Made by a program: the position numbers and the translations under genes
Shown here: piece after piece, positions 1 to 64,000 of the stretch
Layout of the letters: the number at the start of each line of letters is the position of its first letter
How positions within the stretch are numbered: the first letter of the stretch is position 1
The notes under the pieces: model-generated
The model's database searches: none
Seen by the model: only the letters and a program-made list of their open reading frames with translations
What the model was told of the DNA's origin: nothing
DNA from: Larkinella terrae
GTDB lineage: Bacteria; Bacteroidota; Bacteroidia; Cytophagales; Spirosomataceae
Length of the DNA stretch: 64,000 nucleotides
Reading direction: 5' to 3'
Assembly (NCBI RefSeq): GCF_009668025.1
Contig: NZ_WJXZ01000009.1
Span: 1 to 64,000 of the forward strand

Positions 1-1
1 A

Positions 2-94
2 TTCAATGCCAAGATCAAAGCCTTCCGGGCCCAGTTCAGAGGGGTAAGAAATGTGGACTTTTTCCTTTACCGATTAACGCAGCTATATGCTTAA
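2..94 (+). mobile_element. 3' end of an ISL3/ISAon1-type transposase (partial)
   Basis: The window opens inside an ORF of 30 codons that ends with TAA at 92-94. Its residues begin FNAKIKAFRAQFRGVRN and end in YRLTQLYA. This looks like the extreme C-terminus of Bacteroidota ISL3-related (ISAon1-type) DDE transposases, which end in a basic aromatic segment of this type. The rest of the gene lies outside the window. The downstream sequence at 99-133 (GATCCACAACTTTTGAACTT, then GATCCC) could be the IS end, but no second end is visible to confirm an inverted repeat. Family assignment is from memory of the C-terminal pattern. Confidence 0.65.
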
Positions 95-825
95 TCCAAG
101 ATGATCCACAACTTTTGAACTTGATCCCTTTTAGGATTGTGCTGTTATCACCAAACACCTGGAGGAACAGATAAACGAAATTTTCAGATAGTACCTATTT
201 TCCGTCGATCTATTAACTGTTGAGCTGTTTGATCGCGGCATGGCCAGGTTTGAGACTAGGACGGATGGTCTGTTTGCCACTAACTATTAAACTCGGCATA
301 AAGCATTTCCACTAACTTTCCTGGATCACTCTCTGGGTTTTTGAATTTGTAATAGAACTCCCATGAAGTAACACAAGCCCAGAGTATTTCTGTTCTGGCA
401 CCGTCCGGCGACGGTCTACGTTTTGGTGGATCACCCGACCTCCCGAAGCGATTAAGGAACGTTTTGGCGGCTGGCCCTCAGTCGGTTTCACTCCAATTTC
501 AACCATACCCATTTTTCCGGGGTTGCCCAGATTCGGACATTCCACAAAGGATCGACTGGCAGGCCTGTGGCCATTAAACGCCCACTAGAAGCACAAGTAA
601 GCATTTGCGGGAACGATTTTAACTTGACTGTGCTGTTTTGCACCCGGGAATCGACCGGTTTTCATTTAGCCGGGTTTGTTTTTGGGACGTTTTGTAGACT
701 GGATACCAATGTGGAAACGTTGAAGAAATTACCTTTCTCCAAATGTGGCCCGTATAACTTACGTTATATTAGGTGCTTTATTGAGTAAATTGGCAGAGGG
801 TAAGATGTCTGCTACGTGGAGATAA
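95..825. other. Gene-poor flank of the IS element
   Basis: This stretch of about 730 bp follows the transposase. It holds two short ORFs, 312-545 on the minus strand (77 codons) and 567-788 on the plus strand (73 codons). Neither resembles a family I recognise, and neither has a promoter or neighbour that argues for expression. The sequence looks like decayed or shuffled DNA at the edge of a mobile element. A small perfect hairpin, ACCGTC-cggc-GACGGT, lies near 400-415. Confidence 0.4.
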
Positions 826-1674
826 TTAAATTTCCTGAGCTGTTTGAATCGTGCCAGAACGACTCAGTAGATTAACCGCCATTAAGTAGGGGATAATGAA
901 CGGAATCGCTGGAATTGATACAAAATACGAGCCGACTGTAAGAGGCATTAAAGAGAAGTCAGGTAGGACGCCTAGTAAAAAGCCTAGTAAACTAAAAAGG
1001 ATGTAGCTCCAGCAAGCTTTTGATTTTAACCAACGAGTCATTTTCAGGGAGGCTCCAAAAGCCGCAGTGGCTAAATACGTTAACCCTACTTCAATTTCGC
1101 TTATCCAGGCAAATTGGGCTCGTAAAGGGAAGTACCAGTCAGGTCTTTTAGCCGAACCGGAGGCTACAAAAATCCGGAATGATTCGGTTAAAAATCCGCC
1201 CCAGTATGTCATATTAAGTAGGAATAAGGGCATTGCTAAAAAAATGGCTACTAACCCGAGCAACGAATAAACCTCTTCACCCGCCTGTTTTAATTGGTTG
1301 CTTAAGAAGGTAAATCCAACGGTGATCAATACCCCGCTAAACACCAGAATACTGTAGCGCACTTGTTGTTCAGTAGCGGTAGCTACCCATCCTTCCGCCG
1401 TAATAGGTGGCGGGCCCATTCCGGCAAAAATAGCGATAAACAACCAGGGAGCTATTAGAAACAAAATGCCAATGAGGAGATGGCTTTTCCGCTGCTGCTG
1501 CTTTTGGATGAACTGCTTACTCAAGTACCACGTTGCCCAGCTCATTAAACCGGTGTGAATAAGCCAAATGGGAATATACAGCGTGAAACGACTATGCCCT
1601 AAGGCAAAACCAAGTATTGCCACCACAAAAGGGACAAGTATGAGGTAAACTCGACTAAGGTTTTTTGCAATCAT
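826..1674 (-). CDS. Eight-helix integral membrane protein, unknown function
   Basis: The 282-residue protein is strongly hydrophobic, with eight likely transmembrane segments near residues 9-26, 32-51, 65-86, 107-124, 135-158, 196-214, 221-242 and 250-270. A polar loop of about 35 residues (160-195) lies between helices 5 and 6. No catalytic motif, transporter signature or enzyme domain is recognisable. The first Met is used because the first helix follows it directly. It stands alone, next to decayed IS flank on one side and a long non-coding stretch on the other, so context gives no clue. It could be a small transporter or a sensor-type membrane protein. Confidence 0.6.
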   Translation of the reverse strand: MIAKNLSRVYLILVPFVVAILGFALGHSRFTLYIPIWLIHTGLMSWATWYLSKQFIQKQQQRKSHLLIGILFLIAPWLFIAIFAGMGPPPITAEGWVATATEQQVRYSILVFSGVLITVGFTFLSNQLKQAGEEVYSLLGLVAIFLAMPLFLLNMTYWGGFLTESFRIFVASGSAKRPDWYFPLRAQFAWISEIEVGLTYLATAAFGASLKMTRWLKSKACWSYILFSLLGFLLGVLPDFSLMPLTVGSYFVSIPAIPFIIPYLMAVNLLSRSGTIQTAQEI

Positions 1675-2077
1675 TCCATGAGTTAGTTACCGATGAAATA
1701 GTTCGGGTTTACGCCGAAATCCATTTTCGGAATCATTAAATAGTAAGTCACCCAATTTAATAAAACCATTGTATTTACCTTAGACCGCAAAATAAGTGGA
1801 AAATGAATCGGACGATTGTTTGAAAAAAAATGATGTTTTAGAAATCCAGTTTACACATTTTTACGTAAGTATTAGCATCATCAAATTTTTGCCTTTTCTC
1901 TGTCCATACGTTTTAGCCCAGCCACGAGTTGGGCTTTTTGTATTTGGAGGTCTATTTCACAGATTGAGAAGCAGATGCATGGATTTGCCGGAAACGATCT
2001 GGATCGGAAGTGAAAAATCTTTACAATTACCTTTGATTACTTAGTTATAACCCTCTAAATTAAACCTTTACTATTTT
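1675..2077. other. 400-bp intergenic region with an orphan terminator
   Basis: This is the divergent gap between the minus-strand membrane gene and the plus-strand lectin. It is AT-rich and contains an 82-codon plus-strand ORF (1796-2044) with no recognisable features, which I do not call. A good plus-strand terminator hairpin sits inside it (1915-1939) with no plus-strand gene upstream. Confidence 0.5.
1915..1939 (+). terminator. Rho-independent terminator, no upstream gene
   Basis: AGCCCA (1915-1920) pairs with TGGGCT (1930-1935) and is followed directly by a T run. The T run is only on the plus strand. No plus-strand gene precedes it for over 1 kb, so the transcript it ends is unknown. 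Confidence 0.55.
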
Positions 2078-2518
2078 ATGAAAAAAACTATTTTCTTTAC
2101 GCTCATACTCGCGATCGGAGTTAACATTACTTTATTTGCACAACGCAGCCGAATTAACCAGGGTCAAGGCGTCCAGGTAGGCCAGCAACTGCACTCCCAG
2201 AACGGTAATTACGTTTTGCGAATGCAGGAAGACCGCAACTTATGCTTTTACAGCGATGCTCAGAAAGGCCCTCAAGGAATGAAGCATATCTGGTGCGCAA
2301 ATGAAAAAAATTTAACGGGTGAAATCCTGCAATTGCAAAAAGATGGCAATTTAGCCCTCTATGATAAACAGGGAGGGCATCTCTGGAGCACTGACACCTA
2401 CCGGGGTACAGAAGCTCAAAAAGGTCATCACCTGGTGATCGAAAATTCGGGTATGATGGTGCTTTACAATTCTTCCGACAAACCTATTTGGAACAATAAA
2501 GAGGGCCGACTTTATTGA
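2078..2518 (+). CDS. Secreted single-domain bulb-type (monocot mannose-binding) lectin
   Basis: The protein has 146 residues. Residues 1-21 are a signal peptide, with likely cleavage after Ala21 (LFAQ). The rest is one B-lectin domain. Two sugar-pocket motifs of the QxDxNxxxY type are visible: QEDRNLCFY at 50-58 and QKDGNLALY at 87-95. A third repeat at about 122-130 (ENSGMMVLY) keeps only the end of the motif and is probably inactive. Cys56 and Cys73 could form the disulfide seen in this fold. The family binds mannose-type glycans; bacterial members include lectin-like bacteriocins (usually two domains) and adhesins. It is monocistronic, with its own terminator at 2568-2600. Whether it acts outside the cell on glycans, on rivals or on hosts cannot be read from the sequence. 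Confidence 0.8.
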   Translation: MKKTIFFTLILAIGVNITLFAQRSRINQGQGVQVGQQLHSQNGNYVLRMQEDRNLCFYSDAQKGPQGMKHIWCANEKNLTGEILQLQKDGNLALYDKQGGHLWSTDTYRGTEAQKGHHLVIENSGMMVLYNSSDKPIWNNKEGRLY

Positions 2519-2567
2519 TTTAATCCTTAGATTGGATGTCTCATCTCAATAGATGACGACTTATTAG

Positions 2568-2600
2568 AAGCCCGGCGCAATTGTGGCGGGCTTTATTTTT
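2568..2600 (+). terminator. Terminator of the lectin gene
   Basis: AAGCCCG (2568-2574) pairs with CGGGCTT (2587-2593), followed by TATTTTTT. It lies 50 bp after the lectin stop codon. Confidence 0.8.
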
Positions 2601-2970
2601 TGGACTGTTGTTTAATTACATGAAAGAACTCAAAACGTTTGAAATAATCAAAACCTATTTGTTCTTGAAAAGGTAGCACTTATCTATCAATAATTATTGG
2701 TTTCTTTTCTTCCGGGTGGTTTATTTCATCTGTCGAGCGGGGTGATGTCAGATTTGATCTGGTTGGAACAGATAGGGTCATTGTGATTTCGGGGATTATC
2801 CAATACTTGCTCTCCACTACCAAAGCAAGAAAATTACGGTTATGTGTGATTCCGGATTGGAACGACTTAATTGCAAAAATTACTATTTCAGACCATGCAC
2901 TTTATTGAGTAACTTGTCTAGAAATACGCCCCAAACAAAATCCGTTATATTCCCTTGACAACTACTTGCT
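2601..2970. other. 370-bp non-coding gap
   Basis: It follows the lectin terminator and precedes the membrane-esterase gene. I see no ORF, no RNA-like fold of note and no clear TAnnTTTG promoter. It should contain the promoter of the downstream gene. Confidence 0.4.
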
Positions 2971-4389
2971 ATGTCTGGCAATCTGTCCCGTTATGCTACC
3001 GTTAGTTTAACCCTTGTTGTTGCCGTAGGGCTGTTTCAAAGTCTGCTTCATTTCCAACTGGGTAATGGATTTTATACCTTACCATCTATTGGAGCGTGGA
3101 TTTTCCTGATCCGTTTAATTTCACTGACGGCCTCGCTTTATTTGATGCTCTACTTTCGACAGCGCCACTATCAACTGGTTTTCCTGACTGGTATTCTGTC
3201 GACCGTAGCGACGTTTGGTGGGTTCATTTTCCTGTGGATACGCTTTCTTAACCCGGAAGTAGCGTCGTATTCTTCTGGCATATTCCTGCTTATTATCGCT
3301 ACCAATATCGTTTATGCCGGTAGCCTGATCCTGTCCCCATCAAGCCGACATCTCTGGTTCAAAGTTGGCGGATTCCTGACGCTGGGCTTAGGCCTGATGC
3401 AAATGATCGTTACGGTGGGGTACATGGATATTCAATTGATCTCCAGCCCTTCCGCGTTGACTACCATCGGGCCCTGGATCACGTTGGTGACCAGCGTAGT
3501 GCCCATTCCCTTTATCCTCCACTTTCTACAGGAAACCTTGCCCCGGTCTGTCAATGAAAAAGGGACAAACAGCTTCTCGTTCGCCGATGCCCTGATGGGC
3601 CTGGAAATTATTCTTTTCTTATTGATCCTGGTCAGTGGTGTAAAGCTGGCCAGTGAAAGTTATAATCAGCTCCATGTTACCAGTAAAGCCCTGTTACTGG
3701 CCCTGCCATTTAAATCAGGGAGTTACATTAATTCCAGGGGTGATACACTTCTTTATCGACTTATGGAGCCCTTAGGATACGATCCGAATAAGACTTATCC
3801 GCTCGTCGTTTGTCTGCCTTATTCCTGTAGGCAGGATAATGTCGGGCAGGTGGAAGCCTGCCCGCCCGCTCAATGGCTCTCCAGGGAGCAAAACCGAACG
3901 AAGTACCCAACTTTCGTTTTTGTGCCCCGATGTCCACCTGGCACCGGCTGGGGCGGGGTATCCCAAACCGGATCGGTCGATACCCTGACCATTGAAGCCA
4001 TTCTTGCATTAGATAAATACTACACGATTGACCCCCAAAGGCGGTATGTAACGGGCGTATCACGGGGTGGGTATGGCTCCTGGCATTTTATCAGTACTCG
4101 TCCTGACCTATTTGCCGCGGCTATACCTGTATGTGGAGCCGGCAATCCCGTCTACGCCCCTTTGGTAACGGGAGTTGCGGTTTGGGCCTTTCATGGCGCC
4201 AAGGACAGGAATGTGCCGGTGGAGGGATCACGAGCAATGATCACAGCCATTCGCGCTGCCGGTGGGCATCCGCGTTACACGGAGTTCTCCGGCGGGGGGC
4301 ATTATATCTGGGCCGATGTTGCCAATACGCCGGGCGTGTTAGAATGGCTCTTTGCTCAGAAGAAACATCAAAAGAAATTGAATCAATAA
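2971..4389 (+). CDS. Membrane-anchored alpha/beta-hydrolase (esterase/peptidase type)
   Basis: The 472-residue protein joins two parts. Residues 1 to about 235 hold about seven hydrophobic helices. Residues from about 255 form an alpha/beta-hydrolase of the prolyl-oligopeptidase/dienelactone-hydrolase/phospholipase-carboxylesterase type. The full catalytic triad is visible: Ser364 in GVSRGGYG, Asp412 in HGAKDRNVP and His444 in SGGGHYIW. The hydrolase part resembles secreted Bacteroidota 'phospholipase/carboxylesterase' proteins that normally carry only a signal peptide. Here a multi-helix domain replaces it, so the enzyme is probably held in the inner membrane with the catalytic domain outside. 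The substrate is unknown; a short ester or an acyl-carbohydrate is plausible. It is monocistronic. Confidence 0.75.
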   Translation: MSGNLSRYATVSLTLVVAVGLFQSLLHFQLGNGFYTLPSIGAWIFLIRLISLTASLYLMLYFRQRHYQLVFLTGILSTVATFGGFIFLWIRFLNPEVASYSSGIFLLIIATNIVYAGSLILSPSSRHLWFKVGGFLTLGLGLMQMIVTVGYMDIQLISSPSALTTIGPWITLVTSVVPIPFILHFLQETLPRSVNEKGTNSFSFADALMGLEIILFLLILVSGVKLASESYNQLHVTSKALLLALPFKSGSYINSRGDTLLYRLMEPLGYDPNKTYPLVVCLPYSCRQDNVGQVEACPPAQWLSREQNRTKYPTFVFVPRCPPGTGWGGVSQTGSVDTLTIEAILALDKYYTIDPQRRYVTGVSRGGYGSWHFISTRPDLFAAAIPVCGAGNPVYAPLVTGVAVWAFHGAKDRNVPVEGSRAMITAIRAAGGHPRYTEFSGGGHYIWADVANTPGVLEWLFAQKKHQKKLNQ

Positions 4390-4509
4390 CGATAAAGCGT
4401 TTAAAACTCTGTACTTCACCGAATCACTATAAAGACGCCCGGCAAGAACAATTGGGTGTCCAAAGGCCGAGGTTGGTAGATTTCAAAAATTAAAAACTTA
4501 CTTTTTTTC

Positions 4510-4542
4510 TTGACTCTCCCCTGACGTCATAGCCTACTTTTA
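4510..4542 (+). promoter_or_regulatory. Possible Bacteroidota-type promoter
   Basis: TTG (4510-4512), 22 nt, then TACTTTTA (4535-4542), close to the TTG-N19-22-TAnnTTTG arrangement. It lies 58 bp before the small FecR-like gene. Confidence 0.35.
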
Positions 4543-4599
4543 CCCACCAAAAGCAAATCGACTACTTATACAACATCCGTCGAACCTGCAAAACCTTAA

Positions 4600-4815
4600 A
4601 TGTGTAAAAAGAAGCTGAAGCATGAGGTTCTATTGGCCTTTCTAAACAAGTATCTGGATGGTTCTGCAAGTATCCAGGATAATGAAGTTGTAAATTCATG
4701 GTTTGATCAATGCAGTCTGGATTTGCTTACTGCGGATCTATTTGGAAAGGAAGAAGTAGAAAATCGAATCTGGCAGGCCATCCAAAAAAAAAGGATTCAC
4801 CATTCAAAAAAATAG
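4600..4815 (+). CDS. Orphan FecR-type anti-sigma N-terminal domain
   Basis: This small 71-residue protein resembles only the cytoplasmic N-terminal domain of Bacteroidota FecR anti-sigma regulators. It has a helix with FLNKYLDGSAS, an acidic stretch and VNSWFDQ, then a helix ending RIWQAIQKK. Full FecR proteins are about 300-400 residues, with a membrane helix and a periplasmic FecR domain; both are missing here. The stop follows a Lys/His-rich tail, and no continuation is visible in other frames downstream. It is either the surviving stub of a broken gene or a free-standing anti-sigma domain. The only sigma factor in the window is about 7 kb away (11992-12549). Confidence 0.5.
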   Translation: MCKKKLKHEVLLAFLNKYLDGSASIQDNEVVNSWFDQCSLDLLTADLFGKEEVENRIWQAIQKKRIHHSKK

Positions 4816-4875
4816 GTCCCCGATTTCGGGATTTACCCATACATAAAGCGAGTGGTTATTTGGTTTAAAATGGAT

Positions 4876-4909
4876 GACCCTATCCTTACCCTAGTCAAAA
4901 GATAGGGTC
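4876..4909 (+). other. Perfect 9-bp hairpin in the gap before the small lipoprotein
   Basis: GACCCTATC (4876-4884) pairs with GATAGGGTC (4901-4909). Outer bases TGGATG (4871-4876) and CATCCA (4924-4929) could extend it through a bulge. There is no real T run, so it is more likely an RNA structural element than a standard terminator. Confidence 0.45.
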
Positions 4910-5018
4910 TATAAAAAGGCGGCCATCCAAATAAAAAACAATTGTAATCAAAATCGTGTCTATCAATAGATTCGTGGCCGGTAACACCCTGGTTAGCCCG
5001 ATGCTGCGACTTGAATGT

Positions 5019-5288
5019 ATGAAAAGACTTCAAAACTTTGTTTCCTTTCTGGCGCTATCGCTAATCCTATTGAGCTGCAATCCGCTTGATAAAAAATACG
5101 ATAAGGAAAAATACGCCGAAATCATGGCTAAGAACGCTGATTCTACCAGCCAGTCGGCATTCAACCGAGCAACGGTGGAGAATGAAATCAATGATGTCCG
5201 AAATGAGGATTTTACGTACCAGGAGTTGATTGATCAGGGTCGGGCTCTCCAACGGAAAGATTTGCCGAATAAGAATGTGGCCCGCTGA
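5019..5288 (+). CDS. Small lipoprotein, unknown function
   Basis: The protein has 89 residues when started at the ATG at 5019, which directly precedes MKRLQNFVSF. The longer reading frame from 4956 would put 21 extra residues before the signal peptide and is rejected. Residues 1-19 are a hydrophobic signal and the lipobox ILLSC gives the lipidated Cys20. The mature part is short, charged and probably helical, with no recognised domain. It is expected to sit on the inner leaflet of the outer membrane or on the inner membrane. It has its own bidirectional terminator at 5348-5376. Confidence 0.7.
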   Translation: MKRLQNFVSFLALSLILLSCNPLDKKYDKEKYAEIMAKNADSTSQSAFNRATVENEINDVRNEDFTYQELIDQGRALQRKDLPNKNVAR

Positions 5289-5347
5289 AAGGTCCGGTTT
5301 TCGACCAATTTATATAAGAAAGTCCAATTGCCATCCTGTGAAAAGTG

Positions 5348-5376
5348 AAAACCCCGACACACGTGCCGGGGTTTTT
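5348..5376. terminator. Bidirectional terminator
   Basis: AAAACCCCG pairs with CGGGGTTTTT around an acacacgtgc loop. A runs and T runs flank both sides, so it can serve both the plus-strand lipoprotein and the minus-strand gene at 5450-5806. Confidence 0.85.
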
Positions 5377-5449
5377 AATTGAGTAGGACAGAAAAAAAGG
5401 AAAACAGAGAAAATTGCACTGAAAAATTAAAATTTCATTGGCAAAACCG

Positions 5450-5806
5450 TCAAAAACTGAGGTTATCTAATTGCTGATCAATTTCCAGTTTAAGCTTAAC
5501 CAGAATTTGACTGTGCATGTGTTTTTTTTGGACCCGCTCCAGCAACTGCGATTGGGGCAGGGGTTCAATTTCCGCAACCGACTCGGCGATCAACCGATTC
5601 AGCGTATCCAATACGTGTTGTTGCAACTGGGTAAGCTGAAAAATAGTTTTTGGATTCGTCGTCGGATGTTGTTCTAGCTTTTCAATCAAATCGATCAGAA
5701 TGCCATGCTGGTGCTGGATTTCATTTACCATAGTCAACCAACGGGTTTCAATAACCGCGTGGTTTGATAAATTACTATCCTGATTTCCTGACATCTGAGC
5801 AACCAC
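5450..5806 (-). CDS. Small helical protein, unknown function
   Basis: The 118-residue protein is soluble and predicted almost all helical, with heptad-like Leu/Ile spacing (about 25-60 and 60-115) that suggests a two-helix coiled coil. Met1 and Met5 (MSGNQDSN) are both possible starts. It has no signal peptide, Cys or metal-binding motif. It is expressed alone toward the shared terminator at 5348-5376. I do not recognise the family. Confidence 0.5.
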   Translation of the reverse strand: MVAQMSGNQDSNLSNHAVIETRWLTMVNEIQHQHGILIDLIEKLEQHPTTNPKTIFQLTQLQQHVLDTLNRLIAESVAEIEPLPQSQLLERVQKKHMHSQILVKLKLEIDQQLDNLSF

Positions 5807-5930
5807 ACAAAGGCGTTTTGTCTGTTAAATCTGCGTAAAAATACATGAGTATTTATACATAAAAAAATATTGCTGAATTCTTTTTTAAATTATTTTTTAA
5901 GCCGTTTATTATCAGTGTGTTATCTGGTTG

Positions 5931-6680
5931 CTAAACGTAGATCATTTTACGCGAAATACCGCCATCGACGGTGAAGTTCTGACCAGTAATAAATGAATTG
6001 GAATCGTTGATCAGAAAGAGGATCATGCGGGCGATATCGTCGGCCTGTCCAACCCGCCCGGCCGGATGCTGCGCGTGGTCTTCCGGACGCAGGGTTTCGT
6101 TTTTGGCTTTCCCCTTTTTCTTCAATACCGAAACATCGATCCAGCCCGGACTGATGCAATTGACCCGGACATCCGGCCCCAGACTGATTGCGAGCGAATG
6201 GGTCAGGGCAAAAATACCGCCTTTCGATGCGGAGTAGGCAAAGGTGTTAGGTTCCGATTGAAAAGCGCGCGTTGAACACAAATTGACTATGCTACCCTGT
6301 TGTTCGCTCAGGTGCGGAGCGGTATATTTGGAGCAGAGGAATGTACCGGTGAGGTTCGTGCCAATGACTTTGTTCCAGTCGTCGAGCGAGAAGCGATCCA
6401 GCGGTTTTTCAATCATAATGGCCGCATTGTTGATCAGGTGATTGATTTGACCAAAACGCTCGATTGTAGCCTTGACTGCGTTTTTGACGGCCGTTTCCGA
6501 CGTGATATCACAGTTAAGAACCAGCGCTTTGGAGTTCGACGACTTCATCGTTTCGCTAAACTCTTCCAGTGCCTCAGCGTCGCTTTCCCAGACCGCCACC
6601 CGATAGCCGTGGGTCAATAGGTATTGAGTTGTTACGCGCCCGATTCCCTGCGCTCCTCCAGTCACAATTACAGTTTGCAT
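5931..6680 (-). CDS. SDR-family NAD(P)-dependent oxidoreductase
   Basis: The protein has 249 residues with the start at 6680 (MQTVIVTGG). The longer frame to 6737 would add 19 residues ahead of the Rossmann strand and run into the divergent HDAC-like gene. It is a classical short-chain dehydrogenase: the TGGAQGIG nucleotide loop at 7-14, NNAA, active-site Asn109, Ser136 and Tyr149-x3-Lys153 (YSASK). The C-terminus FTVDGG is the usual SDR end. The family interconverts alcohols and ketones; FabG-like and sugar dehydrogenase roles are both possible, and the substrate cannot be read. It is divergent from the HDAC-like gene with a 41-bp gap. Confidence 0.88.
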   Translation of the reverse strand: MQTVIVTGGAQGIGRVTTQYLLTHGYRVAVWESDAEALEEFSETMKSSNSKALVLNCDITSETAVKNAVKATIERFGQINHLINNAAIMIEKPLDRFSLDDWNKVIGTNLTGTFLCSKYTAPHLSEQQGSIVNLCSTRAFQSEPNTFAYSASKGGIFALTHSLAISLGPDVRVNCISPGWIDVSVLKKKGKAKNETLRPEDHAQHPAGRVGQADDIARMILFLINDSNSFITGQNFTVDGGISRKMIYV

Positions 6681-6721
6681 AAGCGGATAGTAAACAGTTA
6701 TTGCCGCTAACTTACCGAGTG

Positions 6722-7624
6722 ATGTTGAAAATTGCATATAATCCTATTTACCGACACCCCTTGCCGGAGGGCCACCGCTTTCCAATGGCCAAATACGAAC
6801 TGATTCACGACCAGTTAGTGTATGAAGGAACCTGTCGGCCGGACAATTTTTTTTCGCCCGATCCGATCGACGACCGCTGGGTGCTGGCGGTTCACACCCC
6901 GGACTACGTTCACCAGTTAAAAACGTTGAGTGTTCCGGCGGCAATGGAACGCCGGATCGGTTTTCCGTTGTCGCCGGGTCTGGTTCAGCGCGAGTGGATT
7001 ATTACGCAGGGTACGATCGATTGCTGCCGGTTTGCTCAGCAGGATGGTATTGCCTTGAACATTGCCGGAGGAACCCACCACGCTTACCCGGATCGGGGAG
7101 AGGGATTCTGCCTGCTGAACGACGTTGCGGTTGCCACCCGGTTTTTACTGGATAACCAACTGGCTAAAAAGATTCTTATTATCGATCTGGACGTTCACCA
7201 GGGCAATGGAACGGCGGTAATTTTTCAGCAGGAGCCGCAGGTCTTCACATTCAGTATGCACGGGAAGGACAATTATCCGCTTCACAAGGAACGGTCGGAT
7301 CTGGACATTGAATTACCGACCGGAATGACCGACGAATTGTACCTCGATTTGCTGCTGGAAACCCTGCCTCGCTTGCTAAAAGAACAAAAGCCCGATTTTC
7401 TGTTTTATATTTCCGGAGTCGACATTCTGGCGTCTGATCGATTGGGCAAATTGAAGATTTCGCGGGAGGGGTGCCGACGACGGGATGAATTCGTTTTTGA
7501 ACAGGCCATTCGCCATCACTTGCCAATTGTGGTTTCGATGGGGGGTGGGTATTCGCCCCGGATTGCCGACATTGTAGAAGCGCATTGCAATACGTTCCGA
7601 TTGGCGGAAAAACTTTACTTTTGA
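6722..7624 (+). CDS. Histone-deacetylase-superfamily (class II-like) amidohydrolase
   Basis: The protein has 300 residues starting at MLKIAYNPIY (6722). The zinc-hydrolase fold of the arginase/HDAC group is clear: a His-His charge relay at 119-120 (GGTHHAYP), zinc ligands Asp157 and His159 (DLDVHQGNG), Asp234 (SGVDILASD), and a GGGY motif with Tyr277 near the end. Bacterial members remove acetyl or acyl groups from small amines, acetoin-related substrates or proteins. The specific substrate is unknown. It is divergent from the SDR gene, and no acetyl-CoA synthetase (an AcuC partner) is next to it. Confidence 0.88.
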   Translation: MLKIAYNPIYRHPLPEGHRFPMAKYELIHDQLVYEGTCRPDNFFSPDPIDDRWVLAVHTPDYVHQLKTLSVPAAMERRIGFPLSPGLVQREWIITQGTIDCCRFAQQDGIALNIAGGTHHAYPDRGEGFCLLNDVAVATRFLLDNQLAKKILIIDLDVHQGNGTAVIFQQEPQVFTFSMHGKDNYPLHKERSDLDIELPTGMTDELYLDLLLETLPRLLKEQKPDFLFYISGVDILASDRLGKLKISREGCRRRDEFVFEQAIRHHLPIVVSMGGGYSPRIADIVEAHCNTFRLAEKLYF

Positions 7625-7705
7625 GCGAAAAAAAAGCTGTTCCGGGAATATTACCCATCTGGGTTTTGGCTGGAAACAGACAATGAGATGTAAAACAGTT
7701 CCACT

Positions 7706-8203
7706 ATGAAGATTCAGGTTTTAACATTTTTAGTCGGATTGGGCGTATCGGCATCAGTGATGGCCCAGCAAACTGCACCGGTGAAAGAAGATACCGCACG
7801 TCGACTGCGTCGGACCGAAACCCGGACCACAACGCCGAAACTGTATCCAGATCGGGACACGATTGTCGCTCTGCTTAAAAACCGGATGGCGGTTTTAAAT
7901 CCCGGCACGGGTTCTGCGGGGAATCTGTCGGCCTGGTTTACGCCGGAGGCAAAGATTACGGATACCGACGGCAGCGCAAAATCACCGGCTGAGTACCAGT
8001 CGTCCAGTGGAAAAATTAAATACCGGAACTACCGGATTCGGCGGCTGGAAATCAACGAGAACACGGCGGAGTCGGTGGAAGTGTATGCGGTTTTACCTAC
8101 CGACGCAACCGGAACACCGAAACCCCAAACCGCAACTTCCAAGCTGCGGAAAGGGGCAGATGGACGCTGGCAAATTACCGAAATGCGCATTACGTCGAAG
8201 TAA
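7706..8203 (+). CDS. Secreted protein with NTF2/SnoaL-like C-terminal part
   Basis: The protein has 165 residues. Residues 1-20 are a signal peptide cleaved at VMAQQ. A Thr/Arg-rich linker follows (about 25-45), then a roughly 110-residue compact domain that alternates strands and ends in GRWQITEMRIT. That ending is typical of the last strands of SnoaL/DUF4440 nuclear-transport-factor-2-like folds. No catalytic residues can be assigned. It ends 29 bp before the hydantoinase-like gene, so the two may be cotranscribed. Confidence 0.55.
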   Translation: MKIQVLTFLVGLGVSASVMAQQTAPVKEDTARRLRRTETRTTTPKLYPDRDTIVALLKNRMAVLNPGTGSAGNLSAWFTPEAKITDTDGSAKSPAEYQSSSGKIKYRNYRIRRLEINENTAESVEVYAVLPTDATGTPKPQTATSKLRKGADGRWQITEMRITSK

Positions 8204-8232
8204 CATTCTATCCACCCATTCAAGGGATTATC

Positions 8233-9537
8233 ATGAGTCGTTACCGTTTTAGCACTGATTTGGGAGAAACCTTTACAGATTTTGTTTTGGTGGACGACAC
8301 CGGTCGATTATCGGTCAAGAAAATACCGATTACAATTCACGATTCAACCCAAAGAATTGTTCAGGAAATCGGCGTTTTCCTAGCAGAAAACAAAATTGAA
8401 CCGGCGGTGGTAGAAGCCCTGGTGGTGGGAATGAGCGTTCAGATGCCCCAGGAAATGGCCATTGACTGCGCCCGTGATTTTGAAAAAAAGTTGATGGAAG
8501 ACGGCTGGGTTACACCGGTTCGGTGGGTGACGGGGCATGGGCGATTGCTTCTGACGGAAGAAGCCGCCGAAAATCCCGAATCCATCATGTCGCCCCGCAT
8601 TGGCGGGCTGATGACTGGGCGGTATTTCGGCGAACAGATCGGGCAAAAAAATCTGATGGAATTGCGGATAGGCGGCTCAACGTCTTTTGTCTCTTTACAG
8701 ACCGAAACGTCATCCAGGTCGATGGATTCGCTGGATCAATCGCTTGAAAATCAGGTTCGGAGCTTTTCGCTGGGCGGTAATAGTTACATTGGAATCAACG
8801 AAAATAATGAGCCGGTTTTACGACCTGAACATGCCATTCCGGGCCCCGGTCCGGCCTGTTTCGACCGGGGTGGCCAATATCCTACGCTGACCGATGCCGA
8901 TCTCGTCATGGGTTATCTGAATAAAGATTATTTTCTGTATGGCTCGATTCCGCTCAAAACCGATCTGGCGAAAAAAGCGATTCAGGAATACGTCGCAAAT
9001 CCGCTGAAAATTTCGGTGGTGGAAGCCGCCATGCGGGTTTCCAACGGTGTGGAGGCAACCATTGTCGGCCAGATTCGGGAGTTGACAAGCACGCATGGCG
9101 CTCAATTGGAGTCGTATAGCCTGTTGGCGTTCGGAGGAGCCGGACCCGTTCATGCCTGCGAAATTGCCCGTCAACTCGGGATTAAACAAGTGGTGGTGCC
9201 GGTGGGAGCGGGTGTCTCCTCCGCATTGGGGTATCTGCTCGTATTGGCCGCCAACGATCCGCAGTGGGAAATACCGCCCGCCATGCAACGGGCTGGTTAC
9301 TACAATCCGACTAATCGGACCGGCGATTTTTACGCTTTGAAAGGCTACCGATCCGTCTACTACGAAAAAGACCTGACGCCCTGCGGCTGCCCAATCTACG
9401 ACCGGGCCGGAATTCGGTCAGAAGATACATTGTCCGGTCCGGCGATTATCGAAGGCCCGGAGTCAACAGTGGTGATGCCCGAAAAGAGTCACGCCCGCAT
9501 GGACGCCAACCGGAATCTGCGGATATATTTGAGGTAA
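8233..9537 (+). CDS. Shortened hydantoinase/oxoprolinase (HyuA)-family protein
   Basis: The protein has 434 residues, against about 680-700 in HyuA subunits. The N-terminus (FSTDLGETFTDFVLVD) matches the HyuA phosphate loop, usually D-x-GGTFTD, but has Glu in place of the second Gly. The middle has the family hallmark PGPACFDRGG and TLTDADLVMGYLN. GGAGPVHACEIA (LAFGGAGPVHA) and VPVGAGVSSALG follow. Most of the central region and part of the C-terminus of true HyuA are missing, with the reading frame intact. HyuA/HyuB enzymes use ATP to open hydantoin or 5-oxoproline rings, and no HyuB is nearby. The family is sure; retained catalysis is doubtful. Confidence 0.75.
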   Translation: MSRYRFSTDLGETFTDFVLVDDTGRLSVKKIPITIHDSTQRIVQEIGVFLAENKIEPAVVEALVVGMSVQMPQEMAIDCARDFEKKLMEDGWVTPVRWVTGHGRLLLTEEAAENPESIMSPRIGGLMTGRYFGEQIGQKNLMELRIGGSTSFVSLQTETSSRSMDSLDQSLENQVRSFSLGGNSYIGINENNEPVLRPEHAIPGPGPACFDRGGQYPTLTDADLVMGYLNKDYFLYGSIPLKTDLAKKAIQEYVANPLKISVVEAAMRVSNGVEATIVGQIRELTSTHGAQLESYSLLAFGGAGPVHACEIARQLGIKQVVVPVGAGVSSALGYLLVLAANDPQWEIPPAMQRAGYYNPTNRTGDFYALKGYRSVYYEKDLTPCGCPIYDRAGIRSEDTLSGPAIIEGPESTVVMPEKSHARMDANRNLRIYLR

Positions 9538-9540
9538 ACT

Positions 9541-9634
9541 GGAGAGGTTAGATGTTAGACAAGAGATATGAGACAATGAGTTGACGAGTGGTTTTATCCC
9601 ACTTCTCTTGTCTATTCTCTCATGTCTCTTCACG
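9541..9634. repeat. Heptad-word hairpin, copy 1 (GAGA class)
   Basis: An imperfect inverted repeat sits between convergent genes. Arm AAGAGATATGAGACAATGAG (9561-9580) faces its near complement at 9611-9630. The left flank continues in about 7-nt words (GAGGTTA, GATGTTA, GACAAGA, GATATGA). It lies at the common 3' end of the hyuA-like and transglutaminase genes and touches the stop codon of the latter. Confidence 0.7.
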
Positions 9635-10604
9635 AATTATAGACCGAAAACGAAGCGATGCAGTCGTATTTCTTTACGCGTGCATTGGTGCGGGAGCGGG
9701 CAAAGATGTGGAGCGTTGACCAGCCGCGAATGGGCACATTGACCTGAAGCTGGTGCTGATTGCCATAGCGCGAAACCGAGACGGGAACTTCTGACCCTTT
9801 GGATTGTCCGAAGCGACTCACCGTACACAAATATTCCAGCGATTGCTCGTTTTGGAGCGTCAATGCCGCCCTTCCCTGAACCCGAAGTTGCCCATCACGC
9901 GGGAAACCGGGGCCAAATCCTAGCTGAAAATACGGATCGTACAGTTTGGGAAACCGGTCAAATTCACCTTTGTTGAGTGGCTGATCGAGAAATTGCCAGC
10001 GGGTTTCGGTTGGAAAATGCTGGGAAATAAACAGTTCCGGCGGGGTCAGGAAATAAAAATCGTTGCTTGCTTCACCCGTCGGTGCCGTGGTAACCGCCCA
10101 AGCCAGGTCCAGCAAATACCATTCATCCTCAATGTTGACGGCGTTCCATTCGTGGTCGACCAGTTTGATGGGATTGCCCGCTTCCTTGTCTTCGGTTCGC
10201 GCATACCCCCGAATGTTGACCGATTCAATACCCGCGCGTTTCAGCAAGTACTTGAACAATAAGGCGTAACCCGTGCACAGACCTTTTCGTTGCCGCAAAA
10301 CCCGGTTGGCATATTCAAGTTCGGAATAATACCGCTGCGAACTCCGGTTCGAGACGGCTTCCTGATCGTAGCGAATGTGGGAGACCATCCAGGCATAAAT
10401 TACCCGGACCTTGTCCATATCCGTTCGGGCTGGACCCGTCAAGTAGTCCGATAAGGTGGCAATGTTCCGGCTGTAAGAATCCGGAGCATTGCGGGCGTAG
10501 GAATCGATGCGGCCGTAATTATCACTTGGTGATACGACAACCGCCGGTTTTAATCCAACGCAGAAAACCAGTACAAGTACGATGGGCAGGAATCGACGAC
10601 ACAT
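9630..10604 (-). CDS. Exported transglutaminase-like protein
   Basis: The protein has 324 residues with an N-terminal hydrophobic signal (about 5-22). The transglutaminase core carries Cys110 in RKGLCTGYALLF, His151 in VDHEWNAV and Asp166 in WYLLDLAWA, the papain-like triad. The overall plan resembles the kyphoscoliosis-peptidase/transglutaminase proteins of Bacteroidota. The C-terminal 120 residues are beta-rich and have no name. Such proteins are mostly cysteine proteases or crosslinkers of the periplasm or cell surface. It is a single gene, convergent with the hydantoinase-like gene across a hairpin repeat. Confidence 0.8.
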   Translation of the reverse strand: MCRRFLPIVLVLVFCVGLKPAVVVSPSDNYGRIDSYARNAPDSYSRNIATLSDYLTGPARTDMDKVRVIYAWMVSHIRYDQEAVSNRSSQRYYSELEYANRVLRQRKGLCTGYALLFKYLLKRAGIESVNIRGYARTEDKEAGNPIKLVDHEWNAVNIEDEWYLLDLAWAVTTAPTGEASNDFYFLTPPELFISQHFPTETRWQFLDQPLNKGEFDRFPKLYDPYFQLGFGPGFPRDGQLRVQGRAALTLQNEQSLEYLCTVSRFGQSKGSEVPVSVSRYGNQHQLQVNVPIRGWSTLHIFARSRTNARVKKYDCIASFSVYNS

Positions 10605-10711
10605 AATCTTTCAACACTTCGTCGATAAAACTGAAATGAACAATCGTTTATTGTCTGCTGAAAAATTATTCCTCTGGTTCGCCTGATAAAATGGAATTTG
10701 AGGATGCGATG

Positions 10712-10744
10712 TATAAAAAAAAAGACCTGCAATTATGCAGGTCT
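10712..10744 (-). terminator. Terminator of the DUF6580 gene
   Basis: On the minus strand AGACCTGC-ataatt-GCAGGTCT is followed by a run of nine T. It lies about 30 bp after the stop of the gene at 10774-11313. Confidence 0.9.
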
Positions 10745-10773
10745 AAGTGGCTTAAACTGATGTTTTATGGGTT

Positions 10774-11313
10774 TTATCGGGCCAGCCGGAATGCCGGAAA
10801 CTGGCGTTGCAATACATAATAACTGCCAAACAAAATTGTGCAGAAGGTCAAATCGCCCAAAACCGCATTCAGAAAGAAGGATTGTCCGTTATAAAATGCC
10901 AGACCCGCTACGTAACTGGCCAAGAGACCTTGTAGCGTCTGCGGATAGAACGAACTGCCGTACCAAACCGCAAAGTTCGTAATCAGGTAGAACAAGGTCG
11001 AAGATAATAACGACGCTGCCACAACCCGGCTGACGGTTATTTTCCGCAACAGAATCAACCCCAGGAACCAGATCAGGATGAATGAACTGTAAACCGCTCC
11101 CATACTGCTGTGAAATCCGATAAAAAAATCACTGATCAACATGGCACCAAGCGGGATCACCAGGCCCAGCCATTTCCGATCGAAGGTGGCCGCGCCGAAC
11201 AGGGCCAGCCCCGCGATGGGCGTGAAATTGTAGGGATGAGGCAATAACCTGCTCAGGGCAGTCAATAAAACGAGGATGGCTAATGACGCCGTACGAATGT
11301 GAATGCGCTTCAT
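10774..11313 (-). CDS. DUF6580-type membrane protein
   Basis: The 179-residue protein has about five transmembrane helices. The family pattern is easy to see: PHPYNFTPIAGLALFGAA, then IPLGAMLISDFFIGFH, then LITNFAVWYGSSFYP, then a C-terminal helix pair. Members look like the membrane substrate-binding (S) components of ECF vitamin transporters and are often found with cobalamin or metal genes, but no such partner and no riboswitch is seen here. The 125-bp gap to the divergent YetF gene is too short for a cobalamin riboswitch. Confidence 0.75.
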   Translation of the reverse strand: MKRIHIRTASLAILVLLTALSRLLPHPYNFTPIAGLALFGAATFDRKWLGLVIPLGAMLISDFFIGFHSSMGAVYSSFILIWFLGLILLRKITVSRVVAASLLSSTLFYLITNFAVWYGSSFYPQTLQGLLASYVAGLAFYNGQSFFLNAVLGDLTFCTILFGSYYVLQRQFPAFRLAR

Positions 11314-11438
11314 GGCGTGAAGTTACAGCTAAAATTAAAAACTGTCAAAATCTGTACTAATTTGGATGCACAATCGCCAATCTTTTTGCACCTGTATTTT
11401 CCGGTTTCACCGTCCGGATCCAAACACTGTTAAACTTC

Positions 11439-11933
11439 ATGGAAAAGATTTTTGGAGTAAACTGGGAGTCGGTATTCATACCCACCACTTCTGTGCTGGA
11501 AATGATCATTCGGGGGACCCTGACCTATTGGTTTATATTTGTATACCTGCGGATTTTCCGGCGCGGCACCGGTCAGCTGAATCTCAGTGATTTACTGTTA
11601 ATTACAATGATTTCGGATGCCGCCCAGAATGCCATGGCGGGGCCGTATGAGTCCGTTACCGAAGGACTTTTCCTGGTTGGGACGCTGGTTTTCTGGGATT
11701 ATTTAATCGACTGGCTTGGGTATCGTTCCGTTTTTCTGAAGAGAATTGTCGAACCGGACCCGGTTTTACTTGTCAAAAACGGACAGCTGATGCGGCAGAA
11801 CATGAAAAAGGAAATGATTTCCGAAGATGAATTGATCAGCATTCTTCGCGAAAACGGCGTGGAAGATTACCACAATGTGAAAATGTGTTATCTGGAAGGT
11901 AGCGGCAACGTCAGCGTAATCGAAAAAAAGTAG
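11439..11933 (+). CDS. DUF421/YetF-family membrane protein
   Basis: The protein has 164 residues with the start at 11439 (MEKIFGVNWESVF). Three N-terminal helices (about 20-38, 48-62, 75-95) are followed by a cytoplasmic domain that opens with PVLLVKNGQLMRQNMKKE and SEDELISILRENGV. This is the typical YetF order. YetF proteins are widespread and are linked to spore or envelope stability in Bacillus, with no known enzyme reaction. The gene ends next to a perfect hairpin at 11939-11978 that separates it from the convergent sigma-factor gene. Confidence 0.8.
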   Translation: MEKIFGVNWESVFIPTTSVLEMIIRGTLTYWFIFVYLRIFRRGTGQLNLSDLLLITMISDAAQNAMAGPYESVTEGLFLVGTLVFWDYLIDWLGYRSVFLKRIVEPDPVLLVKNGQLMRQNMKKEMISEDELISILRENGVEDYHNVKMCYLEGSGNVSVIEKK

Positions 11934-11938
11934 GCTGA

Positions 11939-11978
11939 TTCGATCGTGGAAGAACGCTGGTGAATTTCCACGATCGAA
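11939..11978. terminator. Perfect 13-bp hairpin between convergent genes
   Basis: TTCGATCGTGGAA (11939-11951) pairs exactly with TTCCACGATCGAA (11966-11978). It probably ends both the YetF gene and the sigma-factor gene, although the flanking T run is weak. Confidence 0.6.
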
Positions 11979-11991
11979 GGTTTATCCGCAA

Positions 11992-12549
11992 TTAATTGAG
12001 CTGGTAGAAGATAAGGATGTCTTTCACTTTATCGCGTACTCTTTTCAATCGCATTTTCACGGCGCTGTCTTTTACCTGAAGCATGATGGCCATTTCACGG
12101 ATGTTCATGTTATCCTCGTACTTCATCCGCAGGTACATCGATTCGCAGGGTGCTATTTTTTCCAGGATGATATCGACCAGTTGGTAACGTTCTTCCAGAC
12201 CCGCGTATTCGTTAGTTTCGGCCAGGGTCTTGACGATTTCGCTATCCAGTTCCACGTAATCACTCCGACGGCGGCCAATTTTCATCCGATCCATGCAGTA
12301 GTTGGTCGAAACCGTATAAAGCCAGGTCGAAAAGGTTGACTTTTCCTTGAAATTGTGTAAGCCCGATAAAACCCGCACAAAAATGTCCTGCATAAAATCC
12401 TCTGCATCGACGGGGTCTTTGGTAATCGTCAAACATCGGCGGTATACCTTGTTTGAATAGCGTTTGTAGAGTTGACCGAAATAGTCGCTTTTTTGAGTAG
12501 CAAGGTAATATCGTACCAGCTCCTCGTCGGTGTGACGATTAGTGTTCAT
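11992..12549 (-). CDS. ECF-type RNA polymerase sigma factor
   Basis: The protein has 185 residues. Region 2 is clear: DAEDFMQDIFVRVL, then FKEKSTFSTWLYTVSTNYC and a basic MKIGRRR end. A linker of about 30 residues leads to region 4 (YLRMKYEDNMNIREMAIML, then VKMRLKRVRDKVKD). The family redirects RNA polymerase to stress or nutrient genes. No anti-sigma factor flanks it, which is unusual for the TonB/FecR class, so it may be controlled by expression or by a distant partner. Its own upstream region (12550-12898) is long and AT-rich. Confidence 0.9.
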   Translation of the reverse strand: MNTNRHTDEELVRYYLATQKSDYFGQLYKRYSNKVYRRCLTITKDPVDAEDFMQDIFVRVLSGLHNFKEKSTFSTWLYTVSTNYCMDRMKIGRRRSDYVELDSEIVKTLAETNEYAGLEERYQLVDIILEKIAPCESMYLRMKYEDNMNIREMAIMLQVKDSAVKMRLKRVRDKVKDILIFYQLN

Positions 12550-12898
12550 AAGTTGATAGCTACAGAGAATGTGAACTATTTATTGAACACAAAGAGGAGG
12601 CTGACCCTTTGAGTAATAATAATCGAGCAGATGCTCAACGTTTCAAAACTATTGATTGTCTATACAAATGTCAAGTGGTAACTGTATTTTTATTTGATAA
12701 TTACCATGTCTGTTTATTGGGTCCCAAGCCGTCCAATGCTGGATTAAAGGATGGATATGTGCCCTAAGAAAGGGAATTGATTGCATTATTCGCTACTCCT
12801 TCAAAAACTGTTTTTTATACAATAATCTTCAATAATTTATATCTTTTTTAAGTGACAGAATAGATTGGTAACACAGTAAAAAAATAACAAACCCTGTT
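12550..12898. other. 350-bp AT-rich divergent spacer
   Basis: It lies between the divergently read sigma-factor and DinB-like genes. No gene is supported; the minus-strand ORF at 12837-13034 overlaps the DinB start and is a shadow. It should hold the sigma-gene promoter, but I see no convincing TAnnTTTG pair on that strand. Confidence 0.4.
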
Positions 12899-12906
12899 TA
12901 CCTTTG
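12899..12906 (+). promoter_or_regulatory. -7 promoter element of the DinB-like gene
   Basis: TACCTTTG fits TAnnTTTG exactly and is 54 bp before the start codon. No TTG lies at the right distance upstream, so only the -7 element is called. Confidence 0.5.
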
Positions 12907-12959
12907 CCGAAACAATAGAAAGAGGCTATATTTCCTCTCAAATACAGCACAAAGTTAAA

Positions 12960-13514
12960 ATGGTACAGAACGACGAACTGATACGAATCATTGATTTGCT
13001 CAATACAACGTATGAAGGGGAGGAAGCCTGGCACGGGCCTTCTTTAGTGGAAGTGTTGAGCGGAGTTTCTCCCGAAATGGCGGGTCATCGGCTTACGCCG
13101 AACACCCATTCCATTGCGGAGCTGGTATTCCACATGACAAGCTGGCGGATTTTCTGCGTTAAAAAAATGCAGGGCGATAAAGATTTCGACATTAAAACGC
13201 CGGAGAAAAATTTCGGATCATTTCAGGTGATCGACGATTTTGAATGGGAAGCGCTGCAAATGGAACTCAGCCTGAGTCAGGAGGAACTGGTCAACGAACT
13301 CGATAAACGGGACGACGACGAATTTCTGGAAGACATCGTGCCCGGACGTGACTATACGTATTACGATATGCTGCACGGGGTTATCAACCACGACACCTAC
13401 CATTCAGGCCAGATTTCGCTCATCAAGAAAGGACTGAAATTTAAAGGGCTCGACGAAGATCATGCGCATGACGAGTATGGGCCGAAATACGGCGACGATT
13501 TCGACGATTATTAA
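12960..13514 (+). CDS. DinB/YfiT-superfamily protein with acidic tail
   Basis: The 184-residue protein is a four-helix bundle of the DinB type. Three metal-ligand histidines are visible: His58 (ELVFHMTSWR), His144 and His148 (INHDTYHSGQ). In this superfamily such proteins are thiol-dependent transferases (bacillithiol or mycothiol S-transferases) or stress proteins of unknown reaction. The last 20 residues (about 164-184, GLDEDHAHDEYG then YGDDFDDY) form an acidic His/Asp/Tyr tail that most family members lack; it could bind metal. It is monocistronic or leads into the EVE gene 60 bp downstream. Confidence 0.8.
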   Translation: MVQNDELIRIIDLLNTTYEGEEAWHGPSLVEVLSGVSPEMAGHRLTPNTHSIAELVFHMTSWRIFCVKKMQGDKDFDIKTPEKNFGSFQVIDDFEWEALQMELSLSQEELVNELDKRDDDEFLEDIVPGRDYTYYDMLHGVINHDTYHSGQISLIKKGLKFKGLDEDHAHDEYGPKYGDDFDDY

Positions 13515-13574
13515 TTCGTCTTTCTAATTCTTTCAGCTTTCCAGACATTTTACCCCATTAAACCGCTCATTCCA

Positions 13575-13988
13575 TTGAACTATTGGCTTGTTAAGTCTGA
13601 ACCGGAGTCCTATTCGTGGGACGATTTCGTTGAACAGGGGAAAGCGGTATGGGATGGAGTACGGAATTATGCCGCGCGGAACAACCTGGCCGCTATGCGG
13701 CTGGGCGATCAGGTTCTGTTTTACCACAGTGTGGAGGGCAAACAGGTGGTCGGAATTGCCAAAGTCAGCCATGAGTCGTATCCCGACCCAACGATTCCGG
13801 AAGATCCGCGCTGGGTGGCGGTGGAACTGGAACCCGTTGCACCTTTGCCAAAACCGGTAACGTTGCAACAAATCAAATCCGAACCGTTGTTGCAGAACAT
13901 TCCGTTAATCCGGCTTTCCCGCCTGTCAGTGGTTCCGGTCAGCCCCAACGAGTTCGAGTGTATTTTAGCGTTAGGTCATGCCCAATAA
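13575..13988 (+). CDS. EVE-domain protein
   Basis: The protein has 137 residues with a TTG start at 13575. No ATG is available before the conserved first strand NYWLVKSEPESYSWDDF, so TTG decides the start. The family pattern continues with WDGVRNYAARNNLAAM, then GDQVLFYHS and AKVSHESYPDPT. EVE domains are PUA-like and bind modified bases, such as 5-methylcytosine or hydroxymethylcytosine, in DNA or RNA; the human relative is thymocyte nuclear protein 1. The last 11 bases overlap the start of the methyltransferase gene, so the two are translationally coupled. Confidence 0.9.
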   Translation: MNYWLVKSEPESYSWDDFVEQGKAVWDGVRNYAARNNLAAMRLGDQVLFYHSVEGKQVVGIAKVSHESYPDPTIPEDPRWVAVELEPVAPLPKPVTLQQIKSEPLLQNIPLIRLSRLSVVPVSPNEFECILALGHAQ

Positions 13989-14874
13989 CCGCCTGGATTT
14001 ATTAACCCCCGACAACTGGCCCGCTTATGAATTAATCGACACCGGTGGTTTCGAGAAACTCGAACGCTTCGGTGCGTTTGTTCTCAGTCGGCCGGAGCCG
14101 CAGGCCATCTGGCCCAAGTCACTGCCGGAATCCGAATGGCAGCGACTTCCCAATGCGGTTTTTAAGCGCGACAAAGGGTCTCAGGAGAAAGGGGAATGGT
14201 TGCTTCGCGCCCAGATGGACGAAAAATGGTTCATTCCCTACCAGCAAAAGGGGCTGAATCTGAACTTCAAACTGTCACTTTCGTCGTTTAAACACGTCGG
14301 TATTTTTCCAGAACAGGCCGCAAACTGGCCCTATATTCACCAAAATGTTTCGGCGCTGCCGGTTGAAAAACCGCGTATTCTGAACTTGTTTGCGTACACC
14401 GGAGCCGCATCGCTGGCCGCCCGGCAGGCCGGGGCGGAAGTAACTCATGTCGATGCCGTGCGCCAGGTCATTAGCTGGTCGAGGGAAAACATGGACGCCA
14501 GCGGACTGGATAATATTCGCTGGGTGGTGGAAGATGCGCTCAAGTTCGTGAAACGCGAAGTCCGGCGGGGCAATACCTACCACGGTTTGATTCTGGACCC
14601 ACCTGCCTACGGTCGCGGGCCGGAAGGTGAAAAATGGCTGCTGGAAGAAAACCTTTCCGAATTGCTCCGGCTTTGTTCGGAATTACTGGATAAAGAAAAC
14701 TACTTTCTGATCATTAATCTGTACTCTCTGGGATTTTCCGCTCTGATCCTCGAAAATCTGATGCGCGCCCACTTCGGCGAACGCCCGAATGCCGAATTCG
14801 GCGAATTATACCTGACCGACAGTTTTGCCAAACGATTGCCTTTGGGGGTATTTTATCGATTTGCTTCTCGCTAA
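13978..14874 (+). CDS. Class I SAM methyltransferase of the RlmI/RlmK-like type
   Basis: The protein has 298 residues. It carries SAM motif I (NLFAYTGAAS at 136-145), acidic Asp159 at the end of strand 2, and the DPPAYGRG motif at 207-214. This is the pattern of the 23S rRNA m5C/m2G methyltransferase group (RlmI, RlmK), but the N-terminal PUA domain of RlmI is absent. In this arrangement the preceding gene encodes a separate PUA-like EVE domain and overlaps by 11 bp, which invites a functional link. The target is likely RNA or protein; the exact site is unknown. Confidence 0.82.
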   Translation: MPNNRLDLLTPDNWPAYELIDTGGFEKLERFGAFVLSRPEPQAIWPKSLPESEWQRLPNAVFKRDKGSQEKGEWLLRAQMDEKWFIPYQQKGLNLNFKLSLSSFKHVGIFPEQAANWPYIHQNVSALPVEKPRILNLFAYTGAASLAARQAGAEVTHVDAVRQVISWSRENMDASGLDNIRWVVEDALKFVKREVRRGNTYHGLILDPPAYGRGPEGEKWLLEENLSELLRLCSELLDKENYFLIINLYSLGFSALILENLMRAHFGERPNAEFGELYLTDSFAKRLPLGVFYRFASR

Positions 14875-14961
14875 AGAAGTATATTTGCATTCGTGACCAA
14901 GCGGGTTCAATCAAAATTCGTTAAGCAGGAAACGGCAACTGTCGACGGTTTTCGAAAAAGA

Positions 14962-16134
14962 ATGGGTAAGTTTTTTAGCTTTTATTGTCTGATAATGGGG
15001 TGTTTGCTGGCGGCCTGTTCCGAAGACGACCGTCGTCAAACCCGGATTCCCGTGGTTCCGGAAAATTCGGCGGAAACCCGGAATCAGGCGGCTTTGGAAG
15101 CATTAACCCGGGCCATCAACCAAAACCGCCCGGCCTCGGCTTATGCCAAACGGGCTGCCATTTACATGGACCTCGGAAAGCCGGACGAAGCCATCTCCGA
15201 TATCAACGAAGCCCTTGAACGAGAGAACAATGAGGGGCGTTATCACTTCATCAAAGCGAAAATTCTGCGAGAACGCCAGCAATTTGAGGAAGGGCTGGAA
15301 AGCGCGCTTCGGGCCGAAGGCTTGGGAGTAAACACGCCGGAATTGTACATCGTTTTGGGCGATTTAATGCAGCATGAAAAGCAATTGGATCGCGCCCGGT
15401 TTTACCTGGTGAAGGCGCTGCAAATGGCTCCTTACGAAGGGGAAGCCTTTTACCTGAATGGGCTGGTGGCGGCCAAATCGGGGGATACAACCCGGGCACT
15501 TTCCTACTACAAAAGGGCGCTAGTCTTAAAACCGCGTTTTCTGGAACCTTACGTGCAGTTGTCCATTATTCATTCGGTGCGGGGCGATTATGCCTCGGCC
15601 ATTGCCTACAACAAGCGCGGAGCGGGTTATTTCCCGAACGACCCCGGTTTGTTGTACGCCCTCGGGCATATTTATCAGCAGACCTCCGTATCCGATAGTG
15701 CTTACTTTTTCTACCAGAAAGCACTGCAATTCCAGCCAAGCATGGTACAGGCCCAGTTTCAATCCGGGCTGGTCATGATGAAATTGCGAAATATGCCGCA
15801 GGCTTTGTATCATTTCGACCAGGTGCTAAAGCTGGCGCCGGGCCATCCCCGCGTGCATTACTACATGGCGATGTGTTACGAACAATTTAAGGAGTGGGAA
15901 CAAGCGGGCCGGATGTATGCGTTAGCCATGCAGGAGAATGCGGCCGACCTGCAGGCTTATTACGGGTACTGGCGGGTTCAAAAGCGGAAAACTTACGGCG
16001 AAGGAACGGAACTTCCTTACGAAGAACATCCCTTTCAGCCAACCCGGCCTGGCCAGGTTCTGGACACGACGCGGGTGCGCGTCATGATGATTCAGCCCCG
16101 ATCCCGGTTCGGTCGGGATTCGACGAAAAATTGA
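14962..16134 (+). CDS. TPR-repeat lipoprotein
   Basis: The protein has 390 residues from ATG 14962. A GTG at 14893 would add 23 polar residues before the signal peptide and is rejected. The lipobox LLAAC gives lipidated Cys19. From about residue 50 to 340 the protein is a run of about eight tetratricopeptide repeats, for example ASAYAKRAAIYMDLGKPDEA and LSYYKRALVLKPRFLEPYV. It is a periplasmic or outer-membrane scaffold, with no enzyme motif. The C-terminal 50 residues are Pro/Arg rich. A long hairpin repeat separates it from thrS. Confidence 0.85.
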   Translation: MGKFFSFYCLIMGCLLAACSEDDRRQTRIPVVPENSAETRNQAALEALTRAINQNRPASAYAKRAAIYMDLGKPDEAISDINEALERENNEGRYHFIKAKILRERQQFEEGLESALRAEGLGVNTPELYIVLGDLMQHEKQLDRARFYLVKALQMAPYEGEAFYLNGLVAAKSGDTTRALSYYKRALVLKPRFLEPYVQLSIIHSVRGDYASAIAYNKRGAGYFPNDPGLLYALGHIYQQTSVSDSAYFFYQKALQFQPSMVQAQFQSGLVMMKLRNMPQALYHFDQVLKLAPGHPRVHYYMAMCYEQFKEWEQAGRMYALAMQENAADLQAYYGYWRVQKRKTYGEGTELPYEEHPFQPTRPGQVLDTTRVRVMMIQPRSRFGRDSTKN

Positions 16135-16149
16135 AGGGTGATTACGTAA

Positions 16150-16242
16150 AATGATAAATGTAGAATGATAAATACTAAATGTAAAAGTGAAAGCAATCCC
16201 AAAACTTTTACATTCAGCATTTATCGCTCTACATTTATCATT
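16150..16242. repeat. Heptad-word hairpin, copy 2 (ATGATAA class)
   Basis: Two 38-nt arms (16150-16187 and 16205-16242) pair with about four mismatches around a 17-nt loop. The arm reads as 7-nt words (ATGATAA, ATGTAGA, ATGATAA, ATACTAA, ATGTAAA). It fills the gap between the TPR lipoprotein gene and thrS. The copy at 57.4 kb uses the same words. Confidence 0.85.
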
Positions 16243-16279
16243 CAGGAATTGGAGTACCAATGATTAAACCTTATAGACA

Positions 16280-18229
16280 ATGAGTGACCAAATTCGTATT
16301 ACGCTGCCCGACGGCAGTGTCCGGGAGTATCCCAATGGCGTAACCAGTCTGGAAATTGCGGCAAGCATCAGCGAAGGGCTGGCTCGCAATGTATTGGCGG
16401 CAAAAGTCAATGGCACGGTTCAGGATGCCACGCGCCCCATCACAACGGATTCGGCGGTTACTCTATTGACGTGGAACGATCCGGAAGGAAAAGCGACTTT
16501 TTGGCATTCATCCGCCCACTTACTGGCCGAAGCGCTGGAAGAATTGTATCCGGGCATTCAATTCGGGATCGGTCCGCCGATTGAGAAAGGGTTTTACTAC
16601 GATGTCGACCTGAACGGCCAGCATTTTTCGCAGGAAGATTTCAAGAAAGTGGAAGATAAAATGCTGGAACTGGCGCGGAAAAAGCAGGATTACATTCGTC
16701 AGCCCATCAGCAAAGCCGAAGCGATTGCCTACTTTGAGAAGAAAGGCGATCCGTATAAACTTGATCTGCTGGAACGACTCGACGACGGAACGATAACGTT
16801 TTACACCCAGGGCAACTTTACCGACCTGTGCCGGGGGCCGCATATCCCGAATACCGGTTTTATCAAAGCCGCCAAAATCATGAACGTGGCCGGAGCTTAC
16901 TGGCGGGGCGACGAGAAAAACAAGATGCTGACCCGCGTCTATGCCGTGACGTTCCCGAAACAGAAGGAACTGGATGATTTTCTATTCCTGCTGGAGGAAG
17001 CAAAAAAACGCGATCACCGGAAGCTGGGGAAAGAACTCGAACTGTTTGCCTTTTCGGAGAAAGTAGGTGCCGGTTTGCCGCTGTGGTTGCCGAAAGGAAC
17101 CATGTTGCGCGAGCGGCTGGAGAATTTTCTGCGGAAAGCGCAGGTACGGGCGGGCTATCAGCAGGTGGTGACGCCCCACATCGGTTCGAAGCAGTTGTAT
17201 GTGACGTCGGGTCACTGGGAAAAATACGGCGAAGACTCGTTCAAACCTATTCTGACGCCGGAAGCGGGCGAGGAGTTTCTGCTGAAACCGATGAACTGTC
17301 CGCACCACTGCGAGATTTATAAAACCAAGCCGCGTTCGTACCGGGATCTGCCGTTGCGGCTGGCGGAGTTTGGTACGGTTTATCGCTACGAGCAAAGCGG
17401 TGAGTTGCACGGGTTGACCCGCGTTCGTGGTTTTACGCAGGACGATGCGCACATTTTCTGCCGCCCGGATCAGGTCAAGGAAGAGTTCATCAAAGTAATC
17501 GATTTAGTCCTTTACGTATTCAAATCGCTTGGTTTTGAGGATTATAGCGCTCAGATTTCCCTGCGCGATCCCGAAAACAAGCAGAAATACATCGGTTCGG
17601 ACGAGTTGTGGGAAAAAGCCGAATCCGCCATTATCGAAGCGGCCGCCGAGCGCGGTCTGAAGACTGTCACGGAACTGGGTGAAGCGGCTTTTTACGGCCC
17701 GAAACTCGATTTCATGGTGCGCGACGCGCTGGGTCGGAAATGGCAGTTGGGCACCATTCAGGTGGATTACAATTTGCCCAACCGGTTTGAACTGGAATAT
17801 ACCGGTTCCGACAACCAGAAATACCGGCCGGTCATGATCCACCGCGCGCCGTTTGGTTCGATGGAGCGGTTTATTGCGATTCTGATCGAAAACTCGGGTG
17901 GCCATTTTCCGCTCTGGCTTTCGCCGGATCAGATTGCGGTTTTACCGATTTCGGAGAAATACGAAGAGTATGCCAACGAACTTTTCCTGACGTTACAGGA
18001 AAATGACATTCGGGGTTATGTCGATCTGCGCGACGAGAAAATTGGCCGCAAGATCCGCGACTCCGAAATCAATAAAGTGCCTTACATGCTGATTCTGGGC
18101 GAAAAAGAGCAGACCGAAGGCCGGGTATCGGTGCGTAAAAAAGGCGTTGGAGACGTTGGATCTATGACCGTTGCCGAGTTCATTGAGTTTTTCCAGAACG
18201 AAATTAAACCGGCTACTCAGGCCGTTTAA
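16280..18229 (+). CDS. thrS: Threonine--tRNA ligase
   Basis: The protein has 649 residues, full length for bacterial ThrRS. It attaches threonine to tRNA-Thr and hydrolyses misacylated Ser-tRNA. Visible domains are the TGS domain (about 1-65), the editing domain with HSSAH at 76-80 and LCRGPH, the class II catalytic core with [10 protein letters not shown] (zinc Cys/His), motif 2 around TRVRGF, and [11 protein letters not shown] near motif 3. The anticodon-binding domain is about 540-645. It is the first gene of thrS-infC-rpmI-rplT, a widely conserved translation cluster. Confidence 0.98.
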
Positions 18230-18233
18230 CGTA

Positions 18234-18306
18234 AAATGAACAATGAATAATGAACAATGAACAAGCTGCTTCAGCCTTTTCATTGTTCATTATTCATTGT
18301 TCATTT
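18234..18306. repeat. Heptad-word hairpin, copy 3 (AATGAAC class)
   Basis: A perfect 28-bp inverted repeat (18234-18261 with 18279-18306) with a 17-nt loop. Each arm is made of 7-nt words: AATGAAC, AATGAAT, AATGAAC, AATGAA. It sits just after the thrS stop codon and before infC. Confidence 0.92.
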
Positions 18307-18365
18307 ACAAAAATATTGCGCCGGATACGTAAAATGCTTATTTTACCGGAAACTTTATAAATTTT

Positions 18366-18386
18366 GTTACGTTATAGGCACGTAAC
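18366..18386 (+). promoter_or_regulatory. Small hairpin in the infC leader
   Basis: GTTACGT (18366-18372) pairs with ACGTAAC (18380-18386), loop of 7 nt, 43 bp before the infC start. It could be a leader RNA element or an operator; no known family motif matches. Confidence 0.35.
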
Positions 18387-18429
18387 CAACCGCAACAGCG
18401 GACCCATTTTTCAACTCTAAATAGTCTCT

Positions 18430-18990
18430 ATGGCATTACAGCGCAGACCCATGCGCCCCCCGCGTGTGGTCGAAGAACCTTATCGGATCAACGGCCGTAT
18501 TTTAGCCCGCACGGTTCGGGTAGTTGGTGAAAACGTCGAACAGGGCGTTTACGATATTCAGCAGGCTCAGGCCCTGGCCCAGGCGCAGAATCTGGATCTC
18601 GTCGAAATTTCTCCCAATGCCGTACCACCCGTCTGCCGGATTGTCGATTACTCGAAGTTCAAGTATGAACAGAAGAAGAAGCAGAAGGAGATCAAGGCGA
18701 AGGCTCAGAAAGTCGTTATCAAGGAAATCCGGTTCGGCCCCAACACCGACGACCACGATTTTGAATTTAAACTCAAACACGCCATCAACTTCCTGAAAGA
18801 AGGCTCGAAGGTTAAGGCTTACGTTCAGTTCGTGGGTCGGTCCATCGTCTTCAAGGAGCGCGGTGTTGAACTGCTCCAGCGGTTTGCCAAAGGTTTGGAA
18901 GACATCGGCCGCGTTGAAGCCGAACCCAAACTGGAAGGAAAACGGATGAGCATGTTCCTGTCGCCCAAGGTCGTTCAGACGAAAAAATAA
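18430..18990 (+). CDS. infC: Translation initiation factor IF-3
   Basis: The protein has 186 residues. IF-3 binds the 30S subunit, blocks premature 50S joining and proofreads the start codon. The N-terminal domain contains EPYRINGRI and [17 protein letters not shown], followed by the lysine-rich linker helix ([14 protein letters not shown]). The C-terminal domain contains [14 protein letters not shown] and [14 protein letters not shown]. The start is ATG at 18430; the rare start codon used by infC in enterobacteria is not needed here. A hairpin repeat follows directly downstream. Confidence 0.97.
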
Positions 18991-19000
18991 GTTGTGTCTG

Positions 19001-19073
19001 GTTTAAGGTTTATAGTCTATGGTTAAGGTTCCTGTGATCAGCAACTTAAAACCGTATACTATAAACCTTAAAC
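19001..19073. repeat. Heptad-word hairpin, copy 4 (GGTTTAA class)
   Basis: Arms of 24 nt (19001-19024 and 19050-19073) pair with two mismatches. Words are GGTTTAA, GGTTTAT, AGTCTAT, GGTTAAG. It begins 10 bp after the infC stop, and its right arm ends 10 bp before the -7 element of the rpmI promoter. Confidence 0.85.
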
Positions 19074-19083
19074 TTTTTTTCAC

Positions 19084-19091
19084 TATCTTTG
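19084..19091 (+). promoter_or_regulatory. -7 element of an internal rpmI-rplT promoter
   Basis: TATCTTTG is an exact TAnnTTTG match, 39 bp before the rpmI start. The region where the -33 contact would fall is the right arm of hairpin copy 4. Confidence 0.6.
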
Positions 19092-19130
19092 CGGCCTGTT
19101 TCACAATCAGCAACATTTCTGTTTAAAGCA

Positions 19131-19328
19131 ATGCCAAAAGTAAAAACCAACTCGGGCGCCAAGAAGCGTTTCTCGCTGACCGGCACCGGCAAAATCAAAC
19201 GGAAGCATGCCTTCCATAGCCATATCCTGACGAAAAAGTCGACCAAGCGGAAGCGGAACCTCGTTCACGACACGCTGGTTTTCAAAGGCGATGAGCGTCG
19301 GATTAAGGTAATGCTCGCCCTGGTTTAA
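19131..19328 (+). CDS. rpmI: 50S ribosomal protein L35
   Basis: The protein has 65 residues from [14 protein letters not shown], the invariant L35 N-terminus; the 14 codons upstream in frame are not part of it. It is very basic, with the conserved [14 protein letters not shown] core. L35 sits near the base of the large subunit and is always paired with L20. An internal promoter (19084-19091) may let rpmI-rplT be transcribed separately from infC. Confidence 0.98.
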
Positions 19329-19395
19329 GTACCCGGGATTTCGCGGATCATCCGCACGGTTTCATGTTCAACCCGATGCCAGGCTCTTTAAGTGC

Positions 19396-19457
19396 AATGA
19401 ACAATGAAAAATGAACAATCAACAGTGACCTTCATTGTTAATTATTCATTATTCATT
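19396..19457. repeat. Heptad-word hairpin, copy 5 (AATGAAC class)
   Basis: Arms of 27 nt (19396-19422 and 19431-19457) pair with four mismatches around an 8-nt loop. The words are the same as in copy 3 (AATGAAC, AATGAAA, AATGAAC). It lies in the gap between rpmI and rplT. Confidence 0.85.
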
Positions 19458-19498
19458 CCCTTCATGCCGCCTGTTGTCAAAAACAAACAAAATTAACA

Positions 19499-19843
19499 AT
19501 GCCACGTTCAGTGAACCACGTTGCCTCGCGGGCACGTCGCAAGAAAGTAATGAAGTTGGCCAAAGGGTACTTTGGTCGTCGTAAAAATGTTTGGACGGTA
19601 GCAAAAAACGCGGTTGAAAAAGGCCTCGTTTATGCGTTCCGCGACCGTCGCCAGAAAAAACGCGATTTCCGCGCGCTCTGGATTCAGCGGATCAACGCCG
19701 GTGCGCGTTTGCACGGTGTTTCGTATTCAGCCCTGATGGGCAAAATTCATGCCTCGGGTATTGAATTAAACAGAAAGGTGCTGGCTGATCTGGCCATGAA
19801 TCACCCGGAGGCTTTCAAAGCCGTTGTTGAAACTGTGAAATAA
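19499..19843 (+). CDS. rplT: 50S ribosomal protein L20
   Basis: The protein has 114 residues from [16 protein letters not shown]. The basic N-terminal arm, [10 protein letters not shown] and the C-terminal globular part ([17 protein letters not shown]) are all conserved. L20 is needed early in 50S assembly. In E. coli and Bacillus it also represses its own operon by binding leader RNA upstream of rpmI. Here the two gaps before it are filled by hairpin repeats, so that control could be changed. It is followed by a strong terminator. Confidence 0.98.
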
Positions 19844-19851
19844 GTAATCAG

Positions 19852-19883
19852 CAGGCAGTCCTCACCGACTGCCTGTTTTTTTT
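19852..19883 (+). terminator. Terminator of the thrS-infC-rpmI-rplT cluster
   Basis: CAGGCAGTC (19852-19860) pairs with GACTGCCTG (19867-19875), followed by eight T. It overlaps the end of the convergent NuiA-like gene by two bases. Confidence 0.93.
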
Positions 19884-20295
19884 AAGCCGTATTCACTACG
19901 AGCGTTTTCAATCCCGCCCAGCAGCCATCGGATTTTCTGCCTAGTAAATAAAGGTCGGCCTCGTCGTCTCCAACCCGAAACGCCTGACGGTCGCTGAACA
20001 ATTGCTCCACCCGGTTTTTTAATTCAATGAAACGGGCCGTACGGTTTTTTTCTTCCTCTTCGTACCAGTCCTCCTCCTGCGTCACCGGTTTCCAGAAGTC
20101 CGGTTCCGGTAGTTCCTCCACGTAAATTTCCGGCGTGATCAGTAACAAATCTTTTATGTGGCCGACTGTTAGGGGTGGTTCAAAATCGATTGTAAATTCC
20201 ACATATTCAACGGGTTCGTCGGATTCACTGGGATAATATAAATCCTTCAGTAATTCAGATAATGCGGATTCCGGTTCAGATTCTTCGTGCGACAT
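19882..20295 (-). CDS. Nuclease A inhibitor (NuiA)-like protein
   Basis: The 137-residue acidic protein has no signal peptide. It shows the order of Anabaena NuiA (about 135 residues): an N-terminal helix with SESDEP, then DFWKPVTQEEDWYEEEE (NuiA has a similar DWYEDEE segment), a helix, then the strands AFRVGDDEADLYLLG and GCWAGLKTLVVNTA. NuiA binds and blocks the sugar-non-specific nuclease NucA, protecting the cell from its own enzyme. No DNA/RNA non-specific endonuclease gene is nearby in this window. It could also be a NuiA-fold protein with another target. It is convergent with rplT. Confidence 0.7.
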   Translation of the reverse strand: MSHEESEPESALSELLKDLYYPSESDEPVEYVEFTIDFEPPLTVGHIKDLLLITPEIYVEELPEPDFWKPVTQEEDWYEEEEKNRTARFIELKNRVEQLFSDRQAFRVGDDEADLYLLGRKSDGCWAGLKTLVVNTA

Positions 20296-20420
20296 TTGTT
20301 ACAAACCGTAAATAATTGCGTCTTAATAAAACCGATTGCTTCCTGAGCGGTTCTATACAAAAGAACTGCTAAGTAACAAATTCAATTCCGTATTTTAACC
20401 AATCAAAACCACTTAAAGTC

Positions 20421-20999
20421 ATGATGGAAACCCTTATGAACCTGATTCGCCAACAGTCCGGCGATGCGGTCATCAACAATCCGGCTATTCCGAATCATCA
20501 AAACGAAGACGCACTTCAGGCCATTTCAAGCGGTATTCTCGGCGGTTTACAGCAACAGGCGCAGGGCGGTGGTCTGGGCGATCTGCTAAGCATGGTTACG
20601 GGGCAGGGCGGCAATGCCAACGTGCACCAGAATCCGGTTACGCAGGGAGTGCAGCAGAATGTCCAGCAAAACCTGATGGAACGGCTGGGAATTTCACCCC
20701 AGGTGGCCATGTCCATTGCGACGATGGTCGTTCCGATGGTATTGAGCAAATTGATGCACAAGGCCCAGGACCCGACCGATTCGAGTGTGGATGGCAATGG
20801 CATATTGGGTGCCGCAACCGGCAATCAAGGCGTCGACTGGATGGGCGCGGCCAGTTCGGCCATGGCCGATGGCAAACTGGATATGAACGATCTGATGCGC
20901 GTGGCGGGCGGTTTTATGGGGGGCGGAAACAACACGCAGCAGAATCAATCGAACAGTGGCGGTCTGGGCGGATTGCTCGGCGGCTTATTTGGCAGGTAA
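20421..20999 (+). CDS. DUF937-like Gly/Gln-rich protein
   Basis: The protein has 192 residues. An N-terminal helix (LMNLIRQQSGDAVINNP) leads to a glycine-rich stretch. A helical core of the DUF937 kind follows (NLMERLGISPQVAMSIATMV, then VPMVLSKLMHK). Residues 145-170 look like a second small helical domain (WMGAASSAMADGKLDMNDLM), and the tail is Asn/Gly rich (GGLGGLLGGLFGR). ATG 20421 and 20424 are both possible. There is no signal peptide and the function is unknown; the low-complexity tail suggests self-association. A good terminator follows. Confidence 0.6.
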   Translation: MMETLMNLIRQQSGDAVINNPAIPNHQNEDALQAISSGILGGLQQQAQGGGLGDLLSMVTGQGGNANVHQNPVTQGVQQNVQQNLMERLGISPQVAMSIATMVVPMVLSKLMHKAQDPTDSSVDGNGILGAATGNQGVDWMGAASSAMADGKLDMNDLMRVAGGFMGGGNNTQQNQSNSGGLGGLLGGLFGR

Positions 21000-21002
21000 A
21001 AA

Positions 21003-21030
21003 AAAGGCGGCTTTTCCGGGCCGCCTTTTT
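21003..21030 (+). terminator. Terminator of the DUF937-like gene
   Basis: AAGGCGGC pairs with GCCGCCTT and is followed by five T, immediately after the stop codon. Confidence 0.9.
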
Positions 21031-21057
21031 ACTTCTGGAACGGACAGATAGCGGCCC

Positions 21058-21172
21058 AATGTGACAGGTAATTAAACTGCCGGATAAAGGCTTAGCAATT
21101 TGTCATACAATCGGAATTCAACCCAATTAAAAAAAGCCATTCAGTCAGCTTTAGCTGTCAATCTGTCACATT
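21058..21172 (+). promoter_or_regulatory. TGTCA-type upstream sites of dnaK
   Basis: AATGTGACAG (21058-21067) and CTGTCACATT (21163-21172) are exact inverted copies. TGTCA also occurs at 21101-21105 and 21156-21160, and again in the leader at 21236-21240. The clustering, with 20-130 bp between the sites and the -24/-12-like element, is what an activator of sigma-54 would need. Confidence 0.5.
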
Positions 21173-21191
21173 TCGGGGCATATTACCGGGC

Positions 21192-21207
21192 TGGCATAGG
21201 TCTTGTT
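21192..21207 (+). promoter_or_regulatory. Sigma-54-like -24/-12 promoter of dnaK
   Basis: TGGCATAGGTCTTGTT compares with TGGCAC-N5-TTGCA/T. The GG and the spacing are right; the -12 C is a T. It lies 57 bp before the dnaK start. No TAnnTTTG element is present in this gap. Confidence 0.5.
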
Positions 21208-21263
21208 CAATAGGCAATTGTAGTTTGTCAAACGACTAAAAGCAAGACATTCGTAAAAGTATC

Positions 21264-23195
21264 ATGGGAAAGATTATAGGAATTGACTTAGGAACAACCA
21301 ACTCGTGCGTCGCCGTTATGGAAGGCAACGAGCCGGTGGTCATTGCAAACAGCGAAGGCCGTCGGACTACCCCGTCGGTTGTGGCCTTTATGGACAACGG
21401 CAACGGCGAACGCAAGGTGGGTGATCCAGCCAAACGCCAGGCCATTACCAACCCCAAACACACGATCTCGTCGATCAAGCGGTTTATGGGGAAACGGTTC
21501 AACGAAGTTCAGAATGAAATCAAAACGATTGCTTATACGGTAGAACGCGGACCTAATGACACTCCGCGCGTCCGGATTGGCGATCGTCAATATACTCCTC
21601 AGGAAATTTCGGCACTGATTCTGCAAAAAATGAAGCAGACCGCCGAAGATTACCTGGGACAAACCGTTTCGGAAGCCGTTATCACGGTTCCGGCTTATTT
21701 TAACGACGCCGAACGGCAGGCCACGAAAGAAGCGGGTCAGATTGCCGGTCTGGACGTGAAACGGATCATCAACGAACCGACGGCGGCTGCCCTGGCCTAC
21801 GGTCTGGACAAGAAGCACCACGATATGAAAATCGCCGTATTCGACCTTGGGGGCGGTACGTTCGATATTTCGATTCTGGAATTGGGCGATGGCGTTTTTG
21901 AAGTAAAATCAACCGACGGTGATACGCACCTGGGTGGTGACGACTTCGATCAGGTAATTATCGACTGGTTGGCGCAGGAGTTCAAAAACGACGAAAACAT
22001 TGACCTGCGGCAGGACCCGATGGCGTTGCAACGCCTGAAAGAAGCCGCTGAAAAAGCGAAGGTTGAATTGTCCAGCTCCAGCTCAACGGAAATTAACCTG
22101 CCGTATATCATGCCGGTGAACGGTATTCCGAAACACCTGGTTCGGACACTGAGCCGCGCCAAATTTGAACAACTGTCGGATACCCTGATTCAACGGAGTC
22201 TGGAGCCTTGCCGCCGGGCGTTGAAAAATTCCGGTTATTCGGCCAGCCAGATCGACGAAGTGATTCTGGTCGGTGGTTCAACCCGGATTCCGAAAGTGCA
22301 GGACGAAGTTGAAAAACTGTTCGGACGGAAACCGTCGAAAAGCGTTAACCCGGATGAAGCCGTGGCCATTGGTGCCGCCATTCAGGGTGGTGTCCTGACT
22401 GGTGAAGTAAAAGATGTCCTTCTGCTGGACGTGATTCCGCTGTCGCTGGGTATCGAAACGATGGGTGGTGTATTGACCCGCCTGATCGACGCCAACACGA
22501 CGATTCCGACCAAGAAATCAGAAACATTCTCGACGGCTTCGGACAACCAGCCCAGCGTTGAAATTCACATTCTGCAGGGCGAACGGCCAATGGCGACCCA
22601 AAACCGTTCACTCGGTCGGTTCCACCTCGACGGTATCCCACCGGCACCGCGCGGTATTCCGCAGATTGAAGTGACGTTTGATATCGATGCCAACGGTATT
22701 CTGCACGTAACGGCCCGCGATAAGGGCACAGGTAAAGAGCAGAAGATCCGGATCGAAGCTTCGAGCGGTTTGAGCGATGAAGAAATCAACCGGATGCGCG
22801 AAGAAGCCAAAGCCAATGAGGCTGCTGATAAAGCGGAACGCGAAACGATTGAGAAAATCAACCAGGCTGATTCACTGATTTTCCAAACGGAAAAGCAGTT
22901 GAAAGAATACGGCGATAAATTGTCGGAAGGTAATAAAACCGCCATTGAAGGTGCGCTGAGCGAGTTGCGTTCGGCTCACGGCAGTCGGGATGCAGCCGCA
23001 ATTGATGCCGGTGTTGAAAAACTCAACGCTGCCTGGGCTGCCGCTTCGCAGGAGCTTTACAACGCTACGGGTGGTGCGCAAGGCCCTACGGCGGACGATT
23101 TTGCGGGTGATGGCGGCCAGGCCAACGGTCAGAGTGGCCAGTCAGCCGGGCAGCAGGACAACGTTTCGGATGTGCCTTTTGAAGAAGTGAAATAA
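21264..23195 (+). CDS. dnaK: Chaperone DnaK (Hsp70)
   Basis: The protein has 643 residues, full length. It is the ATP-driven cytosolic chaperone that binds exposed hydrophobic peptides with DnaJ and GrpE. Visible signatures are [49 protein letters not shown] and [11 protein letters not shown], then the substrate domain with [17 protein letters not shown] and a C-terminal acidic DVPFEEVK. It is monocistronic: neither grpE nor dnaJ is adjacent, and a strong terminator follows. A sigma-54-like promoter with TGTCA sites lies upstream, which suggests stress control different from a HrcA/CIRCE system; no CIRCE element is visible. Confidence 0.98.
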
Positions 23196-23213
23196 TCGAA
23201 ATGGCAATAGATG

Positions 23214-23247
23214 AAGCCAGCATGTGAAAACGTGCTGGCTTTTTTTG
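23214..23247 (+). terminator. Terminator of dnaK
   Basis: AAGCCAGCA pairs with TGCTGGCTT around a gaaa loop (tGTgaaaACg core), followed by seven T. Confidence 0.93.
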
Positions 23248-23315
23248 TGCTTTTGATATGAGAAAGTGTTGTTCAATTTCTTTTCAGAAACCGGCTCTTC
23301 AACTCAGATATTCTT

Positions 23316-23978
23316 TCAGTCGGCGCTTTTTCGCCAGTATGTGCTGACGACCAGGCCACCAAAGAAAGAGGCCGCTTGTTGAGGTTCAGCAAGCACCAGG
23401 TTGGTTACCAGCAACTGCCAGTTAGGTAGCCGGTCGGCGCTGATGTGGCTCAGGATTCGGAAAAACCGGTATTGGCACCACATGATGGCACGCTGCCACT
23501 CAGTTTTTGGCTGCGCAAAATCGGCGCAGAGCCATAAGCCGTTGTCGTTCAGAGACTTGTATAGAATTGGCAACAGGCGGTTTTTTAATTCATCTTCCGT
23601 AAATAAATCCAGAATGAAAGGCGTCAAAACCGCATCGACCCGATCGTCGGCCGTAATAGACGTTTCGGTGCCGATCCGGAATTCGACCCGGCTGTCGTTA
23701 TTTACTTTTTCACGAGACAGCGCAATCATGGCTGGTGCGACATCGATATAAATCACTTTGCGGGGTGCACAACCTGAAAGGACTCGAGCTAATAGCCAGC
23801 CGGAACCACCGCCAAACACCAGAATAGCAGCATTTTTTGGAATCTGATCGAGCCAATGCGCCTGCGCCTTCCGCAATGCATTGCCGAATACCAGCCGGGA
23901 AAGCGGATCATAAATAGGAGCGATCAGGTCAAAACCGCTGGCTGTCGGCGACTTATCCATTTTGCTACGTAACTCCAC
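23316..23978 (-). CDS. Class I SAM-dependent methyltransferase (UbiE-like)
   Basis: The protein has 220 residues; Met7 (MDKSPTASGFD) is an alternative start. Motif I reads LVFGGGSGWLLARV, with a FGGGSG loop in place of the common xGxGxG. IYIDVAPAMIALSRE ends strand 2, and DAVLTPFILDLF is motif post-I. The N-terminal FDLIAPIYDPLSRLVFG is the pattern of UbiE/MenG-type and small-molecule methyltransferases. The substrate is unknown. The menaquinone genes lie about 17 kb away, so a role in that pathway is only a guess. It is minus strand, 16 bp after the GT-C gene, so probably cotranscribed. Confidence 0.75.
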   Translation of the reverse strand: MELRSKMDKSPTASGFDLIAPIYDPLSRLVFGNALRKAQAHWLDQIPKNAAILVFGGGSGWLLARVLSGCAPRKVIYIDVAPAMIALSREKVNNDSRVEFRIGTETSITADDRVDAVLTPFILDLFTEDELKNRLLPILYKSLNDNGLWLCADFAQPKTEWQRAIMWCQYRFFRILSHISADRLPNWQLLVTNLVLAEPQQAASFFGGLVVSTYWRKSAD

Positions 23979-23994
23979 AACCTGTTACATCACA

Positions 23995-25668
23995 TTATGG
24001 AAGCGTTTTAGCTGCGGAATTGTTCTTACGGACATAAAGATTGATCGATCCATGTCGGGAATGCAACCGATAGAACTGCAACAAAGCCGGAAAAATCGTC
24101 TGGAGATGCGTTTGATAAGTCGCGTATTGATTATCCTCGACGATAAACCGGGGGCGGTTTTGATCTAAATCCTTTTTATACCTGGCGATAAAATACGATT
24201 GCAACGAAGAAGGATTGATTTGTCGGGACGCAAAAACATCCCGCGTACCGGGCAATAAAAACGTATAACAATGCAAATGCGCCAGATTACCGTGTCCCCA
24301 GATGCTCATTCGATCAGCCGGTTTAGCCAGTGATTGAATGGTCGAAACCACCGGTTCAGGTTTATAATCAAAGCTATAAAGGTAATCGATACCAAGGCTT
24401 TTTTGAGTGAAGGTTAGAGCAGTAAGGAGAAAGAATAAACTGTATACAAAAACAGAATAATACCGAAAATAACTGAAGTTTTGGCGTTGAAATTCTCCTG
24501 AAACAATGCCAAGTGTCCAGAATACCGGATAAAATAAAAAAATCAGATAGTGATTGAAAGACTGACCTGGCTTAATGATCGAATACCAGCAAATAAACAA
24601 GATTAATAAACTGTAAGTAAGTCGACGCTTTTGTGAAATTGAGTTTCTTGTTAGTAAATAAATCGATAGGCATAAAATGATCAGCGAAATAGCCACAAAA
24701 AAGGGCATCGTTTCCGGTGAATCGATGATTAATTGCGGTACTAGACCCAATTTCAAATCGGTTAATGAGCCACTATATTCGATATTAAACAACAAATAGG
24801 ATTGGTAAAAATCATTAATCAATGATTGGCTGTATAAATAGACCAATAAGATAACTGACGGAACTAATCCACAGCCAATGAGCCCGATGATTCTTTGAAC
24901 AGTTAGCTGATTTCGGATTTCAATAAAGAGAAAAACCACCAGTAATCCGGCAATCAAAACCGCTTGCAACTTTGCATATGGCATCATTCCCGCGATAAAG
25001 CAGAGCACGTAGGCATAATTGATGGAGCGACCCGCTAAAATTGCGGAAAAGCAAAGAAATTCGAGGGATAAAAGAAAATGAGGAAACAGTTCTGAGCTGT
25101 ATCCGATAAAATCGAACGTAGTCAGGACGGCATTAAACAGGCCATAACCCAGGGAAATACAGTACGCAACTGGCTTGCCATAAAGAAAGTTGAGTGCGAA
25201 ATACAGGCAAAAAAGGCTAGGGATAGAACAGAAAAGGATGCCTAATAATCGAATTGATGCGTAATTAATGCTGCCAAATATCCAATAGGATATAGATAAA
25301 AGATAAGAATGAATTGGACCAACGGTTAAACAATCAAACGATTTCCAGACGGCGGGATCATTGAGCATAACGCCCGCTCCGGTAATGTAAACACTTTCAT
25401 CAATATTTTGCTCCGGAAGTATTGTATTTGGTAAACGAAAAAAAAGTATCGTAATGGAGATAAGAAAAAGAAATAAAAATTGATTTCGAAAACGAAACTC
25501 TTTTTTTAACAAAAATCCAATAAGACTTAGTACTAAAATGATTTTAAGTAATAAAAATATTTTCTGATGAATATGGGCGGTTTTAAAAATATCGATAATG
25601 GTGTACTGTAGAGATCCGGGATATGATATGAAAAAGGGATTTGCGAGGACAGGTAAATTAAGTTCCAT
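23995..25668 (-). CDS. GT-C-fold membrane glycosyltransferase (GT39/ArnT-like)
   Basis: The protein has 557 residues and about 11-12 transmembrane helices over residues 38-420. The first long outer loop has NIDESVYITGAG, with Asp90-Glu91, the acidic pair that marks GT-C enzymes using lipid-linked sugars (PMT/ArnT group). The C-terminal 130 residues form a soluble outer domain. It probably adds a sugar from a polyprenyl-phosphate carrier to a lipid, protein or glycan at the outer face of the inner membrane. The acceptor is unknown. It has low GC compared with its neighbours, as expected of a Leu/Ile/Phe-rich protein or of transferred DNA. Confidence 0.7.
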   Translation of the reverse strand: MELNLPVLANPFFISYPGSLQYTIIDIFKTAHIHQKIFLLLKIILVLSLIGFLLKKEFRFRNQFLFLFLISITILFFRLPNTILPEQNIDESVYITGAGVMLNDPAVWKSFDCLTVGPIHSYLLSISYWIFGSINYASIRLLGILFCSIPSLFCLYFALNFLYGKPVAYCISLGYGLFNAVLTTFDFIGYSSELFPHFLLSLEFLCFSAILAGRSINYAYVLCFIAGMMPYAKLQAVLIAGLLVVFLFIEIRNQLTVQRIIGLIGCGLVPSVILLVYLYSQSLINDFYQSYLLFNIEYSGSLTDLKLGLVPQLIIDSPETMPFFVAISLIILCLSIYLLTRNSISQKRRLTYSLLILFICWYSIIKPGQSFNHYLIFLFYPVFWTLGIVSGEFQRQNFSYFRYYSVFVYSLFFLLTALTFTQKSLGIDYLYSFDYKPEPVVSTIQSLAKPADRMSIWGHGNLAHLHCYTFLLPGTRDVFASRQINPSSLQSYFIARYKKDLDQNRPRFIVEDNQYATYQTHLQTIFPALLQFYRLHSRHGSINLYVRKNNSAAKTLP

Positions 25669-25834
25669 AAATGGCAGTTTGGTGACAACTGGACCTGCAA
25701 ATTACTCGATTATTCATTTAATGCCAAAATGACCTATTAACGGGCTCTTTTCATGGATTGATTGAATTATACGGTTAAAATGATGACTTTTTCTAACATG
25801 CCGCGTCTAAGGAAAAATATATATCCACAGACTG

Positions 25835-26611
25835 ATGAAAATACTCCTACGCACCGGTTTTTACCTGCTGACCCACTTTATTATTTTCCGGACGCTGGCT
25901 CAGACAAAATCATTTCAGAAACATCCGGAATCCCAACCCGCCAGTTTAGCCATTCGGTTGGGATTGAGTCAATTGTACGGGGATTTAAAAGATCAATCTT
26001 CGACATTTTTCGGGGGCGCGTCGCTCGTTGTGCCCATTACCAAAACCGTCGCAGTTGAGTTACCGGTTGATGCCGGCCGTCTTCAATCGCAACAGGAAGA
26101 TTTTTATCATTCCATCTCAAAAACGCGATTTACGCAACTCGGCGCAGTTGCCTCGGCCGATTTGCTTCAGTGGTTCAAAGGACGAAATGGCTGGTTTGAA
26201 TTCCGGCCGTATGCCGGAGCCGGGCTGGTCTTTTTTCGGGCCGAAGGCTTCGATTTAAAAACCGGTCAATTGCAGCGGCTAACAAATAATGAAAACAGCC
26301 ACCGTTCGCGGGATGGGATCGAGGCAAAAGGAAAAGCCGGTATTAAAATGACCCATGAGCTGGTTTGGATTGTGGGTATGCGCGGATCAACCGCGCTATC
26401 GCCACGGATGAGCATATTTGGTGATCTCCGGCTGAATCTGGTTCGGACGGATAAACTGGATGCTACCCTGGATAATATTAATAAGGTGATGACTCCGGGT
26501 AGTCCGGCGTATACCGAAGGCAATCATTACGGTAAAAATAGCAACGACAAATGGGGGTATGCCGCCGTTGGGCTGAATTTTTACTTTGGCGAACGGTACA
26601 ACAGGCGCTAA
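25835..26611 (+). CDS. Outer-membrane beta-barrel-like protein
   Basis: The protein has 258 residues; the signal peptide is about 1-22 (RTLAQTK). After that, alternating hydrophobic strands recur (ASLAIRLGLSQLYGDL, SLVVPITKTVAVELPV, FEFRPYAGAGLVFFRAEG), and the C-terminus AAVGLNFYFGERYNRR ends in aromatic/Arg residues. This is typical of small Bacteroidota outer-membrane barrels of the OmpW/porin-like kind. The exact family is not recognised. It is convergent with the lipoprotein gene, with no gap between the stop codons, so it has no visible terminator of its own. Confidence 0.55.
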   Translation: MKILLRTGFYLLTHFIIFRTLAQTKSFQKHPESQPASLAIRLGLSQLYGDLKDQSSTFFGGASLVVPITKTVAVELPVDAGRLQSQQEDFYHSISKTRFTQLGAVASADLLQWFKGRNGWFEFRPYAGAGLVFFRAEGFDLKTGQLQRLTNNENSHRSRDGIEAKGKAGIKMTHELVWIVGMRGSTALSPRMSIFGDLRLNLVRTDKLDATLDNINKVMTPGSPAYTEGNHYGKNSNDKWGYAAVGLNFYFGERYNRR

Positions 26612-29065
26612 TTATTTCCCAGCCACAAAATCAGCATACGTCGCACACTCCCGAATCATCTCCCGGTGAAAGCGGGTCTGGTTGAATTGCTTCCCTAATT
26701 TCGTCAGGTAATTCGTATATTTTTCGCGACGCAGCACTTTCATTTCCGAGTCAAACGGCTCTGGATCAACGGAATAATTGCGTTTGGCATATTCAGTTTC
26801 CTGCCGAGTGCGGAACGCGTTCTGCTCACAACGGGCAGCCATAAAACAGGCTTTGGCGGCAATTTCCGGGTTTTGAGCGGAAGCGATGGCTTTTTCAAAA
26901 AAGCCCTTCGCCGACTGGCTGGTGTAATAATCCATCGAATTCACCTGATCCAGCAGCTGATTTTTTTGCGGATTTTGAACCTGATGATAGGTATATTGAT
27001 TTAAAACCGGTTCGGCACCACTCCAACGGGCCCGCAATAAAATCCACGAATTGCCAAACCAGCTCAGGTTGAAAGCTCCGCAACCTATCTGATAATAGAG
27101 GTCAGCCGCCTGATCGCCGGATGCGGTTTGAGCCCGGTTTTCCAGATCTACCATTCTTTTGAGAAACGAAACCGGTGTGTAGGAATTCCCCCGATGGGAA
27201 CCGTGCTGTTCGCCGAGCAGATTGATGGCAAACGGATCTTCGTTAAAATACGCCGAAAACGGTTCTGTCGCCCAAATTTTGGGATTTACTTTCGCATACG
27301 CTTCCGCTGCATCGGCGTACCGGTTTTCGGCCAGCAAACGTCTGCCGAGCAAAATATTCAGCGCATCGTTTGTCAAACCGGTCAGTTTGAGCAGGCGTTT
27401 GTCGAAGTCGGACGAGGTAGAATTCGACGCATAGCGAACTACTTTTTGAACCGTTGCAGCCGAGGTGGTGTCTTCGATGTCGTATAAATCCGAATGGCTG
27501 TCGAAATAAAGCTCGTTCTTGTTCAATTGCGAAGAGGTTAAAGCAGTGAGCAAAAAGCCTTTTGCCGTGGCTACATCATCGGTCACCTTTTGCTTTGAAC
27601 CGGTGCAGCTGGAAAGCCAGCCACCGGATTTTTTACCGGCGGTTTTTCCGTAACCGTATTTGATCGCCAATTGCTTACAGGTTTCCACAAAGGCGTTGGT
27701 CATGTAAAAGTTGGTCGAATTGCCAAACTGTTCCAGGTATTTAATAAGCTGATTTTCAACTTCAGGTGTAATGGTTTCGGTTTGTGCGGTTAGCAACAGC
27801 ATTTGCTGCAATGCAATCTGCTTTTTTAAAACCGGGTTGGCAGTCGGTTGTTGACTTGCCAGGTCCAGATGGGTTTTGGCGTCGTCGTACGACTTGGCCA
27901 GGTAATCCAGGTAAGCTGTGGCCGTGTACCAGAAACCCGGATTGGCCAATGATTTATTTTCGGCGGACTGTAGAGCGAAAGCTCGCAACTGCTGAAAATA
28001 GTCCGGCGCTTCCAGTTTGCGGTCGACAAAGTGAATGGAATCCTTCCGGCTAGCCTCATCGTATCCGTAAATGGGCGAGGTGCTCTGGAAGAAAAAATAC
28101 TCGTTTCGGTTAATTTCCCGCGCCATCACCAGCTCGACTAGCGGATTTTTAGGATTGAGCCGTACCATTTCTTTTAAAAACGGTAACGCATCCTGTTTGG
28201 GTTGAATCGCGCAAATGGCGTAAACTCCGGCTTTTTCGTGGTCATTCTGGCAAAAATCCAGCGCTTTTTCCCGAAACCGGATGCCGTAAATCCGCAGGCT
28301 GCTCTCGGCTTCGTGTCGGCGGGAAGGACAGCGATCGAAAACCTGCGCAAATTCATAAATGGCCTTCGCGGTATCGCCCAGCGCCATTGTCGCGCCCGCA
28401 TGACGGCAATACGCCCAATCGCTCAGAAATGTTTTTCGGGCCAGTGGCCGGACCAATTCGTCATAGAAGGCGACACTTTGCGCGTATTTTTTGGCTAAAG
28501 CCGCTAGCTTTACCGCCTGAAAAGCATACCGTTCTTTTAGAAATAGATCCGCCGTTGCAGCAAAACCGGTTTGGGCTTCGGTTAACAAGATTCTCAATTC
28601 AGCGGTTGAGGTATCCAGTCGGGCCGAATCCACTTCCCAGACATTGACCGGTTGCGGGGTAGCTGCCTCGGCTTTCCAGGCCAGATTTAAATACGTCAGA
28701 GCGGCCGGATTGGATGCCGAGGCCCAGCGAACCAGCCCGTTCGTTGTCTGGTTATTCCGCTGGTAGAGCGCGGCCGAAATCTCGGATTCTTTCACCTTCC
28801 CTCGCGTATACGCTTTCCAGGCCAGCGTATTTTCATCCGTTTCGACGGAATCTTCGTCCGTGTCAAAATTATCATCATACCGGTACAATTGCGGAGTAAA
28901 AATGTAAACCTGATCGCGCAACGCAGTCTGACTGCTTTCCGGCATGAAAAAACTCATGAACTCGTTGATGTCGTAAGTGCTTGGTCCACAGGCAAAACCG
29001 ATTAAAATGGCAAGAGAAAGAAATGCGCTAGGGATACGGCCGGTAAAGAGATTGGAAAAACGCAT
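26612..29065 (-). CDS. Large repeat-rich lipoprotein (TPR-like)
   Basis: The protein has 817 residues from ATG 29065 (MRFSNLFTGR). The reading frame is open to 29230, but those residues precede the signal peptide. The lipobox IGFAC gives Cys26. The body is almost all helical, with many pairs of about 35 residues (ALAKKYAQSVAFYDELV, then RRLLAENRYADAAEAYAK) that resemble degenerate TPR/SEL1-type hairpins. Residues about 90-110 hold an acidic stretch (YDDNFDTDEDSVETDENTL). No enzyme motif is visible. Its start overlaps the stop of the upstream lipoprotein gene by 38 bp, so the two are translationally coupled and probably work together in the envelope. Confidence 0.7.
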   Translation of the reverse strand: MRFSNLFTGRIPSAFLSLAILIGFACGPSTYDINEFMSFFMPESSQTALRDQVYIFTPQLYRYDDNFDTDEDSVETDENTLAWKAYTRGKVKESEISAALYQRNNQTTNGLVRWASASNPAALTYLNLAWKAEAATPQPVNVWEVDSARLDTSTAELRILLTEAQTGFAATADLFLKERYAFQAVKLAALAKKYAQSVAFYDELVRPLARKTFLSDWAYCRHAGATMALGDTAKAIYEFAQVFDRCPSRRHEAESSLRIYGIRFREKALDFCQNDHEKAGVYAICAIQPKQDALPFLKEMVRLNPKNPLVELVMAREINRNEYFFFQSTSPIYGYDEASRKDSIHFVDRKLEAPDYFQQLRAFALQSAENKSLANPGFWYTATAYLDYLAKSYDDAKTHLDLASQQPTANPVLKKQIALQQMLLLTAQTETITPEVENQLIKYLEQFGNSTNFYMTNAFVETCKQLAIKYGYGKTAGKKSGGWLSSCTGSKQKVTDDVATAKGFLLTALTSSQLNKNELYFDSHSDLYDIEDTTSAATVQKVVRYASNSTSSDFDKRLLKLTGLTNDALNILLGRRLLAENRYADAAEAYAKVNPKIWATEPFSAYFNEDPFAINLLGEQHGSHRGNSYTPVSFLKRMVDLENRAQTASGDQAADLYYQIGCGAFNLSWFGNSWILLRARWSGAEPVLNQYTYHQVQNPQKNQLLDQVNSMDYYTSQSAKGFFEKAIASAQNPEIAAKACFMAARCEQNAFRTRQETEYAKRNYSVDPEPFDSEMKVLRREKYTNYLTKLGKQFNQTRFHREMIRECATYADFVAGK

Positions 29066-30080
29066 CGGAATAGGAGGAAATGACGGTGGAATCGAGGTGA
29101 TAGAGGGCAAATGTAAGTTTTTGATTTTGAATTTTTGATAGCAAAAGCTGCTTGCCAGCCTCCAAATCAGCGGGTTTACAAGCTTCCGCCCGGAACAGAT
29201 CGCCCCGCCGGATGGAAAAACCGAGCGCATTGGTATCGCGCAAAGCGAGGTAACGGTTTTCCATTTGCGGTTTCAAATAGGAAAAAGTCTTCAGCGTATT
29301 TTCATCGACATTGTTCAGTAAAGTCAAAAACCGGTTGGTCCGGTACACCACCGTCCAGCGGAACAACGGAAGGACAACGTCGAGCGGCAACGGATATTTT
29401 TCCAGGAAGTCCGTATAGCGTCGCGCAACTTCCAGATCGTAAATGGAATTCCGGGTTTCAGGACGTTTCCAGTCAGCCATATTATAAAACATCAGCATAC
29501 CGCGCTCGACCGGCGGAATACCGGTTTGTTCGGGAAATTTGATCTGGTGCAGACGAATGGTGACGGATACAAGTCCCCGGTGGCGGTTTTTGACTTCCCG
29601 AAGCAACTGAAAATACCGTTCGCGGGTGGTGGCCGTCCAGTCGCAATCCAACTGAATTTCCGATGGATCAATGCCATTCTGCTGGCTGATCTGGTTGATT
29701 TTCCGGACCAGCTTGTCCGCCAAATCCGAAATTGCCGCCGTTTGACAACGAATCAGGGTTTGATTGGTTATGAAGACAACCGGGATCACCTGCAAGCCCG
29801 CTGGCCTGGCGGTAAACCGGATGACGGCTTTGGGAATGGGCGACTGGGTTTGCTGGTCCCAATCCACATCAAAATAGCGGATATAAAGTTTTCGAACATG
29901 CTGCCGGTCCAGCAATTGACGTTCGGATGGAGTGGGGTTGAACGTGGTTTGCCAGTAATAAAATGCCGGAACGAGTCGTTTGGGCTCAGCTTGTTGACAC
30001 GAAAAAAGAAGAACAAAAGCAAAGCTGATTCCGGTTGGTATCCAATTAATTAGGGCGTTTTTCCAACGATTACGATTCAT
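29028..30080 (-). CDS. Lipoprotein with putative TIM-barrel domain
   Basis: The protein has 350 residues. The signal peptide ends at lipobox LLFSC, with Cys28. The soluble domain shows strand-rich blocks, with Asp145-x-Asp147 in IQLDCDWTATTRERYF (end of a strand, then a helix) and VERGMLMFYNMADW. This layout resembles the DUF3142/glycoside-hydrolase-like TIM barrels, where the acidic pair sits at the barrel mouth. I cannot fix the family. It overlaps the following TPR-like lipoprotein gene by 38 bp; the pair is a two-gene unit, divergent from the DUF6970 gene 30 bp away. Confidence 0.6.
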   Translation of the reverse strand: MNRNRWKNALINWIPTGISFAFVLLFSCQQAEPKRLVPAFYYWQTTFNPTPSERQLLDRQHVRKLYIRYFDVDWDQQTQSPIPKAVIRFTARPAGLQVIPVVFITNQTLIRCQTAAISDLADKLVRKINQISQQNGIDPSEIQLDCDWTATTRERYFQLLREVKNRHRGLVSVTIRLHQIKFPEQTGIPPVERGMLMFYNMADWKRPETRNSIYDLEVARRYTDFLEKYPLPLDVVLPLFRWTVVYRTNRFLTLLNNVDENTLKTFSYLKPQMENRYLALRDTNALGFSIRRGDLFRAEACKPADLEAGKQLLLSKIQNQKLTFALYHLDSTVISSYSDAFFQSLYRPYP

Positions 30081-30110
30081 TCGGAGTCAGTACAAAAAAC
30101 AACAAAAGCC

Positions 30111-30458
30111 ATGAAAACCGTTGTGAGTATAGCCATTCTTGCGGTGATTCTCAGTTGTAAAGAGGAAAATCCTGCTCCGGTAACCATCCCGGATTGCATC
30201 CGGCAGGTGATCGACACACTGAAGAAAGAAGTTGTCTGGAATCCACCGGCGAAAATATACCGGTACGATTACAAGGGCCAGGAAGTTTATTACGTTCCGG
30301 CGCGCTGCTGTGATATTCCGAGTGTAGCCATTGCCAATTGCGATACGTTGTGCGCACCCGATGGCGGTTTTACGGGAAAAGGCGATGGACGCTGCCCGGA
30401 TTTTGCCAAAGATGCTAAAAATCCCGTTTTAGTCTGGCAGGACGAACGGACGAAATGA
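30111..30458 (+). CDS. DUF6970-type small lipoprotein
   Basis: The protein has 115 residues; the lipobox VILSC gives Cys16. The mature part holds six more Cys, including the CCD pair in VPARCCDIPSV and CAPDGGFTGKGDGRC, the hallmark of this Bacteroidota family. It probably forms disulfides or binds a metal in the periplasm or on the outer membrane. Function is unknown. It is monocistronic, followed by the inverted-repeat element at 30484-30622. Confidence 0.8.
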   Translation: MKTVVSIAILAVILSCKEENPAPVTIPDCIRQVIDTLKKEVVWNPPAKIYRYDYKGQEVYYVPARCCDIPSVAIANCDTLCAPDGGFTGKGDGRCPDFAKDAKNPVLVWQDERTK

Positions 30459-30483
30459 TATCCGGCAAAGCTGAAACGCAGTT

Positions 30484-30622
30484 AGAGACTGTCTAAAATC
30501 CAGATTTTCTCTTCGGTATGCCCCCAACCCCCTAAAGGGGGCTTTGAAATACCGATTAAAGCCCCCTTTAGGGGGTTGGGGGCAAAGCGGAAAAGGAAAA
30601 TCAAAAAATTTAAACAATCTCT
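30484..30622. repeat. CCCCCAACCCCC-core inverted element, copy A
   Basis: A nested inverted repeat of about 139 bp. Outer arms AGAGACTGTCTAAAAT and AAATTTAAACAATCTCT are diverged complements. Inner arms CCCCCAACCCCCTAAAGG and its complement are nearly perfect and enclose GGGCTTTGAAATACCGATTAAAGCCC. It lies between the DUF6970 gene and the GH65 gene. Copy B at 43091-43244 is in the opposite orientation. Confidence 0.9.
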
Positions 30623-30708
30623 TACTTATTCCAATAAATTTTGAAGCGTTTGATTTGAATAATTTTGGTCTTTCCGGAACATTCATCGCACTGGAAAGAC
30701 CAAAACCG

Positions 30709-33051
30709 CTATTTTTTCCTGGACTTAATCGGTAAACCCGTCGCGCGCTTCACGGTTTGCTGGCTTTTGGCCGAAACCGTCAGGGATTTTCCGTAAAGTA
30801 AAACCTCCGCGTTTTTTTCCGAAAAGTTCTGGATGCTGACCTCCGTTTGGGTCGCTTTTATCTCCAGCAAAGCACCCCGAAAACGTATCTTAAACGCCAG
30901 CGATTCCCAGTTATCGGGGCAATTCGGGTCCAGAATCACCTGATCGCCTTTGATCCTAAAACCGCCGAAACCTTTTACCACCGCCAGCCAGGTTCCGGCC
31001 ATCGAGGTGATGTGGCAGCCGTCCTCCGTGTCGTTGTTGTAATCGTCCAGGTCCAGTCGGGCGGTTCGCAAATACATCTCGTACGCCTTTTCTTTCCGGC
31101 CGAGCCGGGATGCCAGAACGGAGTGAACGCAGGGCGAAAGCGACGATTCATGAACGGTCATCGGCTCGTAAAAATCGAAATTCCGCTGAAGCGTTTCCGG
31201 GTCGAATTCGTCCTCAAAAAAGTAAATGCCTTGCAAAACGTCGGCCTGTTTGATGAAACACGAACGCAGAATCCGGTCCCACGACCAGTGTTGATTCAGC
31301 GGCCGCTGTCCTTTCGGTATATCGCTTACGGGCATCAACTCCTTGTCCAGAAACGATTCCTGTTGCAGGAAAACCTGGCGGTTTTCGTCGTAGGGAAAAT
31401 GAATGTGGTCGGCAATATGTCGGGCGGTTGTAATCTCCTTTTCCTCGCGGAAATGGATGCGGTCACACAACTCGTTGAATTTTTCGGCATCCAGCTCCTT
31501 CACCATCCCAACCGCTTCCGTCGTATAGCGCAGGGTCCAGGCAGCCAGGTAGTTGGTGTACCAGTTGTTGTTGACGTTATTTTCGTATTCATTCGGGCCC
31601 GTAACGCCCAGCATCACGTATTGCTGCTTGGCTTCCGACCAGTTGACGCGCTGGCTCCAGAACCGGCTGATGGCAATCAGAACCTCCAGGCCGTATTCCG
31701 CTAAATAATGGACATCGCCGGTATACCGCACGTAATCGTAAATGGCGTAGGCAATGGCGCCGTTTCGGTGAATTTCTTCAAAGGTAATTTCCCATTCGTT
31801 GTGGCACTCCTCGCCATTCATCGTCACCATCGGATACAGCGCAGCCCCGGCTTTAAAACCCAGTTTCTGCGCATTTTCAATGGCTTTTTCGAGATGTTTA
31901 TACCGGTAACGCAACAAATTCCGACTCACTTTCTGGTCGGCAGTGGCGAGGTAGAAAGGCAGGCAGTACGCTTCCGTATCCCAATACGTCGAGCCGCCGT
32001 ATTTTTCACCGGTAAACCCTTTCGGGCCAATGTTTAGCCGCTCATCTTCGCCGGTATAGGTTTGATTTAACTGAAAAATCGAAAACCGGATGCCTTGTTG
32101 AGCCGCCACGTCGCCTTCAATGGTAATGTCGTTCATTTTCCATTTGTCGGCCCAGGCCTGCTTTTGCTCGATCAGCATGCGCTCGAACCCCTTTCCGGTA
32201 ATCCGCTGAATGTACTTTCGGGCTTCCGAAACCACCGAATCGGAGTCGTAATTCAGGGAGGATAAATTGACGGCGTACTTATAAATCGTGGTTTCCTGGC
32301 CCTGCAGACACTCAAGTGTCATGCGATTGGCGACGTATTTTTCCTGCCGAATGGGCTGCGACTGGAAGTCGATCCGGGCACCATCCTGCTCAATTTCGAT
32401 GCACATGCCCGTGCAAACATGAAAGCCGGTTTTGCGGGTTCGCAGCTCAATAAAAGCCTCACCGTAACCGGTTTCTTTGCGCACTTCGTCCCAGAACGTT
32501 TCGTCGTAATTCGAGTCCCGGTTGCGAATTCCGCCGTCGATATACGGTTCAATCGTAATTTTGGCGTCAAAATTCAGGGGAGTCAGGCTGTAGCGAATTG
32601 CACCGGCTTCGTCGTCGACAATCGAGCAAAACCGTTTGGCGTTGACCTGAATTTCTTTCCCGCTTTTCAGTAAAGCAACGAAGGAGCGTTCGAGGTAGCC
32701 TTCCTGCATATTCAAAACACGCCGGAAATCGCGAACTTCACACGTCTGAAGATCAAGGGTTTCGTATTCAATATTGATGTTGATTCCAATCCAGTTGGCC
32801 GCATTCAATACTTTGGCGAAGTATTCCGGATAACCGTTTTTCCACCAGCCAACCCGGGTTTTATCGGGATAATAAACCCCGGCGATGTAGTTTCCCTGCA
32901 GAGTTTTGCCGGAAAAGTTCTCCTCAAAATTGCCTCGCTGCCCCATGCGTCCGTTGCCAAGACTCATGACACTCTCGGTAATTTCGTTGTAATTACGGTT
33001 GAAATCTTCTTCAACAATCAGCCAGGGGTCGTGTTTCAGGTATTGTTTCAT
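30709..33051 (-). CDS. GH65 maltose phosphorylase
   Basis: The protein has 780 residues, full length for the family. The reaction is maltose + phosphate to glucose + beta-glucose-1-phosphate, cytosolic (no signal peptide). The N-terminal beta-sandwich domain is about 1-270, the (alpha/alpha)6 catalytic barrel about 315-690, and a C-terminal beta domain follows. TYWDTEAYC (356-363) is the phosphate/sugar loop, and Glu488 in GVTGPNEYENN aligns with the catalytic acid of Lactobacillus maltose phosphorylase (Glu487). Kojibiose or trehalose phosphorylase are relatives, but this motif set and the pgmB/amylase neighbours favour maltose. It works with the pgmB at 33870-34535. Confidence 0.9.
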   Translation of the reverse strand: MKQYLKHDPWLIVEEDFNRNYNEITESVMSLGNGRMGQRGNFEENFSGKTLQGNYIAGVYYPDKTRVGWWKNGYPEYFAKVLNAANWIGININIEYETLDLQTCEVRDFRRVLNMQEGYLERSFVALLKSGKEIQVNAKRFCSIVDDEAGAIRYSLTPLNFDAKITIEPYIDGGIRNRDSNYDETFWDEVRKETGYGEAFIELRTRKTGFHVCTGMCIEIEQDGARIDFQSQPIRQEKYVANRMTLECLQGQETTIYKYAVNLSSLNYDSDSVVSEARKYIQRITGKGFERMLIEQKQAWADKWKMNDITIEGDVAAQQGIRFSIFQLNQTYTGEDERLNIGPKGFTGEKYGGSTYWDTEAYCLPFYLATADQKVSRNLLRYRYKHLEKAIENAQKLGFKAGAALYPMVTMNGEECHNEWEITFEEIHRNGAIAYAIYDYVRYTGDVHYLAEYGLEVLIAISRFWSQRVNWSEAKQQYVMLGVTGPNEYENNVNNNWYTNYLAAWTLRYTTEAVGMVKELDAEKFNELCDRIHFREEKEITTARHIADHIHFPYDENRQVFLQQESFLDKELMPVSDIPKGQRPLNQHWSWDRILRSCFIKQADVLQGIYFFEDEFDPETLQRNFDFYEPMTVHESSLSPCVHSVLASRLGRKEKAYEMYLRTARLDLDDYNNDTEDGCHITSMAGTWLAVVKGFGGFRIKGDQVILDPNCPDNWESLAFKIRFRGALLEIKATQTEVSIQNFSEKNAEVLLYGKSLTVSAKSQQTVKRATGLPIKSRKK

Positions 33052-33125
33052 TCAGAATAGGATTAGGAAACGCTCAGGTCCGTTTGGCAAACCGGTTTTT
33101 CAAACCGTTAATATGCATAAAAATT

Positions 33126-33698
33126 TTATTTCGACAGAAAAGCGCCCGCTTCCTGTTTCACGCGCAAAGCCTGATTGATGTGCCGTTCGGTATGCGCGAC
33201 CAGCATCAACAAGGCATCGCCCAGATTGATTTTGAGCCAGTTACCAAACAGCGTCATCAGTTTTTCCTCATTCCAGTCGAGGTAGGTAGCTTTGTTCAGC
33301 AGATCGTGCAAAAGTTGCTGTAATTCAACGAATTGCTTCCTGACATCTCCAGCGTCCAGGTCGTTGCGGGGCTTCATGAACGAAGCCGTTGGCAGTTTCA
33401 TTTTCGTTTTCGGGTCCACAGTATGGCGCAACAACCGGCCGGCCAAACCGCTCTTCAGCGCCTGATCCGTCGGGGTTCCCTCCACCAGCCGGAGGTCGTC
33501 TACTTTTTTCTGAATATTCCGAATGTAAAACCGTTCCGCCAGGTTCAGGTGCTGCAGACACTGGGTTATGCTCCAGCGTTTGGTGTCGGGCTTCCAGTTC
33601 AGGTGTTCGTCGGACAACGGCCGAAACTCCCGCTCGACTGTCTCCAAAACCGTCCGGATTCGCTCTTGAAGCTGTTGAGCGGTTTCTAGTTTTTGCAT
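33126..33698 (-). CDS. DinB-like protein inside the maltose cluster
   Basis: The protein has 190 residues from MQKLETAQQL (33698). The frame to 33761 is encoded by the repeat upstream and is not counted. The DinB/DUF1569-type bundle has His in WSITQCLQHLNLAER and the HTERH segment (LVAHTERHINQAL) that carry the metal ligands. No sugar-related role is known for the family. It lies between pgmB and the GH65 gene with gaps of 171 and 74 bp. It could be a passenger gene or belong to the same transcript. Confidence 0.75.
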   Translation of the reverse strand: MQKLETAQQLQERIRTVLETVEREFRPLSDEHLNWKPDTKRWSITQCLQHLNLAERFYIRNIQKKVDDLRLVEGTPTDQALKSGLAGRLLRHTVDPKTKMKLPTASFMKPRNDLDAGDVRKQFVELQQLLHDLLNKATYLDWNEEKLMTLFGNWLKINLGDALLMLVAHTERHINQALRVKQEAGAFLSK

Positions 33699-33707
33699 GG
33701 GCCTAAA

Positions 33708-33896
33708 TTCTGTCAGCGCCGGGCCGTCGCTACGGTCGCTAGACCCTGACAGCGGTTGCATTTAAAAGTAAATAGAAACACTAATTTCAGTCGCTGCCAG
33801 GGTCTGTTGTCCCTAGTGACAGTCCGGTATTGACAGGTTAAGACGTTTAACCGCTGCGTTCAACCGCTGTCAGGGTCTTCCGACCGCTGACAGGGT
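33708..33896. repeat. CCCTGACAGCGG repeat cluster
   Basis: The core AGACCCTGACAGCGGTTG (33741-33758) recurs as an exact inverted copy at 33861-33878. Degenerate copies lie near 33798 (CGCTGCCAGGGTCTG) and 33882-33896 (ACCGCTGACAGGGTT). The cluster fills the gap between the DinB-like gene and pgmB and extends into the pgmB 3' end, supplying its stop codon. Confidence 0.8.
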
Positions 33897-34535
33897 TAGG
33901 ACACGTTCCAGAGTCAATTGAGCCAGGGAAGGAACGACCAGGTCAGCTTGTGTTAAAACCGTGGGGTCACCAATGCCGATAGCCAGCATGTCCCCCCGCT
34001 TGGCGGCTTCAATACCCGCAACGGCGTCCTCAAAAACCACACATTCGTCTGGCTGAGCGCCCAGTTCGGCGGCTCCTTTCAAAAAAACTTCCGGATCGGG
34101 TTTGCCGCGAGTGATCTTCGTGCCGTCGATAATCGCGTCAAAATCGTCCAGCATGCCGATTCGTTCCAGAATCAGTCGGGCATTCTTGCTGACGGAACCT
34201 AGAGCGGTTTTTAACTGAGCTGCTTTGACGGCCTCGAAGAACGCAGGTACACCCGGCAAAATGTTCGCGGGCGTCATCTGTGAAACGAGTTCGAGATACC
34301 ATTCATTTTTCCGGGTTGCCAGCTCCAGTTTTTGTTCTTCCGATACGGTTTTGCCGCCGTGGGCCAGAATAATTTCCAGCGATTCGGTTCGACTGATGCC
34401 TTTTAATTGCTCATTAAATTCTTCCGAAATATCAAATCCCAGGGTGTTGGCCATTCGTCGCCAGGCCTGGTAATGGTAAATGGCGGTGTCGACAATGACG
34501 CCATCAAGGTCAAAAAGTAAGGCTTTTATGGGCAT
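33870..34535 (-). CDS. pgmB: Beta-phosphoglucomutase (HAD superfamily)
   Basis: The protein has 221 residues from MPIKALLFDLDG (34535). The longer frame to 34568 adds 11 residues before the HAD strand and is rejected. It converts beta-glucose-1-phosphate to glucose-6-phosphate. HAD motif I is DLDGVIVDT, with nucleophile Asp9 and acid Asp11; the cap follows, then GSVSKNARLILE (motif II/III) and VVFEDAVAGIEAAKRGD (motif IV). The neighbouring GH65 gene makes its substrate. The last residues (LTLSAVGRP) and the stop codon are read from the CCCTGACAGCGG repeat, so the C-terminus is not ancestral. Confidence 0.93.
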   Translation of the reverse strand: MPIKALLFDLDGVIVDTAIYHYQAWRRMANTLGFDISEEFNEQLKGISRTESLEIILAHGGKTVSEEQKLELATRKNEWYLELVSQMTPANILPGVPAFFEAVKAAQLKTALGSVSKNARLILERIGMLDDFDAIIDGTKITRGKPDPEVFLKGAAELGAQPDECVVFEDAVAGIEAAKRGDMLAIGIGDPTVLTQADLVVPSLAQLTLERVLTLSAVGRP

Positions 34536-34613
34536 TTCAGGCTTGATTTTGCAGGTTGTACAATGCAAGAAAGCGATAAAAAAACACTTTCATGACGTTT
34601 GCGTGCCAGAAAT

Positions 34614-36491
34614 TTAGCGACTTAACTCCAGGACAACCACGGTTTTCGCGGGCAATTTCAGGGTTGTCAGATTATTGATCGACTCGTCGGTCAGCACATT
34701 GCGGGCTTTGCTAAAACCGCTCAGCCGTTCCGAAAACCGGGCGGTTTCCAGCGTCACTTCCCGGTCGAGCGAGTTGGTAGCCACCAATACGGTTTTGGAA
34801 CCATTGTACCGAAAGTATACATACGTTCCGTTTTGAGGCACATATTGCATCAGCTTCCCGGACTGCAAAGCGGGCGTGTTCTTCCGGTAATTCGCCAGTT
34901 TTTTGACATAATTGAAGGCGTCTTTTTCCCGTTCCGTTCGACCGGCATCCGAAAATTTGTTTTCCCGATCACCCGAAAAACCACCCGGGAAATCCCGGCG
35001 AACTTCCGCATCCGACGGATTTTTGGTGTTTTTCATCAGCACCTCCGTGCCGTAATACCACGATGGAATGCCGCGCGTCGTCAACAGCCAGGTAACACCC
35101 ATTTTGTACTTCGCCAGATCGTCACCAATGACGGATAAATACCGATCCGTATCGTGGTTCTCGAGAAAGGTCACCAGTTTTTGCGGATCAGTATACAAAC
35201 CGTCGGTCGTGAGCGCCTGATAAAATCGGTTGACGCCCGAATCCCAACCGAAATCTTCCCGCAAGGCGGCATTGGTGGCGTCGTACAACACAAAATCCAG
35301 ACCGCCCGGTTGGTTGGATTTGAAGGGTTGATCGATCCGGTTTTTGACAAAAAATGCCTGCGCCACCGGATTGCCTACCCACGATTCCCCAAAAATGTGA
35401 ATGTTGGGAAACTCCGTCATCAGCGCCTGATTGCAGCGATTCAGAAAGTTCAGATCATTGTATTTATACGTATCCACGCGCCAGGCATCCAGCGAAAACG
35501 CTTCTGTGGACCAGATGGCGTTTTGAATTAAATAAGTTGCGAGGAAAGGATTTCGGAGATTCAAATCCGGTAAAAAAGGCGTAAACCAGCCGTCCAGCAG
35601 CACTTTCCGGTCAATTGCCGACGCATACGGATCGTACAACGCCTGCTCTTTGTGCGAACTTCCGGTATAAGCAGGCCACTGGTTGAACCAGTCTTTAAAC
35701 GGTTGATTTTTATACAGCCAATGGTCGTCGCTGACGTGGTTATATACAGCGTCCTGAACCAGTTTCATGCCACGCTGGTGGAGCGTTTGCGCAAACTGGC
35801 GATAGACTTCGTTGCCGCCAAACCGTTTGTCGATCTGGTAATGGTCCGTAAAATGGTATCCGTGGTAACCGGCCTGCATCCGATCCGGCGCTTCCTGCTT
35901 CAGGGTTTCGTCATTGACCAAAACCGGTGTCATCCAGATCGCCGTGACGCCCAGTTCCTGCAAATAATCCAGGTGGTTTGTAATGCCCTGTAAATCACCG
36001 CCGTGGCGCAGGTGCGGAACGGAGCGGTCGACTTTATTGTCGAGCATATCAGCAAAAGCGTCATTGGCCGGATCGCCATTGGCAAAGCGGTCGGGCATGA
36101 TCAGGTATATAAAATCAGCGGATGAAACGCCCTGACCTTTCGGTCCGCTCGTTCGCGCTTTTAATTCGTAGGAATGACTGGCGGTTTGGCTGCCATTTTT
36201 CCCCACAATCCGAAATGTTCCGGGCTTGGCGGTCGGCGAAATGGTCAGATCCAGAAAGGCAAAGTCCGGGTTTTCGGCCGGATGCGTTTTGAGCAATTTG
36301 ACGCCGGGATAATTGATCGAATACGTTAGTGATCCGGCTTTGGGACCGTACACCAGCAATTGCAGGTTGGTGTTTTTCATGCCGACCCACCAGTTTGTTG
36401 GATCGACGCGCTGAATGGATGCGGTTTGTGCCAGCGTTTGGAAATGAACCAGAAGAACGAGCGGAATCAGCAGAAGAACGGAACGGTTCAT
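34614..36491 (-). CDS. Exported GH13 cyclomaltodextrinase/neopullulanase (SusA-like)
   Basis: The protein has 625 residues with a signal peptide (about 1-22, LAQTAS). An Ig-like domain of about 90 residues (25-115) leads into the GH13 barrel. Catalytic residues are Asp340 (DAWRVDTYKY), Glu369 (IFGESWVG) and Asp447 (LENHDTDR). The family hydrolyses alpha-1,4 (and some alpha-1,6) bonds of cyclodextrins, pullulan and maltooligosaccharides and corresponds to SusA of Bacteroides. It is periplasmic. It heads the minus-strand set susA-like, pgmB, dinB-like, GH65, with a -7 element at 36520-36527. Confidence 0.88.
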   Translation of the reverse strand: MNRSVLLLIPLVLLVHFQTLAQTASIQRVDPTNWWVGMKNTNLQLLVYGPKAGSLTYSINYPGVKLLKTHPAENPDFAFLDLTISPTAKPGTFRIVGKNGSQTASHSYELKARTSGPKGQGVSSADFIYLIMPDRFANGDPANDAFADMLDNKVDRSVPHLRHGGDLQGITNHLDYLQELGVTAIWMTPVLVNDETLKQEAPDRMQAGYHGYHFTDHYQIDKRFGGNEVYRQFAQTLHQRGMKLVQDAVYNHVSDDHWLYKNQPFKDWFNQWPAYTGSSHKEQALYDPYASAIDRKVLLDGWFTPFLPDLNLRNPFLATYLIQNAIWSTEAFSLDAWRVDTYKYNDLNFLNRCNQALMTEFPNIHIFGESWVGNPVAQAFFVKNRIDQPFKSNQPGGLDFVLYDATNAALREDFGWDSGVNRFYQALTTDGLYTDPQKLVTFLENHDTDRYLSVIGDDLAKYKMGVTWLLTTRGIPSWYYGTEVLMKNTKNPSDAEVRRDFPGGFSGDRENKFSDAGRTEREKDAFNYVKKLANYRKNTPALQSGKLMQYVPQNGTYVYFRYNGSKTVLVATNSLDREVTLETARFSERLSGFSKARNVLTDESINNLTTLKLPAKTVVVLELSR

Positions 36492-36519
36492 AACGGATTA
36501 AAAAGGATCAGAAAGCAAT

Positions 36520-36527
36520 CAAAAATA
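36520..36527 (-). promoter_or_regulatory. -7 element of the maltose cluster
   Basis: On the minus strand TATTTTTG fits TAnnTTTG, 29 bp before the SusA-like start. No TTG at the -33 position is seen. Confidence 0.45.
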
Positions 36528-36616
36528 GGTTAAAATAAAGGAATTGTTTTCATTTTTCCAGTAGTTTCGAAATTTGCGCCCAAAATCGATTGCCCAGCCC
36601 AGGCAAACACCTTTAA

Positions 36617-38503
36617 ATGTATATCTTGGACATGAAGACCGATAAAGCCGCTGCCGAATCAGGGAAAATAAACCGCAGGACGTTTTCTATCGCCCTGGCA
36701 GCGATCGGCCTGTTGCAACCAAAAACCACGTTTTCCTGCGAACTTTCAACCTTACTTATGAATACATCAGTACCTGCTGACGTCAAATCCGACAAACTCG
36801 TTATTTACCAGATTTTTACGCGACTATTCGGGAATCAAAATTCTACCAACAAGCCGTGGGGAAGCCGGGACGAAAACGGGGTCGGAAAATTTAATGACAT
36901 TACCTCCAAAGCATTACAGGAACTGAAGAAATTCGGCGTGTCGCATGTCTGGTATACAGGCATTGTCGAACATGCGTTGATGACGGATTATTCGGCTTTT
37001 GGAATTAAAAAAGACAATCCTCAGGTGGTGAAAGGCCGGGCGGGTTCGCCCTATGCCATCAAAGATTATTACGACGTGAACCCCGATCTGGCCGTCGATG
37101 TGAAAAACCGCATGGGTGAATTTGAAGATTTGCTGAAACGCTCCCACGCTAATAATCTGAAAGTTGTGATCGATTTTATTCCCAACCACGTCGCCCGCCA
37201 GTACTTTTCCGACGCCAAACCGGCGGGTGTGCAGGACTTGGGCGAGGGCGACGATACCGGGAAGGCGTTTGATCCGAAAAATAACTTTTATTACCTGCCC
37301 GGTCAGACCTTTCAGGTTCCGCAATCGGTTACGACGCCGGAAAAGCCGTCCGAGAATTATGTAGAAAATCCGGCCAAAGCCACGGGCAATGATGTGTTCA
37401 AGGCGCAACCGGATATCAATGACTGGTACGAAACGATCAAGCTCAACTACGGCGTCGACTACCTAAATAACCGCCGGACGCACTTTGACCAGATTCCGTC
37501 CACCTGGGTCAAAATGCGGGACATTTTATTGTTTTGGGCGGCTAAGGGCGTCGACGGTTTTCGGTGCGATATGGCCGAAATGGTGCCGGTTGAATTCTGG
37601 GGTTGGGCGATTCCGCAGGTAAAAGCGGCTCATCCCGGCCTGATTTTTATCGCCGAAATCTACAATCCGCAGCAATACCGCAATTATATTTTTACCGGCA
37701 AATTCGATTATCTGTACGATAAGGTGGGCTTGTACGACGCCCTCCGGCGACTGATGGAAGGCAAGGGATCAACGGAAGACATTACGAAGGTCTGGCAGCA
37801 GGAATCCGGCGATTACGCCAACCATATGCTGCGGTTTCTGGAAAACCACGACGAACAGCGCATTGCCTCCCGGTTTTTTGCCCACGATCCGTGGACGGCG
37901 GTTCCGGCCATGACCCTCTCGGCAACCTTGCACACGGGTCCCCTGATGATTTATTTTGGTCAGGAACTGGGCGTAAACCCCACGCAGGCCGAAGGATTTC
38001 AGGGCGAAGACGGCCGGACGACTATTTTCGATTATTGGGGCATTCCCGAATACCAGGCCTGGACGAACGGCGAAATCGGGAAAACCACCCGGTTTGACGG
38101 CGGGAAACTGAGCCAGGATCAGAAAGAGTTACGAAAATTTTATCAGCAGCTGAACCAGTTGGTCAATTCCAGTGACGCGATTCGAACCGGGGAATTTTAC
38201 GATTTGCAATATGTCAATAACAACGGCCAGAGTCCAGGCTACGACCAGCATCGGCTTTATAGTTACCTGCGGCATTCGGCTCAGCAGAAACTGTTGATAA
38301 TCTGCAATTTTGATAAGGAAAAAACCGCTAAAACCACCGTTCGCATTCCGGCAGAAGCCTGGAAAACGCTGCAACTGGATGGCGCGAAAACCTATTCATT
38401 AACCGATATTTTTCGAACAAAAACCAAACTCAAAGCAGCCGCAACTGCGGGCGTTCCAGTCGAAATGCCGCCCCTGAGCGTTCTGGTTCTGGAAATCAAA
38501 TAA
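36617..38503 (+). CDS. Exported GH13 alpha-amylase-family enzyme
   Basis: The protein has 628 residues; ATG 36632 (MKTDKAAA) is an alternative start. The leader has INRRTFSIALAAIGLL, an RR pair before a hydrophobic stretch that resembles a Tat signal although the consensus is weak. GH13 catalytic residues are Asp318 (DGFRCDMAEM), Glu347 (FIAEIYNP) and Asp412 (FLENHDEQR). DFIPNHVARQY is conserved region I. It probably acts on starch or glycogen fragments in the periplasm or outside the cell. It is divergent from the SusA-like gene, so the two face a shared control region of 125 bp. Confidence 0.85.
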   Translation: MYILDMKTDKAAAESGKINRRTFSIALAAIGLLQPKTTFSCELSTLLMNTSVPADVKSDKLVIYQIFTRLFGNQNSTNKPWGSRDENGVGKFNDITSKALQELKKFGVSHVWYTGIVEHALMTDYSAFGIKKDNPQVVKGRAGSPYAIKDYYDVNPDLAVDVKNRMGEFEDLLKRSHANNLKVVIDFIPNHVARQYFSDAKPAGVQDLGEGDDTGKAFDPKNNFYYLPGQTFQVPQSVTTPEKPSENYVENPAKATGNDVFKAQPDINDWYETIKLNYGVDYLNNRRTHFDQIPSTWVKMRDILLFWAAKGVDGFRCDMAEMVPVEFWGWAIPQVKAAHPGLIFIAEIYNPQQYRNYIFTGKFDYLYDKVGLYDALRRLMEGKGSTEDITKVWQQESGDYANHMLRFLENHDEQRIASRFFAHDPWTAVPAMTLSATLHTGPLMIYFGQELGVNPTQAEGFQGEDGRTTIFDYWGIPEYQAWTNGEIGKTTRFDGGKLSQDQKELRKFYQQLNQLVNSSDAIRTGEFYDLQYVNNNGQSPGYDQHRLYSYLRHSAQQKLLIICNFDKEKTAKTTVRIPAEAWKTLQLDGAKTYSLTDIFRTKTKLKAAATAGVPVEMPPLSVLVLEIK

Positions 38504-38598
38504 ATTGTCGGGAATGGCGTCGTGGTCAGATTTTTGCTATTTTCACGGAAAACGGTCGCGCGTTTTATCATTTGCGTCTTCTTAACCACCGTACCTGA

Positions 38599-39495
38599 AT
38601 GAAGAAACTGTTTACCTTGCTGGTGGCTTTGGGGCCATTATTTCATACGTTTGCCCAGGAATCCACGAATTTTTCTTCACTACGACAACCGGTGTCTGCT
38701 CCCGGCACGACACCGGCTGAAACGGCGGTCGCGATTAGCAAATCTTTTCTGGGACGCCCATACGTGCCTCATACACTGGATGTTAACGAAACCGAGCAAT
38801 TGGTTGTCAACTTCCGGGCATTCGATTGCACGACATTTCTGGAAACGACGCTGGCCCTTTCCCTGACGCGTCACCAACTGCTGAGCGATCCGGATTCGGT
38901 GCAATTTGAGCGGGTTTTCCGGAAAAACTTAACCCAGATTCGGTACCGGAACGGAATCATTAACGGCTTTGCCAGCCGCTTGCATTATTTTTCGGAATGG
39001 CTGGTAGACAACGAACAGAAAGGCATTCTTCGGGATGTAACGCAGAAAATAGGAGGGATGCAGGTTTCGAAACCGGTTTCGTACATGACCAAAAGTACGT
39101 GGAAATATCCGCAGCTCTCCGACCCGAAAAACCGCCAGCAGATTGCGCTGATCGAGTCGGCAATCAGTCAGCAGAGTTTCTGGTTTATTCCCAAAAAACA
39201 GATTCGGCAAATCGAGAACAGCCTGAAGGAAGGCGACATCATCATGCTGACGGCTTCAAGACCCGGCCTGGATATGAAACACGTCGGGTTTGTTGTCTGG
39301 CAAACCGATTCCACCGGAGAGCGCCGGGCTCATTTGCTGCATGCGTCGTCGCAAGCCGGGGAGGTGATGATTTCGGCAGAACCGCTCGCCGATTACGTTC
39401 AATGGAACCGCCAGTTTTCGGGAATTCGGGTGGCTCGTCTGAAAGAAACCGCAACCCAGAACCTGTCTTACAAAGACGCCCGGCGGATCAACTGA
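38599..39495 (+). CDS. DUF1460 (amidase-like) exported protein
   Basis: The protein has 298 residues with a signal peptide (about 1-19, HTFAQES). The DUF1460 core begins at LGRPYVPHTL and carries FRAFDCTTFLE, whose Cys is the likely nucleophile of a papain-like/NlpC-type fold. EGDIIMLTASR and MKHVGFVVW supply the His region. The family is thought to cut N-acetylmuramoyl-L-alanine linkages or related peptides. Its 3' end overlaps the convergent GntR gene by 28 bp. It does not belong to the sugar cluster by function. Confidence 0.82.
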   Translation: MKKLFTLLVALGPLFHTFAQESTNFSSLRQPVSAPGTTPAETAVAISKSFLGRPYVPHTLDVNETEQLVVNFRAFDCTTFLETTLALSLTRHQLLSDPDSVQFERVFRKNLTQIRYRNGIINGFASRLHYFSEWLVDNEQKGILRDVTQKIGGMQVSKPVSYMTKSTWKYPQLSDPKNRQQIALIESAISQQSFWFIPKKQIRQIENSLKEGDIIMLTASRPGLDMKHVGFVVWQTDSTGERRAHLLHASSQAGEVMISAEPLADYVQWNRQFSGIRVARLKETATQNLSYKDARRIN

Positions 39496-40484
39496 AAGGG
39501 GTTTTTTACTTTTTCGTTCCGTTTTTCCAGTATGATCCGGGCCGCCGTTTCCCCCATTTTTTCGTGATCGGTTGAAATCACGGCAATGCCATCGGCCAGC
39601 ACTTCCTTCAGGGGAGTTTCGTTGAAGGCCAGCACGCCAATGTCCTGCCCCAGTTGCAATCCCCGCTGTTTTACCTGCCGGACAAGTTCAACTAAATCGC
39701 TGTCTTCCAAGACGATATAAGCCGTTCCCGATTGCAAATCCTGACCTGTCAGGGTGTCCAGCAGCTCAAATTCCTTTTTGTAATGCACGCAGAAGTTGCG
39801 GAAACCGCGCACGATTTCCCGGGGGTAGTACACCTCTTTTGGAAAAACCAGCGTCAGTTGTTTGTATTTTTCCAGGACATCCAGACCCGACTCCAGGGCT
39901 TCGTAAATATCCCGGTCGAATTGCTGGTAAACCGTTGAATACGCCCCGTTAAGCTCAGGAATATCCCGGTCCAGAATGATCAATTCGTTCGACGGAATCT
40001 GTTCCAGCAACTTAACGATGTTGACCTGCTCGGTCTCTTCGTAAAAATGCGGCATCACCACGTAATAATGGTATTGCCCCAGATTTTCATTCAGCAATTT
40101 TTTAAACCGCTGGGCGCTGTGGTGGTGGATGCGCAGGTCGACAATGGCGTTGTGACCCAGCGCATTCACCAGCGAATAATAGATGATCTTTTTGTAGGCG
40201 CTAAACTTGTTGATCAGCAGCAAAATCCGGAGTTGCCCCGGCCCTTCACGCCGAATGAAAAACCCCTTTCCCTGAACAGCCTGAATGATTCCTTCTTTTT
40301 TCAGGTAATTATAGGCTTTTTCGACCGTATCGCGGGCCAGATAGTATTCTTCGCTCAGTTCATTGATCGACGGCAATTGCTGGTCACGTTTTAAGGTGCC
40401 AATTTCAATGCCGTTGATCACCGCGTTGACGATCTGACGGTATTTGGGTACGCTCGACTGAGATTCGATATGAAGATCAATCAT
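39468..40484 (-). CDS. GntR-type regulator with sugar-sensor-like domain
   Basis: The protein has 338 residues. The N-terminal winged helix is of the GntR type (PKYRQIVNAVINGIEIG, then SINELSEEYYLARDTVEKAYN and GIIQAVQGKGFFI). Residues 85-338 look like a periplasmic-binding-protein/LacI-type sensor (ILLLINKFSAYKKIIYYSLV, DIGVLAFNETPLKEVLADG, STDHEKMGETAARIIL). This is the arrangement of AraR-like repressors, which release DNA when a sugar binds. It lies near the amylase/phosphorylase cluster and may control it, but no operator was identified. It ends 28 bp inside the convergent DUF1460 gene. Confidence 0.85.
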   Translation of the reverse strand: MIDLHIESQSSVPKYRQIVNAVINGIEIGTLKRDQQLPSINELSEEYYLARDTVEKAYNYLKKEGIIQAVQGKGFFIRREGPGQLRILLLINKFSAYKKIIYYSLVNALGHNAIVDLRIHHHSAQRFKKLLNENLGQYHYYVVMPHFYEETEQVNIVKLLEQIPSNELIILDRDIPELNGAYSTVYQQFDRDIYEALESGLDVLEKYKQLTLVFPKEVYYPREIVRGFRNFCVHYKKEFELLDTLTGQDLQSGTAYIVLEDSDLVELVRQVKQRGLQLGQDIGVLAFNETPLKEVLADGIAVISTDHEKMGETAARIILEKRNEKVKNPFQLIRRASL

Positions 40485-40493
40485 GGATTGGGC

Positions 40494-41318
40494 TTAGGGA
40501 AATTTAGGAAATTTACTGAAATCCGGTTTGCGTTTCTGTAAAAACGAGTCTTTGCCTTCTTTCGCTTCCTCCGATAAATAATAAAGCAGGGTTGCATCAC
40601 CCGCCAGTTGCTGAATCCCCGCCTGACCGTCCAGTTCCGCGTTGAAAGACGCTTTTAGCATGCGCAGCGCAATCGGGCTTTTTTCAAGTATTTTTCGGCA
40701 CCAGTCGAGTGTCATATCTTCGAGCTGGTCCAGCGGAACGACCTTGTTGACCAGTCCCATCTGCAGGGCGTCCTGTGCGTCATACTGATCGCACAGATAC
40801 CAGATTTCCCGGGCCTTTTTCTGTCCGACAATCCGGGCCAGGTACGAAGCACCAAAACCGCCGTCGAAACTCCCGACTTTCGGACCGGTTTGGCCAAAAC
40901 GGGCATTATCGGCGGCAATACTCAGGTCACAGACAACGTGCAGGACGTGTCCACCGCCAATGGCCCAACCCGCCACCATCGCAATAACCGGTTTTGGAAT
41001 CCGTCGGATTTGCATCTGAAGGTCAAGGACGTTCAGGCGGGGAACATTGTCTTCGCCCACATAACCGCCGTGGCCGCGCACCGACTGATCTCCTCCGCTG
41101 CAAAACGCCTTGCCGCCTTCACCCGTCAGTATCACGACCCCGACGCGTTCGTCCTGTCGGGCCAGTTCCATCGCTTCGCTCATTTCCTTGATGGTCTGGG
41201 GCGTAAAGGCGTTGTGTTTTTCGGGCCGGTTGATGCTTATTTTGGCAACACCTTCGTAATACTGAAATAAAATCTCGCTGTATTCTTTAATGGTTTCCCA
41301 CGGGTATTTGCTCTGCAT
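40494..41318 (-). CDS. menB: 1,4-dihydroxy-2-naphthoyl-CoA synthase
   Basis: The protein has 274 residues from [13 protein letters not shown] (41318); the 16 residues ahead of it in the frame are not counted. It closes the second ring of the naphthoquinone from o-succinylbenzoyl-CoA in menaquinone synthesis (cytosolic crotonase-fold hexamer). [20 protein letters not shown] is the family signature that separates MenB from other crotonases, and [19 protein letters not shown] follows. With menE at 42028-43080 it forms a men cluster; menF, menD, menH and menC are not in the window. Confidence 0.95.
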
Positions 41319-41402
41319 TGTAAAAATAGTAGAATGGTTGTACACTGCTATTTGCCAGTCAGACACGCAAGTTCGGTCAAAGGTTGCGTGCCGATCAGAA
41401 TT

Positions 41403-41861
41403 CTATGCTTCCGAAAACTCACTGTCGTGATACGTAACGTCCCAAGTATGGTCGGCCATCATCCGAACCGTGGCCACACACCGCCGGAATGGGAAGATCC
41501 GGCCCCATTCGCCGGGTGCGATCATCGACAGGACATCGGTACCGTCTTTTTTCTCGTAGAAATAATACGTGTGTCCGACAATTGGCTCAAATCCCATCTG
41601 CGCGCCATAAATCCGTTCGGATACTTCGACGCGATTGCGAATGGCCGTAGCCTGTTCGGCCAGCAATTGCATTTGCCGATATAACTGCGACAACTGCAAA
41701 TCGGTTTGCTCACGCATGGCCGAAACCGCCCGGCCTTTCATTTTCCCTTTGTCTTCCGGTTTGATCAGTGCGCCCCCCACCGAATGCGCGTATTCGAGCA
41801 AACCGGGTTTGTCCGTAACTTTATCAACTGAAATGGGATTTTCAAATGCTTCGTTTGCCAT
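41403..41861 (-). CDS. DUF2452 protein
   Basis: The protein has 152 residues. The sequence order ENPISVDKVTDKPGLLEYAHS, VGGALIKPEDKGKMKGRA, MREQTDLQLSQLYRQM, then a C-terminal FEPIVGHTYYFYEK and DVLSMIAPGEWG fits DUF2452 of Bacteroidota. The central helix is a long amphipathic coil. It is soluble and has no known reaction. It lies between menB and menE, 84 bp upstream of menB on the same strand, so it is probably cotranscribed with menB and could have a menaquinone-related role. Confidence 0.82.
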   Translation of the reverse strand: MANEAFENPISVDKVTDKPGLLEYAHSVGGALIKPEDKGKMKGRAVSAMREQTDLQLSQLYRQMQLLAEQATAIRNRVEVSERIYGAQMGFEPIVGHTYYFYEKKDGTDVLSMIAPGEWGRIFPFRRCVATVRMMADHTWDVTYHDSEFSEA

Positions 41862-41880
41862 ATGGCCTTGATTCCGTTTT

Positions 41881-41971
41881 TAGTTTATGGTTTTCCGATT
41901 GAAATTTGGGTCTGCTAACCGATTGCAGCTGCAATTGAACCCTAAACCTTAAACGAAGGACCCTAAACTGA
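41881..41971. repeat. Heptad-word hairpin, copy 6 (GTTTAAGG class, degenerate)
   Basis: A left arm beginning AGTTTATGGTTTTCCG pairs imperfectly (about 70%) with the right arm CCTAAACCTTAAACGAAGGA and its continuation. The words are those of copy 4. It lies between the -7 element at 41989-41996 and the start of the DUF2452 gene, so it is in the 5' leader of that transcript. Confidence 0.55.
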
Positions 41972-41988
41972 TTCACACTAAATCGAGG

Positions 41989-41996
41989 CAAAAGTA
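41989..41996 (-). promoter_or_regulatory. -7 element before the DUF2452-menB unit
   Basis: TACTTTTG on the minus strand fits TAnnTTTG exactly; TTTG lies 16 nt upstream. The leader would be about 120 nt and contain the degenerate hairpin copy 6. Confidence 0.45.
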
Positions 41997-42027
41997 GGTT
42001 ATTTTTACGATTCAAACCGTACAACTC

Positions 42028-43080
42028 ATGCGAATCGCACCGGGTAATTTACCAGAACCGCAGACCGAATACGACGCCAAAGCGATTGCGTTTTGCCGGG
42101 CGTGGATTTCCGGTCAGTCAACTTTTGCCCTTTACACCTCAGGTTCGACCGGCGCGCCGAAACCCATTTCGCTCAGCCGCCGTCAGATGGTCGCCAGTGC
42201 CCGATTGACGGGACAAACATTTGGGTTAAAACCGGGTGATCAGGCACTGGTTTGCCTGAATGTGGACTATATAGCGGGGGTAATGATGCTGGTTCGGGGA
42301 CTGGAACTTGATTTGGTAATGACGGTAATCGAGCCAACGTCGAATCCGATCCGTTTGTTATCGGCTGATAGCGAGCTAATTGCATTTGCGGCTTTTGTCC
42401 CATTGCAGATGCAGACCATGCTGGAAGAACCGGCTGAAACCCTGCCCGTGCTGAACAAAATGAAAGCCATTCTGGTGGGAGGGGCTGCCGTTGACCGCAC
42501 GTTGGCAGATCGTTTGCAGGTTATTGATGCACCGGTTTTCAGTACGTACGGCATGACCGAAACCGTCTCCCACATTGCCATTCGCCGACTCAATGGCCCC
42601 CACCGTACGGAGGTATTCACCGCGTTGACGGGCGTTGAAATTGGCACTGATGACCGGAACTGCCTGAACATCAAAGCCGCAGCCACTGACTTTGAAATTG
42701 TTCAGACCAATGATGTCGTTGAATTGGTGGATTCAAGGCATTTCCGTTTGCTGGGTCGCGCCGATTCGATAATTAACAGCGGGGGCGTAAAAATTCAGCC
42801 GGAGCGGGTCGAAGAAATCATTGCCCGAGTGTTAGCCAATGAAGGCATTGCAAACCGGTATTTTATTTACGGCCTGCCCGACGAGCGGCTGGGTCAACAG
42901 GTTGCTTTATTTCTGGAAAAGCAGGAATGGTCCGAAAACCGCCTGGAGAACATAAAAACCGCCATCAGAGAGGAAATGGGGCCGTATGCGCTCCCCAAAA
43001 AAATTGTTACTGTTCCGGTTTTTAAAGAAACATCCACCGGGAAAATTGACAAAAAAGAAATTGTTTCCGCTTACTCCTAA
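42028..43080 (+). CDS. menE: o-Succinylbenzoate--CoA ligase (short MenE)
   Basis: The protein has 350 residues, the short form common in Bacteroidota (other MenE proteins are about 450-490). It is an AMP-forming acyl-CoA ligase that activates o-succinylbenzoate for MenB. The P-loop-like YTSGSTGAPKPISLS, STYGMTETVSHIA and the C-terminal LGRADSIINSGGVKIQPERV with STGKIDKKE (catalytic Lys) are all present. It diverges from the DUF2452-menB unit. The inverted element at 43091 follows only 10 bp after the stop. Confidence 0.92.
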   Translation: MRIAPGNLPEPQTEYDAKAIAFCRAWISGQSTFALYTSGSTGAPKPISLSRRQMVASARLTGQTFGLKPGDQALVCLNVDYIAGVMMLVRGLELDLVMTVIEPTSNPIRLLSADSELIAFAAFVPLQMQTMLEEPAETLPVLNKMKAILVGGAAVDRTLADRLQVIDAPVFSTYGMTETVSHIAIRRLNGPHRTEVFTALTGVEIGTDDRNCLNIKAAATDFEIVQTNDVVELVDSRHFRLLGRADSIINSGGVKIQPERVEEIIARVLANEGIANRYFIYGLPDERLGQQVALFLEKQEWSENRLENIKTAIREEMGPYALPKKIVTVPVFKETSTGKIDKKEIVSAYS

Positions 43081-43090
43081 AGTCACAAAT

Positions 43091-43244
43091 AGACTGTCTA
43101 AAATTTATAATTTTCCTTTTCCGTTTTGCCCCCAACCCCCTAAAGGCCGGGCGGCCGGTGCCGGGCTTTAATCGGCATTTCAAAGCCCCCTTTAGGGGGT
43201 TGGGGGCAGATCGAAGAAAGGGAAAATCTGAATTTTAGACAGCC
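43091..43244. repeat. CCCCCAACCCCC-core inverted element, copy B
   Basis: Outer arms AGACTGTCTAAAATT (43091 onward) and AATTTTAGACAG (about 43230-43242) are complements. The inner CCCCCAACCCCCTAAAGG pairs with CCTTTAGGGGGTTGGGGG. The centre, CTTTAATCGGCATTTCAAAG, is the reverse complement of the centre of copy A. An extra GC-rich stretch of about 16 bp (CCGGGCGGCCGGTGCC) interrupts one inner arm. Confidence 0.9.
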
Positions 43245-43349
43245 ACTAAAACCACAAAAAAGCAGATTTTCTGGGCATAATTGCGACAGCTCAAATAGCT
43301 GTTTTTAATTTTTGTCAATTAAAATTTATTGAAAAACAATAAAAAATAA

Positions 43350-43380
43350 TTGCTTTTCAATTATTGGTGAAATACTTTTG
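43350..43380 (+). promoter_or_regulatory. Promoter of the DUF2975-HTH pair
   Basis: TTG (43350-43352), 20 nt, TACTTTTG (43373-43380): a full match to the Bacteroidota consensus, 23 bp before the start codon. Confidence 0.7.
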
Positions 43381-43403
43381 CTTCGTAAACTTCAAGCAAT
43401 CGT

Positions 43404-44087
43404 ATGAAACCACAAGCCATTTTTTCATTTCTTCGGATAGCCACCAGCTTTTTGTACTTCGGTATGATTGTGCTGACCATACTTTTAGCCGTGAAATCGG
43501 TGTTAAGTTTTTTGGATGATCGATCAGGGAAAGGAAGTTCCTATTTTAGTCACGAGGTTATGGTCTTCGCCACGAATCAGGAAAAGCCTAAATCGTACGT
43601 TTTTGACGGCAGCGGCCCGCTTGTTTTTAAGGTTGAGGATGACAAAAAGAACTCCAAAGCAAAGGCATCGACCGATGGGCTGATTAAATTTTTCCCGATT
43701 GTGAATCGATACCGCCTGGAAGTGGAGCCCAATTCAACGCTGGGGTATTATTCGTTCGCGGTCATTTTGTTGAATTTTTTACTGATCATAGGAATTTTGG
43801 CGCAATTCCGGCAAATATTTCGCGAAGCCAACGTGGTTGAACCCTTCAAACAAAGTATTTTTAAACGATTGAAAATGCTGGCGATATTGTTTGTCGTTTC
43901 GGATGTCCTGAAAATAGTTCATTACATTATCTTCAATAAATTGGTATTTCAACAACTTCATAACTCCAGTTTCGACCTGATCACACAGATTGGTAATGGT
44001 TTTATTACCGGCCTGGTTATCTACGCCATCGCCATTATTTACCAGCGCGGGCTTTTCATTCAGGAGGAAAACGCTTTAACGGTTTAA
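43404..44087 (+). CDS. DUF2975 membrane protein
   Basis: The protein has 227 residues with four transmembrane helices (about 7-30, 117-137, 152-175, 193-214). The loop of about 80 residues between helices 1 and 2 is probably extracytoplasmic. This arrangement and the following tiny XRE gene match the DUF2975/YozG-type pairs found widely in bacteria (yoaS-yozG in Bacillus). Function is unknown; membrane sensing coupled to the HTH protein is often assumed. It has a good consensus promoter, and its gene ends 3 bp before the HTH gene. Confidence 0.82.
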   Translation: MKPQAIFSFLRIATSFLYFGMIVLTILLAVKSVLSFLDDRSGKGSSYFSHEVMVFATNQEKPKSYVFDGSGPLVFKVEDDKKNSKAKASTDGLIKFFPIVNRYRLEVEPNSTLGYYSFAVILLNFLLIIGILAQFRQIFREANVVEPFKQSIFKRLKMLAILFVVSDVLKIVHYIIFNKLVFQQLHNSSFDLITQIGNGFITGLVIYAIAIIYQRGLFIQEENALTV

Positions 44088-44090
44088 GCC

Positions 44091-44294
44091 ATGCCGATCA
44101 TTGTTAACCTCGATGTCATGATGGCGCGCCGGAAAATGTCTTTGTCCGAACTCGCTGAACAAGTGGACATTACCCTTTCAAATCTTTCCATTCTCAAAAC
44201 CGGTAAGGCCAAAGCAATCCGTTTTTCCACACTCGAAAAAATATGCGAAGTGCTTGATTGTCAGCCTGCGGATATACTGGAATACAGTAAATGA
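44091..44294 (+). CDS. Short XRE/Cro-type HTH regulator (YozG-like)
   Basis: The protein has 67 residues: MPIIVNLDVMMARRKMSLSE, then a helix-turn-helix (VDITLSNLSILKTGKAKAI), and FSTLEKICEVLDCQPADIL. It is only a DNA-binding domain, the usual size for the partner of DUF2975. It is cotranscribed with the membrane protein 3 bp upstream and probably regulates the pair or nearby genes. Confidence 0.92.
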   Translation: MPIIVNLDVMMARRKMSLSELAEQVDITLSNLSILKTGKAKAIRFSTLEKICEVLDCQPADILEYSK

Positions 44295-44402
44295 GTGTGG
44301 TTCAGATTCCGGGCGTTTCGCATTACTGGAAACGAGGCCATTCATTTTGAGCGATTCGGCGTATCTTTGCTGAACCTCATTCTTCAATTATTATTCCCTG
44401 CA

Positions 44403-45182
44403 ATGTCCGATTCCAGCTTTAAAAGTGTTGAAATTCGCTACCAAACTGCTCAGGCAGTTCCACCGCCGTACGCCCATTTTTTTACAATCACCGCCCATTC
44501 AGCGGCCGACAACGGGCTGAAAATTGAGGTGGTTATGACGTACACTGACCGGGATGAACTGGATGAAGAGGAAATTACGGGTGAAGGATTTTCAATCAAC
44601 GATGATTTTGATTGGTCGGGAAAATTGCTGCCGGTTTGGACAAAAACCGTTGGCGAACTCATTCGAAGAACTCAGCTGAAAACCTTTAATGAGGAGAAAT
44701 TAAACGACAATCAGGATTATTTTCTGGTGACGATTGAAGGTGAAAAACAATCAAAATCGGCGGGAACGCCGTCTCACCCGACGGAATGGCAGTTTTTAAG
44801 CCAGGAGTTAATTCAGGCAACTTATGAAGTCTCCGGGAAAGAAAAACCGTTTGAAGTAACTTACGTCGTCATCGAAGCGGGCAACCGCACGGAAGCTCAT
44901 TTGACGGCTTCGTTTAGTCGGCGGGAAGTTCGTCTGGAAGCCCGGAAAAACAACCAGAGTCAATCCAGGACCTTGCCCTGGAAAGAATTAACGTCGATGA
45001 TGGAAGTGTTTTACGCCGTTGACTACCTCAGTGAAGAAGCCCTGCCCGATTTACCCCGCAAAACCGGTCGATATCTGAATCTGGGAACGCCCGAATGGTA
45101 TGAAACCGGCACGTCCATAATTGGTGATGAAAGCGCCGTGAACAAACTACGGAAGTTGCTGAACCAGCTGGTTCAGAGCTAA
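44403..45182 (+). CDS. Unrecognised acidic soluble protein
   Basis: The protein has 259 residues from ATG 44403 (MSDSSFKSVEIRYQ). The 36 codons before it in frame encode an unrelated basic stretch and are not used. It is acidic and mixed alpha/beta, with no signal peptide, no Cys and no known motif. KSVEIRYQTAQAVPPPYAHF and YVVIEAGNRTEAHLTASF look like paired beta-sheet blocks, a possible internal duplication. It is 108 bp after the HTH gene and could share its transcript. I do not know its function. Confidence 0.55.
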   Translation: MSDSSFKSVEIRYQTAQAVPPPYAHFFTITAHSAADNGLKIEVVMTYTDRDELDEEEITGEGFSINDDFDWSGKLLPVWTKTVGELIRRTQLKTFNEEKLNDNQDYFLVTIEGEKQSKSAGTPSHPTEWQFLSQELIQATYEVSGKEKPFEVTYVVIEAGNRTEAHLTASFSRREVRLEARKNNQSQSRTLPWKELTSMMEVFYAVDYLSEEALPDLPRKTGRYLNLGTPEWYETGTSIIGDESAVNKLRKLLNQLVQS

Positions 45183-45189
45183 TTGACCG

Positions 45190-46893
45190 CTATAGGGTTA
45201 TTATTTGCTGGGTCATGATCAGTTGCAGGTGACCATCCGCGTTCTGGTGTAAACAGCCCAGCCGGTATTGACCCTGGCGGACGGCTTGCAGAGGAATCAC
45301 GGTCGAAAAACCGGGGCCGAAATAACTACCTTCCGACAACAATTTACGACGGCCAGCCACTTTTGGTAAGGTACCGGCAAGGTATGTCGTTTGACTGCCT
45401 TCATCGTGCAAAACCACAAACAGGTTGTCACGGATGCCCGTACGCTGAAGGGGCATGGTCTCAATTTCCAGAGAAAGCTGCGGAGAGTTCGTTTCGGCGT
45501 AAATAAAATGCCGGGTCTGAAAAGTATGCGACTGGAAGTTCCGTTGCTGCACCGTTGATTTTACCAACCTGTCAAATTCCGGAAATAAATCGGGAACCTG
45601 CCAATAACCTTGTTGATAAGCGGGTAATAAGAAATAAAGACTGCTTTCAATCGAACTGTAATTACACAATTCAGTCTGATGCCTACGCCAGTTATAGGTG
45701 TCGGCCACGGAGCGACTGTATTTGTTTGCTACCTCCGGTGTATAAATGTAATAGGAATTGACATTGATGAATAGCGCGAAAACGGAAAAGAATATCAAAC
45801 AATAGTTGCGCCAGTTCGGAAAGGAATGAATCAGAAATAAATAAAAAAATGCGGAACTCAGTGTGGCATAAATCTTAAACCGGTTTTCCAAAACAATAGC
45901 CGTATTGGAACGAAAAACGCTGATCAATAGGGTTGTCAGGAATATAAAACAGAAAAAAGCGAATAATTCATTTTTAATAGCGGACTGCGGCCTATTGACC
46001 GTAAACGATTTATAAAAAATAATCAACAACGTTGGTACGGTCACTATACAAATTAAGGCACCCCAGATAATCGATGCACCGACCGACCCCGATTGCCAAA
46101 CGGACAGGTTTGCTCCGATTTTAGCCAGAAATGCCAGTGGAATATTGAGCCAGTTTATAGCACTTTTAACGCCACTTCCGGGGGTATAATCGAGGAGATA
46201 AATGCCTAAAGCAACCAGCATTGCCACAATCCAGGGAATGAAAACTTTATACTTACGTTCGAGCAACAACAGAAAACCCCCGGTTGCAAATACCATAATG
46301 CCATTTCCGTGCGTAAATGTGGCCAGGAATGCCACCAGGATTGCGATTCCCGTTTTGATTGGGGACGGTTTTTTTAATAATTCCAGGCAAATACACAGAA
46401 ATACCAGCAAGGTTGTGTGTTGAAGGCCGGTTAATGCCCAGATGCTAACTTCGTAATACTGGGGTTGAAAAATGAGTACCGGTATTGGAAAAAAATAGTA
46501 AATAGGATATTGCAGCCGCCGGAAAAGCCGGTAAATAAAACCCGTGATAAGAAGAAGATTAAGGGTCGCAATCAGAATATAATTTTTGAAATTTAACTGG
46601 CCTGTGAGTAGATAATCAAGGTAGCTAATGAAGCGGGGGACGAAAATTCGGTGATCATTTTCAGTTCTAAAAAAGACCGCCAGGTTATGTTTCCAGCCTA
46701 ATCCTTTCTTTAATTCAGTGATAATCTGCAATAAACTATTGTCATCCTGAAAAGGAAAATTGACGGAATAGGTGAGCACATAAAAGATAAAAAAAGCGAT
46801 AAAAAAAACGCTTATTACGATAGAAAACCAATTCACGAACTTAAGCCCGGACCGGTTAGAAACCGAAGGGTTATTCAGAGTCAAAGTGTTCAC
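45190..46893 (-). CDS. GT-C-type multi-helix membrane protein
   Basis: The protein has 567 residues and about ten transmembrane helices, with Asp50-Asp51 (FPFQDDNSLLQ) at the head of the first outer loop, the position of the catalytic acid pair of GT-C glycosyltransferases. SIWALTGLQHT and LATFTHGNGIMVFATGG are typical of uncharacterised GT-C-like proteins of Bacteroidota. The C-terminal 180 residues form a soluble beta-rich domain. It probably transfers a sugar from a polyprenyl carrier. It follows the S24-like regulator gene on the same strand with a 63-bp gap. Confidence 0.6.
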   Translation of the reverse strand: MNTLTLNNPSVSNRSGLKFVNWFSIVISVFFIAFFIFYVLTYSVNFPFQDDNSLLQIITELKKGLGWKHNLAVFFRTENDHRIFVPRFISYLDYLLTGQLNFKNYILIATLNLLLITGFIYRLFRRLQYPIYYFFPIPVLIFQPQYYEVSIWALTGLQHTTLLVFLCICLELLKKPSPIKTGIAILVAFLATFTHGNGIMVFATGGFLLLLERKYKVFIPWIVAMLVALGIYLLDYTPGSGVKSAINWLNIPLAFLAKIGANLSVWQSGSVGASIIWGALICIVTVPTLLIIFYKSFTVNRPQSAIKNELFAFFCFIFLTTLLISVFRSNTAIVLENRFKIYATLSSAFFYLFLIHSFPNWRNYCLIFFSVFALFINVNSYYIYTPEVANKYSRSVADTYNWRRHQTELCNYSSIESSLYFLLPAYQQGYWQVPDLFPEFDRLVKSTVQQRNFQSHTFQTRHFIYAETNSPQLSLEIETMPLQRTGIRDNLFVVLHDEGSQTTYLAGTLPKVAGRRKLLSEGSYFGPGFSTVIPLQAVRQGQYRLGCLHQNADGHLQLIMTQQIITL

Positions 46894-46956
46894 AACGTTA
46901 AGTAGAGATGCTTTTAGGGGTTTATAGTTTTACAAAGCACCAGGATTGGATACAAA

Positions 46957-48057
46957 TTACTTATTATTTTTTTGAATGCGATCTAATTCATACCGTAAAT
47001 CATCTACCAGACTCCGGATGCCGTCCAACGAAGGGGCAGGTTCGGGCATTTTCTGACTGATAAATGCTGAAATTTCCCACACTTCCAGCACGTCCCGGAG
47101 GGAAACTTCCCGTCGGCTAATCGAGGGTTGATCGGAGGTTAGCAGCAACGTTCCTTTCAATTTGACCTGATTGAAGATCCGGCGACAAAGGATTCCCTGA
47201 TTCTGAATCACAATAATATGCAAATTTCCATCGGCGATATCGAACCAGTTCCGGATAAATTTTCCAATTAGGACCGCCCCCGGGAATGTATACTCTTCGT
47301 CCGCTTCAAATGCCCGGTAATTGTCGGGTGGCAGCAAAGGTAATTGCAAAACGGGTAAGCGGCTCAGAAAATCGGTTTGCTGGTAGGATTGCAAATAATC
47401 CGAAAACTGGCGCTTACGCACCCAGTGGATTACATTGGTGGTAAAGATTTCGTGCGTCGACCGGCGCTCGACAACCGGATGCGCGCCCGTGCGGGAGTTT
47501 TCGTAAACGTTGTTGAATGATAACGTTTGGGATTGTGGCTGGTTATGAGGCAATTGGAACGGAAAAAAACCGTCCTGTTGCGAAACCGGCCGCAAAACAA
47601 TTCGCTGGGACACCAGCTTGATTGGCGGTTGCCGATCTGCCGGTTTTTGAAAATTGACCGGGGCTGGAGCTGCGGGTTGTTGGTAATATTTTTCCAGAAC
47701 GGTCGATAACGCTTTCGGTGCGGTAGCCGGATTTTCTTTCTCCGATAAATCTTTCGGCAGGGGTGAGGCCGGAAAGCCTGTCTGATTAACCGGTCGCTCA
47801 CCACTGGACGAACGCTCTAAAGGCAGCGCCAGGTCGGGAGTTTCGCGAATTTTTCGTAAATCACTTTTTAACAGATTATCAACATTGGTGTTGAACGCGC
47901 GGGCGATGGACATCAGATTGTCCAGATTGGGATTGGCTCGGGCTTCTTCGTAAGCTCCCAGCAGCGATCGTTTAATGCCAATTCGTCGGGCAAACTGTTC
48001 CTGAGTCAGCCCATTTAGCCGACGTAGATACTTGATATTGTTGCTGACAATACTCAT
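46957..48057 (-). CDS. HTH regulator with degenerate S24 (LexA-like) domain
   Basis: The protein has 366 residues from MSIVSNNIKYLRRLNGL (48057). The frame starts at 48075, but the promoter element at 48073-48080 favours the later Met. The N-terminal Cro/CI domain (LTQEQFARRIGIKRSLLGAY) is followed by a Pro-rich linker of about 120 residues. A C-terminal domain with the strand order of S24 repressors follows (FPGAVLIGKFIRNWFDIADG, LHIIVIQNQGILCRRI, LLLTSDQPSIS). The Ser of the self-cleavage dyad is not visible and the Lys position is Arg (CRRIF), so it probably does not cleave itself. It is divergent from the aldehyde dehydrogenase gene. Confidence 0.78.
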   Translation of the reverse strand: MSIVSNNIKYLRRLNGLTQEQFARRIGIKRSLLGAYEEARANPNLDNLMSIARAFNTNVDNLLKSDLRKIRETPDLALPLERSSSGERPVNQTGFPASPLPKDLSEKENPATAPKALSTVLEKYYQQPAAPAPVNFQKPADRQPPIKLVSQRIVLRPVSQQDGFFPFQLPHNQPQSQTLSFNNVYENSRTGAHPVVERRSTHEIFTTNVIHWVRKRQFSDYLQSYQQTDFLSRLPVLQLPLLPPDNYRAFEADEEYTFPGAVLIGKFIRNWFDIADGNLHIIVIQNQGILCRRIFNQVKLKGTLLLTSDQPSISRREVSLRDVLEVWEISAFISQKMPEPAPSLDGIRSLVDDLRYELDRIQKNNK

Positions 48058-48072
48058 ACAAGAGTGTTTTGA

Positions 48073-48080
48073 CAAAAATA
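48073..48080 (-). promoter_or_regulatory. -7 element of the S24-like HTH gene
   Basis: TATTTTTG on the minus strand fits TAnnTTTG. A start there would leave a leader of about ten bases before ATG 48057. Confidence 0.4.
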
Positions 48081-48130
48081 TTAGTATTTCTGTATTATTA
48101 CTTATTTTTCGATGAAAACGTATTCATGCG

Positions 48131-49549
48131 ATGAATATTCAGGAAAAGACAGATAAAATGAAGGAGTTATTCGCGGCCCAACGGCGGAATGCGCCTTTTG
48201 TGAAGGAGACAACCGCCCGAATGCGGATTGAAAAGTTATTAAAAATTCGGCATTATTTGTTGACAAACCGGTCCGGATTAGTAAAAGCGCTCTACGACGA
48301 TTTTCGAAAACCGGCGGCCGAAACGGAGCTGACGGAAGTCTTTTCAACCCTCAATGAGTTAAATACTGCCATTCACCACCTGAAACACTGGATGAAACCG
48401 CATCCGGTGCCAACGCCCCTGGGTATGCTGGGAACGTCCGGGTTTGTGACTTACGAACCGAAAGGCGTTGCGCTTATCATCTCACCCTGGAATTATCCGT
48501 TTTACCTGAGCATCAAACCGTTGGTTTCGGCCATTGCGGCCGGAAATACGGCTATTTTGAAACCATCGGAGAGCACTCCGGAAACATCGGCTTTCCTGCG
48601 GGTCATGACGGAAACCTTATTTTCGGAGGATGAAGTCGCGGTGGTCGAGGAAGGCCCTTCGGTGGCTGAAAGCCTGCTGGAGCTACCATTTGACCACATT
48701 TTCTTTACCGGCGGCACGGACGTGGGCAAAATGGTGATGGCAGCAGCGGCCCGGAATTTAACCTCCGTTACGCTGGAACTGGGTGGCAAGTCGCCCTGCC
48801 TCATCGATGAGACGGCGGACCTCAAAACCGCAGCCCGGCGCATTGCCTGGGGAAAATGGATCAACGGAGGGCAGACCTGCGTGGCGCCCGACTATGTGAT
48901 GGTCCAGCGGACCGTGAAAGACCGGTTTGTTCGGGAAATGCGGGAGGCAATCCGGGACATGTACGACGCCGACGGCCGGGGCGTTCAGGCATCGGAAAGT
49001 TACGGGCGAATCATCAATGACCGTCATTTTCAGCGATTGGACGCTCTGCTGAAAGATGCGCTTTCGAAAGGGGCAACAGTTTCGATTGGCGGCCAAACCG
49101 ATGCAGCGGACCGGTTTATGGAACCGACGCTACTCGAAAATATCGGTGTAAAGATGAATCTGATGCAGGAGGAGATCTTTGGCCCGCTGCTGCCCGTGAT
49201 TCCGTACGACACGCGCGAGGAAGTAATTCGTTTTGTGTCGGGAAGGGCAAAACCGCTGGTATTGTATATCTTTAGTCGGAAAGAATCTTTGACCCAGTTC
49301 TGGCTGGACCGGACGACCGCCGGTAACACCGTGATCAACGATACGCTTATCCACTTTGCCCACACCGAATTACCGGTCGGCGGTGTCAATCAGAGCGGTA
49401 TCGGAAAAGCGAACGGTTTTTATGGATTCCAGGAATTTTCCAATGCACGGGGAATTGTGAAACGCCAATTTGATGTATTGAGCTATATTTATCCGCCTTA
49501 TTCAGACAAGGTTAAGAAATTAATTGAATTAATTGTGAAATATATTTAA
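48131..49549 (+). CDS. Aldehyde dehydrogenase (class 3-like)
   Basis: The protein has 472 residues; Met10 is a possible alternative start. It oxidises aldehydes to acids with NAD(P). Asn121 (ISPWNYPF), Glu216 (VTLELGGKSP) and the nucleophile Cys250 (NGGQTCVAPDYV) are all in place, and GNTAILKPSE holds the cofactor. The N-terminus lacks a signal peptide. The C-terminal end (FDVLSYIYPPYSDKVKKLIE) ends in a hydrophobic helix, as in membrane-associated class 3 fatty-aldehyde dehydrogenases. Physiological substrate unknown. It is divergent from the HTH gene and followed by a glycosyltransferase-like gene 71 bp on. Confidence 0.92.
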   Translation: MNIQEKTDKMKELFAAQRRNAPFVKETTARMRIEKLLKIRHYLLTNRSGLVKALYDDFRKPAAETELTEVFSTLNELNTAIHHLKHWMKPHPVPTPLGMLGTSGFVTYEPKGVALIISPWNYPFYLSIKPLVSAIAAGNTAILKPSESTPETSAFLRVMTETLFSEDEVAVVEEGPSVAESLLELPFDHIFFTGGTDVGKMVMAAAARNLTSVTLELGGKSPCLIDETADLKTAARRIAWGKWINGGQTCVAPDYVMVQRTVKDRFVREMREAIRDMYDADGRGVQASESYGRIINDRHFQRLDALLKDALSKGATVSIGGQTDAADRFMEPTLLENIGVKMNLMQEEIFGPLLPVIPYDTREEVIRFVSGRAKPLVLYIFSRKESLTQFWLDRTTAGNTVINDTLIHFAHTELPVGGVNQSGIGKANGFYGFQEFSNARGIVKRQFDVLSYIYPPYSDKVKKLIELIVKYI

Positions 49550-49620
49550 ACGATTTGGTCATTCATTGGGTCAATTCAATTGATTCTCTATATTAGTGTG
49601 TTTTTTGCCAAATCACCGTT

Positions 49621-50625
49621 ATGATAGATACATCTTCCAGGCCACCTAAATCAAAAAGTACTGACCCCGTTTCGATAGATCAAAAAAAAATTGATTTCAG
49701 CGGACGGCCCGGTATTCCTATTGTATTTGTTCACCAGGGTTACAGTTACTATTTAGAATATACACTCCGCCAGGCGGCCCACTCCAATCCTAACAGCCCC
49801 ATTTATTTACTGGGGGATGAGGCCAATAACCGTTTTTCATTTCTCACTCACTACCATATACGCGACTTTTTACAGTCAGATTCCGATCGTTTTAAAAACG
49901 TTTATGTGCACCAATCGCCCAATCATTTCGAATACGAATATTTTTGTTTTATTCGCTGGTTTGCAATTAAGGAGTTGATGAAACGGGAGGGATTTACCCG
50001 GGTTTTTGCGGCCGATTCCGACGTAATGATCTATTCTGATATTACCGATTATGCTAATAAAACCGGTCTGAATACACAAATTGCGGCTTTTAACGTTGGT
50101 TCTGATTATCAATGGGTTCGCTCCGCTTCCGGCCATTCGTCTTTCTGGACCATGGAAGGGATTGAACAATTCTGCGAACTGGCCATTCAGTTATACACCG
50201 AGCCTCGTTTTATTACTTTTATGGATCAAATCCGGTCCGAAAAAATAATTAAAAACGACCGGGCCGGTATTTCGGATATGACAGCTCTATATGTTTTTTA
50301 CGAAGAAAAAATGCCCATGATTCGTAATTTATCCGAGTGTTTAAACGGTGCGGCTTTTGATCATAACATTTCAATGGCCACGAACTATAACCTGGATGAA
50401 TACGAATTTGGATTAGGTCGTAAAAAAATTGTTATAAAAGATGGATTCCCGTATTCGTATAATGTCTTCTTAAAGAAGAAAATACTCCTTCATACGCTCC
50501 ATTTTCAGGGCAACAGCAAAAACATCGTCCACCGGTATTATACCGGCGGTGGATTGTGGAGCAGCAAGACTTTCAGGGAATTGCGGTTTAAGGCATCCGT
50601 ATTGTATCACATGGTAAAATCCTGA
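49621..50625 (+). CDS. Putative DSD-type nucleotide-sugar glycosyltransferase
   Basis: The protein has 334 residues and no signal or transmembrane segment. FAADSDVMIYSD (Asp132-Ser133-Asp134) is a DxD-type metal/nucleotide-sugar motif after a strand, and FVHQGYSYYLEYTLRQAAHS, IYLLGDEANN begin a GT-A-like fold. NIVHRYYTGG near the end could be the His-rich acceptor region. The family is not one I can name. The downstream response regulator is on the other strand. Sugar and acceptor are unknown. The sequence is clearly lower in GC than its neighbours. Confidence 0.55.
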   Translation: MIDTSSRPPKSKSTDPVSIDQKKIDFSGRPGIPIVFVHQGYSYYLEYTLRQAAHSNPNSPIYLLGDEANNRFSFLTHYHIRDFLQSDSDRFKNVYVHQSPNHFEYEYFCFIRWFAIKELMKREGFTRVFAADSDVMIYSDITDYANKTGLNTQIAAFNVGSDYQWVRSASGHSSFWTMEGIEQFCELAIQLYTEPRFITFMDQIRSEKIIKNDRAGISDMTALYVFYEEKMPMIRNLSECLNGAAFDHNISMATNYNLDEYEFGLGRKKIVIKDGFPYSYNVFLKKKILLHTLHFQGNSKNIVHRYYTGGGLWSSKTFRELRFKASVLYHMVKS

Positions 50626-50631
50626 TCGGAA

Positions 50632-51072
50632 TCAATATTCGTTATACGGTAAATTAACCGTATCGCGCCAGTAAGTGGTAACGTCACCCACCATCTGGAT
50701 CAATTCTGCAAACTGGATGGGTTTGACCAGGTAAGAATTTGCCCCCATTCGGTACGCTTTTGCAACTTCCTGCCGCGATGAGGTCATGATCAGCACCGGA
50801 ATATTTTTCAATCGGTTGTCGGCCCGAATGGCCAGCAGTGTTTCCAGTCCATTGCGGAGGGGCATGTTAATATCCATGATAATCAGCGAAGGAAGGGGGT
50901 GAATGGGATTTTCACCGATGCAATTCATCAGATATTCCATGACCTGGTCGCCATCTTCAACGAACCGGCCGCAATCGAAGAGACCATTTTGCATAAACGC
51001 TTCATCCAGCAATAGCCGATCTTCCTCATCGTCCTCGGCAACTAAAATAGTAAATGGTCGGTTAGGCAACAT
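50632..51072 (-). CDS. Single-domain response regulator (CheY/Rcp1-like)
   Basis: The protein has 146 residues. One receiver domain: acidic pair Asp14-Asp15 (VAEDDEEDRL), phosphoacceptor Asp67 (IIMDINMPLRNG), Thr97 and Lys117 (YLVKPIQ). There is no output domain. It probably takes phosphate from a histidine kinase elsewhere and acts by protein contact. The insertion CIGENPIHPL between helix 2 and strand 3 is the pattern of Rcp1-type regulators linked to phytochrome kinases, but no such kinase is in the window. It is convergent with the gene at 49621, with a 6-bp gap. Confidence 0.93.
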   Translation of the reverse strand: MLPNRPFTILVAEDDEEDRLLLDEAFMQNGLFDCGRFVEDGDQVMEYLMNCIGENPIHPLPSLIIMDINMPLRNGLETLLAIRADNRLKNIPVLIMTSSRQEVAKAYRMGANSYLVKPIQFAELIQMVGDVTTYWRDTVNLPYNEY

Positions 51073-51235
51073 AGACAGATAGATGGGTACAGGGTCAGGA
51101 CCCGAAATGAGCGAATGAAGGTAGTAGTTTTCTGGTTTATTGCCAACTCATCAAATCATATTTTGCCCGAACCCAATTGTTTCCCGGTTTTGCGTACCTT
51201 AAGGTCTCAATTTTTCGGACAGCTTCAACCAACTT

Positions 51236-54124
51236 ATGCGCTATTGCTTGCCGTTTTTTTTGCTTGCCACCCTTTCTGTTAAGGCTCAGACGCTTCCCAT
51301 TTTAGACCAGAATCCAACCCGTTTGCACTGGAACCAGGTGAATACCCCGCATTTTCGGGTTATTTACCCGGAGGGCCTCGACCAGACCGCTCAGCAAACC
51401 GCCCGGCGGCTCGAGCAGGTTTATGAGCCCGTAAGCGCAACCTTAAAAAAGACGCCCCGCAGGCTCTCGGTTATTTTGCAGAATCAAACCATGATCAGTA
51501 ATGGATTTGTGACCATGATGCCGCGTCGATCTGAATTCTACGCGGTGCCTGCGCAGGACCCTTTTCTGGCCGGGACGCTCGGGTGGCTCGATTTACTTGC
51601 CGTTCATGAATTCAGGCATGTCGTTCAATATGACAAAGCCCTGCAGGGATTTACGCGGGCCGCTTACACTTTATTTGGAAATACTGCTTTTTCGGCCCTG
51701 ACGCTGGGCGTGCCGGACTGGTTTTGGGAGGGCGACGCTGTCGGAACCGAAACCGCTCTGACCCGGGCGGGGCGGGGGAGAATGCCGAATTTTGATCTGG
51801 GGATGCGGGCGAATCTGCTGGCGGGACGGCGGTTTTCGTACCAGAAAGCCGTTGGCGGTTCGTACCGGGACAATGTGCCCAATCATTACGTTTTGGGATA
51901 CTTTATGTCTACCAATCTCAAGCGGGAATACGGCGCCGATGCCTGGAGCAATGTTCTGAATCGGTACTACCGGTTTCCCATTTATCCATTTTCATTTTCA
52001 AACAGTGTAAAAAAGACGACGAAATACCGGATTGAAGAGTTGTATCGACGGACAATGACGGACGTGGAAGAAACCTGGCGGAAACAACAGGAGAGTCTAC
52101 GACTGACCGATGCAGTAACTTTTCCGGTGAAAGCTTCCGGGAAAGTCTATACCAATTACCAATATCCGCAGTACATCTCCGACAACGAGGTCATTGCCCT
52201 GAAATCCGGTTTGGGCGACATTGCCCGGTTTGTGATTCTCGATCGAAACGGTCAGGAAAAGAAAGTGTTTGTGCCGGGACTTTTCAATAACCCCGAAATA
52301 ATATCGGTAGCGGCTGGGAAAATCTGCTGGACGGAATTTCGCTACGATGTTCGCTTCGGGCAGCGGATTTACTCCGAAATCAAAGTATACGATCTGAAAA
52401 CCGGTCAATTAAAACGCCTGACCAGTCACAGCCGCTACGCTGTGGCCGCTCTTTCACCCGATGGCTCGAAGCTGGTGGCGGTTCGGAACGACGAATCCTA
52501 TCAAACCCGGCTGGTTATTCTGGACGCAAAAACCGGTCAGGAATTGCGGGTTCTCGACAATCCGGAGAATGATTTTTACGTTCAGCCGCGCTGGCGCGAC
52601 GATAACCGAACACTGGTCGTGGTGACTCGGAAAAAGGAAGGGAAAACCATTCAAACCTTTGATTCTGAAACCAGTGCGAAGCGGAATTTGGTAGCGGTTT
52701 CGGACGAAAACATCAGTCATGTTCAGCCCTGGAAGCAGTATGTTTTCTATAACTCGCCCCGATCCGGCATCGATAATATTTACGTGCTGAACACGGAAAC
52801 CGGTTCGCGGTTTCAGGTAACTTCCCGCCCGCTGGGTGCTTATCATCCCACCGTTTCGGCCGACGGAAAAAGGCTGAGCTTTCACGATTTTCATCATTTT
52901 GGTTACCGGATTGCCGAAATGCCGTTGGACTCGTCAAAGTGGGTTCCCATCAGGCAGGTTAACGATGATTCGGTGCGGTATTTTGGACCACTGGTCGCAC
53001 AGGAACCGGGCGGTTCGCAGGTTCGGTCGGCTTTGGCTGATTCAATTCCCACCTCTGAAAAATACCCTCAAAGCCGGTTTAGTCGCTTGCTCCACGCCTT
53101 CAATTTGTACAGCTGGGGTCCGGTGGTGTCTTCCGACGGTCAAGGCGGAACAGTAGGCCTGCAATCCCAGGATTTGCTCAGCACAACCCAGATCGATGTG
53201 GGAGTGGGGTATGATCAGACCGAACGAACCGTGAATTATTACGGAAATGTGAGTTATCAGGGCCTGTTTCCGATCCTGGACGTCGGATTTCAACGCGGTC
53301 GCCGGTCAACTTCAGTTTATGTGGATCGCCGGGCACCGCTCGATTCACTCCGCAGCGATTCCTGGAATTACAATCAACTGACTGCCGGTTTTCGGATACC
53401 GCTTCAGCTAACGACTTCTAAATACCTTCAAAGTGCTTATTTATCAGCCTATTATGGCTTAATGCAGGTCAGCGGGTATGATTTGCCGGTTCGCCCGGTT
53501 ACGGAGGTCGGTTTTGGTGGATCTTTGCATTCATTGGCTTATTCGGCTTCGTATTCCCGAACCCTCAAGCAAAGCAAACGGGATGTGGCTCCGCGCTGGG
53601 GCCAGACATTTTCGGCGGTTTGGCGGACAACTCCTTTTAACGGGCAATTGAATGGGGAAGTGTGGGGGGCACAGGGTAGCTTGTATTTGCCGGGTTTGGC
53701 AAAACATCATTCATTGCGCTTACGGGCTGGTTATCAACAACAAATGCAGGGTAATTACCGATTTGCTTCCGCCATATTTTTTCCGCGCGGACAGTCGTAT
53801 GTGAGTTACAACCAACTTACCGCAGGAAGTGTGGAATACCGGTTGCCCCTTCTGAACCCGCATTGGTCGATCGGCCGCTGGCTGTACATTCAGAGGGTGA
53901 AGGCCAACGGTTTTTACGATGTGGCGCAGGGAAAAAGCGAGGTACAGGTGCAGGGACAACCGCGCGCCATCTCGGAACAGTTTGCCACAACTGGTCTGGA
54001 TATATCCTTCGTCTTCAACGTCATGCGGCTCCGCACCCCGTTCGAAGCAGGAATCAGAACCATCTACAACCTCAAATCCGGTGAATACCTGATCCAGCCG
54101 CTGGTAATCGGGCTTGGATTCTAG
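51236..54124 (+). CDS. Exported gluzincin/TolB-propeller/outer-membrane-barrel protein
   Basis: The protein has 962 residues with a signal peptide (about 1-17, VKAQ). Residues 35-200 look like a gluzincin protease: HEFRH at 124-128 with Glu165 in VPDWFWEGDAVG as third ligand. Residues about 300-600 are PD40/TolB-type propeller repeats (LSPDGSKLVAVRN, SADGKRLSFHDF). Residues about 640-962 are strand-rich with repeated aromatic ends and look like an outer-membrane barrel. Such proteins are often annotated 'TolB' in Bacteroidota. The three-part layout suggests a surface or periplasmic protease anchored to the outer membrane. Substrate unknown. Confidence 0.72.
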   Translation: MRYCLPFFLLATLSVKAQTLPILDQNPTRLHWNQVNTPHFRVIYPEGLDQTAQQTARRLEQVYEPVSATLKKTPRRLSVILQNQTMISNGFVTMMPRRSEFYAVPAQDPFLAGTLGWLDLLAVHEFRHVVQYDKALQGFTRAAYTLFGNTAFSALTLGVPDWFWEGDAVGTETALTRAGRGRMPNFDLGMRANLLAGRRFSYQKAVGGSYRDNVPNHYVLGYFMSTNLKREYGADAWSNVLNRYYRFPIYPFSFSNSVKKTTKYRIEELYRRTMTDVEETWRKQQESLRLTDAVTFPVKASGKVYTNYQYPQYISDNEVIALKSGLGDIARFVILDRNGQEKKVFVPGLFNNPEIISVAAGKICWTEFRYDVRFGQRIYSEIKVYDLKTGQLKRLTSHSRYAVAALSPDGSKLVAVRNDESYQTRLVILDAKTGQELRVLDNPENDFYVQPRWRDDNRTLVVVTRKKEGKTIQTFDSETSAKRNLVAVSDENISHVQPWKQYVFYNSPRSGIDNIYVLNTETGSRFQVTSRPLGAYHPTVSADGKRLSFHDFHHFGYRIAEMPLDSSKWVPIRQVNDDSVRYFGPLVAQEPGGSQVRSALADSIPTSEKYPQSRFSRLLHAFNLYSWGPVVSSDGQGGTVGLQSQDLLSTTQIDVGVGYDQTERTVNYYGNVSYQGLFPILDVGFQRGRRSTSVYVDRRAPLDSLRSDSWNYNQLTAGFRIPLQLTTSKYLQSAYLSAYYGLMQVSGYDLPVRPVTEVGFGGSLHSLAYSASYSRTLKQSKRDVAPRWGQTFSAVWRTTPFNGQLNGEVWGAQGSLYLPGLAKHHSLRLRAGYQQQMQGNYRFASAIFFPRGQSYVSYNQLTAGSVEYRLPLLNPHWSIGRWLYIQRVKANGFYDVAQGKSEVQVQGQPRAISEQFATTGLDISFVFNVMRLRTPFEAGIRTIYNLKSGEYLIQPLVIGLGF

Positions 54125-54141
54125 TTTTAATTGAGTGTTTT

Positions 54142-54205
54142 AGTGATTTGTGATTGAGTGATTGAATGTCCTAATTATTACTCAACCACTCAATCACAAA
54201 TCACT
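54142..54205. repeat. Heptad-word hairpin, copy 7 (GTGATTG class)
   Basis: Arms of 24 nt (54142-54165 and 54182-54205) pair with one mismatch around a 16-nt loop. Words are GTGATTT, GTGATTG, AGTGATTG. It separates the convergent barrel protein and folD genes, and the right arm touches the folD stop codon. Confidence 0.88.
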
Positions 54206-55086
54206 CAATAATAAACTTCCCCACGTGCGGCCTTCAGCGTATTCTGCATGAGGGAGCAGATGGTCATCAGGCCAACGCCACCAGGAACAGGCGTGATGTA
54301 GCTGGTTTTGGGGGCCACTTCGTCAAATTTTACGTCGCCTTTCAGGGCAAAACCGCTTTTCTTCGAGGCATCCGGCACGCGCTCCAGACCAACGTCGATC
54401 ACGACAGCGCCTTCTTTGACCATATCCCCGGTAATAAATTCCGGCCGACCGAGTGCGGCAATTAGAATATCGGCCGAACGGCAGATTTCGGCAAGGTTTT
54501 GCGTACGGCTGTGCGTCATCGTAACGGTGCAGTTGCCCGGGTAGGTATTGCGCTGCATCAGAATGCTCATCGGTAATCCAACAATCTGGCTGCGACCCAC
54601 CACAACGCAGTGCTTTCCGGCGGTTTCGATGTTATAGCGTTTAAGAATTTCCAGAATTCCCTGCGGAGTGGCCGAGATGTAAGCGGGCAAGCCCTTGGCC
54701 ATGCGCCCGATGTTGATTGGGTGAAAACCGTCGACGTCCTTTTTCGGATCAATGGTCTCCATCACCTTATCGGCCGAAATATGGGCCGGGAGCGGCAGTT
54801 GAACGATCAAACCGTCCATGTCCGGGTTTTCGTTGACGTCCCGGACCGCATGGATTAGTTCCTCTTCGGAAACTGAATCGTCGAATCGGATGAGTGTCGA
54901 ATGCATACCGACTTCTTCGCAGCTTTTCATTTTACTCGCCACGTAGGTTTCGCTCCGGCCCGCCGTGCCGACCAGAATGGCCACTAGGTGAGGAATCTTC
55001 CCGTTATTCGATTTAATTTCAGCGACTTCAGCCGCGAGTTCCTGCTTGATCTGGAGAGAGAGGACTTTTCCGTCGAGGAGTTGCAT
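54205..55086 (-). CDS. folD: Bifunctional methylene-THF dehydrogenase/cyclohydrolase
   Basis: The protein has 293 residues, usual for FolD. It interconverts 5,10-methylene-THF and 10-formyl-THF in one-carbon metabolism. The catalytic lysine region [13 protein letters not shown], then [33 protein letters not shown] (dinucleotide loop) and [15 protein letters not shown] are all conserved. It is cytosolic and a single gene. A -7 element, TACCTTTG, lies 19 bp upstream. Confidence 0.96.
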
Positions 55087-55104
55087 CGTTTTTCAAGAAA
55101 AACG

Positions 55105-55112
55105 CAAAGGTA
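55105..55112 (-). promoter_or_regulatory. -7 element of folD
   Basis: TACCTTTG on the minus strand, exact TAnnTTTG, 19 bp before the start codon. No TTG at -33. Confidence 0.5.
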
Positions 55113-55249
55113 ATGGTTTTGTCCAGACGTGAGCCCCGTTTTCCGACCGAATATTTTAAAGACTGGCTGGTTTTTGGGCGAAAAATTCAGTATACTTGTA
55201 AAAACCGGATTGTGACTAATTAAATTTTCCGGGTCCATTCATCGATTTA

Positions 55250-55618
55250 ATGAAGTTTTACCGAACCATACTGCAACTGATCTGCCTCCTTCTGATGGGG
55301 TGGATGGCTGGCTTCCTGGCCGGGTTGCCCGACGCGCCCTGGCCGGAACTGGCGGTGAAAGGTGTTACGGTCGAAGCTTCGTCGGTTCGGGAAATGACGG
55401 ATCATCTGACGGACGGTTTGCCCCGGCTGCTGGTTCACGAAGCCATTGTGGCACCCACGGTTTCGCACCCGATTCCCCTGCTCTTTTTTTGCATTATTCC
55501 TACGGTTTGGGTTCTGGTCAATTGCGCGAGACTGACACGCCTGCAAAGGATTGCTTGCTACTTTTTCGCCTATTTCCGACGACTTTTCGGGCATTCGATT
55601 GCCATCAACGCTCCCTGA
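55250..55618 (+). CDS. Small two-helix membrane protein, unknown
   Basis: The 122-residue protein has two hydrophobic helices, about 7-25 and 75-95, with a polar loop between them (about 28-70) and a basic tail. The MKFYRTILQLICLLLMGW start is signal-like. No family is recognised. It is read in a different frame from the YitT gene 131 bp further on. It could be a real small protein or an unused frame. Confidence 0.4.
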   Translation: MKFYRTILQLICLLLMGWMAGFLAGLPDAPWPELAVKGVTVEASSVREMTDHLTDGLPRLLVHEAIVAPTVSHPIPLLFFCIIPTVWVLVNCARLTRLQRIACYFFAYFRRLFGHSIAINAP

Positions 55619-55749
55619 CATCCCGGCATTCCGATACATTCTTCGATCTTCTTTGCGCCAATTCGGACCGTCATCAAGCTGGCGGTAAGCGATTGACGTA
55701 TTTACAACTCGCTATTATTCAGTTTATTATCCACAAACCAACCACAAAT

Positions 55750-56640
55750 ATGGTAAAGACAAGAATTTTACGGGCTAAGAATTCGGCCCTGTTTCGGGAA
55801 ATAAAAGAAGCGATTTTCATCATTCTGGGCGTACTCAGTGCGGGCATGGGGCTGAAAGGGTTTTTGCTACCGAACGACTTTTTGGACGGGGGCGTCATCG
55901 GTATATCGCTTTTGCTCCAGATAAAAACCGGTATCGATCTGGCTATCCTGGTTGTTATCGTCAACATTCCCTTTATCTGGATGGGATTCCGGCAGGTGTC
56001 CTGGGTATTTGCGCTAAAAACCGCTCTGGGAATCGGACTGCTGGCGATCTGTCTGGCGTTTATTCCGTACCCAATGGTAACGACTGACAAATTACTGATT
56101 GCGGTTTTTGGCGGTTTTTTCCTTGGCGCGGGCATAGGGCTGGCCATGCGGGGGGGCGGGGTTCTGGACGGAACGGAGGTACTCGCCATTTACATCAGCC
56201 GCCGGTCGTTCCTCTCGGTTGGGGATGTCATTATGGTCATCAACGTGCTGATTTTTGGTTCAGCCGCCATTTTCATCAACGTGGAAACCGCCCTGTACGC
56301 GATGCTGACTTACCTGGCCGCGTCAAAAACCGTTGATTTCATCATTCATGGTATTGAGGAGTACATCGCGGTCATGATCGTTTCGGATCGTCACGAGGAG
56401 GTGCGCCAGCTTATTACGGAAGAACTCGCGAGGGGTGTAACGGTTTTGAAAGGGGAGAAAGGATTTGGTAAACGCGGGATGCGCGACAACGACATCAACA
56501 TTCTGTATGCTGTTGTTACTCGTCTGGAAATCACTCGATTAAAGGATAAAATCAGCGAAGTGGATGAAAAAGCTTTTCTAATCGAGCACAGTATTGCGGA
56601 CGTGAAAGGCGGAATGATCAAACCCCGCCCTTTGCATTAA
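55750..56640 (+). CDS. YitT-family membrane protein (DUF161/DUF2179)
   Basis: The protein has 296 residues from ATG 55750 (MVKTRILRAKNSALF). The open frame upstream to 55300 runs over other DNA and has no homologous residues. There are five or six helices (about 18-160), with GFLLPNDFLDGGVIGISLLL and AMRGGGVLDGTEVLA, the conserved YitT loops. A C-terminal DUF2179 domain of about 90 residues follows (VTVLKGEKGFGKRGMRDN). The family is widespread with no established substrate. It ends 23 bp inside the convergent sirtuin gene. Confidence 0.88.
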   Translation: MVKTRILRAKNSALFREIKEAIFIILGVLSAGMGLKGFLLPNDFLDGGVIGISLLLQIKTGIDLAILVVIVNIPFIWMGFRQVSWVFALKTALGIGLLAICLAFIPYPMVTTDKLLIAVFGGFFLGAGIGLAMRGGGVLDGTEVLAIYISRRSFLSVGDVIMVINVLIFGSAAIFINVETALYAMLTYLAASKTVDFIIHGIEEYIAVMIVSDRHEEVRQLITEELARGVTVLKGEKGFGKRGMRDNDINILYAVVTRLEITRLKDKISEVDEKAFLIEHSIADVKGGMIKPRPLH

Positions 56641-57319
56641 GGATTAATTGCTCGGCCAGCCGCGACAAACCGGTCGTGGCTGGTTCGGGTATAAACGTCA
56701 GATTGGGCCGGGGACGGATTTCCGGAACGTTTGGATCAACCACATAAATAGGGGTTCGGGGCCGGACGTAATCGATCAATCCGGCTGCGGGATAAACCGC
56801 CATCGACGTGCCCACAATGATCAGAATATCAGCCGCATACGTCAATTCGACGGCATCTTCCATCATCGGTACGGCCTCGCCAAACCAGACAATATGCGGG
56901 CGAAGCTGCGAGCCTTTTTCGCACCGGTCTCCGCGTTTTAATTCCCAGCCTTTGATGTCGTAAACCAGGTTCTCATCCCGGGTACTCCGCGATTTATACA
57001 ACTCGCCGTGGAGATGAACTACCTTTTTTGAACCGGCCTTCTCATGCAGATTGTCCACGTTCTGGGTGATAACCGTAACATCGTAATAGTTCTCCAGTTC
57101 TTTTAACGCCAGATGCCCGGCGTTGGGTTTGGCATCGAGAGCCTGTTTCCGTCGCTGGTTGTAAAATTCCAGAACCAGATCCGGATCTTTCGCCCAGCCT
57201 TGCGGGGTGGCCACATCTTCCACGCGGTGGTTTTCCCACAAACCGTTGGAGTCGCGGAACGTTTTCAACCCACTTTCCGCACTGATTCCGGCACCGGACA
57301 GAACAACAATTTTTTTCAT
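56618..57319 (-). CDS. cobB: Sirtuin NAD-dependent protein deacylase
   Basis: The protein has 233 residues. It removes acyl groups from lysine using NAD. NAD motifs are GAGISAESG (9-17) and QNVDNLH (86-92); the catalytic His is 104 (VHLHGEL). Tyr53 and Arg56 in EFYNQRRKQ are the pair that lets class III sirtuins take succinyl or malonyl lysine. The zinc-binding Cys tetrad is missing: only Cys133 (DRCEKGSQ) remains, as in other Bacteroidota sirtuins I recall. It overlaps the YitT end by 23 bp. Confidence 0.93.
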   Translation of the reverse strand: MKKIVVLSGAGISAESGLKTFRDSNGLWENHRVEDVATPQGWAKDPDLVLEFYNQRRKQALDAKPNAGHLALKELENYYDVTVITQNVDNLHEKAGSKKVVHLHGELYKSRSTRDENLVYDIKGWELKRGDRCEKGSQLRPHIVWFGEAVPMMEDAVELTYAADILIIVGTSMAVYPAAGLIDYVRPRTPIYVVDPNVPEIRPRPNLTFIPEPATTGLSRLAEQLILNAKGGV

Positions 57320-57383
57320 TTCGTTAGGAGCTGGTTCCGCAAGTTACGCATTTATTCAGGCGCAAGAAACGCCCAAAAGTTCA

Positions 57384-57412
57384 TAAAAAAACCACTCGGC
57401 CGAGTGGTTTTT
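57384..57412 (-). terminator. Terminator downstream of topA
   Basis: AAAACCACTCGG/CCGAGTGGTTTT is a perfect palindrome; on the minus strand it is followed by a run of seven T. It lies 92 bp after the topA stop, beyond hairpin copy 8. Confidence 0.85.
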
Positions 57413-57416
57413 AGGT

Positions 57417-57506
57417 AATGATAAATATAAAATGCCAACGCCAAATGTAAAAGTGAGTTCATATGTAACTTCTACATTTGGCGTTGGACATTTTACATTT
57501 ATCATT
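57417..57506. repeat. Heptad-word hairpin, copy 8 (ATGATAA class)
   Basis: Arms of 38 and 39 nt (57417-57454 and 57468-57506) pair with four differences around a 13-nt loop. The words match copy 2 (ATGATAA, ATGTAAA) with a central CCAACGCCAA. It lies in the 3' untranslated part of topA, touching its stop codon. Confidence 0.85.
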
Positions 57507-60078
57507 ATTTCTTCACCGCAGCCGTGGTTTTCTTAGCCGGGGCCGATTTGGTTGCTGCCGGAGCTTTCGCAACTTTCTTGGCCTTGGCTTTTGCTTTCGG
57601 TTTTTCCTCCGATCCGGCATCTCCGCCCGCCAGTTTCAGGCAGTCTTCCAGGGTCAGTGAAGCCGGTTCGACGTCTTTCGGGATTTTCACATTCCGTTTG
57701 CCAATCGAGATATACGGGCCGTACATGCCGTTGACAACTTTCACCGTCGGATTTTCGGGAAATTCCTTGATGTATTTATTACTTTCCGCCAGCCGTTTTT
57801 GCTGAATCAATTCGATGGCGCGGTTGAGCGTCAACCCGGCGGGCGATTCCCCTTTCGGCAACGAAATGTACTTTTCGTCGTGTTTAATGTACGGACCGAA
57901 GCGACCTTTTCCGGTGGTAATTAGTTTCCCTTCAAACTCGCCGATCGATTCGTTAATGTTTTCGGCGCGTTTCTGTTGAATCAGTTCAACGGCTCGTTCC
58001 GCCGAAACCGTGTACGGATCATCATCTTTGGTGAGCGAAACGTATTTATTGTCGTGTTTGACGTACGGACCAAATTTTCCGATACCAATCACCATCGGAC
58101 TGTCTTCAAAAAAACCGACTTCGCGGGGCAGTGAGAACAAATCCAGGGCGTCTTCAAGCGAAATGGTTTCGATCAACTGATCTTTTTTCAGGTTGGCAAA
58201 CTGCGGCTTATCATCATCCGTAGCCTCGCCAATCTGCACGTAGGCGCCGTATTTTCCCAGCCGAGCCGACACTTTTTTGCCCGTTGCCGGGTCGATGCCC
58301 AATTCCCGGCTACCCGGTTTTGAGCCCGTCAGCGCAGCGCCCTGCACGGTTTCAACGTTCCGGTGAAAATCGCCGTAGAAATTTTGAATCATGTCTTGCC
58401 AGCTAATCTTTCCGCTGGCGATTTCGTCAAAATCCTTTTCGACCGTGGCCGTGAATTTATAATCGACAATCCCTTCAAAGTATTCGACCAGGAAGTCATT
58501 CACCACAAGACCCATATTGGTCGGGAAAAGCTTGGCTTTCTCCGAACCGTAATTTTCCTTACCGGTTTTTTCCTGAATCTGGCCCTGCCGGAGTGTCAGT
58601 TCCTTAAACTCCCGCTCTTTACCGGGGCGATCTTCCTTGACGACATATTGCCGTTTGACGATGGTCGAAATGGTAGGAGCGTAGGTCGACGGGCGACCGA
58701 TGCCCATTTCCTCTAGTTTTTTGACCAGACTTGCTTCCGTGTAGCGCGGGGCGGGGCGACTGAACCGCTGCGTGGCTTTCATCAGGTCCAGATTCAGAAC
58801 CTGACCAATGGAAAGCGGGGGCAACATGCCTTTGCTTTCTTCATCCTCGTCATCGGTCGATTCAAGATAGACTTTCAGAAAACCGTCGAATTTGATGACT
58901 TCACCCTGCGCGATCAGTTCTTCCGGCGTGGTCGAAATGCCGATGGTAGCCGTGGTGCGTTCCAGTTGCGCATCCGCCATTTGCGACGCGATGGAACGTT
59001 TCCAGATCAGGTCGTACAATCGTTGTTCGTTGCGGTCGGCACCGGCGGTTTTTACCGAAAAGTCGGTGGGCCGAATGGCTTCGTGAGCCTCCTGCGCCGA
59101 TTCGGATTTGGTTTTGTATTGCCGCGTGTGGACGTAATGAGCGCCAAAATCACTCGTAATCGCCTGTTTGGCTTTGTCGATGGCTTCCTGCGAAAGATTG
59201 GTTGAGTCCGTCCGCATGTACGAAATCTTACCGCTTTCGTAAAGCTTCTGCGCCAGTGTCATCGTCTGTAAAACCGAAAATGACAATTTGCGCGATGCTT
59301 CCTGTTGCAGCGTGGAAGTGGTAAACGGCGGTGCGGGCGATTTTTTCGCGGGCTTGGTTTCCAGATTCTTGATCGTGAAAATGGCGTCCCGGCATTTTTC
59401 CAGAAAAGCGCGTGACTCCTCAACGGTGTTAAAATTCTTCGGTAATTCGGCGTTCAGAACCTTCCCGTTGTCGACAATAAACTGGGCCGTAACCTTGTAG
59501 CTGGATTTGGAATTGTGGGCATCGATCTCGCGTTCCCGTTCGACGATAATCCGTACCGCTACCGATTGTACGCGACCCGCTGACAACGCCATGGAACTGC
59601 CGGATTTGATTTTTTTCCACAAAACCGGCGACAATTCAAAACCGACCAGCCGGTCGAGCACGCGCCGGGCCTGTTGCGCATTCACCAAATCAATATCGAT
59701 CAACCGGGGCGATTCGATGGCATTCTGAATGGCTTTTTTGGTGATTTCGTGAAAGACAATTCGTTTGGTATCATCTCTCAAACCAAGCGCTTCCTTCAGG
59801 TGCCAGGAGATGGCTTCTCCTTCGCGGTCGTCGTCCGTTGCGAGCCAGATTACCTCTGCCTCCTTGGCAAGCTTCTTTAATTCGCTGATAACCTGACGTT
59901 TATCTGCGGTTACTTCGTAGACGGGGCGAAAGCCATTCTGAATGTCAATCGCCATATCGTCTTTTGGCAAATCCCGAACGTGACCATAGCTCGACTTCAC
60001 CACGAAATCTTTACCCAGATACCCTTCAATGGTCCTCGCCTTCGCGGGTGATTCCACGATAACCAGGTTTTTTGACAT
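57505..60078 (-). CDS. topA: DNA topoisomerase I (type IA)
   Basis: The protein has 857 residues. It relaxes negative supercoils. The Toprim domain has VESPAKARTI and TDDDREGE (81-88); the catalytic tyrosine is Tyr287 in SYMRTDSTNLS. The C-terminus has three copies of a repeat of about 60 residues in place of zinc fingers (topoisomerase C-terminal repeats), with KFGPYVKHDNKYVSL and RFGPYIKHDEKYISL as clear copies. It ends in a Lys/Ala-rich tail of about 35 residues that probably binds DNA or RNA polymerase. Confidence 0.97.
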   Translation of the reverse strand: MSKNLVIVESPAKARTIEGYLGKDFVVKSSYGHVRDLPKDDMAIDIQNGFRPVYEVTADKRQVISELKKLAKEAEVIWLATDDDREGEAISWHLKEALGLRDDTKRIVFHEITKKAIQNAIESPRLIDIDLVNAQQARRVLDRLVGFELSPVLWKKIKSGSSMALSAGRVQSVAVRIIVEREREIDAHNSKSSYKVTAQFIVDNGKVLNAELPKNFNTVEESRAFLEKCRDAIFTIKNLETKPAKKSPAPPFTTSTLQQEASRKLSFSVLQTMTLAQKLYESGKISYMRTDSTNLSQEAIDKAKQAITSDFGAHYVHTRQYKTKSESAQEAHEAIRPTDFSVKTAGADRNEQRLYDLIWKRSIASQMADAQLERTTATIGISTTPEELIAQGEVIKFDGFLKVYLESTDDEDEESKGMLPPLSIGQVLNLDLMKATQRFSRPAPRYTEASLVKKLEEMGIGRPSTYAPTISTIVKRQYVVKEDRPGKEREFKELTLRQGQIQEKTGKENYGSEKAKLFPTNMGLVVNDFLVEYFEGIVDYKFTATVEKDFDEIASGKISWQDMIQNFYGDFHRNVETVQGAALTGSKPGSRELGIDPATGKKVSARLGKYGAYVQIGEATDDDKPQFANLKKDQLIETISLEDALDLFSLPREVGFFEDSPMVIGIGKFGPYVKHDNKYVSLTKDDDPYTVSAERAVELIQQKRAENINESIGEFEGKLITTGKGRFGPYIKHDEKYISLPKGESPAGLTLNRAIELIQQKRLAESNKYIKEFPENPTVKVVNGMYGPYISIGKRNVKIPKDVEPASLTLEDCLKLAGGDAGSEEKPKAKAKAKKVAKAPAATKSAPAKKTTAAVKK

Positions 60079-60510
60079 ATAGATTCAGGTTGATTGTTAA
60101 AAAGTACCGACAGCCGTTCCCACGTCTCGTGCCAAATATAGAAGCAAAAGACGTAATACTTACAAATCCAATGGTGGGAATGATTGCCGGGCGGGTTCTA
60201 ATTGCTATGTATAACGGTTTGTAAGCCCAAAACGTTCCGAAAAATTAGGTATAAATGATCAGGATGTAATTTGGCGATTGTTGGCTGAAAACGAAGCAGA
60301 TACGAAACCACCTTGGTTTTTGTCTGCATTAGTTGTTGGTCCGATCAATCAAAAACGACCCTGTTTCTGCGGTTATTCGGTTGTAAATCGAAAAAAAATA
60401 AATTAATACATAAAAGAAGTCCTAAAATGCCTAAAGTTGTGGAATTGAAATGATTTGAAACTGATACTTCAACATTTGGTAACATTCGTTGATTCGCTTA
60501 ATTCCTGGTA
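60079..60510. other. 430-bp divergent intergenic region
   Basis: It holds the topA promoter (60133-60166) at one side and the unknown promoter of the LIC_10190-type gene at the other. I see no ORF, no repeat of the families described here and no RNA gene. Confidence 0.5.
60133..60166 (-). promoter_or_regulatory. topA promoter
   Basis: On the minus strand TTTG (60166-60163), 22 nt, TATATTTG (60140-60133). This matches the Bacteroidota consensus and lies 55 bp before the start codon. Confidence 0.6.
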
Positions 60511-62220
60511 ATGATTCTTCTGATTCTGTGGGCGGTTTTGGCGTCCGGTTGTTCCATATACGGTTTACTGATTTTCAAATTACTGGTCCGCTGGCGGATT
60601 ATCGACGATTCCGAAGCCGTTCGCGGAAGTGACCTGCTCCTGGCGGGCCTGGTTCTGCTGGTGCTGTTTGTGCAACTGGCGTCGATTTTTTGGCCTGCCA
60701 ATTACGTGCTGGCTAGTAGCTGGCTGGCCGGTGCCCTAATCCTGGCGGTTTTCTCCCCGTCAATCACGAGAAGTTACTTCCGGCGGTTTGCCCTTCAGCA
60801 GAAACAAATACCGGTTTTCTGGTTGATTTTCCTCGTCGTATTGCTCTATTCAACCCTCGAACCCGTGAATGCCGACAGCGGATTGTATCACTTACCTTCC
60901 ATTCGCTGGTACGAACGATTTCGGGTCATTCCCGGTCTGGGCAACCTGCACGGTCGCCTGGCTTTCAATTCCAGTTTTCTGGTTGCTTCGGCGGCTTTCG
61001 GGCTGACCGATCTGGCCGGTCAGACGGTATTTCCGCTCAATGGTTTCGTGTTTTTGGTCGTCAGCTGGCGATTGCTGGGGCAAATTCGGTCGGCCACATC
61101 CATCCGGTTTTTGGCTTTACTGCTACTGATTCTGGTCTTGTTTTACCTCGTTCGTCAGGTGTATTCCCCAACGCCGGACGTCTGGGCCACGTTGTTGCCG
61201 ATCACCATTTTCATGATCTGGCTGGACATAAAACCGGTGTTTTCGTTTCGGCACATTCTGCTTTTTATGCTGGTTTGCCTTTGTATTACGGTCAAACTGG
61301 CCACCATTCCCATTGCATTCTGCTTGTTGCCCCTCGGCTGGGCGGTTCGGAAACAGCTTTCTTCTCGCACGCTGGTTTTTTTGACCGGGATGGCTTTTCT
61401 GTTGATTGCGCCCTGGCTGATTCGCACCACGATTCTTTCGGGCTATTTATTGTATCCGTTTCCGGCAATTGACCTGTTTGCCTTTGACTGGAAAATTCCG
61501 CTTGAACGGGTGCAATTTGAGAAGGATTACGTGACGATCTGGGGTCGGTTTCGGCTTTTTGAACCGGAAATCAAACCCGGTCTGCTGGAAAAACCGGCGA
61601 CTGAATGGATTCCGATGTGGTGGAGCCTGAAACCGTATTATTTCTTGAACAAACCGACCTGGGTGTTAGCGGTTCTTTCGCCTTTTGTCATTGGTTTACA
61701 CTTCCTGAATCCGATCCGGCGAGCCAGGATTCAGAAGCTGTTATGGCCCTGGCTGGTGGCGCTGATCGGTTTTTTGTTCTGGTTTTTCTCCGCTCCCGAC
61801 TATCGGTTTGGTTATCAGTTTATCTGGCTAACGGCTTTTTTACCCCTGTTGCCATTTATGCCCCAGCGCTCCGATTTCTGGAACGTAAGGCCGTTTAGCA
61901 ACCTGGTAGTAACGGGTTTACTTCTTATATTACTCAGCGTTTATGCCAATACATTTTTGCGGAAAGAGCATTTCCCTCTATTGCATTATGCCATTTTTCC
62001 AAAACCGCTCAGCTTCCGGCACCGGGGACCGGAAGAAGTCGTTTTTGACCGTTGCCGGACGCGAAGCGGACTGGAAGTATTGATTCCTAATCACGGCCCC
62101 TTGTTTCTGGGATGTTATGATCAGGAACGGCCCTGTTCGCCTTATTTCTATCCCGATCTGGAATTACGGGGAAATACAATCGCCGACGGTTTTCGAAGCA
62201 CGCTCTCTACTGGTAAATAA
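60511..62220 (+). CDS. LIC_10190-type multi-helix membrane protein
   Basis: The protein has 569 residues and about 12 transmembrane helices. The conserved first outer loop reads VNADSGLYHLPSIRWYERFR and GLGNLHGRLAFNSS, the pattern of the LIC_10190 family, which is related to GT-C glycosyltransferases. It is probably involved in cell-surface glycan synthesis. The next gene (62303) is a polyprenyl-phosphate-sugar synthase-like GT2, which would supply the lipid-linked sugar it needs. The two are 82 bp apart and probably work together. Confidence 0.72.
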   Translation: MILLILWAVLASGCSIYGLLIFKLLVRWRIIDDSEAVRGSDLLLAGLVLLVLFVQLASIFWPANYVLASSWLAGALILAVFSPSITRSYFRRFALQQKQIPVFWLIFLVVLLYSTLEPVNADSGLYHLPSIRWYERFRVIPGLGNLHGRLAFNSSFLVASAAFGLTDLAGQTVFPLNGFVFLVVSWRLLGQIRSATSIRFLALLLLILVLFYLVRQVYSPTPDVWATLLPITIFMIWLDIKPVFSFRHILLFMLVCLCITVKLATIPIAFCLLPLGWAVRKQLSSRTLVFLTGMAFLLIAPWLIRTTILSGYLLYPFPAIDLFAFDWKIPLERVQFEKDYVTIWGRFRLFEPEIKPGLLEKPATEWIPMWWSLKPYYFLNKPTWVLAVLSPFVIGLHFLNPIRRARIQKLLWPWLVALIGFLFWFFSAPDYRFGYQFIWLTAFLPLLPFMPQRSDFWNVRPFSNLVVTGLLLILLSVYANTFLRKEHFPLLHYAIFPKPLSFRHRGPEEVVFDRCRTRSGLEVLIPNHGPLFLGCYDQERPCSPYFYPDLELRGNTIADGFRSTLSTGK

Positions 62221-62302
62221 AAATGTAACCGAAATTGAAATTATGTAAACAAAACAGACTAAAATAGGGGATGAATATGCTTTCTTAGCACTTGTCACCT
62301 CA

Positions 62303-63076
62303 ATGAAATTATCAATTATTATTCCGGCATATAATGAAGAAAAAACCATCCGATCGGTGTTGAACCGCGTTTCCGAGGTTGCCCTGCCGGCCCAAATCAG
62401 CCGGGAAATTGTGGTTATCGATGATGGTTCGACCGACCAGACTGAAAAGATCATTCACCGGTTTATCGACGAAAACCCGGCTCTGCTGGTGCAGTATATT
62501 AAACAACCGATCAACCAGGGAAAAGGCGAAGCAATTCACACCGGAATTCGCCGGGCTACGGGGCAGTTTATCATTATTCAGGATGCCGATCTGGAATACG
62601 ACCCGGAAGAATATGGTCACTTGTTGCAACCACTGCTGGCCGGTCGGGCCGACGTAGTGTACGGATCACGGTTTATGGGCGGACGTCCGCACCGGGTTTT
62701 GTATTTCTGGCACACCGTCGGCAACCGGTTTTTGACGCTTCTTTCGAATATGATGACCGATTTGAACCTTACGGATATGGAAACCTGCTTCAAGGTTTTT
62801 CGCAGTGAAGTCATCAAAAGTGTCGATTTGAAAGAAAAGCGGTTTGGGTTTGAACCCGAAGTGACGGCCAAAATTTCCCGGATTCCGGGCATCCGGATTT
62901 ATGAAGTCGGCATATCCTATTACGGACGGACGTATCAGGAAGGGAAGAAAATTGGCTGGCGCGACGGTTTTCGGGCCATTTTCTGCATTCTGAAGTACAA
63001 CCTTTTTGTTTCGCCCCCCCGTGAAAAGCCCGTGCTAGACCTCGAAACACCTGGGGCATTGGCCGGTAAAAACTAG
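62303..63076 (+). CDS. GT2 glycosyltransferase (dolichyl-phosphate mannose synthase-like)
   Basis: The protein has 257 residues. IIIPAYNEEKTIRSVL, VVIDDGSTDQTE (nucleotide-binding), QDADLEYDPEEYG (DxD-like) and LTDMETCFKVFR fit the DPM1/polyprenyl-phosphate mannosyl- or glucosyltransferase group. It loads a sugar onto undecaprenyl phosphate at the inner face of the membrane. No transmembrane helices follow the catalytic domain. Its likely client is the LIC_10190-type protein directly upstream. Confidence 0.88.
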   Translation: MKLSIIIPAYNEEKTIRSVLNRVSEVALPAQISREIVVIDDGSTDQTEKIIHRFIDENPALLVQYIKQPINQGKGEAIHTGIRRATGQFIIIQDADLEYDPEEYGHLLQPLLAGRADVVYGSRFMGGRPHRVLYFWHTVGNRFLTLLSNMMTDLNLTDMETCFKVFRSEVIKSVDLKEKRFGFEPEVTAKISRIPGIRIYEVGISYYGRTYQEGKKIGWRDGFRAIFCILKYNLFVSPPREKPVLDLETPGALAGKN

Positions 63077-63191
63077 TGCGTCCTTCCCGGTTTTGGCCGG
63101 AAAAGGCTTTAAAAACCGACTCCCGATATTGATAACGTTTACAAATTAAATGGAAAATGCCCGCCCGTTTTATTTTAGAATGAAAATCATC

Positions 63192-63199
63192 TAATTTTG
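63192..63199 (+). promoter_or_regulatory. -7 element of the aconitase gene
   Basis: TAATTTTG is an exact TAnnTTTG match, 88 bp before the start. The -33 element is weak. Confidence 0.45.
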
Positions 63200-63287
63200 A
63201 GACGCTCATTCGGAAACTCATTTTCCGATGGCTGGTGTTATCTATTTAGATACATTATTCTGTTCACTGCTAAATTTCCTCCTGTCT

Positions 63288-64000
63288 ATGGCTTTTGATT
63301 TTGACATGATTCAGCGCGTATACGACGGTTTCGGCGAACGTGTCGAAGCAGCCCGGCAAGTTGTGGGTCATCCGCTCACCCTGTCGGAAAAAATACTGTA
63401 CGCTCACCTTACCATCGGAAAAGCCGAGAAGGCGCTGAATCGGGGTAAAGACTATGTTGATTTTGCACCCGACCGCGTAGCGATGCAGGACGCAACGGCC
63501 CAGATGGCCCTGTTGCAATTCATGCAGGCCGGCCGTTCCAAGGTGGCCGTGCCGTCAACCGTTCACTGCGACCACCTGATTCAGGCGGAAGTTGGGGCCG
63601 CGCAGGATCTGGAAAATGCCAATAATAAAAACCGGGAGGTGTACGCCTTTCTTTCGTCGGTTTCCGACAAATATGGTATCGGTTTCTGGAAACCGGGTGC
63701 CGGAATTATTCACCAGGTTGTCATTGAAAACTACGCTTTTCCGGGCGGTCTGATGATCGGAACGGATTCGCACACGCCAAACGCCGGAGGGCTGGGAATG
63801 ATCGCTATCGGGGTCGGTGGTGCCGATGCCTGTGACGTGATGGCCGGATTGCCCTGGGAACTGAAAATGCCTAAGTTGATTGGTATCAAACTGGTCGGTA
63901 AACTGTCGGGCTGGGCGTCGGCGAAAGATATTATCCTGCGCGTGGCCGGTATTCTGACTGTAAAAGGAGGAACGGGCTGCATCGTCGAGTACTTCGGCGA
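63288..64000 (+). CDS. Aconitate hydratase, N-terminal part (cut by window end)
   Basis: The first 237 codons from ATG 63288 ([19 protein letters not shown]). The protein interconverts citrate and isocitrate. [29 protein letters not shown] (substrate His-Cys-Asp-His) and [20 protein letters not shown] are aconitase signatures of the mitochondrial type. The 4Fe-4S cysteines lie beyond the window, as this type has about 750 residues. The gene continues past base 64000. Confidence 0.93.

Follow-up and report, generated by a model that had tools for sequence, protein, structure and literature searches.

Families of word-built hairpins close to stop codons in Larkinella terrae and its congeners

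The STRR of cyanobacteria are short tandem heptamer repeats. In most genomes rich in long simple repeats, heptamers are reported to outnumber the other classes, with no agreed cause (Mrazek et al. 2007, cited in PMC4679880). The TAACTGA repeats of Beggiatoaceae, cyanobacteria and five Bacteroidetes resemble the hairpins described here in their 7-nt unit, mostly intergenic location, scattered distribution and sets split by related heptamers (PMC4679880). In Guaymas Maribeggiatoa the repeats stand in direct arrays that mostly precede start codons, and 1 inverted case is given among 170 sets (PMC4679880); by contrast, the Larkinella words are paired in inverted arms close to stop codons. REP/BIME sequences (GTAG and CGTC super-families) are also dispersed extragenic palindromes with species-specific families, but the Larkinella hairpins show no excess of GTAG or CGTC, their word-built arms are far longer, their loops are private, each genome has many families and no RAYT adjoins them. 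Intrinsic terminators likewise place a stable stem right past the stop codon, convergent gaps included, whereas the hairpins analysed here lack TTTT enrichment and have long periodic arms and dispersed families. Integron attC sites were considered for the hairpins as well; the ends appear to be oppositely oriented. Template-switch quasi-palindromes share spacer inversion, and possibly partial arm homogenisation, with the hairpins (PMC8604942, PMC8794818), but template switching is a local process that leaves family swaps and the recurrence of words across many loci unexplained.

Eight inverted repeats had been proposed in the window, the whole 64,000-nt stretch of L. terrae DNA analysed (contig NZ_WJXZ01000009.1, positions 1 to 64,000). 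All eight were confirmed at their positions and all fold, most with gap-free stems. They are as follows, none being assigned to a strand:

9541..9634, GAGACAA-class hairpin (fold and lag 7), 4 nt past the first stop, between a hydantoinase/oxoprolinase-like gene (forward) and a convergent transglutaminase-like gene (reverse), both by Pfam
16150..16242, ATGATAAATGTAA-class hairpin with a 15-nt loop, located ahead of thrS and 16 nt past a TPR gene's stop
18234..18306, AATGAAC-class hairpin, 5 nt past the thrS stop and before the infC leader (thrS and infC assigned by NCBIfam)
19001..19073, GGTTTAA-class hairpin, 11 nt past the infC stop and before rpmI (19131-19328, identified as Ribosomal_L35p)
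19396..19457, AATGAAC-class hairpin in the rpmI-rplT gap, within a conserved CAGGC..GCCTG leader
41881..41971, decayed GGTTTAA-class inverted repeat (fold z -4.3) between divergent DUF2452 (reverse) and AMP-binding (forward) genes
54142..54205, GAGTGATT-class hairpin (period 8) in a convergent gap, its end coinciding with the folD stop
57417..57506, ATGTAAAAGT-class hairpin at the topA 3' end (topA by Pfam; minus strand, stop at 57505)

The MFE was lower than in all 100 dinucleotide shuffles for 8 of 8 repeats. Fold z ranged from -4.3 to -12.1 in seven and was only -1.9 in 9541-9634. The 5' half matched itself at lag 7 (p<0.05) in 7 of the 8; the exception was 54142-54205, with period 8 (lag-8 match 0.56). 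At 57417-57506, which adjoins a classical AAAAAACCACTCGG..CCGAGTGGTTTTT stem, lag 6 (0.58) exceeded lag 7 (0.50). The weakest copy was 41881-41971 (lag-7 p 0.048), which is missing from every gap-free stem list. The hairpin at 19001-19073 ends just ahead of TATCTTTG, which matches the Bacteroidota -7 consensus TAnnTTTG. Rfam 15 gave 0 matches at gathering score in the window, and no description of such hairpins was found among the matches listed from the open-licence literature (titles and abstract openings). The hairpins appear to be repeats that fit none of the families tested here.

The survey covered 864 kb of L. terrae (G000; 40 sampled 20-kb stretches plus the window), and nine Larkinella genomes were compared, G000 and the congeners G001-G008. 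A genome-scale excess of such elements had been set beforehand as a test, and 107 intergenic stems were found in the 864 kb, against 0 when the intergenic DNA was shuffled once. Including eight relatives (982 kb), there were 116 stems, against 1 after shuffling. The intergenic restriction is not absolute, since 12 further stems of the 982-kb set lay mostly within called ORFs; among these, the best period was 7 in 6 of the 11 arms tested. Word hairpins (n=52) were selected with arms of at least 22 nt. The 864-kb sample had 47 word hairpins, approximately 54 per Mb, which extrapolates to hundreds of gene ends bearing word hairpins genome-wide.

Arm periodicity was far above that of shuffled sequence. 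In the G000 arms of at least 22 nt (n=82), the match was 0.46 at lag 7 (z 17.4) and 0.45 at lag 14 (z 13.0), while z was 2.5 at lag 8 and 2.6 at lag 10. Using a single arm per linked family (n=15), lag 7 and lag 8 were comparable (z 3.0 and 2.9 respectively). The 7-nt word described in the earlier note is not universal: the unit is 8 nt in GAGTGATT and 10 nt in GCGGAGTTAA and CAGGGTTTAT. The proposed word classes recurred as families (AATGAAC, GAGACAA, GACCATT, GGTTTAC, GAGTGATT and others; 17 linked hairpins in the AATGAAC-type family), and these recurrent families link loci that could otherwise have been plain, unrelated terminators. The arms are made up of family words that face each other in inverted orientation, with strong strand polarity (GGG:CCC 51:1, GAG:CTC 102:5). 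Words were present on both strands in 20 of the 20 GACSATT stretches fetched, which separates this paired form from tandem heptamer arrays, as had been suggested. At L261, a perfect tandem GACGATT array was confined to one arm; visual inspection also showed single-arm arrays in a few of the orthologous gaps. Same-class neighbours in one stretch numbered 19 of 92 pairs (13.6 expected, p 0.09, with classes over-merged by 11-mer linkage), and local spread was not retained as an explanation.

The hairpins lie near gene ends. A stop codon was at most 25 nt away in 39 of the 52 word hairpins. Those in tandem gaps (n=32) started at a median of 6.5 nt past the upstream stop and 35.5 nt ahead of the next start, and 24 of the 32 were closer to the stop than to the start (p 0.007). 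Convergent gaps held 15 of the 52 word hairpins, compared with 71 of 475 gaps of at least 80 nt (p 0.016) or 176 of all 935 gaps (p 0.10). Divergent gaps were depleted of word hairpins (p 0.006 and p 0.14 against the same two backgrounds respectively). As this gap-type bias fails against all gaps, the gene-end claim rests on the distance to the stop codon. For all 112 G000 stems, convergent enrichment and divergent depletion held against both backgrounds.

Family copy number was species-specific, rising and falling between congeners. The two-word GAC(C/G)ATT motif GACSATTGACSATTGAC had 71, 45, 10 and 4 copies in G000, G006, G002 and G005 respectively, and 0 in G001, G003, G004, G007 and G008 (reversed control, 0 in all nine genomes). 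TAGACAAGAGA had 64 copies in G000 and 1 to 87 over the nine genomes (reversed control, 0-1 each).

One gene end holds different families, or none, in species that are approximately 90-95% identical there. The first such shared gene end was empty in G008, G004 and G007, and carried GACGATT hairpins in G002 and G006, GAGACAA in G005 and another stem in G003 (G000 and G001 not resolved). The second was 9 nt long in G008 and held GACSATT in G005, GGTTTTC in G002 and AAGGGAG in G006, with other neighbours in G000 and G004; its flanks were 95% identical among the no-hairpin, GACSATT and GGTTTTC species. At L269, a native gap with a classical stem had been replaced. No target-site duplication was seen by eye, there or at the other presence/absence pairs, where the gap sequence was replaced. 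Flanks at five swapped sites were 92-96% identical, not below values elsewhere (by eye), and replacement from a distant donor was discarded.

The window gaps, read by eye, behaved similarly. The 9541..9634 gap held the GAGACAA class in G001, G002, G003, G005 and G008 also, the GACGATT class in G006, a non-word palindrome in G004 and none in G007. The 16150..16242 hairpin was present in G002, G005 and G008 (extra inserts in G005 and G008) and absent in G001, G003, G004, G006 and G007. In the 19001..19073 gap, an AAGGGAG-class hairpin stood instead in G005 and G006. AATGAAC occupied the 19396..19457 gap in G006 too, AGTTAAG-type words were found there in G001, G002, G003, G004, G005 and G008, and G007 had none. 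The GAGTGATT class was present in the 54142..54205 gap of G002, G004 and G008, and other words in G007; G001 and G003 had a classical terminator there, and the gap could not be anchored in G005 and G006. Orthologous gaps differ both in hairpin presence and in words, and the constancy of architecture under a changing word, proposed within one genome, holds between species at the same gap. Vocabularies are exchanged in same-gap swaps, but they do not interchange freely, as families have their own copy numbers per species.

Between G002 and G008 (91.7% identity), 26 word-hairpin sites were anchored: a 9-mer was common in 20, not in 5, and 1 site was empty. A common 9-mer was also found in 27 of 190 non-orthologous word-hairpin pairs, so some of the 'same' sites may not be a single inherited copy. 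Among the 5 'different' sites, one was not a word hairpin by eye and another had GGTTT-like words on both sides. Of the 'same' sites, one had only a GGCTGACGCA core in common.

Loops seem private to each copy. Within a family they were mostly unrelated by eye, and 12 GACSATT loops of at least 15 nt had a mean pairwise local score of 4.71 (4.47 shuffled; maximum 11 vs 8). Some are inverted between orthologues: among 17 orthologous G002/G008 loop pairs, 6 were inverted, 2 forward and 9 unalignable. Inversion was weaker in the nine-species set (91 loop pairs): a loose score gave 4 inverted and 9 forward, and the strict rule applied to the G002/G008 pairs, used on the window region, gave 1 inverted, 2 forward, 54 unalignable and 34 too short. 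The two arms of GACSATT hairpins agreed in register at the C/G position in 52 of 75 words (p 0.001 vs 0.5), far from identity. A 21-mer was common to both arms in 3 of 21 GACSATT hairpins and was shared between loci in 37 of 210 pairs; with the partial arm agreement, this indicates that arm-to-arm copying alone is insufficient. Arm scores within and between hairpins were 0.83 and 0.71 for AATGAAC, 0.58 and 0.51 for GAGACAA, 0.67 and 0.48 for GGTTT, and 0.63 and 0.63 for GACCATT.

The reading that we favour, with a probability of roughly 0.6, is that these hairpins are dispersed, multi-family, fast-turnover palindromic repeats on gene 3' ends in Larkinella and, differently worded, in some further Bacteroidota, reworked by slippage and template switching. 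Some dispersal process would put family words at a gene end, where they would replace from a few to approximately 100 bases between the stop codon and the next conserved element. One-word slippage and inter-arm template switching could afterwards extend and reshuffle the arms, make them partly homogeneous and invert the loop. Selection would keep hairpins chiefly at 3' ends, with words often providing stop codons, and the stem may work in both directions as a 3'-end or barrier element where a classical terminator would otherwise stand. Gene ends are apparently rewritten within the time scale of sister species.

It is unlikely, in our judgement, that the hairpins are ordinary lineage terminators whose stems are made and kept complementary by template switching, the words being slippage products without dispersal. 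Such an origin would agree with their position at 3' ends and with the classical terminators found in the same gaps of congeners (G001 and G003 at 54.1 kb; G002 and G008 at L269), and template switching is known to create hairpins, make their arms alike and flip their spacers (PMC8794818, PMC8604942). A word hairpin and a classical terminator occurred together in 2 of 42 word-hairpin gaps (5.8 expected, stratified P 0.042), but the numbers are small, the terminator rule was our own, and significance is lost in each gap type taken alone. The 10 nt past the arm contained a mean of 3.5 T (2.9 in controls), but TTTT occurred there in 9.6% of 104 flanks against 8.8% of 3280 controls. Sense-strand mispairs in tandem gaps did not prefer G-U over A-C (71 vs 73 in all stems, 29 vs 38 in word hairpins), and selection on RNA pairing was rejected on the same counts. 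Above all, the same words occur at many unlinked loci and one motif numbers 71 copies in one congener and 0 in others, so dispersal is needed.

Dispersal by a known type of mobile palindrome, a REP/BIME moved by RAYT or a MITE moved by an IS transposase, seems quite improbable. The dispersed families of palindromes, whose copy numbers differ between species, agree with such elements, and an enzyme search covering Y1_Tnp found three such genes in the genome but no dispersal enzyme. Hairpin ends, however, carried GTAG in 1 of 47 and CGTC in 3 of 47, below the controls (201 and 242 of 2460), the loops are private, and the word arms (at least 22 nt by selection) exceed the 5-13 bp given for REP stems in PMC3733652. 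Two of the three Y1_Tnp loci (1.5 kb flanks) had no stem at score 11; the third had a GAGACAA-like stem approximately 1.1 kb away and a non-word stem. REP/RAYT membership was rejected on the tags, the stem length and the lack of a family hairpin adjoining the three Y1_Tnp genes. The mobile-element suggestion of the earlier note survives as dispersal, which we favour although neither a transposase nor a target-site duplication accompanies it. Nothing in these results, with an enzyme search covering Y1_Tnp, favours its RNA-guided or templated making of arms specifically. We give very little credence to templated repeat synthesis, in which a reverse transcriptase or telomerase-like enzyme with a short RNA template would join words at broken or exposed gene ends. 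The perfect GACGATT array in a single arm at L261, the constant word length with family-specific sequence and the arm strand polarity would suit it, but words differ at fixed positions inside one array, and slippage is able to yield the same pattern.

Returning to dispersed repeats reworked in place, a more tentative version is that the propagating entity is a vocabulary with a grammar, fixed-length words in inverted pairs, with word order, loop and flanks specific to each copy. Many vocabularies per genome would then burst and vanish between sister species and might compete for gene ends as exchangeable bidirectional 3'-end elements. As hairpin swaps, loop inversions and one empty site can be observed at 92% identity, the birth and spread of hairpins and heptamers could be traced event by event in culturable bacteria.

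Of 47 5' arms, 19 stopped all three reading frames, compared with 9.8 in shuffles; the excess is real but mostly what a period that is no multiple of 3 would yield. At the gene end that is either empty or occupied by GACGATT, the upstream gene's TGA lies in a word in both G002 and G006 (frame read by the author).

All eight inverted repeats claimed in the window by an earlier note (9541-9634, 16150-16242, 18234-18306, 19001-19073, 19396-19457, 41881-41971, 54142-54205 and 57417-57506) were confirmed as described. For the 7-nt words reported in their arms, self-match of the 5' half at lag 7 was significant in seven of the eight, but the 54.1-kb copy has period 8; this signal was marginal in the 41.9-kb copy, and in the 57.4-kb copy the lag-6 match was even above the lag-7 match (both 5' half). 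The excess within the genome (G000; 7.85 Mb, 22 contigs) that the same note had asked about was found: 864 kb, comprising 40 sampled 20-kb stretches and the window, held 107 stems vs. 0 with shuffled intergenic DNA. A larger 982-kb set including eight relatives gave 116 vs. 1 after shuffling, counts that are not independent because the relatives are partly orthologous to G000. Periodicity was strongest at lags 7 and 14 (82 G000 arms; lag 7, z 17.4; lag 14, z 13.0), with small peaks at lags 8 and 10, and lag 7 still reached z 3.0 with a single arm per linked family. G000 has 46 exact copies of the 14-mer AATGAACAATGAAC and none of its reversal. It was present in 18 of the 247 genomes of a phylum sample, with more than one copy only in G000 and two others, G128 (6) and G097 (3).

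Joining 112 intergenic G000 stems via shared 12-mers gave word families, listed here with the palindromes found beside them.

Families of linked stems in G000
AATGAAC/AATTAAC: 17 linked stems, including two AATATCGAAC-like
GAGACAA: 5
GGTTTAC/CGGTTTT: 5
GACCATT/GACGATT (GACSATT): 4
GAGTGATT: 4, period 8
ATGGTTAAA: 4
GGGCATA: 3
CAGGGTTTAT: 3, period 10
GCCCCCAACCCCCTAAAGGGGGC: 13 copies, non-periodic palindromes beside the word families

Classical terminators were also among the linked stems, and the loops of one family appear unrelated. Several otherwise unrelated word families (loci L035, L042, L187, L193) have GGCTGACGCA at the loop edge; it also stands on both sides where the outer words of the congeners G002 and G008 differ. 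Arms have a polarity, the purine-rich strand being the one that enters the loop (GGG:CCC 51:1, GAG:CTC 102:5, TGA:TCA 186:24 in 52 word hairpins, 47 from G000 and 5 from the congener G003).

Orthologous gaps of nine Larkinella genomes (G000 and congeners G001-G008), compared by eye, often hold the same family reordered, another family or none, which bears out the proposal that architecture is kept while the word is swapped. The infC-rpmI gap has GGTTTAA-type words in G000, G002, G004 and G008, AAGGGAG-type in G005 and G006, and other stems in G001, G003 and G007; the rpmI-rplT gap has AATGAAC in G000 and G006, AGTTAAG-type in six others and is empty in G007. One gene end, resolved in seven genomes (without G000 and G001), has no hairpin in G008, G004 and G007, GACGATT hairpins in G002 and G006, a GAGACAA hairpin in G005 and another stem in G003. 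A convergent pair is 9 nt apart in G008, and GACSATT (G005), GGTTTTC (G002) or AAGGGAG (G006) hairpins each take up the whole stretch from one coding end to the other; in G000 and G004 the neighbouring genes differ. At a third site G005 has a GACSATT hairpin and G002, G008 and G004 have classical stems, while a fourth has GACSATT in G002, G000 and G006, GAGACAA in G005 and G008, and a non-word stem in G004. G002 and G008, compared over 265 kb and 91.7% identical where they align, have 26 anchored word-hairpin sites: 20 share a 9-mer, 5 do not (one by eye non-word, one with GGTTT-like words in both genomes) and 1 is empty. A 9-mer was also shared by 27 of 190 non-orthologous pairs, so that some of the 20 may not descend from a single copy.

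In the likeliest reading, the hairpins are palindromic repeats of gene ends, dispersed and falling into several families. Their lifestyle is like that of REPs, but they failed the REP-defining tests applied. Hairpins would be rewritten locally by a template-switch process of the kind known from PMC8794818 and PMC8604942, and a dispersal step would spread words between loci. On how the arms arise, 20 G000 GACSATT stretches, hand-picked among the motif places listed, had words on both strands in every case. The C/G position matched in 52 of 75 in-register words of the two arms (21 hairpins), against 0.50 by chance, 0.51 between hairpins and 0.46 in shifted register; the arms are thus related in register, yet far from identical. 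At one locus (L261) one arm is a clean tandem array and the other is not. A single snap-back copy therefore fits less well than word-by-word slippage with partial conversion. In 17 orthologous pairs of G002/G008 stems (loop length 9 nt or more), the loop was inverted in 6 (one a non-word palindrome), forward in 2 (one at threshold, between different words) and unalignable in 9; inversion was clearest at 165950 (0.94 inverted vs. 0.53) and 190414 (1.00 vs. 0.50). Across the nine species, which are mostly more distant, the 64-kb region gives a thin signal: the same rule gave 34 short loops, 54 unalignable, 2 forward and 1 inverted among 91 pairs, and under a looser score 9 were forward and 4 inverted.

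Where the hairpins sit, and their replacement of classical stems, make a putative role at 3' ends plausible. Of the 52 word hairpins, 39 are no more than 25 nt from a stop codon, and those in tandem gaps (n = 32) start a median 6.5 nt past the upstream stop. Relative to gaps of at least 80 nt, word hairpins were commoner in convergent gaps (p 0.016) and rarer in divergent ones (p 0.006); against all gaps neither was significant (p 0.10 and 0.14). There was no TTTT enrichment 3' of the stem and no G-U bias within it. Of 42 gaps with a word hairpin, just 2 also had a classical terminator vs. 5.8 expected (P 0.042), a shortfall that is only suggestive. Four window hairpins lie around thrS, infC, rpmI and rplT. 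In the rplT leader (19330-19499) the blocks CGCGG..CCGCG and CAGGC..GCCTGTTGTCAAAAAC are conserved around the hairpin in nine congeners, resembling an autoregulatory leader; Rfam gave no match anywhere in the window.

Copy number differs between species. GACSATT as a two-word motif was counted 71 times in G000, 45 times in G006, 10 in G002 and 4 in G005, and never in the other five Larkinella. All nine genomes have TAGACAAGAGA, at 1 to 87 copies each (control 0-1). In the remaining searched genomes of the family its top counts were 18, 16 and 10, with reversed controls up to 14, so low counts there are uninformative. GAGTCAA, a third vocabulary taken from a Mucilaginibacter locus, occurs in 13 of 395 phylum genomes and not in G000; three genomes from a single other genus reach 13, 9 and 6 copies. 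Around infC, 80 named loci gave 37 hairpins (arms at least 20 nt), 13 of them periodic (0.6 or more), 9 of these 13 with period 7. Two of these nine are Larkinella; the rest, including Spirosoma, Hymenobacter (GCTGTTA words) and a Mucilaginibacter MAG, mostly have words unlike those of G000.

A GACSATT-type hairpin also appears to lie in frame within a coding sequence in G002, G008, G006 and G000 (L263, L270, L272, L273), the frame being judged by eye in G002. G004 has just a short related stretch there, possibly the birthplace of the family, and G005 has no match. The separate non-periodic palindrome TGCCCCCAACCCCCTAAAGGGGGCTT, at 30514-30589 in the window and with 13 copies across the 864-kb sample, varies in its outermost arm bases between several copies with pairing kept; it is nested in a word-hairpin loop in G005 and adjoins a word hairpin in G002. 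A further inverted-repeat family, CCCTGTCAGCGGT / CCCTGACAGCGGT, has three linked copies in the sample (window 33710-33836, L039, L041). MITE-like inserts of ~230-350 nt occur near G002:C11 536800 (L218), G008:C244 648000 and G002:C11 615400 (L222): one within a gap, one within a word-hairpin arm and one inside a GACCATT hairpin, the last with CAGTACTGTA(T/C)GAAGGAT at both ends.
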